DNA of 53,875 nt from Kamptonema formosum PCC 10802 (GTDB taxonomy: Bacteria; Cyanobacteriota; Cyanobacteriia; Cyanobacteriales; Oscillatoriaceae). Every line of letters begins with the position of its first letter. Position 1 is the stretch's first letter. A model generated the notes under the pieces. It ran no database searches and was not told where the DNA came from. It was given only the letters and a program-made list of their open reading frames with translations. Below, one piece after another: positions 1-53,875 of this stretch. A program made the position numbers and the translations under genes. The stretch is taken from assembly GCF_000332335.1 (NCBI RefSeq), contig NZ_KB235948.1, positions 3,609,386-3,663,260 of the forward strand, written 5' to 3'.

Positions 1-232
1 CCAACTACAAACTTTTGGGCTAAAGCCCAACTACAAACTTTTGGGCTAAAGCCCAACTACAAACTTTTGGGCTAAAGCCCAACTGCAAACTTTTGGGCTA
101 AAGCCCAACTACAAACTTTTGGGCTAAAGCCCAACTACAAACTTTTGGGCTAAAGCCCAACTGCATACTTTTGGGCTAAAGCCCAACTACAAACCTTTGG
201 GCTAAAGCCCAACTACAAACTTTTGGGCTAAA
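1..232. repeat. Tandem array of 26-bp hairpin repeats
   Basis: About nine head-to-tail copies of a 26-bp unit. Each unit contains the inverted repeat TTGGGCT-AA-AGCCCAA separated by a short linker (ACTACAAAC, with ACTGCAAAC variants). The same unit recurs in the opposite orientation at 40188-40415 and in degraded form at 53417-53530. There are no unique spacers, so this is not CRISPR. It abuts the 3' end of the next gene and could act as a transcription barrier; that role is inference. Confidence 0.9.
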
Positions 233-235
233 TGC

Positions 236-1900
236 CTACTCAAAGTCAAACTGCGGAACCAGGCGCAGCGTACCAATGCCCAACTCTTGGGCAGAAAGGG
301 AGCGCACCTCAAACAGGGCCATCATATCTTTGAGCTTGGGATTGCCCCGACTCGCGCCGGTGAGGCCCTTAGCGATCACCAAACCGCAAAAACCCTTGGT
401 TTTCTTGCAGCGCTGGTCCCACTTTTTGCGAGCGGCGACGTGATCTGGGTCATTCTCGACAAATTCCCCAAACAGGTGCAAGTCCCCGTTGTGGGTCTGC
501 AAAATGCCCAAGTCGTAGTGTTCCTCCTCAAAGGGATCTTCACCCGGATTGAAGCCAATCCCCTTCAGCCCGCCGGCATTTTTCAACTCCTCAATCATCT
601 CTTTTGCCTTGGGGCGCGAAGTTTGAATCAGCACAATCGGCAGCCCATCACCGGCAGCCATCACCTCCGCCGACTGATAGCACTCCACTTCCGTGCGCAG
701 AGATTTCACCGTTTCCCACGGCACCACACCCAAGCTGAGAAAAGCGTCCTTCGGCACCAAGTCATCCCGCAGCAGGGGCTGGTCATCCTCAAAGTCCTCC
801 TCATCTCCCTCAGCCGAGCTCACCATCTCAGACAGTTCCGACTCCACCTCCGGCAGCGTCGCCACCTTCACAGAGATCGTCGGTTGCTTCGTCTCGTCCA
901 CCTGAGGCAGGGGAATGCGAAAGCGACTGCTGACGCTGGGAAGCGTCTCGCCTGACAGTTTGCCGCGATGGGCTCGCCAGAAGCGGTGCAAGGCTTCGAG
1001 GGCCACCCAAACCGTGACAGCCTCTTCCTCATAGAGAAACGAGCGCAGCCCTTCGAGAGGGTGGAGATTGCCAAATGCCGGCTTAATCTCTGACAGCGGC
1101 AGGTCCGCTAAATCAAACTCTTCTTCATCCCCCACCTCTGCGGCTGCTTCATAGCTCAAAAACAGGCAGTCCTGACCGAGAAACGCCTCTTCGAGCTGGT
1201 GCATCGATTCATTGGCCAAAACCCGCTGCCGGAACCGCTTCAGGGAATCGAGCGAGCGATACATCAGAACGCCATAATCCACCCCCAGCATCCCCAAAAT
1301 GCAGACGTACAGGGTGCCGATATCCCACTGGTTGAGCTCTACCGAGAGAATTTGGTGGTCGCCCAGCAAGTCCCAAGGGGCATCGCGCCATATGTCTAGC
1401 GCCTTGCTCACCAGAGCTTGAGCGTACTCGGGGGGCAGCTGCGGGGGTTTGGTGGTGACCGCATCCTGGAATCCCCGGAAGATTTCGTCAATCAGGGGCA
1501 GATCCGGGACATACTCAATATTGATATCCAAATTCTGGAGGACGCCGCGCAGGTAAAACTGAAGCTCTCGATTTCGCACCACAATTTTTTGCGGTCGGGC
1601 CGGCATCGCGGGGCTGTGGGGATGCTCCATCGCCCGCAGCAAGGTGCGAACGATGGCTTCCTGGCCCGTTTCCGGTGTTACCATATCCATCGACCGCACA
1701 ATTCCTTGCGAACCATCCACCCAAAGAATGCACTCGCCTGGAGCGCCTGCCGGAGCGGAACCCGGCGTTGCCCATTCCGAGGTGGCGGCGTCCTCCGCCG
1801 ATAGGGCGCGGCGATCTCCCTCCCAGACGCTGGGAATTTGCGGTAATTTTTGCAGGCGGCGGCGGGTAGAGTGATTGAGAGCTGTCATATACTCAGTCAA
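236..1900 (-). CDS. Conserved cyanobacterial protein, probably DUF6930 type
   Basis: A 554-aa soluble protein with no signal peptide or membrane segment. It starts MTEYMTALNHS; an internal Met at position 5 is an alternative start. The N-terminal ~170 residues look like a globular alpha/beta domain, the middle is helical, and residues ~345-385 form an acidic linker rich in Glu and Asp. The C-terminal ~150 residues (from about DAFLSLGVVPWE) form a second alpha/beta domain ending LRLVPQFDFE. I recognise the overall type as a cyanobacteria-wide family annotated DUF6930, but no catalytic motif is visible and its function is unknown. It runs towards the hairpin array at 1-232, and its start lies 47 bp from the end of the decayed TnpB gene on the same strand. 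Confidence 0.8.
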   Translation of the reverse strand: MTEYMTALNHSTRRRLQKLPQIPSVWEGDRRALSAEDAATSEWATPGSAPAGAPGECILWVDGSQGIVRSMDMVTPETGQEAIVRTLLRAMEHPHSPAMPARPQKIVVRNRELQFYLRGVLQNLDINIEYVPDLPLIDEIFRGFQDAVTTKPPQLPPEYAQALVSKALDIWRDAPWDLLGDHQILSVELNQWDIGTLYVCILGMLGVDYGVLMYRSLDSLKRFRQRVLANESMHQLEEAFLGQDCLFLSYEAAAEVGDEEEFDLADLPLSEIKPAFGNLHPLEGLRSFLYEEEAVTVWVALEALHRFWRAHRGKLSGETLPSVSSRFRIPLPQVDETKQPTISVKVATLPEVESELSEMVSSAEGDEEDFEDDQPLLRDDLVPKDAFLSLGVVPWETVKSLRTEVECYQSAEVMAAGDGLPIVLIQTSRPKAKEMIEELKNAGGLKGIGFNPGEDPFEEEHYDLGILQTHNGDLHLFGEFVENDPDHVAARKKWDQRCKKTKGFCGLVIAKGLTGASRGNPKLKDMMALFEVRSLSAQELGIGTLRLVPQFDFE

Positions 1901-1946
1901 CTGGATGAGAATATTATCATAGTTCAGGTAAATATAAAGTCAAATC

Positions 1947-3189
1947 TCACTTTTGGCCAGATTTACCTGTTTGTAAGGTTTTACCCTTACTGGCGCAACT
2001 ACCAGAGCCTCTATCGGATGAGGGACTTTTCCCATTTCCGAATACTTTACTTCCCCGATTGTAAGCGGCATTTACACCGGCATTAATCAGCCCGCCCGCC
2101 CCACTCCTGAACAGTCCCCTTTGACTTCGCACCCCCAGGCCGTTCTCTTGCTTTTGGACAGGTTCCCTGTCGCAGCTCGAACACTTGCAGGTGCGCCCCC
2201 GCTCTGCCAGCAACACTTCAATCCCTTTTACGGCGCACTTGTCTTGCAGCTGACCAGCGAATTTGTGATGGGGGACGCTCACCAACTTGTGAGGGCTGGC
2301 GGTTCCGATGCCGATTTCATCTTTCCACTCCGGACTGTACCTAATCGCCAGCTGACTGACGCTATTTTTAACTCGCTCCTTAACGATAGCTGAGCTAGTT
2401 TGAGGGATGAGCCATGCCATCTTCCTATTCTGATTTTCCCACAACCAGAGCCGTTTTTTCGATATTTTTACTCCCTCGGGCAGCTTGGCCCTCAGTTCAG
2501 CATTGCGCTGATTTGCGTATTGGTTTACCGGCTTGAGGGCCCGCCCGTCAAAAATCTGAGGGCGCAAGCTAGCTAGGAAGTTTGCTAAAGTTGCCAAGTT
2601 GTTTAACCCGATATCTATCGCCGCACAATTTCCCCCTTGAGTTATTTTTGGATCTGCCCTGTTAGCGCCGACAAGTTTTCTGATATATAACCCCAGCTTG
2701 GTAACGATTATTATCTCCGATATCTTGCTGACTTTTGCTGGCAGGTAGATATCAGTTAGAGACGGGCGTTCCCTCCCTTTTTTAAAGGCAATTTGACTGA
2801 CAGCCTGGTTATTGTCTCCCACTGCATCCCTCCCGTCGCTTGTGTTTTCCCCTCGGTTCTCTGTCTCCCATAATTTTAGGGGAGCCGGCGAATTCTTCAG
2901 CGGGGTCTTTATAAACTTTCATCGCCGCCCGGTAAGACGGCCAAGCCTGCCCAACTAATTTCAAAGTCCCCTGAGATCCCCCAGCGGGCAAAGCTTTGCA
3001 ATCAGGGCCTTCTTTCAGACTACTATACACCAGCGTGGCGTCCGTCGCTCTCCCCGCAAAAAAATCTTGCCGGTAAATGTAATTAGCGGCGCTGTAAAGA
3101 TTTTTTGATAGAAAGCACAGGCAGTCGCATTCTGACCACAATTTGTGGCTTCTACTGATTCTGTGTCGCTCTACAAGCTGCATGGCCAC
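1947..3189 (-). pseudogene. tnpB: Decayed TnpB (IS200/IS605-type OrfB), frameshifted
   Basis: Two overlapping reading frames on the minus strand together resemble a TnpB RNA-guided nuclease. Positions 3189-2809 encode the N-terminal part (MAMQLVERHRI, then a helical region) and 2822-1947 the RuvC part. The first RuvC Asp is kept (AIDIGLNN) and the Glu segment is recognisable (LLAERGRTCKCSSC, with remnants of the zinc-finger cysteines). The third acidic site, normally the Asp of NADVN, reads NAGVN. The frames meet near 2810-2822, so a frameshift separates the halves. No tnpA is nearby. With a lost catalytic Asp and a broken frame this copy should be dead. Conservation outside the motifs is poor, consistent with long decay. 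Confidence 0.8.
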
Positions 3190-3607
3190 AGGGCAATAGG
3201 GTATATATACATTTGTATTCTAGCTGGTGCGCTGGAAATGGAGCGGGGAACCCTGCCTGCCACTGATTATACCTCTTTATATTTAAAATTTAATTAAATC
3301 ACTTTTGGCAACAAAATGGTGAGTGTGCTTTCGCCGCAGGGCTCCTGGAACTGGACTGGGACTGTAGAGGGCCGTCTTTGGACGCACCGGCTGCCGGCGA
3401 GGCGAGGGTGGCAGAACAGGCCCAGCTTTGGGTTGAGGGCGGGCGGGCGAGGGCGCAGCCTCCGACCCCCCCCTGACAGGACAGATAGTTTTTTGCCGGT
3501 CGCGGATCGAGAGCCCATCATCTCGACGATCTCGATAAAATAAAAAGGACAAGCCCACGCAGTATGCTTTGATGGCACAAGGAGGCGAAATTTAATCGCC
3601 GATTTTC
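3190..3607. other. Intergenic stretch with no recognised gene
   Basis: About 420 bp between the TnpB remnant and the first structured RNA. Short reading frames exist on both strands around 3283-3614, but their products are low-complexity Arg/Pro-rich peptides with no recognisable family and no convincing ribosome binding site. The stretch next to TnpB may include the element's left end. Confidence 0.5.
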
Positions 3608-3635
3608 TGGACAAAGCTTAATAATGTGATATAAT
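3608..3635 (+). promoter_or_regulatory. Sigma70-type promoter of RNA copy 1
   Basis: TGGACA (3608-3613), a 16-bp spacer, then TATAAT (3630-3635). The 10-mer GTGATATAAT that includes the -10 box is repeated exactly in front of RNA copy 3 on the other strand (44737-44746), so promoter and RNA body are duplicated together. Confidence 0.65.
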
Positions 3636-3641
3636 GCCGAC

Positions 3642-3850
3642 AGAGAATCGAGGACAGCCTTATTCCTAGATAGGTTAAGTTTTCCACTGTCCCAGTTGCG
3701 GCTTTACGCGCTTCGCGGGACTGGAATAGCGATGCACGGGATTTTCCTGAAAACTCTGTGGGATAACGCCTGTATCACTTGTAAAGGTGATAGTGCCATC
3801 GTTGCATTGTCCGGAGATTCCCGGACAAATGTCGCGTAAATGTATCAGTC
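3642..3850 (+). ncRNA. Structured RNA family, copy 1
   Basis: This copy aligns with copy 3 (44516-44730, minus) from the promoter onward, and its 3' two-thirds (3715-3850) with copy 2 (5784-5919). Visible helices are GGACAG 3652-3657 with CTGTCC 3687-3692, a CGGGA/TCCTG hairpin near 3737, TATCAC 3773-3778 with GTGATA 3787-3792, TGCA 3733-3736 with TGCA 3803-3806, and GTCCGG 3809-3814 with CCGGAC 3821-3826. The strongly conserved single-stranded block GGGATAACGCCT lies at 3760-3771 and the end is ATGTATCAGT. There is no terminator; the Fe-S carrier gene starts about 10 bp beyond, so the RNA may form its 5' leader. A HEARO/IscB-type omega-RNA is my leading identification, held loosely. Confidence 0.65.
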
Positions 3851-3860
3851 ACGCCAACCC

Positions 3861-4217
3861 ATGACACAAGCAACTCAGTCTCAAACACGGGGTATCCAGC
3901 TCACTGAAGCCGCCCAGCGGCAGATTTTCTCACTGCGGCAGAGCCAAGGAGAGGATCTCTGCCTGCGGGTGGGAGTGCGCCAAGGTGGCTGCTCCGGGAT
4001 GTCCTACATGATGGATTTTGAGAGCCTCAGCAATGTCAGGCCCGATGATGAGGTCTTCGACTACGATGGCTTCAAGGTTGTCTGCGATCGCCGCAGCATT
4101 CTTTACCTGTACGGTCTGGTTCTCGACTACAGCAATGCCATGATAGGCGGCGGCTTCCAGTTCACCAACCCCAACGCCTCTCAAACTTGTGGCTGCGGCA
4201 AGTCGTTTTCTGCCTGA
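3861..4217 (+). CDS. iscA: A-type iron-sulfur cluster carrier (IscA/SufA/HesB family)
   Basis: A 118-aa protein of the usual length for A-type Fe-S carriers, which receive clusters from the SUF/ISC scaffold and pass them to apoproteins in the cytosol. The three conserved cysteines are present: one in GGCSGMSY near residue 47 and two in the C-terminal CGCGKSF. I chose ATG 3861 ([10 protein letters not shown]) over the in-frame ATG at 3840 because the latter lies inside the conserved 3' end of structured RNA copy 1 and would add seven residues unlike the family. No strong Shine-Dalgarno sequence precedes either start. Transcription probably comes from the promoter at 3608-3635, which would put the structured RNA in the leader. 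IscA versus SufA cannot be decided from sequence alone. Confidence 0.93.
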
Positions 4218-4603
4218 TCTGACCCCCGGCAGCCGGGCGTGAGTCTTTTTCCCCCCTCGGGGAACTTCCACAGCCCGATCTTAACGTGTGACTTCAACCG
4301 GACTTACCGCTATTTATTGGTTTCGCCGCAGGCAGGCCCCGCCTGCCTTTTAATTTTTTGCCAATTTACCACACAGGCCATTTTACGGTTTCCGGTTAAT
4401 TACTCTCAAAATTTCCCGCCAGCGTCAGAGGCGATCGTCCCTGGGGCGTCCGACTGGGGAGGGATTTTGGACGGGAAAACAACTGTGGCGCAGACCGCCT
4501 TTGCGCCGGTCGGGCAATCCCAGAAACCGGGTTTCTGGCAGGTACTTCATCCAACTGAAAACCGCTATAATCCTAGCCGACCTTTTCAGCGTCTACCCAC
4601 CCT
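4218..4603. other. Intergenic region with a palindromic-repeat remnant
   Basis: No supported gene. Positions 4520-4575 carry a fragment of the AGAAACCCGGTTTCT repeat family followed by a CCAACTGAAAACCGCTATA tail. This matches the right-hand end of the family-B MITEs at 9935-10030 and 28777-28872, so it is a degraded MITE. The reading frame spanning 4239-4607 encodes a low-complexity peptide and is judged spurious. Confidence 0.6.
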
Positions 4604-5026
4604 ATGACTCAAACACCTGAAGACCTTTTCTCCACAGGCATTGAACGCTACAAAGCCGGTGAGGGGCCTTCCACCCTGATTCCGGTTTTCAAAGAAATCT
4701 GCGAGCGAGCCCCAAAAAATAGCAGCGCTTGGACTTGTTTAGCTTGGCTGTACCTGCTGGACAGCAAGCCCGCGCCGGCCTGCAAAGCGGCCCAGAAAGC
4801 CGTCAAGTGGAATGGCCAAGATCCTCAAGCGCGAGTCAACCTCGCCGTGGCCATGATCGACAGTGGCCAAAAGGGAGTGCGCCAGCACATTGAAATCGCC
4901 CAGCAGATCCTCCTAGTCTCCCCCGAATTGCGGGAAGAAGTCTTAGAAAATATTAAAGACGGATTAACCAGAAAACCCGACTGGCAGAGCTTGCAGCGGG
5001 TGCAAGCCTGGCTCTTGGAAGCGTAA
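4604..5026 (+). CDS. Small tetratricopeptide-repeat protein
   Basis: A 140-aa all-helical protein starting MTQTPEDLFSTGIERYKAGE. At least two TPR-like helix pairs are visible: residues ~35-65 (SSAWTCLAWLYLLDSKPAPA) and the following ~69-100 block (QDPQARVNLAVAMIDSGQ). The protein then continues helical to its end at AWLLEA. There is no signal peptide or membrane segment. TPR proteins act as protein-protein adaptors; the partner is not evident here. It is probably transcribed alone, downstream of the degraded MITE. This is a conserved cyanobacterial type, but I cannot attach a specific function. Confidence 0.85.
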   Translation: MTQTPEDLFSTGIERYKAGEGPSTLIPVFKEICERAPKNSSAWTCLAWLYLLDSKPAPACKAAQKAVKWNGQDPQARVNLAVAMIDSGQKGVRQHIEIAQQILLVSPELREEVLENIKDGLTRKPDWQSLQRVQAWLLEA

Positions 5027-5075
5027 GTGTTTATAACTACCCAGTTTCCGCCGGCCCCTGAAGGCTAACGGTGCA

Positions 5076-5109
5076 GTTGTATAAAATTCTTTACAAAATT
5101 TTATACAAC
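5076..5109. promoter_or_regulatory. 13-bp perfect AT-rich inverted repeat
   Basis: GTTGTATAAAATT and its exact complement AATTTTATACAAC are separated by 8 bp, 110 bp upstream of the 64-aa gene and 50 bp after the TPR gene. There is no following T-run, so it is a poor intrinsic terminator for the TPR gene. An operator, or a binding site for a dimeric regulator of the next gene, is possible. Confidence 0.5.
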
Positions 5110-5218
5110 TTTATGATAAAAAGCTAACATCTAATGATAAGATTTTGTGAACACAAGCATTAGCGATTCCTCGATCTTGTCATTCGAGGCACTAGGAAAC
5201 TACAGGAGTTAGGAGAGT

Positions 5219-5413
5219 ATGTCTGCAAACAACGTTGGGATCAAGCCCGAAACCCGCAATCACAAAGGGTTCTTCATACAGGAGGGTTCCTACAAGCTAA
5301 TGAAGATCGATGAGTCCGGCTGGGCCCTGATCTGTGTCGATGATGCGGTCTGCCACTATGTAGACCCGGATAACCTGCAAATGCCCAGCGAACCAGGCAA
5401 GGATCTCGATTGA
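5219..5413 (+). CDS. Conserved small protein, 64 aa
   Basis: Encodes a 64-residue soluble protein (MSANNVGIKPETRNHKGFF...). A strong Shine-Dalgarno (AGGAGTTAGGAGAG) lies just upstream, which supports expression and the start. It contains a compact beta-rich core (GFFIQEGSYKLMKIDESGW, then ALICVDDAVCHYVD) and an acidic tail. There are two cysteines but no metal-binding pattern. An intrinsic terminator follows at 5451, so it forms its own transcription unit, with an AT-rich inverted repeat and AT-rich promoter region in front. I do not recognise a function; an SH3-like or beta-barrel fold is only a guess. Confidence 0.85.
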   Translation: MSANNVGIKPETRNHKGFFIQEGSYKLMKIDESGWALICVDDAVCHYVDPDNLQMPSEPGKDLD

Positions 5414-5450
5414 GCCAAAAGTTATAAATGTTAAATACCTTTGCATGAAT

Positions 5451-5485
5451 GGCTGTGCCTGCCTTAGGCGCAGCCTAATTTTTTT
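5451..5485 (+). terminator. Intrinsic terminator of the 64-aa gene
   Basis: GGCTGTGCC (5451-5459) pairs with GGCGCAGCC (5467-5475) through nine pairs including one G-T. A short AA step and a run of eight T follow. Confidence 0.8.
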
Positions 5486-5550
5486 TCAGGAGAAGGGAAT
5501 AGGTATTTTTACATCCCGGCACGGGGAGAGCAGGATTTAATCCTGGATTC

Positions 5551-5580
5551 TTGACGCAAAGCAGTAGGACACGGTATAAT
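5551..5580 (+). promoter_or_regulatory. Strong sigma70-type promoter of RNA copy 2
   Basis: TTGACG (5551-5556), an 18-bp spacer and TATAAT (5575-5580). No plausible protein gene follows for 400 bp. The next signals are the structured RNA core and a strong terminator, so this promoter most likely drives a non-coding RNA. Confidence 0.75.
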
Positions 5581-5586
5581 GAGATA

Positions 5587-5978
5587 GGTCAGTCGCGAAA
5601 AAATAGCGTTAGCGAACCGTGCCGACCGCTCGACTTGAAAATAGTGTTTGATTTCCGATCCGCCTTTGAGACTTCCGACACGGTTGCCAAGCGAAACAGG
5701 AAATTGAGCTTAAAGCAGCTGTCATCGGGGCTGAGCGTGAAAGCGCTCTGGGTTTAAGCAGGTGCCAAAACACCGACCTGAAACATTCCCGAAATAGTGC
5801 TTTCGGGAGCTTCCCGAAAGCGAGTGCGGGATAACGCCTCTGCCGCCTTTATGGGCGATAGTGCCCTCCGTCACATTGTCCGGGAATGCCCGGAATAATG
5901 TCGCGTAAATGTATCAGTCTCCATTTCTGGGAGCAAGTTCAAAAGAGGTGGCTGCACTCGGGTGCAGCCACTTTTTTT
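5587..5978 (+). ncRNA. ~390-nt non-coding RNA ending in structured RNA family copy 2
   Basis: The transcript is bounded by a near-consensus promoter and a 10-bp terminator hairpin. The first ~195 nt (5587-5783) are unlike copies 1 and 3. From 5784 to 5919 it matches the family core. TTTCGGGA/TTCCCGAAA forms a near-perfect hairpin where copies 1 and 3 have CGGGA/TCCTG-type pairs. GGGATAACGCCT is identical. The next hairpin is CGCC/GGCG instead of TATCAC/GTGATA, the long-range pair is GTG 5797-5799 with CAC 5872-5874, and the last hairpin is TCCGGG 5879-5884 with CCCGGA 5889-5894. The length resembles tmRNA or RNase P RNA, but their hallmark sequences are absent. A 68-codon reading frame inside it (5551-5757) has no ribosome binding site and is not called. 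Confidence 0.65.
5948..5978 (+). terminator. Intrinsic terminator of RNA copy 2
   Basis: Ten perfect pairs (GTGGCTGCAC with GTGCAGCCAC), a four-base loop TCGG and seven T. It lies between the RNA and the convergent epimerase gene. Confidence 0.9.
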
Positions 5979-5986
5979 GAAGCTTC

Positions 5987-6913
5987 CTAACCAGACGTTA
6001 AAATTTGTTGCAAAGCTTGCTTAACAGTTGAATATTTATACTCAAAACCAGACGCTAAAGTCCGTTTGGGCAAGACTTGCTGGCCCGCCAGCACCACTTG
6101 GGCGGCATCTCCCAAAAGCGCTTCCAAGGCAAAACCGGGCACCGGCAGCCAAGAGGGCCGGTTGATCACTTCCCCCAAAACCTGGCAGAACTCAGCCATG
6201 CGGACCGGGTTGGGAGCCGTAGCATTGTAAACCCCCTGCATCTCAGGTTGGGCCAGAGCGCGCAAAATCAGGTTCACCAGGTCATCCCGGTGAATCCAGG
6301 AGAACCACTGGCGACCACTTCCCAACGGTCCGCCGGCAAACAGCTTAAACGGAAGCAGCATTTTCCCCAAAGCCCCACCCATCCCCAGAACAATGCCGGT
6401 GCGCACAATCACCAGTCGGGTGCCGGTCTGCTTTACTTTTTCCGCCTCCGCCTCCCAAACTTGACAGACTTGAGCCAGAAAATCCTTACCGGCAGGACTC
6501 ATCTCATCAAAAGTCGCGGTTTCGCTCGTCCCGTAGTACCCAATCGCCGAAGCACTCACCAGCACAGACGGCTTCGGATTCGCCCCAGCCATCGCCGCCA
6601 CAATATTTTCAGTGCCCAGCTTGCGGCTGTCCAGAATTTCTTGCTTGCGTGCCGGTGTCCAGCGCTCCTCCGCTATCGGGGCACCGGCAAGATTCACCAT
6701 CCCATCGCACCCCGCAAGCGACTGCTGCCAAGACCCCGACCCTGCCGGCGTCAAGGCCACAACGTCCAGATTCGGGAACGCCTGCGCCGGAAACACTCGC
6801 CGCGCCCGCTCTGGATTTCGGGTCAGGACCACGATTTGATCACCCTGCTCGCGCAACCGCTCCACCAAGCGACTGCCGACAAATCCTGTTGCGCCAGTGA
6901 TGGCTACCTTCAT
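5987..6913 (-). CDS. TIGR01777-type NAD(P)-dependent epimerase
   Basis: A 308-aa extended short-chain dehydrogenase of the TIGR01777/SulA-like group, common in cyanobacteria and chloroplasts. The N-terminus MKVAITGATGFVGSRL holds the Rossmann dinucleotide motif GATGFVG. The catalytic Tyr is probably in the IGYYG segment (near residue 123), followed by a DUF1731-like C-terminal tail (LPKRTLASGFEYKY...). I prefer the Met at 6913 because the glycine motif then starts at residue 7; a longer form from 6928 adds only MGNGV. The substrate is unknown; plant homologues have been tied to chloroplast division or thylakoid function, which is only a hint. It is transcribed convergently with RNA copy 2. 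Confidence 0.93.
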   Translation of the reverse strand: MKVAITGATGFVGSRLVERLREQGDQIVVLTRNPERARRVFPAQAFPNLDVVALTPAGSGSWQQSLAGCDGMVNLAGAPIAEERWTPARKQEILDSRKLGTENIVAAMAGANPKPSVLVSASAIGYYGTSETATFDEMSPAGKDFLAQVCQVWEAEAEKVKQTGTRLVIVRTGIVLGMGGALGKMLLPFKLFAGGPLGSGRQWFSWIHRDDLVNLILRALAQPEMQGVYNATAPNPVRMAEFCQVLGEVINRPSWLPVPGFALEALLGDAAQVVLAGQQVLPKRTLASGFEYKYSTVKQALQQILTSG

Positions 6914-7301
6914 AACGCCATTCCCCAACTTCGCTTAACACTTCTTAACCATCCTAAGCTGTTTCTGCCTTTTTGACAGCCGGCCCCAGAAACCCGGTTT
7001 CTTAAAGAAACCGGGGTTCTCAACAGGCAGCACCTGAAAAAAATATTAAGCCCCTATTCCCCTGTTGCCGTTACCCATTCAATTGCGTCAAGCTGGAAAA
7101 AGCAGGCAGCGCCTGCAGCCGGAAAAAATCGCAGACTCTTCCTTCCCGAACTGCAGCCCAGAAATGCCGGCGCTGAAGTGGAGCCAAAAGCTTCCTAACT
7201 AAAAAAGCGAGCCAGCAGCCAACTTAATCAGCGCCCGAATCCGCCGCAGCTCCAGAAAAAAACCCAAGCAGCCTGCTACTAAAATAGTGAGGGAAATTGC
7301 C
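6914..7301. other. Intergenic region with one palindromic repeat
   Basis: At 6987-7020 lies AGAAACCCGGTTTCTT, AA, then its near complement, a family-B hairpin core without MITE ends. The remainder is the divergent promoter region between the epimerase and the aldolase. No gene or clear -35/-10 pair was found. Confidence 0.6.
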
Positions 7302-8384
7302 ATGACAACTGCTCTACACCGGCCCACAACTATCGAGTCAATTCTGGGTGCCGAAGCCGAAGACCTTCTCACTTACAGAGCCAAAGTTTCCAAAGAGCTG
7401 CTGCACCTGCCCGGACCCGATTTTCTTCACCGGGTTTGGGCTGGCAGCGACCGCTCCCCCCAAGTGCTGCGCAGCCTCCAGCAGCTTTACTCCACAGGGC
7501 GTCTGGCTGGCACCGGCTATCTTTCCATCCTGCCGGTAGACCAGGGGATTGAACACTCTGCCGGCGCTTCCTTCGCCCCCAACCCCATCTATTTCGATCC
7601 CGAAAACATCATTAAACTAGCAATCGAAGGCGGCTGCAATGCCGTAGCCACCACCTTAGGCGTCCTGGGCAGCGTTTCCCGCAAATACGCGCACAAAATC
7701 CCCTTTATCGCCAAAATCAATCACAACGAACTGCTCACCCACCCCAACAGTTATGACCAGGTAATGTTCGCCACCGTCGAACAAGCGTGGAATTTGGGAG
7801 CCGTTGCGGTGGGCGCGACAATTTACTTTGGCTCGCCAGAATCTGCACGCCAGATTCAAGAAGTAAGCCAAGCTTTCGCGCAGGCGCACAAGCTGGGCAT
7901 GGCGACCATCCTCTGGTGCTACCTGCGCAACAGCGCTTTCAAACAGGACAGAGACTATCACGTTGCGGCGGATCTCACCGGCCAAGCCAACCACCTGGGC
8001 GTCACCATTGAGGCCGACATTATAAAGCAAAAACTGCCAGAATGCAACAATGGTTACGGAGCAGTTTCCCAAGCTGCCGGCAAGAAATACGGCATGACCC
8101 ACGACCGGGTTTACTCGGACTTGACCTCAGACCATCCCATTGACTTAACCCGCTATCAAGTGCTCAATTGCTATTGCGGGCGTGCCGGTTTAATTAACTC
8201 CGGCGGCGCTGCAGGCATTAACGACTTTGCCGAAGCGGTGCGCACGGCAGTTATCAACAAGCGTGCCGGTGGCACCGGCTTGATTTCAGGGCGCAAGACC
8301 TTCCAGCGTCCCTTTGAAGAAGGCGTCAAACTCTTCCACGCTATCCAGGATGTTTACCTTTCGCCAGAGGTGACCGTCGCCTGA
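7302..8384 (+). CDS. fbaB: Class I fructose-bisphosphate aldolase
   Basis: A 360-aa DhnA/FbaB-type class I aldolase that cleaves fructose-1,6-bisphosphate to dihydroxyacetone phosphate and glyceraldehyde-3-phosphate through a Schiff base. Recognisable blocks are [17 protein letters not shown] (~75-95), [10 protein letters not shown] (~138), the barrel strand around [31 protein letters not shown] and the phosphate-binding loop [10 protein letters not shown]. The start at ATG 7302 ([10 protein letters not shown]) has GAGGG 11 bp upstream; the in-frame GTG at 7287 adds only five residues. The gene stands alone, followed by 350 bp of non-coding DNA. In the cyanobacterial cell it would serve glycolysis, gluconeogenesis and the Calvin cycle alongside the class II enzyme. 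Confidence 0.93.
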
Positions 8385-8741
8385 GGCGGCGACAAGAACG
8401 CCCCGCACCCTCTGTTTGCCAGCCTGCCGCTGGCACACATCTTGGGCGCGGGCCACAGGGTGGAACTCTTTGGCCACTCTTTGGGTGCGCTCCCTATCCC
8501 ACCGGCACCGATGGAGGTTGCTTCCAGAGGGAACGCACCCGGCACCCCAGCGCTAAGCGCCAACAGCATTCGCCCGCGCCATCACAGGAATGTGGGTGGC
8601 TTCCTTATTTGAGTGATAAACTGGGTGCCCGCAGCACGGCACTCGAGCAAGAGTGAAGAGAAAGTGAAAAAACCGAGCCCTCCCGGCATCGTGTGGGATA
8701 GTCGGAAACGATAGAGAATTGCCGCAGTGGAGCAATTGAGC
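8385..8741. other. Intergenic region, nothing recognised
   Basis: About 350 bp with a GC-rich hairpin right after the aldolase stop (GTCGCC/GGCGAC) that lacks a T-run. Several overlapping frames on the minus strand encode low-complexity peptides and are not supported. Confidence 0.5.
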
Positions 8742-9908
8742 ATGAAACTGGCAGCACGAGTTGGTCAGGTGACACCTTCCTTAACACTGGCGATTGACGC
8801 CAAGGCCAAGGCGATGAAAGCCTCGGGCATCGATATTTGCAGTTTCAGCGCCGGCGAACCGGATTTTGACACGCCGGCGCACATCAAAGACGCCGCCAAG
8901 CAGGCGCTGGATGCTGGCAAGACCAAATATGGCCCAGCTGCCGGTGAGCTGAAGCTGCGAGAAGCCATCGCCCACAAGCTGAAAGCCGACAACAACCTGG
9001 ACTACGCAGCTGATAGCATCATCGTCACCAATGGCGGCAAACATTCTCTGTACAACCTGATGGTGGCGCTGCTCAATCCGGGGGATGAAGTGATTATACC
9101 GGCACCCTACTGGCTGAGCTATCCGGAAATGGTGACGCTAGCCGGTGGCGTGTCGGCGATCGCGCCCACCGACGAGACGACTGGGTACAAAATCACGCCG
9201 GACCAGCTGCGAAAAGCCTGCACTCCGCAGACGCGGCTGTTTGTCCTCAACTCGCCTTCCAACCCCACCGGCATGGTGTACACGCCCGATGAGATTCGGG
9301 CTTTAGCCGAAGTTGTGGTGGAGAAAGATATCCTCGTAGTCGCCGACGAAATTTACGAGAAAATTCTCTACGACGGCGCTGAACACCTCAGCATTGGCTC
9401 TGCCGGCAAAGAAATCTTCGAGCGCACGATCGTCAGCAACGGATTCGCCAAAGCTTATTCGATGACCGGCTGGCGTCTGGGCTATTTGGCCGGGCCGAAA
9501 GATTTGATTAAAGCCACCGTCACCCTGCAAAGCCACAGTACCTCCAATGTCTGCACCTTTGCCCAGTATGGCGCAATCGCGGCACTGGAAGGCCCGCAAG
9601 ATTCTGTGGAAGAAATGCGCCAAGCTTTTGCCAAACGCCGGGAAGTTATGTTAGAATTGCTAAACTCCATTCCCGGAGTGTACTGCCCGAAACCAGACGG
9701 CGCTTTCTACATGTTTCCCAATATCAGCAAGACGGGTCTGAAATCGCGGGAGTTCTGTGAGGGTTTGCTGGAATCTCAGCAGGTGGCAGCGGTTCCAGGG
9801 ATTGCCTTCGGTGCGGACGACTGCATCCGCTTGTCCTACGCGACAGATATGGCTACCATCGAGAAGGGCATGGCGCGATTGGAGGCGTTTGTGCGCTCGC
9901 GGATGTAG
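8742..9908 (+). CDS. aspC: PLP-dependent aspartate-type aminotransferase (class I)
   Basis: A 388-aa fold-type I aminotransferase of the aspartate/prephenate transaminase group (Igamma), transferring amino groups between aspartate or a related amino acid and 2-oxoglutarate. Visible motifs are [12 protein letters not shown] near residue 37, the cofactor-stacking aromatic region [11 protein letters not shown], the SPSNPTG motif, [11 protein letters not shown], and the PLP lysine in [14 protein letters not shown]. Near the C-terminus RLSYAT holds the carboxylate-binding Arg. I use ATG 8742 ([10 protein letters not shown]); a GTG at 8727 adds five residues. The gene is monocistronic by position, with a MITE immediately downstream. 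The exact substrate (Asp, prephenate or both) is not decidable here. Confidence 0.93.
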
Positions 9909-9934
9909 CGGCAAAAGGGCTGTTAAATTAATTC

Positions 9935-10030
9935 TATAGCGGTTCTCAGTTGGATGAACTATGGCCAAGAAACCCGGTTTCTTTAAGAAACCGGGTTTCT
10001 CAGTACCTGACTAATCTGAGAGACGCTATA
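9935..10030. mobile_element. MITE family B, complete copy
   Basis: A 96-bp element starting TATAGCGGTTCTCAGTT and ending with the imperfect complement CTGAGAGACGCTATA. In the centre is the palindrome AGAAACCCGGTTTCTT / AAGAAACCGGGTTTCT. The same layout is seen at 28777-28872 and partially at 24385-24448 and 52996-53068. No coding capacity. Confidence 0.8.
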
Positions 10031-10054
10031 AATAGAATACAGTGATAGGTAGAG

Positions 10055-10783
10055 TTGTACTTTATTACTGTCATCGTGTCCTTACTTACTGCAGTGCCTC
10101 CGCCAGCATCAGTCCCAGCTTTGTGGCTCCAGCTGACAGTCGTTGGAATCTGGGTGGGTGCGATATTGCTCCTAGCGGAGTCGTTACACCACTATGCCTC
10201 GGTCGATTTCGAGATTACGCGCAAGATAGTCCACATTGGCACCGGCAACGTCATCTTGCTAGCTTGGTGGCTGCAAATACCGGCATGGGTGGGGATTGGG
10301 GCGGCGGTTTTATCGAGTGCGGTGGCGCTTTTGTCCTACCGGTTTCCCATCTTACCGGGTGTCAACAGCGTTGGACGCCAGAGCTTTGGGACGTTTTTCT
10401 ATGCCGTCAGCATCGGGGTGCTGGTGGCCTGGTTTTGGCCACTGCAACAGCCCCAGTATGCTGCTATCGGGATTTTGGTGATGACTTGGGGGGATGGGTT
10501 AGCCGCTCTGATTGGCCAGCGCTTTGGCCGGCACCCCTACGAGGTCTGGGGGAGCAAAAAGAGCTGGGAAGGCTCTCTGACAATGGCTCTCGTCAGCTTT
10601 GCAGTCTGTTGCTCGATTCTGCTCGCGGTGGGGGGCAATGTTTCGGCCACTTGGCTGGTGCCGGTGGCTGTGGCTTTTGCCGCCACCGGCTTGGAAGCTT
10701 TTTCCTGGTTTGGAATTGACAATCTCACGGTGCCTTTGGGCAGTGCGGCGGTGGCTTTTTTCTTAAATCAATTCCTGCTATAA
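10055..10783 (+). CDS. Phytol/polyprenol kinase family membrane protein
   Basis: A 242-aa integral membrane protein of the CTP-dependent phytol/farnesol/dolichol kinase family. It has six to seven hydrophobic segments, the conserved RKIVHIGTGN motif near residue 56, and the nucleotide-binding block WGDGLAALIGQRFG followed by HPYEVWGSKKSWEGS. In cyanobacteria such kinases phosphorylate phytol released from chlorophyll, feeding tocopherol and chlorophyll synthesis; farnesol kinase is the other close possibility. The start is uncertain: no ATG precedes the first membrane segment. TTG 10055 (preceded by AGGTAGAG) or GTG 10076 are the choices. The gene follows a MITE directly, so its promoter may lie inside or at the edge of that element. 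Confidence 0.88.
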   Translation: MYFITVIVSLLTAVPPPASVPALWLQLTVVGIWVGAILLLAESLHHYASVDFEITRKIVHIGTGNVILLAWWLQIPAWVGIGAAVLSSAVALLSYRFPILPGVNSVGRQSFGTFFYAVSIGVLVAWFWPLQQPQYAAIGILVMTWGDGLAALIGQRFGRHPYEVWGSKKSWEGSLTMALVSFAVCCSILLAVGGNVSATWLVPVAVAFAATGLEAFSWFGIDNLTVPLGSAAVAFFLNQFLL

Positions 10784-10853
10784 GTTTTGCCGGCTGCTTT
10801 GGGATTTGCGGGAAACAGGAATTTCTCAAAGCGCCGGCAGCGTCAGCCGTCGC

Positions 10854-10895
10854 CAGAAACCCGGTTTCTCAAAGAAACCGGGTTTCTGCGCTATA
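10854..10895. repeat. Family-B palindromic hairpin
   Basis: AGAAACCCGGTTTCTC, AA, AGAAACCGGGTTTCT followed by GCGCTATAG, i.e. the core plus a shortened right end of the family-B MITE. Confidence 0.75.
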
Positions 10896-10924
10896 GAAGC
10901 CGGTGACTTTGTAGCAAAACACAT

Positions 10925-10953
10925 GCGCCGGCATGGAAAGGCCATGCCGGCGC
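10925..10953 (-). terminator. 12-bp perfect hairpin after the 49-aa gene
   Basis: GCGCCGGCATGG and CCATGCCGGCGC with a five-base loop. It lies 43 bp beyond the stop of the minus-strand 49-aa gene at 10996. The T-run on the minus side is weak (ATGTGTTTT), so a terminator or mRNA-stabilising role is likely but not certain. Confidence 0.55.
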
Positions 10954-10995
10954 AGGAATGAACTCTCGACTGTCAAAATGCTTTTCTACCTTGTG

Positions 10996-11145
10996 TCAAT
11001 CTGTCCAATGCCGTTCCTTGTTGGCTTCTCCTTCAAAAGGTTGAACTCCGACTTCCGGATATTTATCGTCGCTGGGGCTGAAGAGGCGACCGGCGGCTGC
11101 CATCACATACTTCATGGCGTCTTCAACTGATTTCGGAAGATTCAT
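10996..11145 (-). CDS. 49-aa conserved small protein, tandem copy A
   Basis: Encodes a 49-residue protein (MNLPKSVEDAMKYVMAAAGR...KERHWTD). AGGAG lies 7 bp before the ATG, which fixes the start. The N-terminal half looks like an amphipathic helix (residues 4-22). A turn-rich half follows, with SPSDDKYPEVGVQPFEG and a charged end. It is 43 of 49 residues identical to the neighbouring copy B. The substitutions are mostly third-base or conservative and the frame is intact in both copies, so purifying selection is likely. It has no signal peptide, cysteine or known motif. A 12-bp hairpin lies downstream. Function unknown; a regulator, protease adaptor or photosynthesis accessory peptide are all open. 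Confidence 0.8.
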   Translation of the reverse strand: MNLPKSVEDAMKYVMAAAGRLFSPSDDKYPEVGVQPFEGEANKERHWTD

Positions 11146-11282
11146 AAACGCTCTCCTAAACGCTGGGATTCTCTGGGTTCATCACTCTTGCAATTATTGT
11201 AAGCTTGCTGGGAGTGACTTTTGTGAAATCTACATAATTTGATAAGATTCTTCCCTACAACCGGCTGCTTTTCAACCGGGCG

Positions 11283-11432
11283 TCAATCTGCCCAATGCCG
11301 TTCCTTGTTGGGCTCTCCTTCAAAAGGTTGAACCCCGACTTCCGGGTATTTATCGTCGCTGGGGCTGAAGATGCGACCGGCGGCTGCCATCACATACTGC
11401 ATGGTGTCTTCAACGACTTTCGGAAGATTCAT
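11283..11432 (-). CDS. 49-aa conserved small protein, tandem copy B
   Basis: The second copy of the small gene, offset by 287 bp (MNLPKVVEDTMQYVMAAAGR...KERHWAD). The ribosome binding site AGGAGAGCG is in the same place as in copy A. The upstream ~110 bp are also conserved between copies, including a TACAAT/TAGAAT -10-like element about 50 bp before the ATG, so promoter and gene were duplicated as a unit. Differences from copy A are S6V, A10T, K12Q, L21I, A41P and T48A. Both are short genes of intact frame on the minus strand, divergent from pncB. Copy B is upstream of copy A, and each may have its own promoter. Confidence 0.8.
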   Translation of the reverse strand: MNLPKVVEDTMQYVMAAAGRIFSPSDDKYPEVGVQPFEGEPNKERHWAD

Positions 11433-11545
11433 ACACGCTCTCCTAAACTCTCGGACTCTCAGGGTTCATCACCCCTTGCTATTATTCTAAGCTTGCCGGG
11501 AGTGACTTGGCAAAAAACTACATAATTCGATAAGATTCTCCCCCG

Positions 11546-11987
11546 GAACGGGCTTGTTATTAAGAAAAGTTCATCTTACTTTACAGGCTGTTACTTTTCG
11601 CCGTAAATGTTAAAAAAAGTAAGGAAAAGAAGGAAGCGCTGCTCTCTCCATCTCCGCACCCCCCCTCTCCCCTGCAGCTTTTGATGCCGGCTATAATCGG
11701 CTTGCCTGTTTCGTCAGAGAGGACGCCGCGTTGGGGTGCTGGCACAGGACTCATTCATCCCGCCCACCGCTAAAGCCTTCCGCCGGCTGCCGCCGCTGCA
11801 CTTGCCGCACCGGCTTTTTTTGTAGGACTTCCCATAAACGCTGGGAGAGCGAGTTGAGGTTTGGGCCATAAAGCCCTCGCTAAAGCAGCTCACAACTAAA
11901 ATTTATAAAACTTTATAAAATTAAACCGCCTAATTTTGGTAAACTTCACTATAATAGGAAAAAGGGATCTCGCTGGGGAGCTGGTTG
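11546..11987 (+). promoter_or_regulatory. Upstream region of the NAD genes with paired TTTATAAA palindromes
   Basis: Of this 440-bp gap, most holds nothing recognisable. Near pncB, two TTTATAAA palindromes (11902-11909, 11912-11919) are spaced exactly 10 bp, one helical turn. A TATAAT -10 box lies at 11950-11955, with no good -35 at the right distance. The arrangement would suit an operator just upstream of a regulated promoter; the NrtR-type regulator encoded in the cluster is the obvious candidate ligand. This is inference. Confidence 0.4.
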
Positions 11988-13391
11988 ATGAGCACTGCTA
12001 CTGACTGGAACAGTCCGCACGCTGACAATCTTCAGGATATGGGGAGGAGAGAGAGCGCCGATCTGGGGCTCTACCCTGAGGATTACAGTCTCCTGACCGA
12101 TCTGTACCAGCTGACTATGGCCGCCTGCTACACCGGCGAAGGGTTAGAGGATCGCAGAGCCAGCTTTGAGCTGTTTGTGCGCCGGCTGCCAGACAACTTT
12201 GGCTATTTGATTGCGATGGGCTTGGCGCAGGCGCTGGACTACCTGGAGCAATTCCACTTCTGTGCTGACCAGATTGCGGCGCTGCAGGCGACGGGGATTT
12301 TTACCGAAGCCCCAGAGCGCTTTTGGACACTGCTGGAAAAGGGGCGCTTCACCGGCGATGTTTGGGCGGTGCAGGAGGGAGTTGCGGTTTTCCCCAACGA
12401 GCCGCTGCTGCGCGTGGAAGCGCCGCTATGGCAGGCTCAGCTGGTGGAAACCTACCTGCTGAACGCCCTCAACTACCAAACCTTAATCGCCACGCGAGCC
12501 GCCCGCCTGCGGGATGTGGCCGGCCCAGGGGCGACGCTGCTGGAATTCGGGACGCGGCGCGCTTTTAGCCCGCAGGCGTCTCTGTGGGCGGCAAGGGCGG
12601 CACTGGCGGCGGGACTGGACGCCACCTCAAATGTCCTGGCGGCCATGAAATTGGGGCGCAAGCCGGCGGGGACAATGGCCCATTCGCTGGTGATGGCCCT
12701 AACGGCAACCTCTGGCAGTGAGGGGCAGGCATTTCGGGCCTTCCACCACTACTTCCCCGGTGGCCCGCTATTGATTGACACCTACGATACCATTGAGGCG
12801 GCTCGTATGCTGGCCCAGCGGCTGCAAGCTGGGGAAATTGAGCTGCGGGGGGTGCGGCTGGATTCTGGGGATTTGGTGAAGCTGTCTCAGGAAGTGCGAG
12901 CCCTGCTGCCGGGGGTGCCGATTTTGGCCAGTGGGGATTTGGATGAGTGGGAAATTAGCAGGTTGCTGGGTGCCGGTGCCTGCATCGACGGCTATGGACT
13001 GGGAACCAAACTGGTGACAGGACAGCCGGTGAATGGGGTTTACAAACTGGTGGAACTCGATGGCATGCCGGTGATGAAGCAGTCTGCCGGCAAGGTGAGC
13101 TATCCGGGGCGCAAGCAGATATTTCGCCAGAAAGACCGGCAGCAGGCGGTAGGCGACCGGCTGGGACTGGCCACAGAAGAGGCGGGTGCCGGTGAGCCGC
13201 TGCTGCAGCTGGTGTTCAAACAAGGAAAGCGGGTGCAGCCGCCTGAACCGCTGGAGGCGATCGCAGAGCGCACCGCAGCCTCCGTGGCCAGCCTGCCTTA
13301 TGAGACTCGCCAGCTGGTGAGCCCGGCGCAGCTGCCGGTGGAACTCTCTGCCGAGTTGCGGGCGCTGGCGCAACAAACGCAAAGTCAGTAG
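11988..13391 (+). CDS. pncB: Nicotinate phosphoribosyltransferase
   Basis: A 467-aa enzyme that joins nicotinate and PRPP, with ATP hydrolysis, to make nicotinate mononucleotide: step one of the Preiss-Handler route to NAD. Landmarks are the N-terminal SLLTDLYQLTMAACYTG (substrate-binding Tyr region), ETYLLNALNYQTLIATRAAR, LLEFGTRRAF, the GTMAHSLVMA segment with the His that is phosphorylated in this family, GVRLDSGDL, and ILASGDLDEW. Start ATG 11988 directly follows an in-frame TTG. The ~20 N-terminal residues before DLGLYPEDY are variable. It is first of four co-directional NAD genes, with nadD 41 bp downstream, and was probably once cotranscribed with it. A paired-palindrome element precedes it. 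Confidence 0.96.
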   Translation: MSTATDWNSPHADNLQDMGRRESADLGLYPEDYSLLTDLYQLTMAACYTGEGLEDRRASFELFVRRLPDNFGYLIAMGLAQALDYLEQFHFCADQIAALQATGIFTEAPERFWTLLEKGRFTGDVWAVQEGVAVFPNEPLLRVEAPLWQAQLVETYLLNALNYQTLIATRAARLRDVAGPGATLLEFGTRRAFSPQASLWAARAALAAGLDATSNVLAAMKLGRKPAGTMAHSLVMALTATSGSEGQAFRAFHHYFPGGPLLIDTYDTIEAARMLAQRLQAGEIELRGVRLDSGDLVKLSQEVRALLPGVPILASGDLDEWEISRLLGAGACIDGYGLGTKLVTGQPVNGVYKLVELDGMPVMKQSAGKVSYPGRKQIFRQKDRQQAVGDRLGLATEEAGAGEPLLQLVFKQGKRVQPPEPLEAIAERTAASVASLPYETRQLVSPAQLPVELSAELRALAQQTQSQ

Positions 13392-13432
13392 CCAGCTGTC
13401 AGCTGTGCGCTGGCACATCCTTCTTTAGAACG

Positions 13433-14011
13433 ATGCTCAAGATTGCTCTATTTGGTACGAGTGCCGATCCGCCAACGGTCGGCCATCAAAAGATTCTCAG
13501 CTGGCTGTCCCAACACTTTGACTCCGTGGCAGTCTGGGCGTCGGACAATCCTTTTAAGTCTGGGCAGACGCCGCTGGAACATCGAGAGCGAATGCTGCGG
13601 TTGCTGATTGACGATATTTCGCCCCACCGGCACAACATCGCCGTCTGCCCAGAACTGAGCCACCGCAGGACTGTGACATCGGTGGAGCGAGCCCGCCAGC
13701 GCTGGCCACAAGGGGATTTTACCCTGGTCATCGGTTCCGACTTGGTGGAGCAGCTGCCCCAGTGGTATCGCGCTGAGGAGCTGTTGCGGCAAGTTAAACT
13801 GCTGGTTGTGCCCCGGCGGGGATATCTCATAGAAGAGGCCGGCATTGAGAAGCTGAGGCAGATGGGCGCTGATCTGCGGGTGGCGCAGCTGAGCCCACCG
13901 GCAGTCTCCTCCACCGCTTATCGTGAGAGTAGAGACACGGAAGCGCTGACGCCGCCGGTTGAGGCATACATTCATCGGGAGCATTTGTACGCATGTCAGG
14001 ACGCGACCTAA
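13433..14011 (+). CDS. nadD: Nicotinate-nucleotide adenylyltransferase
   Basis: A 192-aa nucleotidyltransferase of the HxGH class that adenylates nicotinate mononucleotide to deamido-NAD. The N-terminal IALFGTSADPPTVGHQKIL holds the T/HxGH motif (TVGH). LVIGSDLVEQLPQW is the nicotinate-contacting region. SSTAYR stands where most NadD proteins have SSTxIR, a mild variation in the second ATP-binding motif. The length is normal. Its 3' end overlaps the regulator gene by 19 bp, indicating translational coupling. Its product is the substrate of nadE downstream. Confidence 0.94.
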   Translation: MLKIALFGTSADPPTVGHQKILSWLSQHFDSVAVWASDNPFKSGQTPLEHRERMLRLLIDDISPHRHNIAVCPELSHRRTVTSVERARQRWPQGDFTLVIGSDLVEQLPQWYRAEELLRQVKLLVVPRRGYLIEEAGIEKLRQMGADLRVAQLSPPAVSSTAYRESRDTEALTPPVEAYIHREHLYACQDAT

Positions 14012-14781
14012 ACAAAATGGCAGCGCCGGTGGACAAACCAGGGCCAACATCAGGTTGCCGGGGGCGAGCGCAAGGTTCGCCCCGGCTCGCAGATTTCAAA
14101 GTTGGGGTTGATAATGTCATTTTCTCAGTCGATACCGCACAGAACCGCTTGCTGGTGCTGTTGGTGATGCGGCAGGATGACCCGTTTTTGGGGCAGTGGA
14201 GTTTGCCGGGAACGCTAGTGCGCCAGGGGGAATCTCTCGAAGACGCCGCCTACCGGATTTTGGCTGAGAAAATTAGGGTGCAAAACCTCTATTTGGAGCA
14301 ATTATACACTTTTGGGGGGCCGGGTCGCGACCCCAGAGAGTCTCCAGAAAGCTTCGGGGTTCGCTACCTTTCGGTGAGCTATTTCGCTCTGGTGCGGTTT
14401 GAGGAAGCGGAATTGATTGCTGGGCGTCTGGCGGGAATTACCTGGTATTCTCTGGAGAGAGTGCCGCAATTGGCTTTTGACCACAACCAGATTTTGGAGT
14501 ATGGCTACCGGCGTTTGCGCAATAAGCTGGAGTACAGCCCGGTTGCGTTTGAGGTGCTGCCTGAGGTGTTTACATTGAGCGATCTATATCAACTTTATAC
14601 CACAATTTTGGGGGAGAACTTTTCGGATTATTCTAATTTTAGGACTCGCCTGTTGAAGCTGGGGTTCCTGAAGGATACGGGGGTGAAGGTTTCGCGGGGG
14701 GCGGGACGACCGGCATCGCTTTACAAGTTTGATGCGGGGGCGTTTGCGCGGGTGAAGGATAAGCCTTTTGTGTTTATTTAA
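13993..14781 (+). CDS. nrtR: NrtR-type Nudix-related transcriptional regulator
   Basis: A 262-aa protein with an N-terminal Nudix fold (residues ~38-170) and a C-terminal winged-helix domain (~175-262, with FTLSDLYQLYTTILGE... and GAGRPASLYKFD). This is the layout of NrtR, which represses NAD-synthesis genes and senses ADP-ribose or related metabolites. The Nudix box reads GESLEDAAYRILAEKIRV. Relative to the consensus REUxEExGU, the first Glu is Ile and the EE pair is EK, so metal-dependent hydrolysis is probably lost and binding retained. A 30-residue Pro/Gly-rich N-terminal extension precedes the fold; a later start is possible. It overlaps nadD and is followed by nadE. A functional ADP-ribose hydrolase is the less likely alternative. 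Confidence 0.88.
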   Translation: MSGRDLNKMAAPVDKPGPTSGCRGRAQGSPRLADFKVGVDNVIFSVDTAQNRLLVLLVMRQDDPFLGQWSLPGTLVRQGESLEDAAYRILAEKIRVQNLYLEQLYTFGGPGRDPRESPESFGVRYLSVSYFALVRFEEAELIAGRLAGITWYSLERVPQLAFDHNQILEYGYRRLRNKLEYSPVAFEVLPEVFTLSDLYQLYTTILGENFSDYSNFRTRLLKLGFLKDTGVKVSRGAGRPASLYKFDAGAFARVKDKPFVFI

Positions 14782-14910
14782 ATGCCAATTTGTGTGGTAT
14801 AATTGAGGGGTGTTGGTGGGGAGTAGGGGTTTTTTGAACCGCCATAGACGCGCCAGCGGCTTCCCGTAGGGTAGACGCAGAGGACACCAAGAAAGAAAGG
14901 AGGATGTATT

Positions 14911-16614
14911 ATGAAGATTGGTATGGCACAATTGAATCCGACGGTTGGGGATTTGGTGGGGAATGCGGAGCGGATTTTGGCGGCGGCGCGTGGGGCGGCT
15001 GAGGGGGGCTGCCGGTTGCTGCTGACTCCGGAGCTGTCTCTGTGCGGGTATCCGCCGCGAGATTTGCTGTTGGCTCCGAGTTTTGTTGAGGGGATGTGGG
15101 CTGTTTTGGAGGGGCTGGCGCGGGATTTGCCGGCTTCTCTTGCGGTGTTGGTGGGTGCGGTGGACCGGAATCTGGAGGCGCACACTACGGGGGGGAAGGC
15201 GCTGTTTAATAGTATGGTTTGGCTGGAGAATGGGGGGGTGCAGCAGGTATTTCACAAGCGGCTGTTGCCGACTTATGATGTGTTTGATGAGCACCGCTAT
15301 TTTGAGCCGGGGGGAGAGAGCAATTTGCTGGTTTTGGATGGGGTGCGGATTGGGGTGACTATCTGTGAGGATTTGTGGAATGATGAGGAGTTTTGGGGGA
15401 AGCGCAGCTATGCGGTTAATCCGATTGCTGATTTGGCTGAGTTAGGGGTGGATTTGCTTGTCAATTTGTCGGCTTCGCCTTATACTGTAGGTAAGCAGCG
15501 GTTGCGGGAGGCGATGCTGGATCATGCGGCGGGGCGTTATGGGCTGCCGGTGATTTATGTGAATCAGGTGGGGGGAAATGATGACCTGATTTTTGATGGC
15601 TGCAGTGTGGCGTTGAATCGTGCCGGTGAGGTGGTTTGCCGTGCCGGTGCGTTTGAGTCGGATTTTGCGGTGCTGGATTTTGATGAGGGAAAGGGGGATT
15701 TGCTGAAAACTGCGCCGGTGGTTCGTTTGAGCGAGAGTGAGGATGAGGAAATTTGGTCGGCGCTGGTGTTGGGGGTGCGCGATTATATGCGCAAGTGCGG
15801 TTTTTCTAAGGTGGTTCTGGGGCTGAGTGGGGGTGTGGATTCGTCGCTGGTGGCGGCGATTGCTGTTGAGGCGGTGGGGCGAGATAATGTGCTGGGTGTT
15901 CTGATGCCTTCGCCTTACAGTTCGGATCATTCGGTGACGGATGCGCTGGCGCTGGCGAAAAATCTGGGGATTCAGACTCAGGTGCTGCCGATTGGGGGGT
16001 TGATGGAGGAGTATGATAAGTCTCTGGGGGATTTGTTCGCCGGCACGTCTTTTGGTTTGGCGGAGGAGAATATTCAATCGCGGATTCGCGGGAATTTGTT
16101 AATGGCGGTGTCGAATAAGTTTGGGCATTTGCTGATTTCCACCGGCAACAAGTCGGAGATGGCGGTTGGGTACTGCACGCTGTATGGGGATATGAATGGG
16201 GGGTTGGCGGCGATTGCGGATGTGCCGAAGATGCGGGTTTATTCGATTTGCCGGTGGCTGAATGAGCGGGGGAAGGGTGAGGGAGAAGTGATTCCGGAGA
16301 GTGTGCTGGTGAAGGCTCCTAGCGCTGAGCTGAAACCGGGGCAATTCGACCAGGATTCGCTGCCGCCTTATGAGGTTTTGGATGATATTTTGGCTCGGAT
16401 GATTCACCATCGGGAATCGCCGGCGCAAATTGTGGCTGCTGGGCACGATGCGGCGGTGGTTGAGCGGGTGGTGAAGTTGGTGACTCGTGCGGAGTTTAAG
16501 CGCCGGCAAGCGCCGCCGGGGTTGAAGGTGACGGATCGGGCTTTTGGTACGGGTTGGCGGATGCCAATTGCGAGCCGGCGGAGTCAGCCGAGTTTGAAGG
16601 TTGGGGAGGGGTGA
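14911..16614 (+). CDS. nadE: Glutamine-dependent NAD synthetase
   Basis: A 567-aa two-domain enzyme. The nitrilase-type N-terminal domain (1-~260) releases ammonia from glutamine, with catalytic Glu41 (TPELSLCGYPPRD), Lys in FHKRLLP and Cys in TICEDLW. The C-terminal ATP-pyrophosphatase domain has the P-loop GLSGGVDSS near residue 304 and the STGNKSEMAVGY motif. It amidates deamido-NAD to NAD, completing the pathway begun by pncB and nadD. A strong AAGGAGG sits 8 bp before ATG 14911. A 129-bp gap with a possible TATAAT box at 14798-14803 separates it from nrtR, so it may have its own promoter. Codons are strikingly G+T rich, which opens long antisense frames that are not genes. Confidence 0.97.
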   Translation: MKIGMAQLNPTVGDLVGNAERILAAARGAAEGGCRLLLTPELSLCGYPPRDLLLAPSFVEGMWAVLEGLARDLPASLAVLVGAVDRNLEAHTTGGKALFNSMVWLENGGVQQVFHKRLLPTYDVFDEHRYFEPGGESNLLVLDGVRIGVTICEDLWNDEEFWGKRSYAVNPIADLAELGVDLLVNLSASPYTVGKQRLREAMLDHAAGRYGLPVIYVNQVGGNDDLIFDGCSVALNRAGEVVCRAGAFESDFAVLDFDEGKGDLLKTAPVVRLSESEDEEIWSALVLGVRDYMRKCGFSKVVLGLSGGVDSSLVAAIAVEAVGRDNVLGVLMPSPYSSDHSVTDALALAKNLGIQTQVLPIGGLMEEYDKSLGDLFAGTSFGLAEENIQSRIRGNLLMAVSNKFGHLLISTGNKSEMAVGYCTLYGDMNGGLAAIADVPKMRVYSICRWLNERGKGEGEVIPESVLVKAPSAELKPGQFDQDSLPPYEVLDDILARMIHHRESPAQIVAAGHDAAVVERVVKLVTRAEFKRRQAPPGLKVTDRAFGTGWRMPIASRRSQPSLKVGEG

Positions 16615-16618
16615 TAGG

Positions 16619-16680
16619 GATTTTGGATTTTGGATTTTGGATTTTGGATTTTGGATTTTGGATTTTGGATTTTGGATTAT
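16619..16680. repeat. Heptanucleotide tandem repeat (GGATTTT)n
   Basis: Eight to nine head-to-tail copies of GGATTTT immediately after the nadE stop codon. Period 7 makes it a slippage-prone, length-variable tract. It is non-coding. Confidence 0.95.
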
Positions 16681-16682
16681 TG

Positions 16683-17470
16683 CTAGGTTCCTGGCGATTG
16701 GAAATCGCGGCTATACAAACGAAGTCCGCCTTCGCGGACTTCAGAAATGCTGGATTTCCCTCGTTCCCAGGCAGAGCCTGGGAACGCCACCCAGGAGGCT
16801 CTGCCTCCTTCCAAGAGACAAGCAGTATTTATTGGTTTCCTGGCGATTAGCTAGGTTCCAGGCGATTGGAAATCGCGGCTATACAAACGAAGTCCGCCTT
16901 CGCGGACTTCAGAAATGCTGGATTTCCCTCGTTCCCAGGCAGAGCCTGGGAACGCCACCCAGGAGGCTCTGCCTCCTTCCAAGAGACAGTCCGATTAAAA
17001 TTATAACAGCTTTGGATTATTGGTAGGTTCTGGGAGGAGGAAAAACTGCGCAGATTGTGAGAGTCTCGTTCTATTCTTAGCCCGCGTTGGGCGAAGCCCT
17101 TCCCGCAGGGTAGGCGGGCTTTGTCTGTATAGCCGCGATTTCTAATCGCCAGGAATCTGGCTAATCGCCGAGGAACCGCTCTACTCTTAGCCCGGGAAGG
17201 TGGACTTCAGAAATCCTGGACTTTCCCTCGTTCCCAGGATCTGCCTGGGAATGCAACCCAGGAGGAGCTGCCTCCTTCCAAAAGACAAGCAGCATTTATT
17301 GGTTTTCTGGCGATTAGCTAGGTTCCTGGCGATTGGAAATCGCGGCTATACAAACGAAGCCCGCCTACCCTGCGGGAAGGGCTTCGCCCAACGCGGGCTA
17401 GAAGAAGAGTGAATTCCCCTCGCTCGCAGGCTCTGCCTCCTTCCAAGAGACAAGCAGCATTATTAGCCTA
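16683..17470. repeat. Block of ~170-bp direct repeats
   Basis: A unit beginning AGGTTCCTGGCGATTGGAAA at 16683 is repeated at 16853 (period 170) and, in shuffled form, at 17319. Each unit carries small palindromes: GAAGTCCGCCTTCGCGGACTTC, TCCCAGGCAGAGCCTGGGA, and AGGAGGCTCTGCCTCCTT. The same modules recur between 20.6 and 23.5 kb. Reading frames inside are chance products of the palindromes. Confidence 0.85.
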
Positions 17471-17538
17471 CAAGGGTATTGCCAAATGTCACCCCCGCAT
17501 TTACAATCCAAATAGTCCCACTGTCAATCCCCACAACT

Positions 17539-20214
17539 ATGCGGTGCCTGAAATGCCATCTGGACGGAATCCCTCTCAATGCAGAAATTTGCCCCAACTG
17601 CCAGGTGCATTTGCCTTCCCTGCTGCGAGATGTCCTGCCACCCAGCACCCGCTTGGATAGCGGCGCTTATGAAATAGATTACGCTTTGGGGCGGGGCGGA
17701 TTTGGCATGACTTACCGCGCTCGCCACACTCGGTTGCAAAATGTGGTGGCAATTAAGGAATACTATCCTTTTGCGTGGGCGGTGCGCAACCACAACACCT
17801 GGGAGTTGAATGTGCCGCGTGCGGATGAAGACGCTTACCAGCGCGGGAAGGAGCGGTTCCTGCGGGAAGGCCAGATTTTGGCGAGACTGAATCACCCTAA
17901 TGTGGTGTCGGTGCGCGATTTGTTTGAGGAGAGAAACACCGCCTATCTGGTGATGGAACTGATAAGTGGTAGCACCCTGCGGCAAGAGTTAGACGCGCAA
18001 CCGGCAAATAAATTGCCGGCGCGACGGATTGCGGAAATCATGGGGCAATTGGTGCCTGCTTTGGAAGCGGTTCACAAGGCGGGGCTGTGCCATCTGGATA
18101 TCAAACCCCAGAATATCATGCTGACGCCAGAAGGGCGAGTGGTGCTGGTGGATTTTGGGGCGGCGAAACAAATATCGAGTCCGTCTCGCAAAAGTTCCAC
18201 CACCCGGATATTTACCGAAGAATACGCCGCGCCGGAAATTCGCCTCCGCAAGCCGGTGGGGCCGGAAAGTGATATCTTTGAATTGGGGATGACGCTGCAC
18301 GAAATGCTCGTTGGTGAGCTTCCCGATCCGGGTGTGAGTCGGATGTTCCTAGAGGACACTTGGACGCCGGCAGGTTTCGAGGAACCTTGGCGGAGTCTGC
18401 TGAGTGCGGCGCTGCGCGTCAAAAAAGAGGAACGCCCCACAAGTGTGCGGGAATGGTGGGAGAGTGCGATCCCCCCCCAACCCCCTGTTAAAAAGGGGGG
18501 GCTTTCAGTTGCGCCCCTTCCTAAGGGGGGGCTAGCGGAGGATCTCAGGGGTTATTTCACTCTCCCACAACTTCCGCAGCAGGGAATGGTGCGGCGACTG
18601 GGGCGGGGAGAGATTAATAATGTGATTCCCCTGAATCAGGAGTTGGTGCTGGTGTGTGCCGGTGGGGGTGCGGCACTATTTAATATGAGCAGTGGTAAAG
18701 CGCTGTGGGAGATAGACTGTCCTGCCAGTTGCGGCACTTTGAGTCCTGATGGCACTCTGCTAGCATTAGGTGGGGAGCGAGATATCTATTTGTGGGATTT
18801 GCGCAGCGGGCAATTCTTGCGACAGCTTTCTGGACATGGGAATTCTGTGTGCAGCGTCGCCTTCTCCCCAGATGGCAAAATTCTGGCGTCGGGGATCTCG
18901 GATAAAACCGTGCGACTGTGGGATGTGGCAACAGGGAGTCAACTGCGACAGCTTTCTGGACATGGGAACTCGGTGAATAGCGTCGCCTTCTCCCCAGATG
19001 GCAAAATTCTGGCGTCGGTGAGTGGGGATAATACCGTGCGACTGTGGGATGTGGCAACAGGGAGAGAACTGCGACTGCTTTCTGGACATGGGAATTCGGT
19101 GTACAGCGTCGCCTTCTCCCCAGATGGCACAATTCTGGCGTCGGGGAACTCGGATGAAACCGTGCGACTGTGGGATGTCGCAACAGGGAGTGAACTGCGA
19201 CAGCTTTCTGGACATAAGAGTTTGGTGTGGAGCGTCGCCTTCTCCCCAAATGGCAAAATTCTGGCGTCGGGGAGTGATGATAATACCGTGCGGCTGTGGG
19301 ATGTGGCAACAGGGAGTGAACTGCGACAGCTTTCTGGACATGGGAACCCGGTGAATAGCGTCGCCTTCTCCCCAGATGGCAAAATTCTGGCGTCGGGGAG
19401 TTTTGACAATACCGTGCGGCTGTGGAATGTGGCAACAGGGAGTGAACTGCGACAGCTTTCTGGACATGGGAACCCGGTGAATAGCGTCGCCTTCTCCCCA
19501 GATGGCAAAATTCTGGCGTCGGGGAGTGGGAGTATTTTGTATACAGATAATACCGTGCGACTGTGGGATGTGGCAACAGGGAGTGAACTGCGACAGCTTT
19601 CTGGACATGAGAGTTGGGAGAGCAGCGTCGCTTTCTCCCCAGATGGCAAAATTCTGGCATCGGGGAGCTACGATAAAACCGTGCGACTGTGGGATGTGGC
19701 AACAGGGAGTGAAGTGCGACAGCTTTCTGGACATGGTTATTCGGTGTGCAGCGTCGCCTTCTCCCCAGATGGCAAAATTCTGGCGTCGGGGAGCGATGAT
19801 AAAACCGTGCGACTGTGGGATGTCGCAACAGGGAGTGAATTGCGACAGCTTTCTGGACGTGGGAATCAGGTGAAGAGCGTCGCCTTCTCCCCAGATGGCA
19901 CAATTCTGGCGTCGGGGAGTAAGGATGAAACCGTGCGACTGTGGGATGTGGCAACAGGGAGAGAACTGCGACTGCTTTCTGGACATGGGATTTGGGTGAA
20001 CAGCGTCGCCTTCTCCCCAGATGGCAAAATTCTGGCGTCGGGGAGTTCGGATAAAACCGTGCGACTGTGGGATGTGACAACAGGGAGTCAACTGCGACAG
20101 CTTTCTGAACATGGGAATTCGGTCTTGAGCGTCGCCTTCTCCCCAGATGGCAAAATTCTGGCGTCGGGGAGTTGGAATGGTGTGGTGCGGTTGTGGGCGG
20201 TTGGCGGATTTTGA
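17539..20214 (+). CDS. Ser/Thr protein kinase with C-terminal WD40 propeller
   Basis: 891 aa from ATG 17539. An N-terminal zinc ribbon (CLKCHLDGIPL...CPNCQ) leads to a PknB-like kinase domain (~45-305): GRGGFG loop, catalytic Lys in VAIKEYYPF, HLDIKPQN catalytic loop and DFGAA. The loop has Leu where most kinases have Arg (HRD), so it is a non-RD kinase that keeps the catalytic Asp and Asn. A linker (~311-336) is repeat-derived. The rest is one degenerate plus eleven near-identical WD40 repeats of 42 residues (SVAFSPDGKILASGS...VRLWDVATG), one of them with a five-residue insert. WD40 kinases are abundant in filamentous cyanobacteria and presumed to be signalling proteins with a docking platform; the target is unknown. 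I reject the upstream GTG at 17479 because the zinc ribbon begins right at 17539. Confidence 0.93.
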   Translation: MRCLKCHLDGIPLNAEICPNCQVHLPSLLRDVLPPSTRLDSGAYEIDYALGRGGFGMTYRARHTRLQNVVAIKEYYPFAWAVRNHNTWELNVPRADEDAYQRGKERFLREGQILARLNHPNVVSVRDLFEERNTAYLVMELISGSTLRQELDAQPANKLPARRIAEIMGQLVPALEAVHKAGLCHLDIKPQNIMLTPEGRVVLVDFGAAKQISSPSRKSSTTRIFTEEYAAPEIRLRKPVGPESDIFELGMTLHEMLVGELPDPGVSRMFLEDTWTPAGFEEPWRSLLSAALRVKKEERPTSVREWWESAIPPQPPVKKGGLSVAPLPKGGLAEDLRGYFTLPQLPQQGMVRRLGRGEINNVIPLNQELVLVCAGGGAALFNMSSGKALWEIDCPASCGTLSPDGTLLALGGERDIYLWDLRSGQFLRQLSGHGNSVCSVAFSPDGKILASGISDKTVRLWDVATGSQLRQLSGHGNSVNSVAFSPDGKILASVSGDNTVRLWDVATGRELRLLSGHGNSVYSVAFSPDGTILASGNSDETVRLWDVATGSELRQLSGHKSLVWSVAFSPNGKILASGSDDNTVRLWDVATGSELRQLSGHGNPVNSVAFSPDGKILASGSFDNTVRLWNVATGSELRQLSGHGNPVNSVAFSPDGKILASGSGSILYTDNTVRLWDVATGSELRQLSGHESWESSVAFSPDGKILASGSYDKTVRLWDVATGSEVRQLSGHGYSVCSVAFSPDGKILASGSDDKTVRLWDVATGSELRQLSGRGNQVKSVAFSPDGTILASGSKDETVRLWDVATGRELRLLSGHGIWVNSVAFSPDGKILASGSSDKTVRLWDVTTGSQLRQLSEHGNSVLSVAFSPDGKILASGSWNGVVRLWAVGGF
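18471..18545. repeat. Intergenic-type palindromic repeat inside the kinase gene
   Basis: CCCCCAACCCCCTGTTAAAA followed by GGGGGGG, then CCCCTTCCTAAGGGGGGG, is the style of repeat normally found between cyanobacterial genes. Here it is translated in frame as PPQPPVKKGGL...PLPKGGL and forms the linker between kinase and WD40 domains. Confidence 0.7.
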
Positions 20215-22030
20215 ACCGCACGAATGGTTGTGTGATTCGCCTCGCTGCGTGTGGGGGTTGCACCGGCACTCTCGCCGCGCCAAAAGGCGCTCCACAAGAT
20301 TTGGGCGCTCGGCGCGAGGGAATATCTTGGATGTTGCGGTTGGGTGCGTTCCGCATTACACCTTTGTGCGGGAATTCTCGCGGTGCCGGGGCGGGTTTAC
20401 CAATCTATTTCGCTGTCTGGAAAATCCCTTTGGCTTGCCCCGCCCCTACAAGATGCCGGCATATATCCTAAATCAACCCGCCCCCACACGCAAGCCGGCA
20501 TCTCTTTGCCACCGCAACCCAAAAGATAAACGCTTCACGTTTGAGTGCCGGTGTGTGCCGGTGAGTGCCGGTTGTAGTTGGGCTTTAGCCCCACCGGCGA
20601 CCTTATATGCGCGCACCTTTTCCATTATTCATATAGTAACACAACTCCTGCCAATTGCAAGGGGTTTTGGGAAAAATTTTGAGACGATTTTTACTGGTGG
20701 AGGCGGAGCCTCCAGGGGGCGTTCCCAGGCGGAGCCTGGGAACGAGAGATAGCTGCGCAACCAGAGAAACCGCGCAGATTTTGAGAGTCTCGCTCCACTC
20801 TTAGCCCGCGTAGGCGGGCTTCGTTTGTGTAGCCGCGATTTCCAATCGCCAGGAACCTGGCCAACTAGCCAGAGGTCTAACCCCCCGTTAATTCGCCAAC
20901 AATCTCTTTCAATCGCCGGCATCTCTTTGCCACCGCAACCCAAAGGATAAACGCTTCACATTTGAGTGCCGGTGAGTGCCGGTGTGTGCCGGTTGTAGTT
21001 GGGCTTTAGCCCCACCCCTGACCTTATATGCGCGCACCTTTTCCATTATTCATATACTAACACAACTGCTGCCGGTGGCAAGAGGTTTTGGGAAAAATTT
21101 TGAGACGATTTTTACTGGAGGAGGCGGAGCCTCCAGGGGGCGTTCCCAGGCGGAGCCTGGGAACGAGAGATAGCTGCGCAACCAGAGAAACCGCGCAGAT
21201 TTTGAGAGTCTCGCTCCACTCTTAGCCCGCGTTGGGCGAAGCCCTTCCCGAAGGGTAGGCGGGCTTTGTTTGTATAGCCGCGATTTCCAATCGCCAGGAA
21301 CCTGGCCAACTAGCCAGAGGTCTAACCCCCCGTTAATTCGCCAACAATCTCTTTCAATCGCCGGCATCTCTTTGCCACCGCAACCCAAAGGATAAACGCT
21401 TCACCTTTGAGTGCCGGTGAGTGCCGGTGAGTGCCGGTTGTAGTTGGGCTTTAGCCCCACCGGCGACCTTATATGCGCGCACCTTTTCCATTCTTCATAT
21501 ACTAACACCACTCCTGGCAATTGCAAGGGGTTTTGGGAAAAATTTTTGACAGGATTTTGGCTGGAGGAGGCGGAGCCTCCAGGGGGCGTTCCCAGGCGGA
21601 GCCTGGGAACGAGAGATAGCTGCGCAACCAGAGAAACCGCGCAGATTTTGAGAGTCTCGCTCCACTCTTAGCCCGCGTTGGGCGAAGCCCTTCCCGAAGG
21701 GTAGGCGGGCTTTGTTTGTATAGCCGCGATTTCCAATCGCCAGGAACCTGGCCAACTAGCCAGAGGTCTAACCCCCCGTTAATTCGCCAACAGTCTCTTG
21801 AAATCGCCGGCATCTCTTTGCCACCGCGCCCCAAGGATAAATGCTTCACGTTTGAGTGCCGGTGAGCCGTTTGTAGTTGGGCTTTAGCCCCACCGGCGAC
21901 CTTATATGCGCGCACCTTTTCCATTCTTCTTATAGTAACACAACTGCTGCCGGTGGCAAGGGGTTTTGGGAAAAATTTTTGAGAGGATTTTGGCTGGAGG
22001 AGGCGGAGCCTCCAAAGGGGCGTCTCCCAT
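20215..22030. repeat. Array of ~430-bp direct repeats, left part
   Basis: After ~320 bp of unrecognised sequence, a long unit repeats with landmark CCTTATATGCGCGCACC at 20601, 21022, 21467 and 21900 (spacings 421, 445, 433). Each unit holds GTAGTTGGGCTTTAGCCCCA, the GGAGGCGGAGCCTCC and CCCAGGCGGAGCCTGGG palindromes and the TAGCCCGC...GCGGGCT hairpin. The fourth unit stops at about 22020, where the vapBC module begins. No gene is supported. Confidence 0.85.
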
Positions 22031-22136
22031 AAGGAGCCTGCGAAGATCGCTTAAGCGACACCCAGACGCGGCTCCTGACCCTCTAAATATGCTACAATAC
22101 TAAAACATAGGGCAATCCACCTCAGGAGTTGGAATC

Positions 22137-22370
22137 ATGAATACTGCTAGAGTTCTGATGTATGAAAACAGTCAAGCAGTCATTTTACCAGAAGACTGCC
22201 AAGTTACGGGTGAGGAAGTTTATATCAAAAAAGTGGGCGGCGCTCTTGTCCTCATTCCTAAAGACAGTCCTTGGCAGTCTCTGTTTGACAGTTTAAGCCT
22301 CTTCTCGGAAGACTTCATGGACACGAGAGAGCAGCCACCCATCCAAACTAGAGAGGAACTGGTTGAATGA
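22137..22370 (+). CDS. vapB: VapB-type antitoxin (AbrB-like)
   Basis: A 77-aa protein with the short AbrB/SpoVT-like swapped-hairpin DNA-binding fold at the N-terminus (ARVLMYENSQAVILPEDCQV, then EEVYIKKVGGALVLIPK). An acidic C-terminal tail would bind the toxin. AGGAG lies 7 bp before the ATG and a TACAAT -10-like box at 22093-22098. The stop overlaps the toxin start by 4 bp (ATGA), the classic coupling of TA operons, and autoregulation is expected. The module sits inside a repeat array, which suggests horizontal acquisition or insertion. Confidence 0.88.
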   Translation: MNTARVLMYENSQAVILPEDCQVTGEEVYIKKVGGALVLIPKDSPWQSLFDSLSLFSEDFMDTREQPPIQTREELVE

Positions 22371-22768
22371 GATTTTTACTCGATATGAATACCTGCATTT
22401 ACATTATCAAGAGAAGGCCGGCCCAGGTATTCGATAAGTTTCAGGCGCTGCTCCCGTCGGATGTAGGAATTTCATCAATCACCCTAGCTGAATTGGAATA
22501 CGGCATTCATAAAAGTCTGCGCCGAGAACAAAATCGAGCGGCACTCAATCAATTTCTAATTCCTTTGTAAGTTGTGCCCTTTAACGAGACAGCAGCTCAG
22601 ATTTACAGTGAGCTAAGAGGCTCTCTTGAACAAAAAGGTACAGTCATTAGGTCGATGGATATGCTAATAGCAGCCCACGCCATAAGTCTTGATGTTACCT
22701 TAGTGACCAATAATCTGAGAGAATTCTCACGGATTCCGAACTTAGTTTTAGAAAATTGGGCGGAATGA
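22367..22768 (+). pseudogene. vapC: VapC PIN-domain toxin interrupted by an in-frame TAA
   Basis: The frame encodes a normal 133-residue PIN ribonuclease (MRFLLDMNTCIYIIKRRP...VLENWAE) but codon 68 (22568-22570) is TAA. It stands where related toxins usually carry a Glu codon (PL-E-VVPF), so a single G-to-T change explains it. All acidic active-site positions remain: Asp6, Glu in LAELEYG, Asp in RSMDMLIAAHA and the TNN motif. The rest is undamaged, so the mutation is recent or tolerated. A GTG at 22574, directly after the stop, could restart translation and give a two-piece protein. VapC toxins cleave tRNA or rRNA; loss of the toxin with an intact antitoxin is the simplest reading. Confidence 0.85.
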
Positions 22769-22789
22769 TGGCACACCGATAAAAGCGCG

Positions 22790-23530
22790 AGGAGCGACGC
22801 CCCTACAAGATGCCGGCATATATCCTAAATCAACCCGCCCCCACACGCCCGCCGGCATCTTTTTGCCACCGCGCCCCCAAGGATAAACGCTTCATGTTTG
22901 AGTGCCGGTGAGTGCCGGTGTGTGCCGTTTGTAGTTGGGCTTTAGGCCCACCGGCGACCTTATATGCGCGCACCTTTTCCATTCTTCATATAGTAACACA
23001 ACTCCTGGCAATTGCAAGGGGTTTTGGGAAAAATTTTTGAGAGGATTTTGGCAGGAGGAGGCGGAGCCTCCAGGGGGCGCTTCCAGGCTCCGCCTGGGAA
23101 CGAGAGATAGCTGCGCAACGAGAGAAACCGCGCAGATTTTGAGAGTCTCGCTCCACTCTTAGCCCGCGTAGGCGGGCTTCGTTTGTGTAGCCGCGATTTC
23201 AATCGCCGGGATCTATTTGTCACCGCGACAAAAAGGATAAACGCTTCATGTTTGAGTGCCGGTGAGTGCCGGTGAGCCAGTTCTAGTTGGGCTTTAGCCC
23301 CCGTTTGTAGTTGGGCTTTAGCCCCACCCATGACCTTATATGCGCGCACCTTTTCCATTATTCATATAATAACACAACTGCTGGCAATTGCAAGGGGTTT
23401 TGGGAAAAATTTTTGAGAGGATTTTTGCAGGAGGAGGCGGAGCCTCCAAAGGGGCGCTCCCAGCCTGAGCCTGGGAACGAGAGAGGGTTTGTAGTTGGGC
23501 TTTAGCCCCACGGTTTGTAGTTGGGCTTTA
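22790..23530. repeat. Array of ~430-bp direct repeats, right part
   Basis: The array resumes after vapBC with the same landmark at 22958 and 23334. It begins CTACAAGATGCCGGCATATA, which also occurs at 20447 before the first unit. It ends in three partial copies of GTAGTTGGGCTTTAGCCCCA. No gene is seen from here to 23760. Confidence 0.85.
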
Positions 23531-23760
23531 GCCCCACGGTTTGTAGGAATGCCCTAACTCATGTCGCTAGCGCTAGATCCCTCAATTTCATCAAAAAAAT
23601 CCAGCCTTATTAGAGCGTTACCCTGCCTCCCTCCCTCTCTCTACCGGTAGAAAGCAAAGTTACACCTGTGGGGTGAGGAACGCTCCAGACAAAATTCTTA
23701 TGCTTTCTTATAGGTGACTAACCTTGTACCAAATATTTGCGCTGTGCGGACGGACGAACA

Positions 23761-24360
23761 ATGGCACTAAATCAACACAAACGCGCTGTAGGCATATTTC
23801 CCAGCATCGAGGACGCCACTCTGGGGCTGACGGAGCTGCAAGCGGCTGGCTTTCCGATGGAGAGGGTTTCGGTGATTGCCAGAGACGCCGACGACGAGGA
23901 TGAAATTGCCGGCGCTCGAGTGCGTGCCGGCAGGGGCAATCAAGCCGACGAAGGTGCGGAGGCGGGTGCGTTTGCCGGCGGCACCCTGGGAACGGTTGCC
24001 GGCTTGCTCGTGGGTTTGGGTTTAATGTCAATTCCGGGCATCGGGCCAATCGTGCTGGGAGGCGCTGCCGCAACTGCCCTGGCCACAACCCTGGCCGGCA
24101 GCGCCATTGGCACCGCCGCCGGTGGGTTAGTTGGCGGTTTGGTTGGTTTGGGAATCCCCGAAGATCGCGCCCGAGTTTATTCCGAGGGCGTGTCGCGCGG
24201 TGAATATGTCGTGATGGTTGAGGGTGCAGAAGAAGAGATAAATCTGGCCAACCGGATTCTCAGCGAGCGCGGGATTCAGGAGTGGGGCGTCTTTGAAGGC
24301 TCCAGAGGCGAGCCGGCCACCGCTGCCACTGCTGGGCCGGTCGAGCGCCGGCACCCTTAA
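23761..24360 (+). CDS. General stress protein 17M/YflT-like protein with glycine zipper
   Basis: 199 aa. An N-terminal YflT/17M-type domain (KRAVGIFPSIEDATLGLTEL...FPMERVSVIARDAD) is followed by a Gly/Ala-rich hydrophobic hairpin (~65-125) of glycine-zipper type that could insert in a membrane. The C-terminal part has GIPEDRARVYSEGVSRGEYV and ERGIQEWGVFE. ATG 23761 is chosen because the alignment with the paralogous domains at 25168 starts there; an upstream GTG at 23737 adds eight residues. It heads the first half of a duplicated two-gene cassette with the BON lipoprotein downstream. Bacillus YflT is stress-induced; a role in envelope stress is inference. Confidence 0.85.
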   Translation: MALNQHKRAVGIFPSIEDATLGLTELQAAGFPMERVSVIARDADDEDEIAGARVRAGRGNQADEGAEAGAFAGGTLGTVAGLLVGLGLMSIPGIGPIVLGGAAATALATTLAGSAIGTAAGGLVGGLVGLGIPEDRARVYSEGVSRGEYVVMVEGAEEEINLANRILSERGIQEWGVFEGSRGEPATAATAGPVERRHP

Positions 24361-24384
24361 CAGAAGCCTGGCCGGCTGAAATCA

Positions 24385-24448
24385 TATAGCGTTTCTCATC
24401 GCAGTCAGGTGCTGAGAAACCCGGTTTCTTAAAGAAACCGGGTTTCTG
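24385..24448. mobile_element. MITE family B, right end missing
   Basis: TATAGCGTTTCTCATC left end followed by the AGAAACCCGGTTTCTT / AAGAAACCGGGTTTCT palindrome; the right inverted terminus is not found. Confidence 0.65.
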
Positions 24449-24533
24449 GGGCGCACTCAACTGTGAGCCGCTAGCTCCCCTCAACTCAACTAGCGCGTAA
24501 CTTATTTCTTTTGCTGAACGGAGAAGGAAAAAA

Positions 24534-24995
24534 ATGAACAGGCTAACCGCATTTCTACTCAGCAGTGTTTTAGTTGTTGGCGCTGCAGCTTGCAGTGAAG
24601 TTTCTAAGACGAGCGCTAACGCTCCTGATTCCCCGAACGCCAACGTGCGAGCGCCAGATGCCGAGACGGCTCAGAAAAACCAGGCTGACGCTACTAGCGA
24701 CGTTCGCCGGGCGCAAGCCAATGCTGATATTCGGGCGCGCGAGCAGCGGAACAATATCGGGGGCAACCCGCTAGAAAGAGCCGATGACGATCTCGCTAGC
24801 GAGGTTCGCAGCAAGTTGGAGGTCAACCTGCCCGCTTCTTCTCTAGCTGTTAAGTCAGAAAAGGGAATTGTCACCATCTCCGGAACGGTTCCCAATCAGA
24901 CGCAGCTGGCTAGAATTGAGACTTTGGCAAAGGAGATTAAAGGGGTCAAGGGCGTAAAAGTTCAGGCCACCGTTGCGCCGGCAAAACCCAAGTAG
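24534..24995 (+). CDS. BON-domain lipoprotein
   Basis: 153 aa with a lipoprotein signal (LLSSVLVVGAAAC, Cys at about 20) and a low-complexity Asn/Ala/Asp-rich spacer to residue ~80. One BON domain follows (~83-148: DLASEVRSKLEVNLPASSL...VTISGTVPNQTQLARIETLA). BON domains bind phospholipid or surfaces; the E. coli OsmY type is osmotically induced in the periplasm. GAGAAGGA precedes the ATG. It pairs with the upstream 17M protein, and the same order recurs at 25168-27074. It shares the VLVVGAAAC signal and domain order with the protein at 26625. Confidence 0.9.
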   Translation: MNRLTAFLLSSVLVVGAAACSEVSKTSANAPDSPNANVRAPDAETAQKNQADATSDVRRAQANADIRAREQRNNIGGNPLERADDDLASEVRSKLEVNLPASSLAVKSEKGIVTISGTVPNQTQLARIETLAKEIKGVKGVKVQATVAPAKPK

Positions 24996-25167
24996 GGCAA
25001 CAAAAAAAGTCAATAGCTCTCAAGTAACATTTTTTTGCGAGCGGGGGGCACCAAGGATACCCCGCTCGACGGATGAATTCGCCTGCAAAAAGTGCCTAAA
25101 TGGAAGCAAGAGAAAAAACGGAGTCGTGCAGTTTCAACTCTAGTTTATACAGTTGAGGGAGCAAGAA

Positions 25168-26358
25168 ATGACTTTCATTCAATACAGACGCGCGGTGGGT
25201 GTTTTTCCCAACTACCAGCAGGCAGAAAGTGCCCTCACCGAGCTGAGGAATTCTGGCTTTCCGATGGATCGAGTTTCCCTGGTCGCCAAGGATACAGACC
25301 GGCGCGATGTGGCCGGCGTTGGGGTGAGCGACCGTCCGGGACATGCAGCTGCCGAGGGCGCTAAAGCCGGTGCCGTTACCGGTGGGGTTGTGGGAGGTCT
25401 GGTGGGCTTGATCGGAAGCTTGACTGCGCTGACGGTTCCGGGAGTCGGGCCGGTGGTGGCAGGAGGGACTTTAGCCACTATTTTGGGCGACACTCTGGTG
25501 GGCGGTGCGATTGGTGCCGCAACGGGTGGCCTGATTGGCGCATTAGTGGGCCTGGGGATTCCAGAAGAGCGAGCCAGAGTTTACAACGAGCGCGTGTCCA
25601 GAGGGGATTATTTGGTGATGGTGGAAGGCACGGAAGAAGAAATCCGCCGCGCCCACAGCATTCTTCAGCATCGGGGCATTCAAGAATGGGGGATCTATGA
25701 CGCGACAGCCGGCGATCCCCGCACTCGCCAGCATCGCGCCCTGGGGGTCTTCACCACTCGCTCGGAAACAGAAGCCGCCCTTCAGCAGCTCAGAGATGCC
25801 GGTTTCCCGATGAACAAAGTTTCTGTGATCGCACGGGACCCTGACCGGGACGATGAAATCGCCGGCGTTAATGTCAAAGATCCCGTGGGCAACAAGGCGG
25901 ACGAAGGCGCAGCCACCGGCGCAGTTACGGGTGGCGCTCTCGGCGGCATCACCGGCTTGCTGGTCGGTCTGGGCGCACTGGCGATTCCGGGCATCGGGCC
26001 AATTATGCTAGCCGGTGCTGGGGCCACCGCTCTGGCCACTACCCTGGCCGGCACCGCCATTGGTGCCGCCGCCGGCGGTCTGATCGGTGCCCTGGTTGGC
26101 ATGGGCATTCCCGAAGACCGAGCCCGCATCTACAGCGATCGCGTGGCGCGGGGCGATTATCTGGTGATGGTGGATGGCACGGAAGAAGAGATCCGCCGCG
26201 CGGAAAACATTCTTGCCGGTCGGGGCATTCAAGAGTGGGGTGTCTACGACCGCCCAACTACCGAAATCCACCGCACCGATTATGTCGCTCCCGGCACAAC
26301 CCACACCACCGGCACCCGCACTGACGTTCGCACCGGCGGCGGTTTGAACTTGCCGTAA
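25168..26358 (+). CDS. Tandem 17M/YflT-like protein with two glycine-zipper units
   Basis: 396 aa consisting of two full copies of the domain found singly at 23761: residues ~5-185 and ~190-375. Each copy has a YRRAVGVFP/HRALGVFTT start, FPMxxVSVIA/VSLVA, a Gly/Ala-rich hydrophobic hairpin, GIPEERARVY or GIPEDRARIY, and RGIQEWG(I/V)YD. A polar Thr-rich tail ends the protein. The second half is closer to the single-domain protein (shared DDEIAGxxV and IPGIGPI) than the first, so the fusion probably arose by duplication with the neighbour. ATG 25168 has GAGGGAGC upstream. Membrane association through the zippers is likely; the biochemical role is unknown. Confidence 0.85.
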   Translation: MTFIQYRRAVGVFPNYQQAESALTELRNSGFPMDRVSLVAKDTDRRDVAGVGVSDRPGHAAAEGAKAGAVTGGVVGGLVGLIGSLTALTVPGVGPVVAGGTLATILGDTLVGGAIGAATGGLIGALVGLGIPEERARVYNERVSRGDYLVMVEGTEEEIRRAHSILQHRGIQEWGIYDATAGDPRTRQHRALGVFTTRSETEAALQQLRDAGFPMNKVSVIARDPDRDDEIAGVNVKDPVGNKADEGAATGAVTGGALGGITGLLVGLGALAIPGIGPIMLAGAGATALATTLAGTAIGAAAGGLIGALVGMGIPEDRARIYSDRVARGDYLVMVDGTEEEIRRAENILAGRGIQEWGVYDRPTTEIHRTDYVAPGTTHTTGTRTDVRTGGGLNLP

Positions 26359-26385
26359 TCCAAGCTCTCTGCGGAACCTCAAGAA

Positions 26386-26415
26386 ACCAGGTTTGTTTAA
26401 GAAACCTGGTTTCTG
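26386..26415. repeat. Variant family-B hairpin with paired changes
   Basis: AGAAACCAGGTTTGTTT then AAGAAACCTGGTTTCT. The usual C-G pair in the stem (CCCGG/CCGGG) is A-T here on both arms, so pairing is preserved. Confidence 0.7.
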
Positions 26416-26624
26416 GTCAGGGCGGTGTTAGGATGAATTATACCGGCCTGCTGAGAAGCTCTGCCACCCCCGTGCCGGCGCGAAAAGGTCGCGAAAAGGG
26501 TGCACTGTCCCACCTCTTCCTTTGACTGAATCACTGAGCAATTAGCCGGCAAAAAAAGCCGCTTTTCAAGTTGCCACCAACGAAACCGATCTATGCATGC
26601 AGATTCAAGGGAGAAACTCAAAAA

Positions 26625-27074
26625 ATGAAAAAGTTCATTCCATTGCTGCTCAGCAGTCTCCTGGTTGTTGGCGCTGCAGCTTGCAACCAGGCTAAGACGA
26701 GTTCAGAGGCTCCCAATTCTCCAAGCGACACCGGCGGACAGATGTCGGCTGGGAGCAACCAAAACGATGCCAGCAGCCAGGTTCGCGAAGCGCAACGGGA
26801 GTCCGATCAGCGGGCTATCCAAGAGCGCAACGAGGCGACCGGCGGCAACACTAACCAACTGCCTGATAACGACATTAAGAGTCTAGTGCGCAATCAGCTG
26901 GAGAAAAACTTGCCCTCCAGCCAGCTAACCGTGGAGTCAAAAGATGGGGTGGTGACGGTAACAGGGCAAGTCGCCTCTGCCGACCAGCTGAAACAGATTG
27001 AACCTTTGGCCAGGAAGATTCCGGGTGTCAAGAGTGTGAATGTTCAGGCAAAAGTTGCGTCCCAAACTAAATAA
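26625..27074 (+). CDS. BON-domain lipoprotein, second copy
   Basis: 149 aa from ATG 26625 (MKKFIPLLLSSLLVVGAAAC). The upstream in-frame ATG at 26571 would place 18 residues before the signal peptide and is rejected. The lipobox Cys is at 20. A Ser/Asn/Gln-rich spacer follows, then a BON domain (~82-145: DIKSLVRNQLEKNLPSSQL...VTVTGQVASADQLKQIEPLA). It is clearly paralogous to the lipoprotein at 24534: same length class, same signal and same GVKxVxVQA end. GGGAG lies 9-13 bp upstream. It closes the duplicated 17M-BON cassette. Confidence 0.9.
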   Translation: MKKFIPLLLSSLLVVGAAACNQAKTSSEAPNSPSDTGGQMSAGSNQNDASSQVREAQRESDQRAIQERNEATGGNTNQLPDNDIKSLVRNQLEKNLPSSQLTVESKDGVVTVTGQVASADQLKQIEPLARKIPGVKSVNVQAKVASQTK

Positions 27075-27178
27075 TCTCACAGCTCAAACTTCAATAGGGA
27101 TGCCTGCTCAGTGAAGAGTGAGGAGAGGTTTTCTCTCTTCACTTTTCATTTTTATCGTTTCATCTCATGGCCGGTATT

Positions 27179-27290
27179 TATAGCAGTATGCACTTAGGTT
27201 AGAACATTAGACCTTCAGGGCAGGCGTCTCGCCTGCCTTACGCCTATACTTCGTATCCCAGTATCGATCAACTGACTGTCTATTGCTATA
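27179..27290. mobile_element. MITE family A, copy 1
   Basis: Begins TATAGCAGTATGCACTTAGG and ends TCTATTGCTATA. Inside is the GGCAGGCGTCTCGCCTGCC palindrome. It is about 112 bp with no coding capacity. The same element lies at 37866-37978, 38566-38729 and 53067-53179. Confidence 0.75.
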
Positions 27291-27354
27291 ACATCCCCCT
27301 TTTGTAAATAGAATCTTCTGGTGCGTTTTGCTGGCGCAGAACGCACCCTACTGC

Positions 27355-28587
27355 TTAATGTGGTGTGTGGTGGGTTACGCTAGCGCTAACCCACCCTACA
27401 GATAGAGGCTTTGCGCAAGTCCTGACCCAGTTGAGGTGGCGCAGCGCTCCCACTAATTGCTGAATGTGCGCCGGCTCGTGGGTGGCCATGACTGTGATGC
27501 GAATCCGGCTCACCGGCACGGTGGGGGGGCGAACCGCTGCAGCAAAGATGCCAGAAGCTTTCAGCTGCTGCGCAACAGCGAGCACCGCACCGGCATCGGG
27601 CACCGGCAAACACACAATCGGGGACTCCTGGGAAATAGGAATAATTCCGCTGTCGAGCAGCTGCTGTTTCAAGTCAGCCACATTTTGCCAAAGCTTTGCC
27701 CGCCGCTGGGGTTCGATTTTCACAATTCCCACCGCCGCCAGCGCTGCGGCTGTGTCCGCCGGCGACAGGCCGGTGGTGTACACCCAACTGGGGGCGCGAT
27801 TCCGCAGGAAGTCTATCACAGGGGCTTTCCCGGCGACGTACCCGCCCAAACTGCCCAGGGCTTTACTGAGGGTGCCCATTTGAATCAGCGATCGCCCCGT
27901 GCAGCCGAAATGCTCCACACACCCCGCGCCGGTTGCGCCAAACACGCCGGTGGCGTGCGCTTCATCCACCAGCAGCATGCAGCTGAACTCTTCTGCTAAA
28001 TCTAGCAGCGCGGGGAGTTGACAGATATCGCCATCCATGCTAAAGACGGTATCGGTGAGGATCAGGCAGCGGCGGTGGTGCTGCCGGTGCTGCTGGAGCT
28101 GGGTTTTTAAATCGAGGATGTCACAGTGGCGGTACTCCACAATGGCCGCGCCACTGAGCTGGGCTCCATTTTTGAGGCTGGAGTGATTGTACTGGTCAGA
28201 AAGAATTAAATCGCGTTTGCCGGCTAAGGCGGCGATAGCGCCCAAATTGGCCAGATAGCCGGAACTGAATACGAGGGCGTCTTCGGTTTGTTTGAGTGCG
28301 GAGATCGCCAGTTCGAGCTGCCGGTGGGGGGGCCGGTGGCCGCTGAGCAATCGCGCGCCGGTGCTGCCGGTGCCGAATTCCTGGGTGGCGTCAACGGCGG
28401 CTTGAATCAAGCGATCGTCGCCGGCAAGTCCGAGATAGTCATTGCTGGCAAAGTTGATCAGCTCGCGCCGGTCGATCCGCACCACCGGCCCGGGACGTCC
28501 CTCGAGCGTTTGCGGCGAGCGATACCAGTTGGCGCGCTGAATTGTCGCCAGAGATTGTTCTATCCAAGTGTAAGGATCTGTCGGCAT
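27355..28587 (-). CDS. bioF: 8-amino-7-oxononanoate synthase (biotin synthesis)
   Basis: A 410-aa PLP enzyme of the alpha-oxoamine synthase family that condenses pimeloyl-ACP/CoA with alanine, the first committed step of biotin ring assembly. Landmarks are [57 protein letters not shown] and the PLP Lys in [14 protein letters not shown]. The core should end at about residue 390 ([15 protein letters not shown]). The last ~15 residues ([14 protein letters not shown]) are encoded by a palindromic repeat at 27369-27395 that has overrun the 3' end. 2-amino-3-ketobutyrate CoA ligase is a relative, but the context gives no support for it. No other bio genes are adjacent. Confidence 0.92.
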
Positions 28588-28776
28588 GGCTATCTAGCAT
28601 TTTGTGCTTGATTTTCCCATAATTTGGGTGAGAGTGGTAAATAGCCGGTGGCAATTTGCAGCCGCCTTGCGCAGCGGTTTCTTCGCTTGCTATTTCTTCC
28701 TGACTGCTATAAATGGTGTGCCTTCTACGCTGTTGTTCTGCACCAACTCCCGCTCTTATACTGTATTAAAGGATAT

Positions 28777-28872
28777 TATAGCCTTTCTCATATTAGTGAG
28801 GTACTGAGAAACCCGGTTTCTTAAAGAAACCGGGTTTCTAGGCCATAGTTCATTTAACTGAGAAGCGCTATA
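28777..28872. mobile_element. MITE family B, complete copy
   Basis: 96 bp from TATAGCCTTTCTCATATTAG to ACTGAGAAGCGCTATA, with the AGAAACCCGGTTTCTTAAAG palindrome centrally. Its orientation is inverted relative to 9935-10030. Confidence 0.8.
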
Positions 28873-28971
28873 GCTTTCTTTTCAGTCAGGACTCGCACTC
28901 TCGCTCAGCTGCCGGCAGCCGGTGAGCGCGGCAATGCCGCGCCCCTGCGGGTGCCGGCAAGCCTCAGGCGC

Positions 28972-30858
28972 TCACACCGCCCAAGTGTCCCGCCACTTCA
29001 CAGTGCCTTCTTTTGCCAAAATCCAGCGCCGGCAGACCAGATTTTCCCGCAGCGGTTCTTGGTTTTCCCGCCACATGGCATACTTAAAGGCGATTGCCTT
29101 ACCCGCACTTTCAGTAAAGGGAATCTCCCCAAACCAAGTGTTAGCATTGATATATTCTAGCGCGTAAGCTTTGCTAAGATCCCAATTTCCCAGTTCCGGA
29201 CAGTCTCCAGTCACCACAATGGTTTCACCTGGCTTGGTGACCGCCCCATTCACCTGAACTCGCGCGATGGTTTTTCCCTTGACCCGCTCTCCAATGTAAC
29301 TGAGGACTACCATTTCCTTGGCCCCCAGGTGCAGCCCAAGTAACTTGCCATCTTTTACTTCAAACCGGCGCTTTGTCAGCAGGCAGCTATACTCGCCATC
29401 CTCCAAATCGGTGGACTCCACATCAATCGTCACCGGCTCGCCTTTATTCACCGCCACAAAACAGCGGGAGTCCCGGTAGCGCCGCAGGTAGCAGTAGACA
29501 TCGGAGGTGATATATTTTTGCACCTGGCTCCCCAGAGACACCGCTGGGTTGAGCCGGCGCAACTTGGAGAACAGCTGCAAATCCTTATAAATCTGCGTGT
29601 CCGTGTCCCACTTCTGCATCATCGGGCGGTTGTGAGGGTCATTCCCGCCATTCGTGTCGTTGTGGAGATACTGTTCTGTTCCGTAATAAAGGCAGGGAAT
29701 ACCGCGACACGTCGCCATTAGGTTAACAGCCAGCCGCAACATTTTTGGGTCAGTATTTAAGCTCTGAAATCGCGGCATGTCGTGATTGTCAATAAAGGTA
29801 ATCAGTTCTGTCGCCGTGTCGTACAGATAATCCAGAGCCAAAATTTCCTCGATAGCGTGAAATCCCCCCCCTTTACAGAACACCGCCCGGATCGCATCGC
29901 ACAAGCCGAAATCCAGAATCGACATGCCTGATTGATTGGCAAAATGAACCGACCGGCGATCCTGAGGCTTGCTGAACCCCCACTCGCCAAACATAAACAC
30001 AGAAGGTTTGTGGGTGCGCATGTCGGCAGTAAATTCTTGCCAAAACCACAGGGGCATGTGCTTGACTGTATCGACTCGCAAAGCATCGACTCCCCGGTCT
30101 AGCCATAGCTTGATTGCGGTTTTGATGTATTGGCGAAATTCATGATTGTTTTCATTGAAATCTGCCAAGCCTGACATTTCTCGGTTTTCCAGCTGCCACT
30201 GATCTTCCCAGTCTGTCACTTCGCCGTAGTGGTGATACCAGTTGTTGGTATCGTTATAGAAGTCAGCGATTAAAACTCCATCATCGTAGAGTTCTCCTTT
30301 ATGCCCGTTTACATCGGGGCTGCTGTGATTGCAGACAATATCTAGAATCAGCTTCATGCCCCGGGCGTGCATCTCAGCAATCAATTGGTCGAAAACGGCA
30401 CAGGTGAACAGGGAGGTTTTCTCATCCTTGCCCACAAAGCGAGGGTTAATTCGCTTAAAATCTTTTGTCCAGTAGCCGTGCATGGCGGCACTTTCAAACT
30501 GTAGATCTTCCACCTGCTCAAAGATGGGGGAGATCCAGATAGCTGTGACTCCCATCCCTTTTAGGTAGTCGAGTTTGTCAATAATCCCTTGCAAGTCACC
30601 GCCCCAGTATTTGCCCCACTTTGTCCGAGTTGCATCGTAAAGTTCTGGGTTGGGACCTTCATTGTTGCTGGAGTCGCCATCGTTAAAGCGATCTATAATG
30701 ATGAAATAAATTGTTTCTTGGCGAAACTCAATCGCTCTGGTGAACAGAAACTCAAACTCCGCTTCCTGAACGGGTTTGACCTCTGCGGTGTGAAACCCAG
30801 CAGCAGCAGAAGCAGCTTTGGCCTCAATTTCAGCACGAGATGGAGGAGTTTCTACCAT
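28972..30858 (-). CDS. Alpha-amylase (GH13) with C-terminal starch-binding CBM20
   Basis: 628 aa from Met 30858 (MVETPPSRAE, AAGGAAA upstream); the upstream extension to 30942 is not needed. All four GH13 regions are present: DIVCNH (region I), GVDALRVDTVKH with the nucleophile Asp, FMFGEW with the acid/base Glu, and FIDNHD. An all-beta domain C follows. Residues ~530-628 are a CBM20 (KTIARVQVNG...VVTGDCPELGNWD...NTWFGEIPF). No signal peptide is seen, so a cytosolic role in glycogen or maltodextrin turnover is more likely than secretion. Product specificity (amylase versus cyclodextrin-forming or branching variants) cannot be read from sequence. It is convergent with nothing and next to the NusA-like gene. 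Confidence 0.93.
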   Translation of the reverse strand: MVETPPSRAEIEAKAASAAAGFHTAEVKPVQEAEFEFLFTRAIEFRQETIYFIIIDRFNDGDSSNNEGPNPELYDATRTKWGKYWGGDLQGIIDKLDYLKGMGVTAIWISPIFEQVEDLQFESAAMHGYWTKDFKRINPRFVGKDEKTSLFTCAVFDQLIAEMHARGMKLILDIVCNHSSPDVNGHKGELYDDGVLIADFYNDTNNWYHHYGEVTDWEDQWQLENREMSGLADFNENNHEFRQYIKTAIKLWLDRGVDALRVDTVKHMPLWFWQEFTADMRTHKPSVFMFGEWGFSKPQDRRSVHFANQSGMSILDFGLCDAIRAVFCKGGGFHAIEEILALDYLYDTATELITFIDNHDMPRFQSLNTDPKMLRLAVNLMATCRGIPCLYYGTEQYLHNDTNGGNDPHNRPMMQKWDTDTQIYKDLQLFSKLRRLNPAVSLGSQVQKYITSDVYCYLRRYRDSRCFVAVNKGEPVTIDVESTDLEDGEYSCLLTKRRFEVKDGKLLGLHLGAKEMVVLSYIGERVKGKTIARVQVNGAVTKPGETIVVTGDCPELGNWDLSKAYALEYINANTWFGEIPFTESAGKAIAFKYAMWRENQEPLRENLVCRRWILAKEGTVKWRDTWAV

Positions 30859-31008
30859 AAAATAAATTTCCTTGTGGAGAGAGATTGACAAGTGTCTCAG
30901 TGCTGGCACTGAATATCCTTCCATTATCCACAATGCGGGCACATTTTTTCGCAGTAGGGCGCGGGGAGAGGCACCCTACTCGCAAGGGCGGTGACACCTG
31001 ACCTGCTC

Positions 31009-32139
31009 CTAGCTGTCAGCAGCTGCTGTGACTTCAATTGTCCAGCCGGTCAAACGGGCGGCAAGTTTGAGGTTTTGCTTCTCTTGGCCAAGAGCTAAGG
31101 GCAGTTGGCCGGCGGGGACGATCGCCTCGGCGAGACACTCCTGTGGGTCGAGGACTCTCACTTCTTTCACCTGGGCTGGGGCGAGGGCGCGGGCAATGAA
31201 GGTGGCTGGATCAGCAGACCAGCGGACGAGTTCAATCTTTTCTCCCCGCAATTCGCTGACTGCGGTTTGCAGTCGCTCCCCTCCCTCTCCCATACAGGTG
31301 GCGATCGGGTCTAGATCGGGCTGTTGGGTGTCCACTGCAATTTTGGATAGGGGGGCGACTGTGGGGGAGGAGGGGATTGAGTCCCGCGCCACGCTGACGA
31401 TCTGGACAATCTCCTGCTGAATTTCGGGGACAGCCTCCGTCAGGATGCCGGCGACTAGGCCGGTGGTGGCTCTGGAAACTCGCAGCTGTGGCCCAGAGCG
31501 CGGGGTTTCATACACTTTTTTGAGGTACACTTTAAATACACCATCAACTTGATAGTTGTCTTGGTGCAACTTTTCGTAGTTGGGCAGTTCGGCTTCTACC
31601 TCGGGTTTGCCCAAACCGCTGCTGATTCCCATGACGATCCCTTTGCGATCGAGGCGAACCACCCGCGCTGGCAGCACTGTCCCTCTGAGTTCTTGGAACT
31701 GCTCCCTGATCAGCCGGCACTGCTCCTCTTGCAGTTTTTGGGTCAGCACCTGTTTGGTTTGCAAGGCGGCTAGGCGACCGAATTCCCCTTGCTCCGGCGT
31801 AACGTCCACCACAATGCTGTCACCAAGCTCAGCTGGGGCTAGGTGCACCGGCACCCCGTCGATCGCGACCTCACTGTCCGGGTTGGCGACTTTTTCCACG
31901 ACCGTCCTGATGGCCAGAACGCGAAACCCTTCTGCCTCCAGGTTGAGCTCGACTTGAAAATTGCGGAACTCGTCTTCCTTATACTGGGGCTGGCTCACGC
32001 TTTGCAAGCGCCGGTAGCGCTCGTATCCTTTGAGGAGCGCTTCTCGCAGGGCGTCTTGGACGACCGACTGGGGCAAGTTGCGCTCGCGACTCATGCTGTC
32101 GATTATGGCTCGGAGTCCAGGCAGACTGACCATTGACAT
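31009..32139 (-). CDS. nusA: NusA-like transcription factor, probable divergent paralogue
   Basis: 376 aa with full NusA architecture: N-terminal RNA-polymerase-binding domain (1-~130, MSMVSLPGLRAIIDSMSRE), S1 domain (~135-205), KH1 (~215-290) and KH2 (~290-370). NusA binds RNAP and nascent RNA and modulates pausing, termination and antitermination. KH1 keeps a GxxG-like loop (CMGEGGERL). KH2 reads LGQEKQN where cyanobacterial NusA has IGKEGQN, so the last Gly of GxxG is lost. The gene is not in the rimP-nusA-ylxR-infB operon; its neighbours are an amylase and an IS630-type fragment. This suggests a second, specialised copy, although I cannot see whether the genome has another. The start is the family-typical MSMVSL. 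Confidence 0.88.
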   Translation of the reverse strand: MSMVSLPGLRAIIDSMSRERNLPQSVVQDALREALLKGYERYRRLQSVSQPQYKEDEFRNFQVELNLEAEGFRVLAIRTVVEKVANPDSEVAIDGVPVHLAPAELGDSIVVDVTPEQGEFGRLAALQTKQVLTQKLQEEQCRLIREQFQELRGTVLPARVVRLDRKGIVMGISSGLGKPEVEAELPNYEKLHQDNYQVDGVFKVYLKKVYETPRSGPQLRVSRATTGLVAGILTEAVPEIQQEIVQIVSVARDSIPSSPTVAPLSKIAVDTQQPDLDPIATCMGEGGERLQTAVSELRGEKIELVRWSADPATFIARALAPAQVKEVRVLDPQECLAEAIVPAGQLPLALGQEKQNLKLAARLTGWTIEVTAAADS

Positions 32140-32435
32140 GACAATTTTCGATTTTAGATTGTGGATGAGCCATCCCCAACTGGGCGGCTGGCCGTTTTTA
32201 TATTGTTGACCTTAAGGTGCGATTGCGGAATAAGGCAAAGGCAAAAGCCGCCCGGGCGGCGAATTTCGGGAGCTTTGGGCGTTTCCCGAGCGTCACGATC
32301 AAAGCAGAGAGAGGTTTTTGGGGATTCATGCGAGCGGTGAGGAGATGCGGCTGGGTTTAGTCGCTTGGCGCGACTGCAGTCAAATTCCACCTAAATAACA
32401 TAAAATAAAAACAGAGAATTCCGCAGAAGAACCTT

Positions 32436-32882
32436 ATGCCGGTTAAAAATTTTCTGAACGTGATGCAGGTGAAGCGACTGCAAAAAGCGCTGCGACAGAG
32501 CGACTGCCCCCGTTTGAGGGAGCACGCTCTGATTCTGCTCTTGCAGAATGACGGCAAGACCTACGAAGAGATTGCCGAATTTATTGGGTGTTCTTACCGA
32601 ACCGTTGCCTACTGGTGCGTGCACGGAGATCCAGACAACCTGGACAGCCTGCGAGACAAGCGGGAGCAGGGGAACTATCGGAAGGCGAACGATGAGTACA
32701 TCAAAATATTGCTGGAAACCGTTAGAAAAGACCCCCGAAAAATGGGCTATGACTTTGAACCGTGGACGAGTCAGCGCTTAGCGGCTCACATGGCAAAAGA
32801 AACCGGCATTGAACTCAGCGCCACCCAAATCACCCGGATTTTGCGAAAAAACCGCGTGCGTTTGCCCCTGAGCCGGGTTTAA
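32436..32882 (+). CDS. Stand-alone IS630-type helix-turn-helix protein
   Basis: A 148-aa protein matching the N-terminal DNA-binding half of IS630/Tc1-mariner transposases. Helix-turn-helix 1 is at ~35-60 (GKTYEEIAEFIGCSYRTVAYW); a second winged-helix segment has WTSQRLAAHMAKETGIELSA and ITRILRKNRVRLP. The DDE catalytic domain that should follow is absent, and the frame ends cleanly at 32882 with no remnant downstream. It could be a truncated element or a retained DNA-binding protein; an intact frame of this size favours retention. The start ATG 32436 has a modest AGAAG upstream. Because Tc1/IS630 transposases duplicate TA, a relation to the TATA-ended MITEs here is possible. Confidence 0.8.
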   Translation: MPVKNFLNVMQVKRLQKALRQSDCPRLREHALILLLQNDGKTYEEIAEFIGCSYRTVAYWCVHGDPDNLDSLRDKREQGNYRKANDEYIKILLETVRKDPRKMGYDFEPWTSQRLAAHMAKETGIELSATQITRILRKNRVRLPLSRV

Positions 32883-33116
32883 ACGCCGGCTGAGAGCGTT
32901 TGAGTGCAAGTTAGATGTATCTAAGGGGAGGGCGATCGCACTCCCCTCAAGAGGAAGGCGACGGCGCTGGTGGGGGAGATGAGGCGATCGCCCGTCGGAG
33001 GAAGGAGTCTCGACCAATAGAGAAACTCTGCTTCCCTCTCCCGCCTTCCTTGCAAAGCGCTTCTGGTTGGGAATTGGGCTCTGGCCTTGTGGGGGCGCGA
33101 CATGTCGCGTCCCTAC

Positions 33117-33410
33117 ATGCTTGAGCGCTTGGGCTCGCAGCTCCAACGATGGACCTCAGAGCTCGAACGATCGACCTCTGAACTCGAACGATGGAGTTCC
33201 GAGCTCGAACGGTGAACCTCCGAGCTCGAACGGTGGACCTCCGAACTCGAACGATCGACCTCAGAGCTCGAACGGTGGACCTCAGAGCTCGAAAGATGCC
33301 GTTCCGAGCTTGACTTGTACAGACGCGACAGGTCCCGTCTGCACTCGAACGGTGGATCTCGGAACTTGAATGCCCTTGGGGCGCTCGCTCTGTTTTTTCT
33401 CCGACGGTAG
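33117..33410 (+). pseudogene. Heptad-repeat coiled-coil reading frame with one TGA
   Basis: From ATG 33117 one frame reads MLERLGSQLQRWTS and then successive heptads ELERSTS, ELERWSS, ELER, stop, TS, ELERWTS, ELERSTS, ELERWTS, ELERCRS, ELDL. It closes at TAG 33408 (97 codons). The only interruption, TGA at 33213-33215, occupies a position that is TGG (Trp) in the matching repeats, so a single G-to-A change split it. The Leu at a fixed position and the Glu/Arg pairs would make a two-stranded coiled coil. There is no ribosome binding site and the upstream DNA is repeat-like, so translation is doubtful. Alternatively it is a mere 21-bp minisatellite that happens to be open. Confidence 0.4.
33127..33310. 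repeat. 21-bp minisatellite
   Basis: About nine copies of a GAGCTCGAACGATGGACCTC-type unit, period 21 (a multiple of three), with point variation. It underlies the heptad frame described above. Confidence 0.9.
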
Positions 33411-34345
33411 GTTGTACATTACCATATTCTCCAGGTGCTGTCAAGAGGTTTGCCACCAGACGAGCGCCTTTTTTTTGTGGCTCTGAGGTGGAGGTTTCGA
33501 GCGAGTGCCGGGCGGGTTTATCGATCGCCGGCATTTTGGCCCACATATTTGGGCGTAGCAGATTTCACGGATGAACCCCACCCCCCAACCCCCTCCTCGC
33601 GTGCGGGGAGGGGGAGAAAGAGATGGCTCTGGTGGGGGCGGGTTGATTGATGTCCAGCGTTGGGGGCCAAAGATGGCCGGTGCCCCAGTCCCAACAGCCA
33701 CCCGCATTTCGGGGTTTCTGGCTTTTCTGGGGCGGGTTGATTGATGTCCAGCGTTGGGGGCCAAAGATTTTGGGCGAACCCGCCCCTACAGTCACCGGCA
33801 TTGTCTCTCGGGTGAATCCGCCGGCGCAACACCTTATATATATAGAAGACTTTCCGCGTTTAAGCCGGCGCAGGCGGGCGAAAGTCTGTCGCAGTATCTC
33901 GATCCTGGGACTAAGCGCTTTCACCCTGGGCAAAACAGAAGAGGGATAAATTGCACGAGACGGAGAAAATGCCGGTGCCACAGCATCTTACCGCACGCAA
34001 TTCCTTCTTGGCATCCCCTCACGGCAGCGGTTCATTCCTAAATCAAATCCTCCCAGAGAGAGCGCCCCCACATTCTTGGCAGTCCTTCACTGCGGAGGTT
34101 CATTCATACCCCCTCACTCAACCAGACGCCCTCCCCGCGAGCGGAGAGGGAGTTAGGCGCTGTGTTTTTGCCTCCAAGCGCAGGCGGCGTCTCGCCGGCG
34201 AACACCAAGAGCCGGTGAAGTGCGAGCTTTTCGCAGCGACAGCTCATACCCAATTGAGATAGACAGTATTTTTGACTCTGGCTGAAAAAGCTTGCTAGAC
34301 TTTTTTTCAATCCAAAATTCAAAATACTTGCCTCCGAAATGGGTA
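33411..34345. other. Repeat-bearing intergenic region
   Basis: No supported gene in 930 bp. GGGCGGGTTGATTGATGTCC with its following GTTGGGGGCCAAAGAT occurs at 33639 and again at 33732, 93 bp apart. GC-rich blocks CCCCACCCCCCAACCCCCTC lie at 33577 and similar at 34110. Short open frames here are products of these repeats. Confidence 0.6.
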
Positions 34346-34714
34346 TCACACCCTGTAGGGAATCATCACGAAATCATAGCGATCTGGCGGGAAATCCCGA
34401 CTGTTGCGCGTCACAAAAATCAGCCCGTGAATCTGAGCGAGAGCGGCTTGAATCGCATCAGAAAGCCTCCATCCGTTCTCTCGGCGCAAAGCCGCAGCCA
34501 AATCAGCCACTTGCGCATCAACCGGCAGCGTGTAAAAGCGATCCAAAAGTTTCTCCGCCAGCAGCGCTTCTGGCGGAGAGAAGCCGGCAAGAACCTCAGC
34601 CCTAGCAATCGCCGAAATAGCAATTTCTCCCTGGTTGTCCCTGAGATAGGAAGTAGCCGCAGGGATATTCTTGAAATGGTCAATCAGGATAACCGAATCT
34701 AGCAACAGTCTCAT
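34346..34714 (-). CDS. vapC: PIN-domain toxin (VapC type)
   Basis: A 122-aa PIN nuclease starting MRLLLDSVILIDHF at 34714. Acidic positions are Asp6, Asp12, Glu in ARAEVLAGF, Asp in RLSDAIQAALA and the TRNSRDF end motif. It is intact, unlike the vapC at 22367. It overlaps the upstream antitoxin by 4 bp (ATGA), so the two are translationally coupled. Upstream in-frame extension to 34768 would run into the antitoxin gene and is rejected. The likely activity is site-specific cleavage of tRNA or rRNA when the antitoxin is degraded. Confidence 0.9.
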   Translation of the reverse strand: MRLLLDSVILIDHFKNIPAATSYLRDNQGEIAISAIARAEVLAGFSPPEALLAEKLLDRFYTLPVDAQVADLAAALRRENGWRLSDAIQAALAQIHGLIFVTRNSRDFPPDRYDFVMIPYRV

Positions 34715-34944
34715 TCGCACTCCGAACGCACAGCCTGCTGGTAAGCCAAACCATCCCCCTTTTTCCAAATTCCCTTAGTACGATCCAGGAGCGTATCAAG
34801 AGACGGCGAGTTCGCCTCATCTTCCTGGCGCATGCGCCGAATCGCTTGGCGGATCAGAGACGTCATCGGCGTCTTAGTTTCTCTCGCCTTATGCTCCAGC
34901 CAGCGTTTATCTTCCGGGTCTAGGCTAATTACAGTGCGGATCAT
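34711..34944 (-). CDS. vapB: Ribbon-helix-helix antitoxin
   Basis: A 77-aa CopG/Arc-type protein: the beta strand RTVISLD is followed by two helices (DKRWLEHKARETKTPMTSLIRQAIRRMRQ). The C-terminal toxin-binding tail is polar (SLDTLLDRTKGIWKKGDG). It is the upstream partner of the PIN toxin. Palindromic ATGATATCA-like sequence around its start (TGATATCATT near 34955-34979) could be the operator. This antitoxin is unrelated in fold to the AbrB-type one at 22137, so the window carries two independent vapBC-like systems. Confidence 0.88.
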   Translation of the reverse strand: MIRTVISLDPEDKRWLEHKARETKTPMTSLIRQAIRRMRQEDEANSPSLDTLLDRTKGIWKKGDGLAYQQAVRSECE

Positions 34945-35432
34945 TGGCTAACATTGATATCATTCCAGTAAAATGATATCACAGGCAGCAATCGTCGGAT
35001 CTCCCCACCGCCTTTTTTTTCGCGCCCTCCACCCGTCTCCCTTAACGGGTAGGACATCGGGTGGTAAGGGGTGTGGGATTTTCCCCCTGAGGGGGTTGGG
35101 CTTGCCGCTATCCAGCAACTTGGCAACCCCCGCTCATATCGTGCCGGTGGTTGGGTGCGTGTCACTTTTGAATCCGGGATCTGGTAAAGCGCTGTGCCAC
35201 ACAGCCCGCAAAGCATAAAAACCCGCCCCGGCAGATCCCGAACCCCTGGCGAAAAAGACAAAGGAATGGAAGCATGTAGGGGCGGGTTCACCCACCACCT
35301 GTGCCACACAGCCCGCAAAGCATAAAAACCCGCCCCGGCAGATCCCGAACCTCTGGCGAAAAAGACAACAGTCTCTTTCTAATCGTCAGGAAACTAGCAA
35401 AAGTTCACCGGCATCTCAACAGCCCCATCTCC
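34945..35432. other. Intergenic region with a ~75-bp direct duplication
   Basis: GTGCCACACAGCCCGCAAAG and the ~50 bp after it occur at 35194-35271 and again at 35300-35368. The spacer contains GTAGGGGCGGGTTCACCC. The promoter of the RHH antitoxin should lie at the left edge. No gene is supported. Confidence 0.65.
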
Positions 35433-36920
35433 TTACCGCAACCGGCTCCCCAACCAATCGCGAATTTCATTCGCCAGCCAAACCAGCTCCGCCTCGCTCA
35501 ACTCTTGCCCAAAAGCAAATTTCTCCCAACCCCTCTCAAAATTCGCCGTTCCAATCACCACACCCAACTGCGGCGGTAAATTCCTGAGATTTGCGATCTC
35601 ATAATAAGGAGCCACAGACACATCCTGAATCTCATCCGTAACCCCCTTCTGCCGGCGATAGTTTAACAGCCAAACCTGCTGCCACTCCATCCCAAAACTT
35701 TCCCGGTCAAAATAAATATAAGTGCGCTCAAAATAGCTGGGCCGGCGAGCCAGCCAGTTCCCCACCAACAGGCAAAGCGCCACCAAAAAACCCGCCTCCA
35801 CCAAAAGCATCAAAAAGCGAATCCCATAAACAATTGCCGGCAAACCGGCACCCAGCAACACCAGCGCCCCAGTCAAAGCGCCGGCACGCCACAAAACCGT
35901 CCCTTTCGCCAGCGCTTCCGAAGAACCTTTCAATTTGCCCCCCAACGCATTTAAGCCGCCTTTCAGGCGCTCTAGGCCGCGATTCAGAGCGTTTTTTACC
36001 GGCTCAATCGCCTCAACTTCCACCCGAGCCGGAATTTGAATTTCCAGCCGGTCCGGCGACTTGCTGAGAGTCACGCGAGTGCTGGCGGGCGCAGCAATAT
36101 CTGCCACTGCCGGCTGAACACTCAGCAGCCCCGCGATCGCATCTCGCGCTTCAACAGCCGAAGTGAAACGGCGCTCAAGAGCCGGTTGAGTCAGGCGCTC
36201 AATCCAGCGCACAAAATAGACACTCACATCCTCGCGAACCCGATCGCGAAATTGAATGCGCAAATCTCGCTGAGGCAAATCAAAAGGAGGCGTGCCGGTG
36301 AGCAAATGAATCAGCGTCGCACCCAGCGCGTACAAATCCGAAGCCGGCACCGCCATCCCCCCATACTGCTCCACCGGCGCATACCCGTAAGTCCCCACCA
36401 CCGTAAAACTCACACCCGCAGACACCCGATTTTGCACCGCCCCAAAATCCACCAGATAAACCCTCTCATCCGCCCCCACAATTAAATTGCTCGGCTTAAT
36501 ATCGCGGTGCAGCACCGGCGGCGTCAGCCCGTGCAAGTAGATCAGAATTTCTAGCACATCTTGAGCGATTTTGCGCACGCCCTCCTCAGAAAACAGCTCC
36601 CCCCGTTCCAGCAACTGCTTCAGCGACAAGCCAGGGATATATTCCTGAACCAAACAAAACGAGAGAGTCCCCTCATCAACAGTAAAATGATCGCGATACT
36701 TGGGAATGTGGGGATGGGAGAGTAGCTTCAGTACCTGCGCCTCCCGCTCAAACAACTTTAAGTCATCCCACTGCATCTGACCCCCAAAAGCCAGCAGCTT
36801 AACCGCCACTTGCTCCCCTGATTGCAAATCCTCAGCCAGCCAAGTCTGGCGCACCGGATTGTCGCTCAGTTTCTGTTTGAGCTGATAGCGATTCTGCAAG
36901 ACAGAGCCTGATTCCAGCAT
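35433..36920 (-). CDS. Membrane-anchored Ser/Thr protein kinase
   Basis: 495 aa from Met 36920 (MLESGSVLQNRYQL). The N-terminal kinase domain is at ~12-265: catalytic Lys in VAVKLLAF, HRDIKPSNLIV, DFGAVQNR and the GTYGYAPVEQY activation segment. The glycine loop is weak (KLSDNPVRQTW rather than GxGxxG). A linker follows, then two hydrophobic segments at ~345-395 (GALVLLGAGLPAIVYGIRFL and the next stretch). The C-terminal ~100-aa cytosolic domain is of the kind common in cyanobacterial kinases (YIYFDRESFGMEW...EIRDWLGS). The target is unknown. It is divergent from nothing; its promoter region contains the 13-bp minisatellite side. Confidence 0.93.
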   Translation of the reverse strand: MLESGSVLQNRYQLKQKLSDNPVRQTWLAEDLQSGEQVAVKLLAFGGQMQWDDLKLFEREAQVLKLLSHPHIPKYRDHFTVDEGTLSFCLVQEYIPGLSLKQLLERGELFSEEGVRKIAQDVLEILIYLHGLTPPVLHRDIKPSNLIVGADERVYLVDFGAVQNRVSAGVSFTVVGTYGYAPVEQYGGMAVPASDLYALGATLIHLLTGTPPFDLPQRDLRIQFRDRVREDVSVYFVRWIERLTQPALERRFTSAVEARDAIAGLLSVQPAVADIAAPASTRVTLSKSPDRLEIQIPARVEVEAIEPVKNALNRGLERLKGGLNALGGKLKGSSEALAKGTVLWRAGALTGALVLLGAGLPAIVYGIRFLMLLVEAGFLVALCLLVGNWLARRPSYFERTYIYFDRESFGMEWQQVWLLNYRRQKGVTDEIQDVSVAPYYEIANLRNLPPQLGVVIGTANFERGWEKFAFGQELSEAELVWLANEIRDWLGSRLR

Positions 36921-37117
36921 AGTATCACCCGGGCACACAAAGAAGCTTCTACTAAGATAACCTGTCTCTCCTCCCTCGTTCCCTCGTTCCCCGCCGCAGC
37001 CTGGGAATGAGGATCTGGAGACTCTGCCTCCCTTTCTCCCACAAGTCCTGTCCTATACCTTATACCACTTAGGGACAGGCCGGACGCCTGTCCTACGCCT
37101 TCTGTGACGTAGCACAG

Positions 37118-37305
37118 GCGTCTCGCCTGTGCGTCTCGCCTGTGCACCTCGCCTGTGCGTCTCGCCTGTACACCTCGCCTGTGCACCTCGCCTGTGCACC
37201 TCGCCTGTGCACCTCGCCTGTGCACCTCGCCTGTGCACCTCGCCTGTGCACCTCGCCTGTGCACCTCGCCTGTGCACCTCGCCTGTGCACCTCGCCTGTG
37301 CGAAC
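37118..37305. repeat. 13-bp minisatellite (GCACCTCGCCTGT)n
   Basis: Fourteen to fifteen copies with two early variants (GCGTCTCGCCTGT). The unit equals half of the AGGCGTCTCGCCT palindrome found in family-A MITEs, so it probably expanded from a MITE core. Open frames on all strands (because 3 x 13 = 39 bp repeats) are artefacts. Confidence 0.95.
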
Positions 37306-37313
37306 CGGCATCC

Positions 37314-37736
37314 CTACCGTCGCCAGACATCGGGATCGTTCGGCTCATCCGGAAGCCAGACATTGGGGTTTGGGCTCACCTGCACTCCGCCCTTCTTAGA
37401 AAACGCCACCCTGACCACATTAGTTTGCCCCACATCCAGATAGTCCGACGCCCAAACATTGAAACTGGTGATGCCGGTAATCACCACCCGATACCCGCCG
37501 GGGGGAAGCGTAACAGTTTGCCGGCCATTGAAATAGCGCACCTGCAACACCGGCTTGCCATCAATCCAGACATCGCCCCACTCCTCCCCACGAGCAACGA
37601 ACTTCACCCGCACCTTACTGGACTGGCACCGTTCTGGGTAATCGGCGACAGTCGCAGGCTCCCGCAGTGCCGGCAACTTAGGAATAGCGCTAATCGGACT
37701 AGCAAAAATCACCGAAGATAGAAACGCAAACAGCAT
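37314..37736 (-). CDS. Secreted protein with PEGA-like beta domain
   Basis: 140 aa from Met 37736 (MLFAFLSSVIFASPISAIPK). It has a signal peptide cut near SPISA. The mature part is a small beta sandwich resembling PEGA surface domains (VRVKFVARGEEWGDVWIDGK, then TVTLPPGGYRVVITG). The C-terminus is Pro/Asn-rich (NPNVWLPDEPNDPDVWRR). The longer frame to 37814 would bury the signal. It lies on the same strand as, and ~390 bp upstream of, the membrane kinase, separated from it by the minisatellite; a functional link with the kinase is speculative. No enzyme motif is present. Confidence 0.75.
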   Translation of the reverse strand: MLFAFLSSVIFASPISAIPKLPALREPATVADYPERCQSSKVRVKFVARGEEWGDVWIDGKPVLQVRYFNGRQTVTLPPGGYRVVITGITSFNVWASDYLDVGQTNVVRVAFSKKGGVQVSPNPNVWLPDEPNDPDVWRR

Positions 37737-37865
37737 CCAAGTTTCCCCCACAATTCTCGCTCTCGCGATCTCTGGGGCGGGTGAGAGTCCCCGCCGCCGA
37801 AACGCCGGCTGCAAAACTCAGCCAAACCGAGCGTGCCGAGAATTTCAATCCCTGATACGAAGTCC

Positions 37866-37978
37866 TATTGCAGCAGTCATATTGGTTAGGACATCAGTGA
37901 CCTAGGGCAAAAGGCGTAGGGCAGGCGTCTCGCCTGCTCTCTTGATCTAATGTCCTAACCTCAGTACATACTGCTATA
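37866..37978. mobile_element. MITE family A, copy 2
   Basis: Starts TATTGCAGCAGTCATATTGG and ends CAGTACATACTGCTATA, with the internal GGCAGGCGTCTCGCCTGC palindrome. It is in inverted orientation relative to copies 1 and 4. Confidence 0.75.
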
Positions 37979-38087
37979 CAAACTAGCGGGGCGCTATTGA
38001 TAGCATAGCACCTTTTCCGACAAAAGTTGTATTCAGCCCCAGAGAAAACGGCGATAACTTTTCGCCGCAATCACCTGGAGCCGCAAG

Positions 38088-38465
38088 TCAAAGTTCCGCG
38101 CTTTTGGCAATAGCCATATAGCTCAACAGCCAGTTAGCCATTGTCGCCCGGCGAGTTTGCCGGGGGCCAAACTCGCCCAATTTGTAGCCCTTAAACCCCA
38201 GCTGTTCTTTCAGCAACTGCTTGTTAGGCGCAGGAATCGAGCGAGTCAGCTTCACCGTAGCCGGTCGGCTGTCAATAAAATCGGGCGGTTCTGCGTACTC
38301 ATCCCGCCATTCCGGAGCCACGCCCGAAGCGTCCCACTTGCCGGCGGAAGCATCATAGCGATAGCCCAGATAGTGCCACACCAGCCGGTTCACCGTAGCG
38401 TCATCAATTTCTTCCTTGATAATCGCCCAAATCGTTTCATTATTCAGTGCCGGTAAATCAGACAT
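38088..38465 (-). CDS. Conserved cyanobacterial protein, DUF1823 type
   Basis: 125 aa (MSDLPALNNETIWAIIKEEI...IAKSAEL), soluble and mixed alpha/beta. Conserved-looking blocks are LVWHYLGYRYD, WRDEYAEPPDFIDSRPATVKLTRSI and the helical C-terminal RRATMANWLLSYM. I recognise it as the small cyanobacteria/plastid-lineage family DUF1823; its function is unknown. It is a single gene flanked by two family-A MITEs (37866-37978 and 38566-38729). Confidence 0.85.
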   Translation of the reverse strand: MSDLPALNNETIWAIIKEEIDDATVNRLVWHYLGYRYDASAGKWDASGVAPEWRDEYAEPPDFIDSRPATVKLTRSIPAPNKQLLKEQLGFKGYKLGEFGPRQTRRATMANWLLSYMAIAKSAEL

Positions 38466-38565
38466 AAGCAGCAGTTAGTTGTTCGGGTGTACTTTTTTAT
38501 GACTTCTTAAGTGTGCTGAATTAACAGTTAAAATTTTCCCACCTTTGACTCATCTTATAGTAGAA

Positions 38566-38729
38566 TATAGCAGCAGTCATATTGGTTAGAACAATAGAAG
38601 CTTCGGGACCAGGGGAGCAAGGGAGGCCGGAATGTAGGGTTCCTAAATGCTTACTGCTATATAGACGTAGGGCAGGCGGGACGCCCCCCCTGAAAGTCTA
38701 ATGTTCTAATCTAAGTGGCTGCTGCTATA
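38566..38729. mobile_element. MITE family A, composite copy
   Basis: 164 bp with outer ends TATAGCAGCAGTCATATTGG and AAGTGGCTGCTGCTATA. An extra internal end (TAAATGCTTACTGCTATA) near 38653-38670 shows one element inserted into or recombined with another. Confidence 0.7.
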
Positions 38730-38831
38730 GAGTCAAGTTTAACTCCCCTTCCCCGCCAGCGGCAAGGGGGTTGGGGGGTGGGGTTTCCGCCCGCGCCCGA
38801 CGGAATTCCCACCGGCACACTTCTCCCCGAT

Positions 38832-39451
38832 TCAAGGATACAGCTTTCCGCAGCCACCCAGAAGTACCAGCCACACGGCCACAACGATCCAGTGAATCAC
38901 CACCGGCGGCCAAAGAGAGCCGGTGTGCAGATACGCCACACTGCGGGCAACCCCCAAAAGCGCTGCGGAGAATAGGAAAAGAGGAGTCCTGAAAATGGTG
39001 TCGTGTCGGGCTGCGAAAATATTCAGCGGATGGTATACCACAAAAAGCGCCTTACCTGACACAACCCCAAAGCCACTGCGCCCCGGGGGAAGCATTTTCT
39101 GAGGGGTGAGGGAGGAGCAAAACCCGAAAAAAAAGCTCCTCTGTTTCAATCCCGGTTCCAAAGATTCGCTGGCCAAAAATATGCTCCTCCTACCCCCGGC
39201 TGAAATCATTATTGCATTTATTTGGGCTTCCTCGCACAACCGGGATGCTCCGCCACAGACACCCCGGGCATCAGAAAAGAAACCGCCAGGATATTGGCAA
39301 CCGCTGGCCAGGATTTTATAACCTCAACGTGGATAAAACCCAGCTTCAACCCAACCAGCAGCGCAATCAGCGCATAGATCCCCAACAGAGCAGCTGGCAC
39401 CAGCCAGCCGGCGGCACATGGAATCGTTGAAACAGCAGCACCGGCATTTTT
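38832..39451 (-). pseudogene. Decayed CPBP (CAAX-type) intramembrane protease
   Basis: Several frames on the minus strand carry pieces of a CPBP protease. 39400-39218 encodes a membrane segment (LLGIYALIALLVGLKLGF). 39239-38832 encodes the C-terminal part with LFVVYHPLNIF (the conserved His region) and YLHTGSLWPPVVIHWIVVAVW. The EExxxR motif that should precede is unrecognisable and at least one frameshift lies near 39220-39240; a further one is likely near 39430. The gene is therefore inactive. It is adjacent to, and divergent from, acyP. Confidence 0.7.
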
Positions 39452-39578
39452 CGGCGAGCGCCCCGGCAGCCAGCAAATTGGCTAAATATCCAGAAACCAT
39501 CACACAGCAATCTTTGCAAAACTTTACTTAAGCCTTAAAATCGAAAGGAAAGCAACCAGAGATCCAGACCGCACGCGA

Positions 39579-39872
39579 ATGCAGAACCCATCACCGCCGC
39601 AGCCAGTCCGCGCCCGCGTTACCGTTTCCGGGAGAGTGCAAGGAGTCGGCTATCGGTTTTCAACCTTGGATGAGGCGAGCCAGCAGGGAGTCACCGGCTG
39701 GGTACGCAACCTTTCCGACGGAGGTGTGGAAGCAGTCTTTGAAGGAACCAGAGAAGATGTGGAAGCCATGATACGCTGGTGTCACCGGGGGCCCAGATCT
39801 GCTATCGTCAAAAATGTTACCGTTGAGTGGGAGGAGCCGGAAGGGCTGCCGAAGTTTGAAATTAAGCGGTAA
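39579..39872 (+). CDS. acyP: Acylphosphatase
   Basis: 97 aa, the standard length. The phosphate loop VQGVGYRF contains catalytic Arg26, and Asn44 lies in GWVRNLSDG, the two residues needed to hydrolyse acyl phosphates such as 1,3-bisphosphoglycerate or carbamoyl phosphate. A short Pro-rich N-terminus ([10 protein letters not shown]) precedes the ferredoxin-like fold. yidD follows after 26 bp on the same strand, so the two may be cotranscribed. The start is the first ATG after an AT-rich promoter region. Confidence 0.95.
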
Positions 39873-39898
39873 ACTCGTTCCAGCCGCAATTAATTCTA

Positions 39899-40177
39899 AT
39901 GAGTGAGAGGAGGTCGCAGGTGAAAGTATTGCTCGTGGGGCTAATTCGCGGCTATCGAATGTTCATTTCACCCCTGTTTCCCCCCGTCTGCCGGTTTCAG
40001 CCCACCTGCTCCCAGTACGCTCTGCAAGCCATCGAGCGCTTTGGCCCGTGGCACGGCGGGTGGATGGGCATTCGGCGAATTTTGCGGTGCCATCCTTTCC
40101 ATGCCGGCGGCTACGATCCTGTCCCCGAAGTTATTGAAACAGCCGCAGAAAAAACACGAGACGACAGCACCCCCTGA
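39899..40177 (+). CDS. yidD: Membrane protein insertion efficiency factor YidD
   Basis: 92 aa with the family signature: N-terminal amphipathic helix ([20 protein letters not shown]), [36 protein letters not shown] and YDPVP. The three cysteines characteristic of the family are present. YidD assists YidC in inserting inner-membrane (here also thylakoid) proteins. It lacks its usual rnpA/yidC neighbours, as is common in cyanobacteria, and sits behind acyP. The C-terminal ~15 residues are variable. A 26-bp hairpin array starts right after the stop codon and may serve as its terminator. Confidence 0.95.
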
Positions 40178-40187
40178 CCCATTTCCG

Positions 40188-40415
40188 GGTTTGTAGTTGG
40201 GCTAAAGCCCAAAAGTTCGTAGTTGGGCTAAAGCCCAAAAGTTCGTAGTTGGGCTAAAGCCCAAAAGTTCGCAGTTGGGCTAAAGCCCAAAAGTTCGCAG
40301 TTGGGCTAAAGCCCAAAAGTTCGCAGTTGGGCTAAAGCCCAAAAGTTCGCAGTTGGGCTAAAGCCCAAAAGTTCGCAGTTGGGCTAAAGCCCAAAAGTTT
40401 GTAGTTGGGCTTTCG
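40188..40415. repeat. Tandem array of 26-bp hairpin repeats, inverted
   Basis: Eight complete units and one partial of GTAGTTGGGCTAAAGCCCAA plus linker AAGTTC, period 26. It is the reverse complement of the 1-232 array unit and, like it, abuts the 3' end of a gene. Confidence 0.95.
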
Positions 40416-40455
40416 CCCTACCGGCGCGGCTCTGACAAAACTGAACGAAGATTGC

Positions 40456-40556
40456 TATAGCGCGTCTAAATCCTTTGGACAATTCCTGTAGGGGCAGTCC
40501 CCCCCTGGCTGCCCCGACCGGCGGAGGTTGCGCCAATTATTTAGACGCGGTGTATA
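40456..40556. mobile_element. MITE family C
   Basis: A 101-bp element with ends TATAGCGCGTCTAAAT and ATTTAGACGCGGTGTATA. The inner 12 bp (GCGTCTAAAT) are perfectly inverted; the middle is GTAGGGGCAGTCCCCCCCTG-like. No coding capacity. Confidence 0.7.
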
Positions 40557-41577
40557 TTATGGCACCCTATATGGGAAAGCTATCTAAAAATGTAAATTTT
40601 TCTAGAACGGTTCTCCTGGAGGTGTTGTAGGGCGCTGCACAGCAGCCCCGGATGATAGGTTTGCAGGGGTAGGCCAGCCACGGAGACAGATCTTGTGCCG
40701 GCGGACACCCGCAGGGGGATTGCCCCTGCAGGTCTTTCGGGACAGCCACAGCGCGATGGCCCCTACAAGAGTGGCGAAATTCTTCCCTCCCTTTTTGAGA
40801 GGGGCAAGGGGGGGGAGAAGCTATTGCGCAGTTAATTTGTACTGTCGCCCACTGTTTTATTCCCTGCCTTACATTGAAAACGAGGCTCTGGAGGCTTCGC
40901 ACACTTGCTACAATGAGCAGATTAAAAGTTTAGCAGCTTTTCTGCAGCTGACTCAGCTGAAATCTGCGGTAGAAGAGCGGGGCAGCTTCAGGCGGGTGGC
41001 GGGGAAGGTCACGGAAAGCTCAGGACGGTAAGATATCAGACATAAAAGCAGGATTTTTAGGCGGATGGCACAGAAATGGAGGTGAAAACGGATTCGACCG
41101 GCTGGCAACAGGACAGAGGCTTTCCGCGAGAAGGGGGAAACAAATTGCTCCCTTCTCACTTCAGTCGTTGCAACTTGCCCATTGCGCCCCTAACCCCCCG
41201 CCCCTGCAGTGTGGCAGGTTCGGCAACCCTCGATCGAGTCCCGGACGGCTTGAGTGCCCCAGCCACACTGGAAACTGGCGGGTTGGGAGAGCGTCTCGCT
41301 CAGCATGAACAGTAATGTGGAGCTATATTTCAGTGAGTTGTGGGAAACAGATGTCAGATAAATTGCGGCCAGTTGCTGCCAGCCCAACCCAATTTGCGAG
41401 AAATTGGGTCCTTGACGCTGCAATTCAAGCCGAGTCATGGTATTTTGCAACGAGCGTCTTAAGTTGTGAGAAGCCTCCGCAGCAGGGGGCGGGATGTGGG
41501 GGTGCATTGCTCTATCTGATTAATTTTCCCCAAGGGAAAGACTATTCGCGCTAGCTAGCGAACAAGGAGAAGCTGTT
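40557..41577. other. Kilobase without a recognised gene
   Basis: This holds repeat-like tracts (GCAGGGGGATTGCCCCTGCA near 40711; CCCTCCCTTTTTGAGAGGGG near 40787) and AT-richer DNA upstream of amiC. Open frames on both strands are short, overlap each other and look random. The amiC promoter must lie near the right end; AAGGAGAAG precedes its GTG start. Confidence 0.5.
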
Positions 41578-43398
41578 GTGAGTGTGAGATTCCACTGGCT
41601 ACTGCCCAGTTTTTCTACCGTATTTTTGCTGTCATCTCCTGCCGAAGCAGCGAACCTGCAATCTTGGCGGTTTGACGCAAATGCCAACCGGCTGTACATT
41701 ACCACGGACGCCGGCGTTCAACCCCGAGCCCAGCTGATAAGCAACCCGACTCGTTTGGTGATTGACTTGCCCGGTGTCAGGCTCAACCGCCTCCCAGTGA
41801 AGCAGCCGGTGGGAGGCGCGATAGCGAAAGTGGAGGTGGCGCAGTTTGACCCGCAGACCACCCGCCTGGTGATTGAACTGAGCCCCGGTTACACCCTAGA
41901 CCCCCAGCAAATCCTGTTCCGGGGGGCAACTGCGAAGCAGTGGACTGTACAGCTGCCCACTCCCCAGCGGGTAGCGGATGCCTCCAGTCTTTCCCCCCTG
42001 GAAAATACAGGACAGGCACTGGCCCGGGAGACGCCGGCAGACCAGGCAGGAGCGCTGACTCGGCTGGAAAATGTGCGGGCTACCCCAGATGGGCTGTTCA
42101 TTCGCACCAGCGGCCAGCAGCCAGATATTCAAGTGCAGCGGAGTCGAGATCGCTCTACTGTCAGCATAGACCTGCAGGGGACAGCCGTTAATCCCCAGGT
42201 GCAAGGGCTCGATTTGGCAGTCAATAGCAATGGCATCGCACAAGTGCGAGTCAGCCAGATCCAAAGCTCACCGCCGGTGGCTCGCGTCACGCTCAATGTC
42301 ACCAACACCAGCGCCGACTGGCAGGCAACGCCCACCAACTTGGGCGGAGTGATCGTCTTGCCTACGGACCCAGGCGCAGGCGGGGGCTCCACCATTGCCA
42401 GCCAGCCACAATCCTACGGCACCCAGCGTGACGGCACCATTGCCACTCAGCCACAATCCTACGGGAGGCAGAGTGACACTCAACTGGCCACCATTGAGTC
42501 TGTCGAGCTGGTGGGCGGCTCGCAATTGCTGATCAAGACAGACGGTCCGTTCAGTTACACCAGCGACTGGGACCCGTCATCCACCTTCTACGAGATTAGA
42601 ATTCCAGCGCGACTCGGCCAGCGCGTCAGAACCCCCCGGACAAATTTCAGAACTTTTGCCTCAAACGTGCGGGTGAGACAGGCCGATGCGCAAACTGTCG
42701 TCATTCAAGTCCAACCGGCCTCCTGGGCGCAGATTACCCAAATCAACCAGCCGGGCAGCCAAATGCTAGTCCTGCAGCTGCAACCGGCAGGCAGCGTCTC
42801 CCAGCCTGCTCCCACAGCCAATTATCCCTCTTCCCAGTCCCCCCGCATTCCCAGCGGGCGCGTCGTGGTGGTCGTCGATCCCGGACATGGAGGGGGGGAT
42901 GTGGGTGCGGTGGGCATTGGGGGCCTGCAAGAGGCGGACATTGTTCTGGATATCTCCCGACAGGTGGCGGCACTGCTGGAGCAACAGGGCGTGCAAGCCG
43001 TTTTGACCCGACAGGATGACCGGGAAATCGAACTGGAACCGCGGGTGCAGATGGCGGATCGGGTGAGTGCCAATTTATTTGTCAGCATCCACGCCAATGC
43101 TATTGATATGAGCCGCCCTGATGTCAATGGCATCGAGACGTATTTTTACGACAGCGGAGATCGCCTGGCCAGCACCATTCACAACAGTGTCCTGCAAGCC
43201 ACCGGCGCTCGCGACCGCCGGGTGCGGCAGGCCAGATTTTACGTCTTGCGCAAGACTTCTATGCCGGCTGTTTTAGTGGAAGTCGGTTTTGTCACCGGCG
43301 CTGAAGATGCGCCCAGACTGGCCAATGCTGCTTACCGGCAGCGATTGGCAGAAGGGATCACTCGCGGCATCCTCCAGTACATTGGGCAAAATAGATAG
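41578..43398 (+). CDS. amiC: N-acetylmuramoyl-L-alanine amidase with AMIN domains
   Basis: 606 aa from GTG 41578 (AAGGAGAAG upstream). A signal peptide ends near SPAEAA. Two AMIN domains (~28-125 and ~300-400) direct the enzyme to the envelope. A repeat-rich linker lies between (QPQSYGTQRDG / QPQSYGRQSD). The C-terminal Amidase_3 domain (~425-605) has all zinc and catalytic residues: His in DPGHGGGD, Glu in LQEADIVLD, His in SIHANA and Glu in VLVEVGF. It cleaves the lactyl bond in peptidoglycan and in filamentous cyanobacteria is needed for septal nanopores and cell-cell communication. murI follows after 68 bp, making a wall-metabolism pair. Confidence 0.96.
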   Translation: MSVRFHWLLPSFSTVFLLSSPAEAANLQSWRFDANANRLYITTDAGVQPRAQLISNPTRLVIDLPGVRLNRLPVKQPVGGAIAKVEVAQFDPQTTRLVIELSPGYTLDPQQILFRGATAKQWTVQLPTPQRVADASSLSPLENTGQALARETPADQAGALTRLENVRATPDGLFIRTSGQQPDIQVQRSRDRSTVSIDLQGTAVNPQVQGLDLAVNSNGIAQVRVSQIQSSPPVARVTLNVTNTSADWQATPTNLGGVIVLPTDPGAGGGSTIASQPQSYGTQRDGTIATQPQSYGRQSDTQLATIESVELVGGSQLLIKTDGPFSYTSDWDPSSTFYEIRIPARLGQRVRTPRTNFRTFASNVRVRQADAQTVVIQVQPASWAQITQINQPGSQMLVLQLQPAGSVSQPAPTANYPSSQSPRIPSGRVVVVVDPGHGGGDVGAVGIGGLQEADIVLDISRQVAALLEQQGVQAVLTRQDDREIELEPRVQMADRVSANLFVSIHANAIDMSRPDVNGIETYFYDSGDRLASTIHNSVLQATGARDRRVRQARFYVLRKTSMPAVLVEVGFVTGAEDAPRLANAAYRQRLAEGITRGILQYIGQNR

Positions 43399-43466
43399 GT
43401 GTTCGCTCAGGCGACAACCCGTGGGTTTCAACTGATAACTAAAGAAGTCACAACTCAGAAGACGGC

Positions 43467-44339
43467 ATGAATTCATCTAGCATCCTCTATCCCGAATCTT
43501 TCAGTGAGGAACCATCACGGGCCCGAATTGGCATTTTCGACAGCGGCGTGGGCGGGCTCACTGTTCTCAGAGAGCTCTACCGGCAGCTGCCCAGTGAATC
43601 TATCCTTTACTTTGGGGACACGGCGCGGCTCCCTTACGGAACTCGCACTCCCGGTGAGATTTTGCAGTTCGTGCGCGAGATCCTCACCTGGATGGTGCAG
43701 CAGGGGGTTAAAATGGTGATTATGGCCTGCAACACCAGTTCCGCTCTGGCCCTGGAGGCCGTGCGCTCTGAGTTCAGCGTCCCCATTTTGGGGGTGATCC
43801 TTCCCGGTGCCCGCGCTGCTGTTGAGAGAGGTCGCCGGATTGGGGTGATCGCCACCCCCGCCACGGCTGCCAGCAATGCCTATCGGCGGGCTATTTTAGA
43901 GATGGACCCGGCGGTCGCCGTCTGGCAAGTCGGCTGTCCGACGTTTGTCCCCCTGATCGAACAAGGCCGCATCGATGACCCCTACACCTGCGAAGTGGCG
44001 CGAGAGTATCTCGCGCCACTCCTGCAGCAGCAGATTGACACCCTGATCTATGGCTGCACCCACTACCCCCTCTTGGGGCCGGTGCTGCGCTCGATTGTGC
44101 CGGACAGTGTGCGGCTGGTCGATCCGGCTGTGCATGTGGTCGCCGCCGCCGCCCGCGAGCTAGAGCTGCTCGGACTGCGCAACACCCGCTCCCCCCTGCC
44201 CACTCGATTCGGTGTTAGCGGCAGCCCGCAACAGTTTGCCCAACTGTCCGTGCAGTGGCTCGGACATACGCCAACGGTTGAAAAGGTGTCTCTGCCGGCT
44301 GCACTCTGCGGGCCGGTGCCTCTAGAATCTGGGGAATAA
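43467..44339 (+). CDS. murI: Glutamate racemase
   Basis: 290 aa. It converts L- to D-glutamate for peptidoglycan in the cytosol. The paired catalytic cysteines are in MACNTSSALA and GCTHYPLLG; Asp in IGIFDSGVGGLTV and the GDTARLPYG substrate loop are intact. The first ~17 residues (MNSSSILYPESFSEEPS) are a variable extension. It is cotranscribed most likely with amiC. In many cyanobacteria sds follows murI closely; here 2.2 kb of repeat and RNA sequence separates them. Confidence 0.96.
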   Translation: MNSSSILYPESFSEEPSRARIGIFDSGVGGLTVLRELYRQLPSESILYFGDTARLPYGTRTPGEILQFVREILTWMVQQGVKMVIMACNTSSALALEAVRSEFSVPILGVILPGARAAVERGRRIGVIATPATAASNAYRRAILEMDPAVAVWQVGCPTFVPLIEQGRIDDPYTCEVAREYLAPLLQQQIDTLIYGCTHYPLLGPVLRSIVPDSVRLVDPAVHVVAAAARELELLGLRNTRSPLPTRFGVSGSPQQFAQLSVQWLGHTPTVEKVSLPAALCGPVPLESGE

Positions 44340-44477
44340 GCCCCTGCCGGCAGCGCCTTGGGGACGCTTGTCCGCTGTTGCTCCCTCCCGCCAAAACCAT
44401 CCGCCTGACCGTTGAAACCCCAGTGCCGGCTGTCCTTCAACGTCTCGACGGGACACCCGTTCCCCCACGACAGCAAC

Positions 44478-44513
44478 GAGTGACAAGAAAAGCGGCTGCT
44501 TTTTTCTTGTCAC
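44478..44513 (-). terminator. Intrinsic terminator of RNA copy 3 (and possibly murI)
   Basis: GTGACAAGAAAA and TTTTCTTGTCAC pair over 12 bp around GCGGCTGCTT. T-runs exist on both strands, so it can end both the minus-strand RNA and leftward-to-rightward transcription from murI. Confidence 0.8.
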
Positions 44514-44730
44514 CTGTCACTGATACATTTTCCGACTTATTCCGGATATTACCGGACCGTGCCACGATAGCACTCTCCCCGTCAAAGATGATAGAGGCGT
44601 TATCCCGCAAAGCTTTCAGGAAAATCCCAGGCATGGCCATTCCCGTCTTGCCATAGCATAAACCCGCTATTGGGACAGTGGAAAATTCAAAGAGCCACTA
44701 TCTGGCCAATAGGGCTGTCCTCAAATCTCT
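44480..44730 (-). ncRNA. Structured RNA family, copy 3
   Basis: On the minus strand, GTGATATAAT (-10 box at 44737-44742) is followed by a ~215-nt body matching copy 1 throughout. The 5' helix GGACAG/CTGTCC (plus-strand 44715-44720 and 44673-44678) is unchanged, GGGATAACGCCT is identical, and the end ATGTATCAGT is shared. The long-range helix is TGCC/GGCA (44630-44633 with 44560-44563), against TGCA/TGCA in copy 1. The last hairpin is TCCGG/CCGGA (44541-44556). Unlike copy 1 it is followed by a good terminator and no gene, so it is a free RNA. The -35 box is weak. Confidence 0.65.
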
Positions 44731-44739
44731 GTGTGTATT

Positions 44740-46537
44740 ATATCACGCTCTCCGGCTTGGCCTGTGAAAATCCGGGATTAAATTTTCTCTCTCGTTCAAG
44801 GATCTGGCGAGGGATTTTTGTCCACAGCCTGCGGTCGCGGGGGCAGGGGGCTGGAGCCTGCTACTGCCCGCGCACACGACTCAGGCTCCCGACATGAGGG
44901 ACAATTTTACACTCTAGCGTTTCTTTGAGCAACACTCAACAAAACATAAATCGTTAACAAATAACCCGTGGCCAGAATCGGAATAATCAAAGGAATATCA
45001 TGGTAAGTCATAGTACGGCCCGTGCGTTGTAAGGAGGGAGACGTTAATCTAAATCCACGCGAAAAAGGTTCTCAGCAAACTGAACCATGCACCGGCTCAA
45101 CATGCTGTCTTGCCACAGGAACCTGCGGAAACATGGCTGTCTCCGGCAAATCTATCTGCCCATTGCCTAAAAGCCAGAAACACTTGCCCGGGTACCGGTT
45201 CCTCGCTGTGGCCCAACCTCGGACATCCGAGTCGCTCAACTCGATCGAGGGAGCGCTTCCTGACCTGAAACACCTCACAAACTGTCCAATCCAGTTGGGA
45301 CGGCTATCATTTCCCCCCCCACACTGAACTTGACCCTCAATCCGGCAGTCATTCCCACGACAGTCACGCTTGGGGCGGAAGCCGCTGGACTGAAAGCGGA
45401 GAGAGTTGGCTGCTGTCCTCTGGATCTGGAGTGCCCGTTTTTTATGCCTAATGGCCAGGAACGACGGCGAAACCGGCAGGCCAAGGGCCGCAGCGCCAGC
45501 CCCCAACCTCTTGCCGGCGTTGGGGCCAAAGGATTTTAAGTTAGCCGAAATCTTGAGATGCGCCGGTGCTGCATCTCCACCTTGAACGGCCATCCTCCAA
45601 ATACTCTGGCTTCAACCCGGTGTGCCCGGTTAAGCTGCGGGCTGCTGTTTTCCGGACTGGTTCGAGCATTGAGAAGTTATGCGTTTGCCCAAAGCAGGTA
45701 ATGCATTCCCTCTCACACTCAAGCCAGCCAACTCCGGAGGTTTTCCAGCCCTCGCTTTACCGCAGGGCGGTAGGCGACGGGTAGTTAACAGGCCGTTCTG
45801 TAGTGCCTGTAACTTGCGCGCTGATAAATGTATGGAATTTTTGAAATTCTTACCCTTTAAGATAACACATGGTGTCGCGCTTTTCCAAGCCTTTGGAACC
45901 ATAGCTTAACAATTCTACACAACTGGCGCGGAAGCGGCTGGAATGTCCCAGGCGCTTGCTGTTGCTGCTGCTGACCGGCAGAAAACAAGGTCTGGCAAAA
46001 GAGAGTGTAACAGATGTTGGCAGGGAGAATTGTGCTGCCTATTACAAATGTTACAAATTATACTCATGTGAGAAGTTTCACGGAGGGTAGGGGGGCGACG
46101 TCGGTGGCGGCAGGGCCAGCCCCCGTGGCCGCCCCTGCGCCGCTGGGCGCTGGCCGCGTCCAAAGCTCGTTTTGGCATAAACTGGGCCGCGTTAATAGGG
46201 GTGCGAAAGGCTCTCAATAGCTAGGCGGCAGGAAAAACCGCTATACGGCAGGGGAAGACCGTGCGTCGGGCCTTTTGCCCACAGTCTCTATCAAAAGGAA
46301 GAGAAAGCCGGCACCGGCTGGCTCAGGCCCGGTCTGAGAGAGGCTTCCGGGGGGCGGGCAGCAGTGGGTGCCGGTGGGAGGGGCACCGGCGACAGGGGGT
46401 GAGCCGTTGAAATTGTCCTGCAAAGCTGGAGTGGGACGCTTGGCCTTTCAAACAAACCTTTGCTATCCGAGACGGTTAGCTTAAAATAAAGACAATATAT
46501 GTAAACTTTCTTAACTAACGCCTGAGTCGGCCCATCC
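44740..46537. other. 1.8-kb region without a recognised protein gene
   Basis: Apart from the possible 34-aa peptide there is no convincing gene. A ribosome-binding-like AAGGAGGGAG at 45031 is not followed by a start codon. Mixed short frames (for example 45022-45327 plus, 45072-45593 minus) are Pro/Arg/Cys-rich and unlike any family I know; they may be remnants of lost genes. The sds promoter should lie just left of 46538; AAAATAAAGACAATATATGT is nearby. Confidence 0.45.
44907..45011 (-). CDS. Possible 34-aa single-span membrane peptide
   Basis: Frame MTYHDIPLIIPILATGYLLT plus a short tail ending AQRNARV. The central ~20 residues would make one membrane helix with a basic C-terminus, the look of small photosystem or NDH subunits, but I do not recognise it as any of them. 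No Shine-Dalgarno precedes either candidate Met, so the call is tentative. Confidence 0.3.
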   Translation of the reverse strand: MTYHDIPLIIPILATGYLLTIYVLLSVAQRNARV

Positions 46538-47509
46538 ATGACCTCAGCAACTTCCCTCTTTTACCCGGTTGAAACAGACTTGCGGGTGTTGACAGAAAAC
46601 TTGAAAAAGCTCGTAAGTGCACGCCACCCCATCCTGTTCGCAGCAGCAGAACACCTATTCGGATCTGCGGGAAAACGGCTGAGGCCAGCAATTGTCCTGC
46701 TGATATCGCGAGCGACGGTGCGGGATGGGGAGATTACCCCCCGCCACCGGCGGCTGGCCGAGATTACGGAAATGATCCACACGGCGAGCTTAGTGCACGA
46801 CGATGTGGTGGATGAATCGGAACTCCGCCGGGGGATTCCCACCGTTCACAGCAGCTTTGGCAACCGAGTGGCCGTGCTGGCCGGAGATTTCTTATTTGCC
46901 CAGTCTTCCTGGTACTTGGCCAATCTGGATAACCTGGAAGTCGTCAAACTCCTGTCAGAGGTGATCATGGATCTGGCGGAAGGGGAAATTCAGCAGGGGC
47001 TGAACCGGTTTGACAGCACCTTGTCCATCGAGGCTTACCTGGAGAAGAGTTACTACAAAACGGCATCTCTGCTCGCCAACAGCGCCAAGGCTGCCGGTAT
47101 ACTCAGTGAAGTCTCTGACGATCTCGCCCTTGACTTGTACGGTTACGGGCGCAATATCGGTCTGGCGTTCCAAGTGGTGGATGATATCCTCGACTTCACC
47201 GGCTCTACCGAAACCTTGGGCAAACCGGCAGGATCGGACCTCAAAAGTGGCAATCTGACAGCGCCGGTGCTGTTTGCCCTCGAAGAAAAGCCCTACTTAG
47301 AAGCGCTGATCGAGCGAGAGTTCTCCGAAGAGGGCGATTTCGATCAAGCGATCGCAGCTGTCAAAGAAAGCAAGGGCATCGAGCGATCCCGCGAATTAGC
47401 CGCCCACCACGCAGGGCTGGCGGTGCAGCACATCTCCAAGTTACCCGCCTGCGAATCCCGTCAGGCGCTAATTAATTTGGCTGACTACGTGCTGAGCCGA
47501 CTGTATTAA
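46538..47509 (+). CDS. sds: Solanesyl/polyprenyl diphosphate synthase
   Basis: A 323-aa trans-prenyltransferase that elongates isopentenyl diphosphate to the C45 (or similar) side chain of plastoquinone. The first Asp-rich motif is DDVVDES with the following RRG, the second is DDILDFTGS, and the GSAGKRLRPA and AEGEIQQ blocks are in place. Small residues ahead of the first motif suit a long-chain product, but chain length is inferred from the family. Cyanobacteria commonly have it next to murI. The length is normal and the start MTSATSLFYPVE is the first Met in frame. Confidence 0.94.
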   Translation: MTSATSLFYPVETDLRVLTENLKKLVSARHPILFAAAEHLFGSAGKRLRPAIVLLISRATVRDGEITPRHRRLAEITEMIHTASLVHDDVVDESELRRGIPTVHSSFGNRVAVLAGDFLFAQSSWYLANLDNLEVVKLLSEVIMDLAEGEIQQGLNRFDSTLSIEAYLEKSYYKTASLLANSAKAAGILSEVSDDLALDLYGYGRNIGLAFQVVDDILDFTGSTETLGKPAGSDLKSGNLTAPVLFALEEKPYLEALIEREFSEEGDFDQAIAAVKESKGIERSRELAAHHAGLAVQHISKLPACESRQALINLADYVLSRLY

Positions 47510-47584
47510 AAGGGGAAGGAGGAAGACGAGTGGAGGAATCGTTTGATTCATCTCTCACCGTTCCGCCTTCATGCCAATCCAAAC

Positions 47585-48073
47585 TCAGGCAATATCAGGG
47601 GGCAGATTGCCGGTACGGCGTGCCGGGGGTGGCAGGAGTTGTTGCAACTGGCTTTGAATCAGATTTTGCACATCTTCGCGCCGGACTTCCGTCCCAACTT
47701 CCAGATTGCCGGATGTCTCAAAGAAAACGATGCTGTCAACCGTGTCCAGGGCCACCATTTGAAATAAAAGGTGGGTAGCCGGAATCGGGGAAGCAATTAG
47801 CTGAGGGTTTTGGGGAGCATAACCTCCCGCAGCTGCGTCTTTGCGGGAGGGGTAAGCATAAATCACTTTTTTCTCGACCTTGGGTTGGGCCCGATTGCTT
47901 AAAGTGGTCACAACCCAGTCGCGGTTCAGGGTTTGCAGGATGTAATACTCGGAATGGCCCAGTTGGCCTGCGAGGGTTTTGAGTGCGGGAGCGATCGCGG
48001 CCACAATCTGAGGCGTCGTTCCATCTCGGGGCGCACTTTCAATTAGGGCTTGAATCTGCCGGTCTAAATCCAT
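47585..48073 (-). CDS. Conserved cyanobacterial protein of unknown function
   Basis: 162 aa (MDLDRQIQALIESAPRDGTT...), soluble. A helical N-terminal part (IVAAIAPALKTLAGQLGHSE) is followed by a beta-rich core (YYILQTLNRDWVVTTLSN, KKVIYAYPSRKDA) and a helical end (RREDVQNLIQSQLQQLLPPPA). It has no catalytic motif, signal or membrane segment. It is convergent with sds (76 bp between stops) and divergent from hetZ, with which it shares a ~120-bp promoter region. I have seen similar proteins across cyanobacteria without assigned function. Confidence 0.8.
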   Translation of the reverse strand: MDLDRQIQALIESAPRDGTTPQIVAAIAPALKTLAGQLGHSEYYILQTLNRDWVVTTLSNRAQPKVEKKVIYAYPSRKDAAAGGYAPQNPQLIASPIPATHLLFQMVALDTVDSIVFFETSGNLEVGTEVRREDVQNLIQSQLQQLLPPPARRTGNLPPDIA

Positions 48074-48191
48074 CTCAATCTTAAGATAACCTTCTATTTT
48101 GAGTGGAGCGGTACAGCCATCTAAAATCTAAACTCTAAAACTCAAATTTTCAATCTACTGTCCCCGCTCACCAGCTTAATTGTAGCTGCTC

Positions 48192-49388
48192 GTGCGAGGG
48201 GAATGCATCGCGCGTACAACCATTAAATGGGAGAGCTGCTTTGGCGTGGAAGCAATATTTCAGCTGTTATATAATGAACTGGGGCAGTCAACTCGGGCCA
48301 CCGAACAGAACTGCCGGGACGTGGCGGCCCGGATCGCCGCAGAAGTAACCCGCATCTGCAGGGAAAGCAAGCGCATTCAAGCTTCCGGAGAGGTGGAAGC
48401 GTGGGCCACAACCCTGGCTCGGCACCGGCTGCAGCAATGTCTCAATTATTACAGGCTGGGGTACCGGCAGGGGCGGATAGAACTGCACAGCACCCTGAGC
48501 GCCATCGTTTACCGTTATATCACCCCCCCCCACGCACAGTCGAGCTATCAAGCTCGCCTGCTCCTGATTGAAGATTTTCTCCAGCACTTTTACGTAGAAT
48601 CCCTGAACGCCTTCCGGCGGGAAGCCCAGCTGAGCTCGAAATACACTCCGCAAACCCTGCTGGAACTGGCCGAATATATGGCCTTCTCGGAGCGCTACGG
48701 GAAGCGGCGCATCCCCCTGCGAGGGAACCGCAGCCAGCAGCTGATCGTCCTGCGGGCCCAAACCTTCTCCCAGCAGCAGCCTCCGGAAACGGCTGTGGAT
48801 ATGGAGCAGGCGGCTGAGGGAGCCGGTGTGGAGTCAGACCAGACTTGGAATGACACCTCGGTGCAGCAGGTGCGGGAGCAGATGGTGGCCCAGGAACCCG
48901 AGCTAATGGTAGACGATCTGCGCTCTGAAGTGATTAAAGAACTGACCGCCTACCTGGAAGCGCACCAGCAAAGTGACTGTGCCGACTACTTCGCCCTGCG
49001 GTTGCAAGATTTGCCGGCTCCCGAAATTGAGGCGATTCTGGGCTTGACTCCCCGGCAGCGGGACTATTTGCAGCAGCGCTTCAAATACCACCTGATTCGG
49101 TTTGCGCTCCGCCACCGCTGGGAACTCGTCCACCAGTGGCTGGAAGCAGATTTGGAACACAACCTCGGCCTGATGCCCCAGCAGTGGCAAGAATTGCAAT
49201 CCAAAATTGGCCCGAGCCAGTCAGAATTGCTACGGTTAAAACAGCAAGGACTGCCCGATGCAGCGATCGCGCAAGCTTTGGGCTGCACACAGAACCAAGT
49301 GCAGAAACGGTGGTTTAAGCTGCTCGAGCAAGCCTGGGAGATTCGCAATCGTTTAGTGTCCGGAGAGGGTACATCTACCAATGAATAA
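48192..49388 (+). CDS. hetZ: HetZ-family cell-differentiation regulator
   Basis: 398 aa, the usual HetZ length. Diagnostic blocks are EAIFQLLYNELGQSTRATEQ, RICRESKRIQASGEVE, HSTLSAIVYRYI, LLELAEYMAFSERYGKRR, RAQTFSQQQPPET, LGLTPRQRDYLQQRFKYHLI and the C-terminal helix-turn-helix-like DAAIAQALGCTQNQVQKRW. In Anabaena HetZ controls early heterocyst genes with PatU3; it also occurs in filamentous species without heterocysts, where its job is open. The start is a GTG at 48192 or at 48246 (VEAIFQLL); no in-frame ATG exists. It overlaps patU by 8 bp. Confidence 0.9.
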   Translation: MRGECIARTTIKWESCFGVEAIFQLLYNELGQSTRATEQNCRDVAARIAAEVTRICRESKRIQASGEVEAWATTLARHRLQQCLNYYRLGYRQGRIELHSTLSAIVYRYITPPHAQSSYQARLLLIEDFLQHFYVESLNAFRREAQLSSKYTPQTLLELAEYMAFSERYGKRRIPLRGNRSQQLIVLRAQTFSQQQPPETAVDMEQAAEGAGVESDQTWNDTSVQQVREQMVAQEPELMVDDLRSEVIKELTAYLEAHQQSDCADYFALRLQDLPAPEIEAILGLTPRQRDYLQQRFKYHLIRFALRHRWELVHQWLEADLEHNLGLMPQQWQELQSKIGPSQSELLRLKQQGLPDAAIAQALGCTQNQVQKRWFKLLEQAWEIRNRLVSGEGTSTNE

Positions 49389-50433
49389 GGAATCAGAAGC
49401 GCTACAAAGTTTGTTCGCTTGGCTTTTACAGGACCCCCCCACAAATGCCTCATGCCGGGATGGAGAACCTTCCAGTCCCGGTACTGATGCGAGCGGTGAC
49501 GGGGTGGATGACCTGGAGTTGGCTGACATAGACCCCCTGGATTCGGAGGAGGGGAGTCCGGCGCTATCCAGCAACTGTGCGTCGGAGGCTTTCCCCCCAA
49601 CTCCAGGCGGTCAACAACTCAAAATGGGAGAAATACCTGCCGTGCAAGACCGTTTTTATGCGCTCCTGAAGCGTCGAGTCCAAATTGAGATCCAGCGGAA
49701 GCCACCGCTGTTCCCCTGGGAAAGTGATGTGTCTGAATATTCAGACTGCCAATTAGAGGAGAAAGTTCCCGAGCCGCTCTGGACTCCCCAGTTCCTTTCC
49801 CTAAATCTGCCGGTCGCGGTTCCCGAACCCGTTTTAGTCCAACTGCTAGAGCGGTGCCAGAACTTGGTGCAATCCTCCCTGCGACAGGGAGCTAAATTAG
49901 TCCGGGCTGTGGAGGCTCTGTTTCCGGGCCAGCCCCAAACGCTCAATGAGGTAACAGGGCTGGTGCTCAGGTGGGCGGAGGCTCAGCGGGGCAGACCGGA
50001 ACCCCGCAATTTAGCGTCTCTACTCGCTCAGACTGATTTGCCCAGCAGCTACGAAGCCGCGACTCCCCGCCAGCAAATGGTTCTGTCGCTGCTGGCGGCG
50101 CAGGATATTATTGGCTCTCTGACTGTCGATGTCTCGCCGGCGGGGCCGCGCAAATACCGGCAGTGGCTGACTGCCGCCGGCATGCTGGATCTGGAGGCCG
50201 AATACCACTCTGGGGTTGAGTTTCCCCGGCTGCGGGTTCAGTGCCACCTGCCCTGCGGCGGCAGCTTGGAGATGCGCTGCGGCGAAACCCGAGCAATGTC
50301 ACAGCGCCCGGATGAGGGCTGTCTGAGCGTGGAAGTGTTCGACCCACAACCCGATCAGACTTACTCTCTAGAAGTCTGGTTCCACAACCAAGACCAGAAA
50401 CCTCTGGTGTTTGCCATCTGCCCTAAGCCCTAG
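49381..50433 (+). CDS. patU: PatU, full-length (unsplit) form
   Basis: 350 aa. A short N-terminal segment (SEALQSLFAWLLQ, the PatU5-like part) and an acidic disordered linker (~30-85) lead into the PatU3-like body: RFYALLKRRVQIEIQRKPPLFPWE, PLWTPQFLSLNLPV, LVQSSLRQGAKLVRAVEALFPGQ, then a beta-rich C-terminal domain. In Anabaena sp. PCC 7120 the gene is split into patU5 and patU3; here it is one frame, as in non-heterocystous filamentous species. Its ATG lies inside the 3' end of hetZ (8-bp overlap), so both are coupled. PatU3 interacts with HetZ in Anabaena. Confidence 0.85.
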   Translation: MNKESEALQSLFAWLLQDPPTNASCRDGEPSSPGTDASGDGVDDLELADIDPLDSEEGSPALSSNCASEAFPPTPGGQQLKMGEIPAVQDRFYALLKRRVQIEIQRKPPLFPWESDVSEYSDCQLEEKVPEPLWTPQFLSLNLPVAVPEPVLVQLLERCQNLVQSSLRQGAKLVRAVEALFPGQPQTLNEVTGLVLRWAEAQRGRPEPRNLASLLAQTDLPSSYEAATPRQQMVLSLLAAQDIIGSLTVDVSPAGPRKYRQWLTAAGMLDLEAEYHSGVEFPRLRVQCHLPCGGSLEMRCGETRAMSQRPDEGCLSVEVFDPQPDQTYSLEVWFHNQDQKPLVFAICPKP

Positions 50434-50562
50434 GGACTGGGCGTGGGGCGTGGGGCATGGAGCATGATCGCATTGGACCGCCCGCAGAAAACCTGACAGC
50501 TGAACGGCAGGCGACCGACAATAGACACAAAGCGGATAGCTCATCGCTCTCGAAGCTCTCTT

Positions 50563-52947
50563 ATGTCTAATTCGTCGTCTGGGATTCGGCAACTGCGTTC
50601 CGCACCCGTTATAGGTCAGTTGTGGCAGCGCCTAGAGGAGCTGCCCCGACCTCTGCCAGAGGAGTCTATCTGGCTGCGGGTGCTCGTGCAGTCCCTGGTT
50701 ATTGTTGGGATTGTGGCCACTGATATTGCGGCAGAGACTCAGCTCAGCTGGTGGGCTGTGCCCCTGAGTGTTGCTGGGGGGATTTGGAGCTGGCACCGGC
50801 GTCGCGAACGCAATGTGCCGGTAAAGTTTTTGCTGGCTATTGGCATGCTGGTGGCGCTGGCGTTCTTTTTCCGAGGGCTTTTCGCTTCGGTGAGGGACGC
50901 TACGAATGACACCCGCATCGTCTTGGCTGAGCTGCTTATCCAAGTCCAGGTGCTCCACAGCTTTGACTTGCCCCGCCGCAAGGATTTGGGCTATTCTATG
51001 GTGATTGGGCTAATTCTTCTGGGAGTCGCGGGCACGCTCTCTCAGACGCTTGCTTTCGGCCCTTTGTTGCTGCTATTTTTGGCGCTCGCGCTGCCCACTT
51101 TGGTTCTGGATTACCGCTCGCGCCTGGGACTGCTAGCAGCAAGAACCAAACACCAAGAACCAAGAACCAAGAAAAAAGAAACTCAAAACTTTTTCGGTTT
51201 TTACGCTTTACTTTTCACGTTAGTTGTGGGAATAGGGCTGGGGATTTTTGCTCTGCTGCCCCGGTTTCCTGGCTACCAGTTGCGGACTTTTCCAGTGAGC
51301 GCTCCCATTGATATCCAGGGGGATTTTGACAGCAGCCGCATTTTCAATCCTCGCGGTAGCAAAAGCGGAAATCAGGGGCGAGGCACCGGCTCGGGAACTC
51401 CAGAAGAGGGGCCTGGTGAAGTAGACGATACGTTTTACTACGGCTTTAACACCCGCATGAATATGAACCTGCGGGGGCAAATGAAACCCAAGGTGGTGAT
51501 GCGGGTGCGCTCGCAGGCGGAGGGTTTTTGGCGCGTGCTGGCCTTTGACCGCTACACCGGCCAGGGTTGGGAGATAACCCGCAATGAGCAAGCTGAAACG
51601 AAGGAGCGCCCTTCCTGGTCCTACCAATTTTGGCTGACGCCGGAACCAACCGCTAGCGGCACGCGGGAGATTATCCAGACTTTTACGGCTGTCTCGGATA
51701 TGCCTAATTTGATTCCCGCTTTGGCTCAGCCGTGGCAACTTTACTTCCCGACGCCCAAAATAGCGGTGGATGCGGAGGGGGGTTTGCGAGCGCCGGTGGG
51801 GCTGGCGGAGGGGATCACCTACACGGTGGTTTCTCAGGTTCCCTACCGCAACCGCACTCTGTTGGGCAAAGCGCCACCGGTGTCTCCCAAGACTGTCCGC
51901 AATTACAAGGAAATCCAGCAGCACTACTTGCAACTTCCCCCGAAGACTGCTGAGAGAGTGCGGCAGCTCACTGAGCAAATTTTAGCCAATTACGCTCAGC
52001 AACAGGTGGCGAGAGCGCCGCAAAAAGAACTGACCTCTGCCTACGAAAAAGCTCTCTATCTGGCTCAATATCTGAAGCAGCACTACACTATCGAAAATAT
52101 CCCGCATTTGGGGAAAAATGAAGATTTGGTGGAAGCTTTCCTGTTTAAATATAAGGGGGGCTATCCCGACCACTTCTCTACGGTCCTGACGGTGATGCTG
52201 CGTTCGATTGGCATTCCGGCGCGGCTCGTGGTGGGCTACGATCCGGGACAGTTCAATCCGTTCACCGGCTACTATGTTGTCAGCAATACGGACGCTTACG
52301 CAATGGCGGAGGTGTATTTCCCCGGTCACGGCTGGTTTGCTTTTGACCCGATTCCGGGACATGATGTGGTTCCGCCGTCGCTTGAAGATTACGAGCCGTT
52401 TAGTGTGGTGCGGCAGTTTTGGCGGTGGGTGGCGGGCTGGCTGCCTTCGCCGGTTGCTGGTCTGTTTAATACGGTGTTTGCTGCGATCGCTTCGTTTGTT
52501 TTGGGGGTTTTTGCCTGGTTTTGGAGCTTGCTGTTCCGGGGGTGGCTGGGGCTTTTCACCGGCTTGATTTTGGCGATTTGTCTGGGCTTTCTGGGCTGGC
52601 TGGGCTGGAATCAGTGGCGGGTTTGGCGCTACCGCCGGTGGCTGGGCAAGCTGCCGGCAATGGAGGGTGTTTACCAGCAAATGCTGGGGGTTTTGGCAGC
52701 TCAGGGGTTGCGCAAGCACCCGGCGCAAACGCCTTTGGAGTACGCCCGCGAGTCGCACCGGCACGCCCCACCGGCAACGGCTGCGGTGATTGATGAAATC
52801 TCCGAAGCTTATGTGCGCTGGCGGTATGCGGGCGAGCCGGTGAATCACCAGCAATTGCGCCGGCGGTTGCGGGAGTTGAAGCCGCGAAATAACCAAAATC
52901 CCCTGCAGAAATTGCGCTCACTTTTGCGGCGGGGCGGTAACATTTAA
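50563..52947 (+). CDS. TgpA-like membrane protein with non-catalytic transglutaminase fold
   Basis: 794 aa. Five to six membrane helices lie in residues ~40-235, a large extracytoplasmic part follows (~240-620), then two more hydrophobic helices (~625-700) and a DUF4129-like cytosolic tail (GVYQQMLGVLAAQGLRKHPAQT). The transglutaminase-like core is clear. The position of the catalytic Cys reads GGYPDHFSTVL (Asp-His, no Cys), the His position reads NTDAYAMAEVYF (Tyr), and only the final Asp in FDPIPGH remains. It should therefore bind rather than cleave. A repeat-derived peptide (RTKHQEPRTKKKE) sits at ~193-207. It is on the same strand 130 bp after patU. Confidence 0.88.
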   Translation: MSNSSSGIRQLRSAPVIGQLWQRLEELPRPLPEESIWLRVLVQSLVIVGIVATDIAAETQLSWWAVPLSVAGGIWSWHRRRERNVPVKFLLAIGMLVALAFFFRGLFASVRDATNDTRIVLAELLIQVQVLHSFDLPRRKDLGYSMVIGLILLGVAGTLSQTLAFGPLLLLFLALALPTLVLDYRSRLGLLAARTKHQEPRTKKKETQNFFGFYALLFTLVVGIGLGIFALLPRFPGYQLRTFPVSAPIDIQGDFDSSRIFNPRGSKSGNQGRGTGSGTPEEGPGEVDDTFYYGFNTRMNMNLRGQMKPKVVMRVRSQAEGFWRVLAFDRYTGQGWEITRNEQAETKERPSWSYQFWLTPEPTASGTREIIQTFTAVSDMPNLIPALAQPWQLYFPTPKIAVDAEGGLRAPVGLAEGITYTVVSQVPYRNRTLLGKAPPVSPKTVRNYKEIQQHYLQLPPKTAERVRQLTEQILANYAQQQVARAPQKELTSAYEKALYLAQYLKQHYTIENIPHLGKNEDLVEAFLFKYKGGYPDHFSTVLTVMLRSIGIPARLVVGYDPGQFNPFTGYYVVSNTDAYAMAEVYFPGHGWFAFDPIPGHDVVPPSLEDYEPFSVVRQFWRWVAGWLPSPVAGLFNTVFAAIASFVLGVFAWFWSLLFRGWLGLFTGLILAICLGFLGWLGWNQWRVWRYRRWLGKLPAMEGVYQQMLGVLAAQGLRKHPAQTPLEYARESHRHAPPATAAVIDEISEAYVRWRYAGEPVNHQQLRRRLRELKPRNNQNPLQKLRSLLRRGGNI

Positions 52948-52995
52948 CCGCCAAGATAGGTAGGGTGAGTTCTGCTGAGGCGGAATGCACTCTAC

Positions 52996-53068
52996 TCTAT
53001 GGCCCAGAAACCCGGTTTCTTAAAGAAACCGGGTTTCTCAGTACCTCACTAATATGAGAAACCCTATA
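52996..53068. mobile_element. MITE family B, left end truncated
   Basis: CTATGGCCCAGAAACCCGG, palindrome, then CTCAGTACCTCACTAATATG and the end AGAAACCCTATA. It is joined directly to a family-A MITE, sharing the TATA. Confidence 0.7.
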
Positions 53069-53179
53069 TAGCAGTATGCACTTAGGTTAGGACATTAGAT
53101 CAAGAGGCACGGCGAACGCCTTAGCCTACGCCTTTTTCCCTAGGTCACTGATGTCCTAACCAATATGACTGCTGCTATA
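53067..53179. mobile_element. MITE family A, copy 4
   Basis: 113 bp from TATAGCAGTATGCACTTAGG to TATGACTGCTGCTATA. The inner 12 bp TTAGGTTAGGACAT / ATGTCCTAACCAA are inverted. This is the cleanest copy of the family. Confidence 0.85.
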
Positions 53180-53416
53180 TCATGCCGTCCTTCGTCTCAC
53201 CGGCATCCTGGCCAACCCCCACAGCTCCTCCCACCGGCCTGCTGCCTCCCGATTGCCGGTCCCGCTCTTGACACCTTTCAGGCTTAAGATAAGTAATTAA
53301 ACGTATATAATGAAACTTAATATACTAAAAGCCCTTGCATGCCGACATTTGGAGTTCAAGAATTAAACAAATTCCGGTTAATCGCGATCGATGTCTCTCC
53401 CGTACCCTCATCCCCG

Positions 53417-53530
53417 TTTGCAGTTGGGCTAATGCCGCACCCCCCCGTTTGTAGCTGGGCTAATGCCCAACCAAAGGTTTGTAGTTGGGCTAAAGCCCAA
53501 CAAAAGGTTCGTAGTTGGGCTTTAGCCCTC
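53417..53530. repeat. Degenerate 26-bp hairpin repeats
   Basis: Four diverged units of GTAGTTGGGCTAAAGCCCAA type, with GCTAATGCC and GCTTTAGCCC variants. Same orientation as the 40188-40415 array. Confidence 0.85.
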
Positions 53531-53605
53531 TTCATTACCACCGGCACCCCCAGAAGCTGGTAACATTAAACCATTATTATACCGTGTGAGGGGGCGGGGT
53601 GTGCC

Positions 53606-53875
53606 ATGCCGCAGGAATCTACGCAGTGGAATGTGGGTGATGTCATTCTCAACTTATACCAAGTCACCGGCTCTTTGGGGGAGGGGAGTTTTGGCAAAGT
53701 CTGCAAAGTTAGGCACTTAGGCTGGAATATTGACCTGGCGGTGAAAATCCCGAAACCAGAAGCTGTGGCGGCGGCGGGAGGTGTGGAGAACTTTGAGCGG
53801 GAGGCGGAAACTTGGGTGAATTTGGGGCTGCACCCTCACACGGTAAGCTGCTATTATGTGCGGCGGATTGAGGGG
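53606..53875 (+). CDS. Ser/Thr protein kinase, cut by the window edge
   Basis: The first 90 codons of a PknB-like kinase (MPQESTQWNVGDVILNLYQV...). The glycine-rich loop GSLGEGSFGKV and the catalytic Lys in LAVKIPKPE are in place, followed by ENFEREAETWVNLGLHPH, the helix-C Glu region. The frame is open to the last base. It has no close upstream gene; GAGGGGGCGGGG precedes the ATG. The C-terminal architecture is unknown from this window, but cyanobacterial kinases with this opening often carry TPR or WD40 repeats. Confidence 0.88.
   Translation, partial: MPQESTQWNVGDVILNLYQVTGSLGEGSFGKVCKVRHLGWNIDLAVKIPKPEAVAAAGGVENFEREAETWVNLGLHPHTVSCYYVRRIEG

Follow-up and report, generated by a model that had tools for sequence, protein, structure and literature searches.

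The pro-Fanzor TnpB family is thought to be the source of the eukaryotic RNA-guided nuclease Fanzor. HEARO RNAs (IscB omega-RNAs) are dispersed guide-RNA scaffolds, serving a different nuclease and carrying the guide at the opposite end. Guide RNAs have been described for PATEs of IS605 type. Cyanobacterial pro-Fanzor IS607 TnpB elements, as presented in excerpts of PMC10711439, combine a serine-recombinase tnpA with a TnpB bearing the DPG and E-alt features, and the family reported here resembles them both in this respect and in the stems and pseudoknot of its reRNA, which are reported there as needed in ISXfa1. Unlike those elements, the miniatures described here are without a working tnpA or tnpB, and the ISXfa1 core GG and motif GGG differ from the core AG and motif RRGAG found here. 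The IS607 TnpBs with RAGATH-18-derived reRNA (excerpts of PMC11061315) are similar in type, and their TAMs, AGGAG or GAGGG, are close to the motifs preceding insertions in our family; their reRNA lies outside the coding sequence, whereas here it overlaps the end of tnpB, and an Rfam search found no match to RAGATH-18. Haloquadratum PATEs, like our miniatures, derive by internal deletion from tnpB-family elements, are non-autonomous and outnumber the full elements, but they are of IS605 type and, in the excerpts of PMC3119063, are characterised by their ends and palindromes and not as guide-RNA carriers. Finally, the TnpB gene drive in plasmids (excerpts of PMC11870625) works by the mechanism proposed below, with a guide taken from the insertion site and cutting of empty copies; that system is an IS200/605 element on plasmids, whereas here a TnpB would act in trans on chromosomal miniatures, a putative arrangement.

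We analyzed a 53,875-nt stretch of the Kamptonema formosum PCC 10802 genome (the window), in which an initial annotation had proposed three copies of a structured RNA. Judged from sequence comparison, these RNAs are in all likelihood the guide-RNA ends of enzyme-less miniature IS607-type elements and not HEARO. The best explanation overall, to which we assign a probability of roughly 0.8, is that they belong to non-autonomous miniature IS607-type transposons of the pro-Fanzor TnpB lineage whose guides would be used by a TnpB acting in trans. The proposed common block GGGATAACGCCT was found at 3760-3771, 5828-5839 and 44606-44595 (minus strand), the common end AATGTATCAG at 3839-3848, 5908-5917 and 44529-44520 (minus strand), and copies 1 and 3 both carried the -10 region GTGATATAAT, as claimed. 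While the three loci were correctly placed, their limits (3642-3850, 5784-5919 and 44730-44516) were not, as the empty sites present for all three copies in a sister Oscillatoria genome (G002) gave 3585-3848, 5531-5917 and 44788-44520, with 2, 2 and 3 bases common to both ends in copies 1, 2 and 3, respectively. The left edge of copy 3 was placed by rule. The elements and the motifs at their left ends are as follows.

3580..3584, plus strand: AGGAG motif to the left of copy 1, containing the core AG and resembling both a TAM and a Shine-Dalgarno sequence; retained in the G002 empty site
3585..3848, plus strand: copy 1, complete miniature element of 264 nt with ATGTATCAG as its last bases; G002 has the exact empty site
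3608..3635, plus strand: promoter-like stretch (TGGACA, 16, TATAAT) in copy 1, at its left end; 11/12 consensus bases, consensus match only
5526..5530, plus strand: GAGAG motif to the left of copy 2, containing the core AG; the G002 empty site reads CAGAG
5531..5917, plus strand: copy 2, complete miniature element of 387 nt with more of tnpB retained; exact empty site in G002
5551..5580, plus strand: promoter-like stretch of copy 2 (TTGACG, 18, TATAAT); 11/12 consensus bases, consensus match only
44520..44788, minus strand: copy 3, complete miniature element of 269 nt; G002 empty site with 3 shared bases
44737..44742, minus strand: -10-like TATAAT of copy 3, identified by eye
44789..44793, minus strand: GAGAG motif to the left of copy 3, containing the core AG; the G002 empty site reads GACAG

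The promoter scan returned one site in copy 1 against 0.4 expected in shuffles, and none in copy 3, where a -35 is absent. At the empty sites, insertion had occurred at a dinucleotide, AG, common to both element ends and without target duplication beyond this core, as is characteristic of IS607-type elements. A recognized left end was present within 620 nt in 29/44 copies, and the five bases preceding these 29 left ends were GAGAG in 13, AGGAG in 6, GGGAG in 4 and six other motifs once each. The right boundary was sharp, with the sequence beyond ATGTATCAG unique to each copy; as the element inserts at AG behind a purine-rich motif, this flank sits where the guide lies. Longer copies consisted of the left end, then remnants of a serine-recombinase tnpA, then tnpB, so that the 5' region common to copies 1 and 3, which had been considered odd, was indeed present but represents the element's left end.

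At another place in the genome there is a fourth copy, which proved to be a tnpB 3' end, with GGGATAACGCCT encoding TnpB residues. The description of the block as without coding potential was mistaken as to its origin: it is tnpB coding sequence from the 3' end, which the window copies carry out of frame. In each window copy, a left end containing a promoter-like stretch was fused to the tnpB 3' end carrying a right-end guide RNA (reRNA). As read from these sequences, the left end is joined to the right end by internal deletion, and the tnpB 3' end which forms the right end serves at the same time as a pseudoknotted reRNA scaffold, whose last bases are ATGTATCAG. The family is dispersed, as had been proposed, and far above chance: a 171-nt tnpB end gave at least 41 blastn matches in the same genome (a lower bound, 40/70 candidates having been scored; one match spans just 23 nt), and a search of the genome with an RNA covariance model, a check suggested in the initial annotation, gave 60 matches. 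Against these 60, TnpB of the same subfamily was represented by one uninterrupted gene and a second that is divided by a gap in the assembly.

The uninterrupted TnpB has both pro-Fanzor features, DPG and E-alt. In the ORF of the long copy L078 the published pattern, a DPG motif within RuvC1 together with a glutamate placed six residues ahead of the first CxxC, matched residues 357-531, and D164, E303 and D338 were invariant across 13 sequences. The best solved chain for the L078 TnpB was 9b0l, TnpB-like protein L79 (129.1 bits versus 61 for the next), which we take to be a viral Fanzor2. In other genomes, 12/41 matches followed an ORF showing a pro-Fanzor-like pattern. In the full relatives TnpA is a serine recombinase (MerR-type HTH plus resolvase), as in IS607-type elements; tnpA was interrupted in all three long copies read (L077-L079), and an uninterrupted TnpA (MerR and Resolvase) was found in the genome studied here at L154:1495-2088. 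Assignment to IS200/IS605 with a Y1 TnpA was rejected: the genome has Y1 genes (8 matches), yet the tnpA beside this tnpB encodes a serine recombinase.

The predicted parts of the guide RNAs are given below; a guide length of 20 nt was assumed.

3714..3848, plus strand: reRNA scaffold of copy 1; model R1, 126.5 bits; stems supported
3762..3765, plus strand: pseudoknot half 1, GATA, in the loop of helix 2; covariation in relatives
3843..3846, plus strand: pseudoknot half 2, TATC, at the 3' end; covariation in relatives
3849..3868, plus strand: inferred guide of copy 1, within which the following gene has its ATG (at 3861); unique flank
5783..5917, plus strand: reRNA scaffold of copy 2; model R1, 124.9 bits
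5918..5937, plus strand: inferred guide of copy 2; unique flank
44500..44519, minus strand: inferred guide of copy 3; unique flank
44520..44654, minus strand: reRNA scaffold of copy 3; model R1, 99.1 bits

Structure was assessed on 42/43 distinct right ends from this genome (alignment A2; L064, broken by an insertion, was omitted, and L057 and L072 were identical to others) and on an alignment built from 88 chosen sources (A3). For the 42 copies RNAalifold returned 15 pairs with little covariation, and the fold was therefore taken from a tnpB-bearing copy. As single folds, copies 1 and 2 were more stable than shuffles (z -2.2 and -4.9), while copy 3 was no better than its shuffles (z +0.25). 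The claim of covariation held up in a larger alignment, where the stems covaried strongly across 89 distinct relatives: double changes were seen in 33/37 stem pairs, with 419 such cells versus 92.4 when shuffled and 70-96 when slid, the alignment having been fitted to the model. This support included helix 5, the terminal hairpin of the initial annotation. Its long-range pair (TGCA/TGCA, GTG/CAC, TGCC/GGCA) was not supported, as the three versions lie in different columns of A2; in the nearest helix (helix 2, 10 pairs) no pair was changed on both sides across the 42 copies, and the long-range helix was rejected. Instead, the two invariant blocks form a pseudoknot with each other, with compensatory changes in relatives (4/5 pairs doubly changed; 0/500 shuffles); 10/92 pseudoknots were neither perfect nor four-of-five Watson-Crick. 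Conserved stems and a pseudoknot at the right end, in an alignment fitted to the model, are those expected of a TnpB reRNA.

The initial reading of a dispersed, structured, OMEGA-type guide RNA in a filamentous cyanobacterium stands; that the RNA is dispersed and structured and occurs in such a cyanobacterium would also speak for HEARO. The attribution to HEARO and IscB does not stand, since the longer copies adjoin TnpB, the scaffold overlaps tnpB and the variable flank is on the 3' side; moreover, no Rfam family, HEARO included, reached its gathering score in the window. Searches at E <=5 gave seven hits below gathering scores at 3500-6050, none inside copies 1 or 2, and one hit (E 1) within 44400-44900 that spanned copy 3's left end, with HEARO absent from these weak hits. 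We regard HEARO as extremely improbable. As for the alternative offered there, an undescribed multi-copy RNA, Rfam has no family for this RNA, yet in kind it belongs with the reRNAs of IS607-type TnpB elements. An independent regulatory RNA family with no link to a transposon would suit the promoter-like starts and the window copies' want of an intact ORF, but given the tnpB origin and the mobile insertion with empty sites it is scarcely credible.

More weight must be given to the possibility, plausible at rather less than an even chance, that TnpA alone moves the miniatures and the reRNA is a passenger unused by TnpB. Among own-genome miniatures covariation was weak (11 doubly changed cells versus 5.3), with no change found in the pseudoknot; helix 1 was broken in about one third of the 42 copies; and six shared insertions gave no sign of slower reRNA evolution (95.1% versus 95.2% downstream and 96.5% internal). 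Against it, 98.6% of pseudoknot cells were paired among 36 distinct miniatures, and all A2 copies kept a full-length scaffold, in a sample biased by having been found through that similarity. Were the reRNA a passenger, its structure would persist because the copies are young or because it is kept by tnpB-bearing parents.

For the miniature transposons with trans-used guides that we favor, the steps would be as follows. A serine recombinase TnpA supplied in trans would move the miniature, the left-end promoter would yield a transcript of scaffold plus guide, and the few intact TnpBs would bind the miniature RNAs and cut chromosome copies still having the empty site, upon which repair from the occupied copy would retain or spread the element. 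That TnpB in trans cuts empty sites with these guides has, in our estimate, close to an even chance of being correct. The occupied locus would be spared because there the guide is preceded by ATCAG and not RRGAG; this idea of self-protection is weakened by the empty site of copy 3, which has C instead of G at -3, the same as the occupied right end. It is conceivable, though we think it unlikely, that one trans-acting pro-Fanzor nuclease with about 50 dispersed guide-RNA genes constitutes a multi-locus gene drive, with new gene leaders as a by-product. Such a drive assumes a cyanobacterium with several chromosome copies, and each guide gene would keep a record of where it inserted, a Shine-Dalgarno-like site that often precedes a gene. 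These data suggest that elements of the lineage closest to Fanzor can lose both proteins and multiply as scarcely more than ends plus guide RNA, leaving guide loci far more numerous than nuclease genes. If active, the system would separate guide and nuclease in a pre-CRISPR system and provide a natural setting in which to test whether TnpB drives homing on chromosomes. No description of reRNA-only IS607 miniatures was recognized from titles and abstracts in searches of open-licence papers; a covariance model and a covarying pseudoknot are now available for an RNA with no Rfam match here.

Dozens of guide-RNA ends were present in the genome, many directly before ordinary genes, and the elements might have been co-opted by the genes that follow them, supplying a promoter, a leader or a start codon. 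An ATG-started ORF of at least 70 codons lay within 15 nt of 14/44 copies versus 18/545 RRGAG sites in the window, raw counts which include any purging of intragenic insertions. The promoter-like left ends of copies 1 and 2 are consistent with co-option, but copies 2 and 3 had no such ORF within 25 nt. ATGTATCAG was in frame with the downstream ORF in 9/15 cases against 5 expected, an uncorrected bias too weak for a selected start codon, which was rejected. Overall, co-option appears improbable. Behind copy 1 lies one such gene, whose own ATG is in frame with the ATGTATCAG of the element:

3840..4217, plus strand: ORF of the Fe-S_biosyn (IscA/SufA) family; PF01521, 71.3 bits

The sequence blocks that the initial annotation had described as shared by three stretches of the window were present in all three, and the dispersed structured RNA reported there proved real, although the name offered for it, HEARO, did not hold. 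A pattern search of the Kamptonema formosum PCC 10802 genome for GGGATAACGCCT followed by ATGTATCAGT returned four places, three inside the window and a fourth (locus L001) that is a tnpB 3' end; there the GGGATAACGCCT block, judged partly by eye, forms the TnpB codons for R-D-N-A. With the end of this gene as blastn query, 41 matches were found in the 8.6-Mb genome, one of just 23 nt. A covariance model made from 42 right ends gave 60 matches there, a handful of the weakest lying at tnpB genes of a subfamily about 40% identical. The features of the window are:

3585-3848, plus strand: copy 1, miniature IS607-type element
5531-5917, plus strand: copy 2, miniature IS607-type element
44520-44788, minus strand: copy 3, miniature IS607-type element
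1947-2822 and 2809-3189, minus strand: other TnpB pieces, OrfB_IS605 44.2 bits (cut-off 30.5)

The TnpB at 1947-3189 (minus strand) looks broken; its pieces scored 65.6 bits against guided_TnpB, below the cut-off of 100.

Longer copies read, from left to right, left end, serine-recombinase tnpA, tnpB and right end, with tnpA interrupted in all three that were read and a -10-like stretch seen in the left end of L077 and L079. From this layout, the common 5' region that had seemed puzzling is the left end of the element. The right end closes with ...AAATGTATCAG in nearly all copies (altered by a base or bases in L045, L050, L060, L061 and L075), past which the sequence is unique to each copy. 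A recognised left end lay within 620 nt in 29 of 44 copies examined, these being miniatures of 262-565 nt; the other 15 comprise some longer copies and others whose left end was not found. Within the tnpB of both L077 and L079, 100-N runs (assembly gaps) are flanked on both sides by repeated sequence.

L078 is the sole copy in the genome that covers the whole TnpB query uninterrupted; in L077 a gap in the assembly divides tnpB, and three further long ORFs are about 40% identical. The L078 ORF scored 133.4 bits against NCBIfam guided_TnpB (cut-off 100) and matched the pro-Fanzor pattern published in PMC10711439. D164, E303 and D338 were invariant across 13 sequences. By profile, the closest solved chain was 9b0l, TnpB-like protein L79 (129.1 bits), the next reaching 61 bits and ISDra2-type TnpB entries 42.7. 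TnpBs 35-48% identical occur in Thiomargarita, Parabeggiatoa and another gammaproteobacterium (L245-L250, L252, L253, L257); three of these, when aligned, kept DPG and E-alt and lacked the zinc-ribbon cysteines. An uninterrupted TnpA of 197 residues is encoded elsewhere in the K. formosum genome.

At empty sites in a sister genome, that of Oscillatoria princeps RMCB-10, the flanks of copies 1, 2 and 3 abut, sharing 2, 2 and 3 bases. For copy 1, inserted 12 nt upstream of an ATG, the empty site reads GGCACAAGGAG|TGACCC and the occupied one GGCACAAGGAG|element|TCACGCC. The five bases preceding the element (n=29) were GAGAG in 13, AGGAG in 6, GGGAG in 4 and six others once each, and the motif at the copy 3 empty site is GACAG. 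The motif resembles the target-adjacent motifs (TAMs) reported for IS607 TnpBs, AGGAG or GAGGG (PMC11061315).

Folding the RNA of a tnpB-bearing copy onto 42 K. formosum copies left 88.8% of cells paired, with 13 doubly changed versus 5.4 in shuffles. The long-range helix proposed initially had no doubly changed cell over the same 42. A wider alignment of 92 model matches (89 distinct) from this and other genomes was fitted to the model, with relatedness not removed; in it 33 of 37 stem pairs were doubly changed, giving 419 cells versus 92.4 when shuffled and 70-96 when slid. The GATAC loop of helix 2 forms a pseudoknot with GTATC of the 3' end, for which relatives carry GCAAC/GTTGC, GCTAC/GTAGC, GATTC/GAATC, GATAG/CTATC and GATAT/ATATC; the two invariant blocks noted at the outset are therefore its halves. 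It was perfect in 70 of the 92 matches, four-of-five in 12 and neither in 10, and 4 of its 5 pairs were doubly changed, which none of 500 shuffles equalled. A pseudoknot is reported to be required in the ISXfa1 reRNA (PMC10711439). The single fold of copy 3 was no more stable than shuffles. In some copies (e.g. L046, L060, L063, L069) the lower part of helix 1, alignment columns 20-28, is replaced by GCGATCGC, the HIP1 word, with the frame shifted and the stem broken.

The copies are mobile miniatures that carry a scaffold of the reRNA type, followed on the 3' side by a flank specific to each insertion; elsewhere the genome has TnpA and TnpB genes that are uninterrupted. TnpA supplied in trans would move the miniatures, and TnpB might use their RNAs to cut empty sites, the occupied site presumably being spared because its guide is preceded by ATCAG. 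Filamentous cyanobacteria carry many chromosome copies. Gene drive by TnpB has been reported for IS200/605 elements on plasmids (PMC11870625).

The main rival, that the reRNA of the miniatures is a passenger, we regard as a serious contender at somewhat under even odds. Among 36 distinct K. formosum miniatures alone, the covariation signal drops to 11 doubly changed cells versus 5.3, and the pseudoknot shows no compensatory change. Twenty sister copies were fetched and 19 located, six of which share an insertion site with one of the 44 copies. Over these six, identity was 95.1% in the reRNA, 96.5% internally, 94.9% in the left end, 95.2% downstream and 91.5% in the left flank, with no sign of better conservation of the reRNA than its surroundings. 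Guides were identical at 119 of 120 bases, a figure only suggestive because the guide overlaps gene starts.

Fourteen of the 44 copies had, within 15 nt, an ATG followed by 70 or more open codons, versus 18 of 545 RRGAG sites and 566 of 15,194 sampled positions in the window, and 2 of 107 when AGGAG sites alone are taken; with GTG and TTG starts added, the counts were 16/44 versus 81/545. Purging of insertions inside genes is a likely cause of the near-ATG excess. Copies 2 and 3 fall outside this set. Miniatures of tnpB-family elements (PATEs; PMC3119063) and pro-Fanzor elements are already known; new here is the way the two are joined, in an IS607 pro-Fanzor whose miniatures bear the reRNA, are far more numerous than the nuclease and in many cases stand at gene starts.

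Model matches occurred in 16 of 40 genomes and, under stricter filters, in 18 of 291 genomes of the class, K. formosum included in both; in 11 chosen genomes they numbered 2 to 60, the maximum being in K. formosum. In Arthrospira sp. PCC 9108 (L214-L218 and other loci) the model matched 21 times and 27 TnpB pieces were counted, with one TAA stop in each of several tnpB rows. A repeat around window 4522-4574 (CCCAGAAACCGGGTTTCTGG), palindromic and about 50 nt long, has dozens of matching places in O. princeps RMCB-10 and Oscillatoria sp. Prado101. A group II intron match (L095:2469-2546, minus strand; 60.1 bits, gathering 40) was found some 0.8 kb past a full element.
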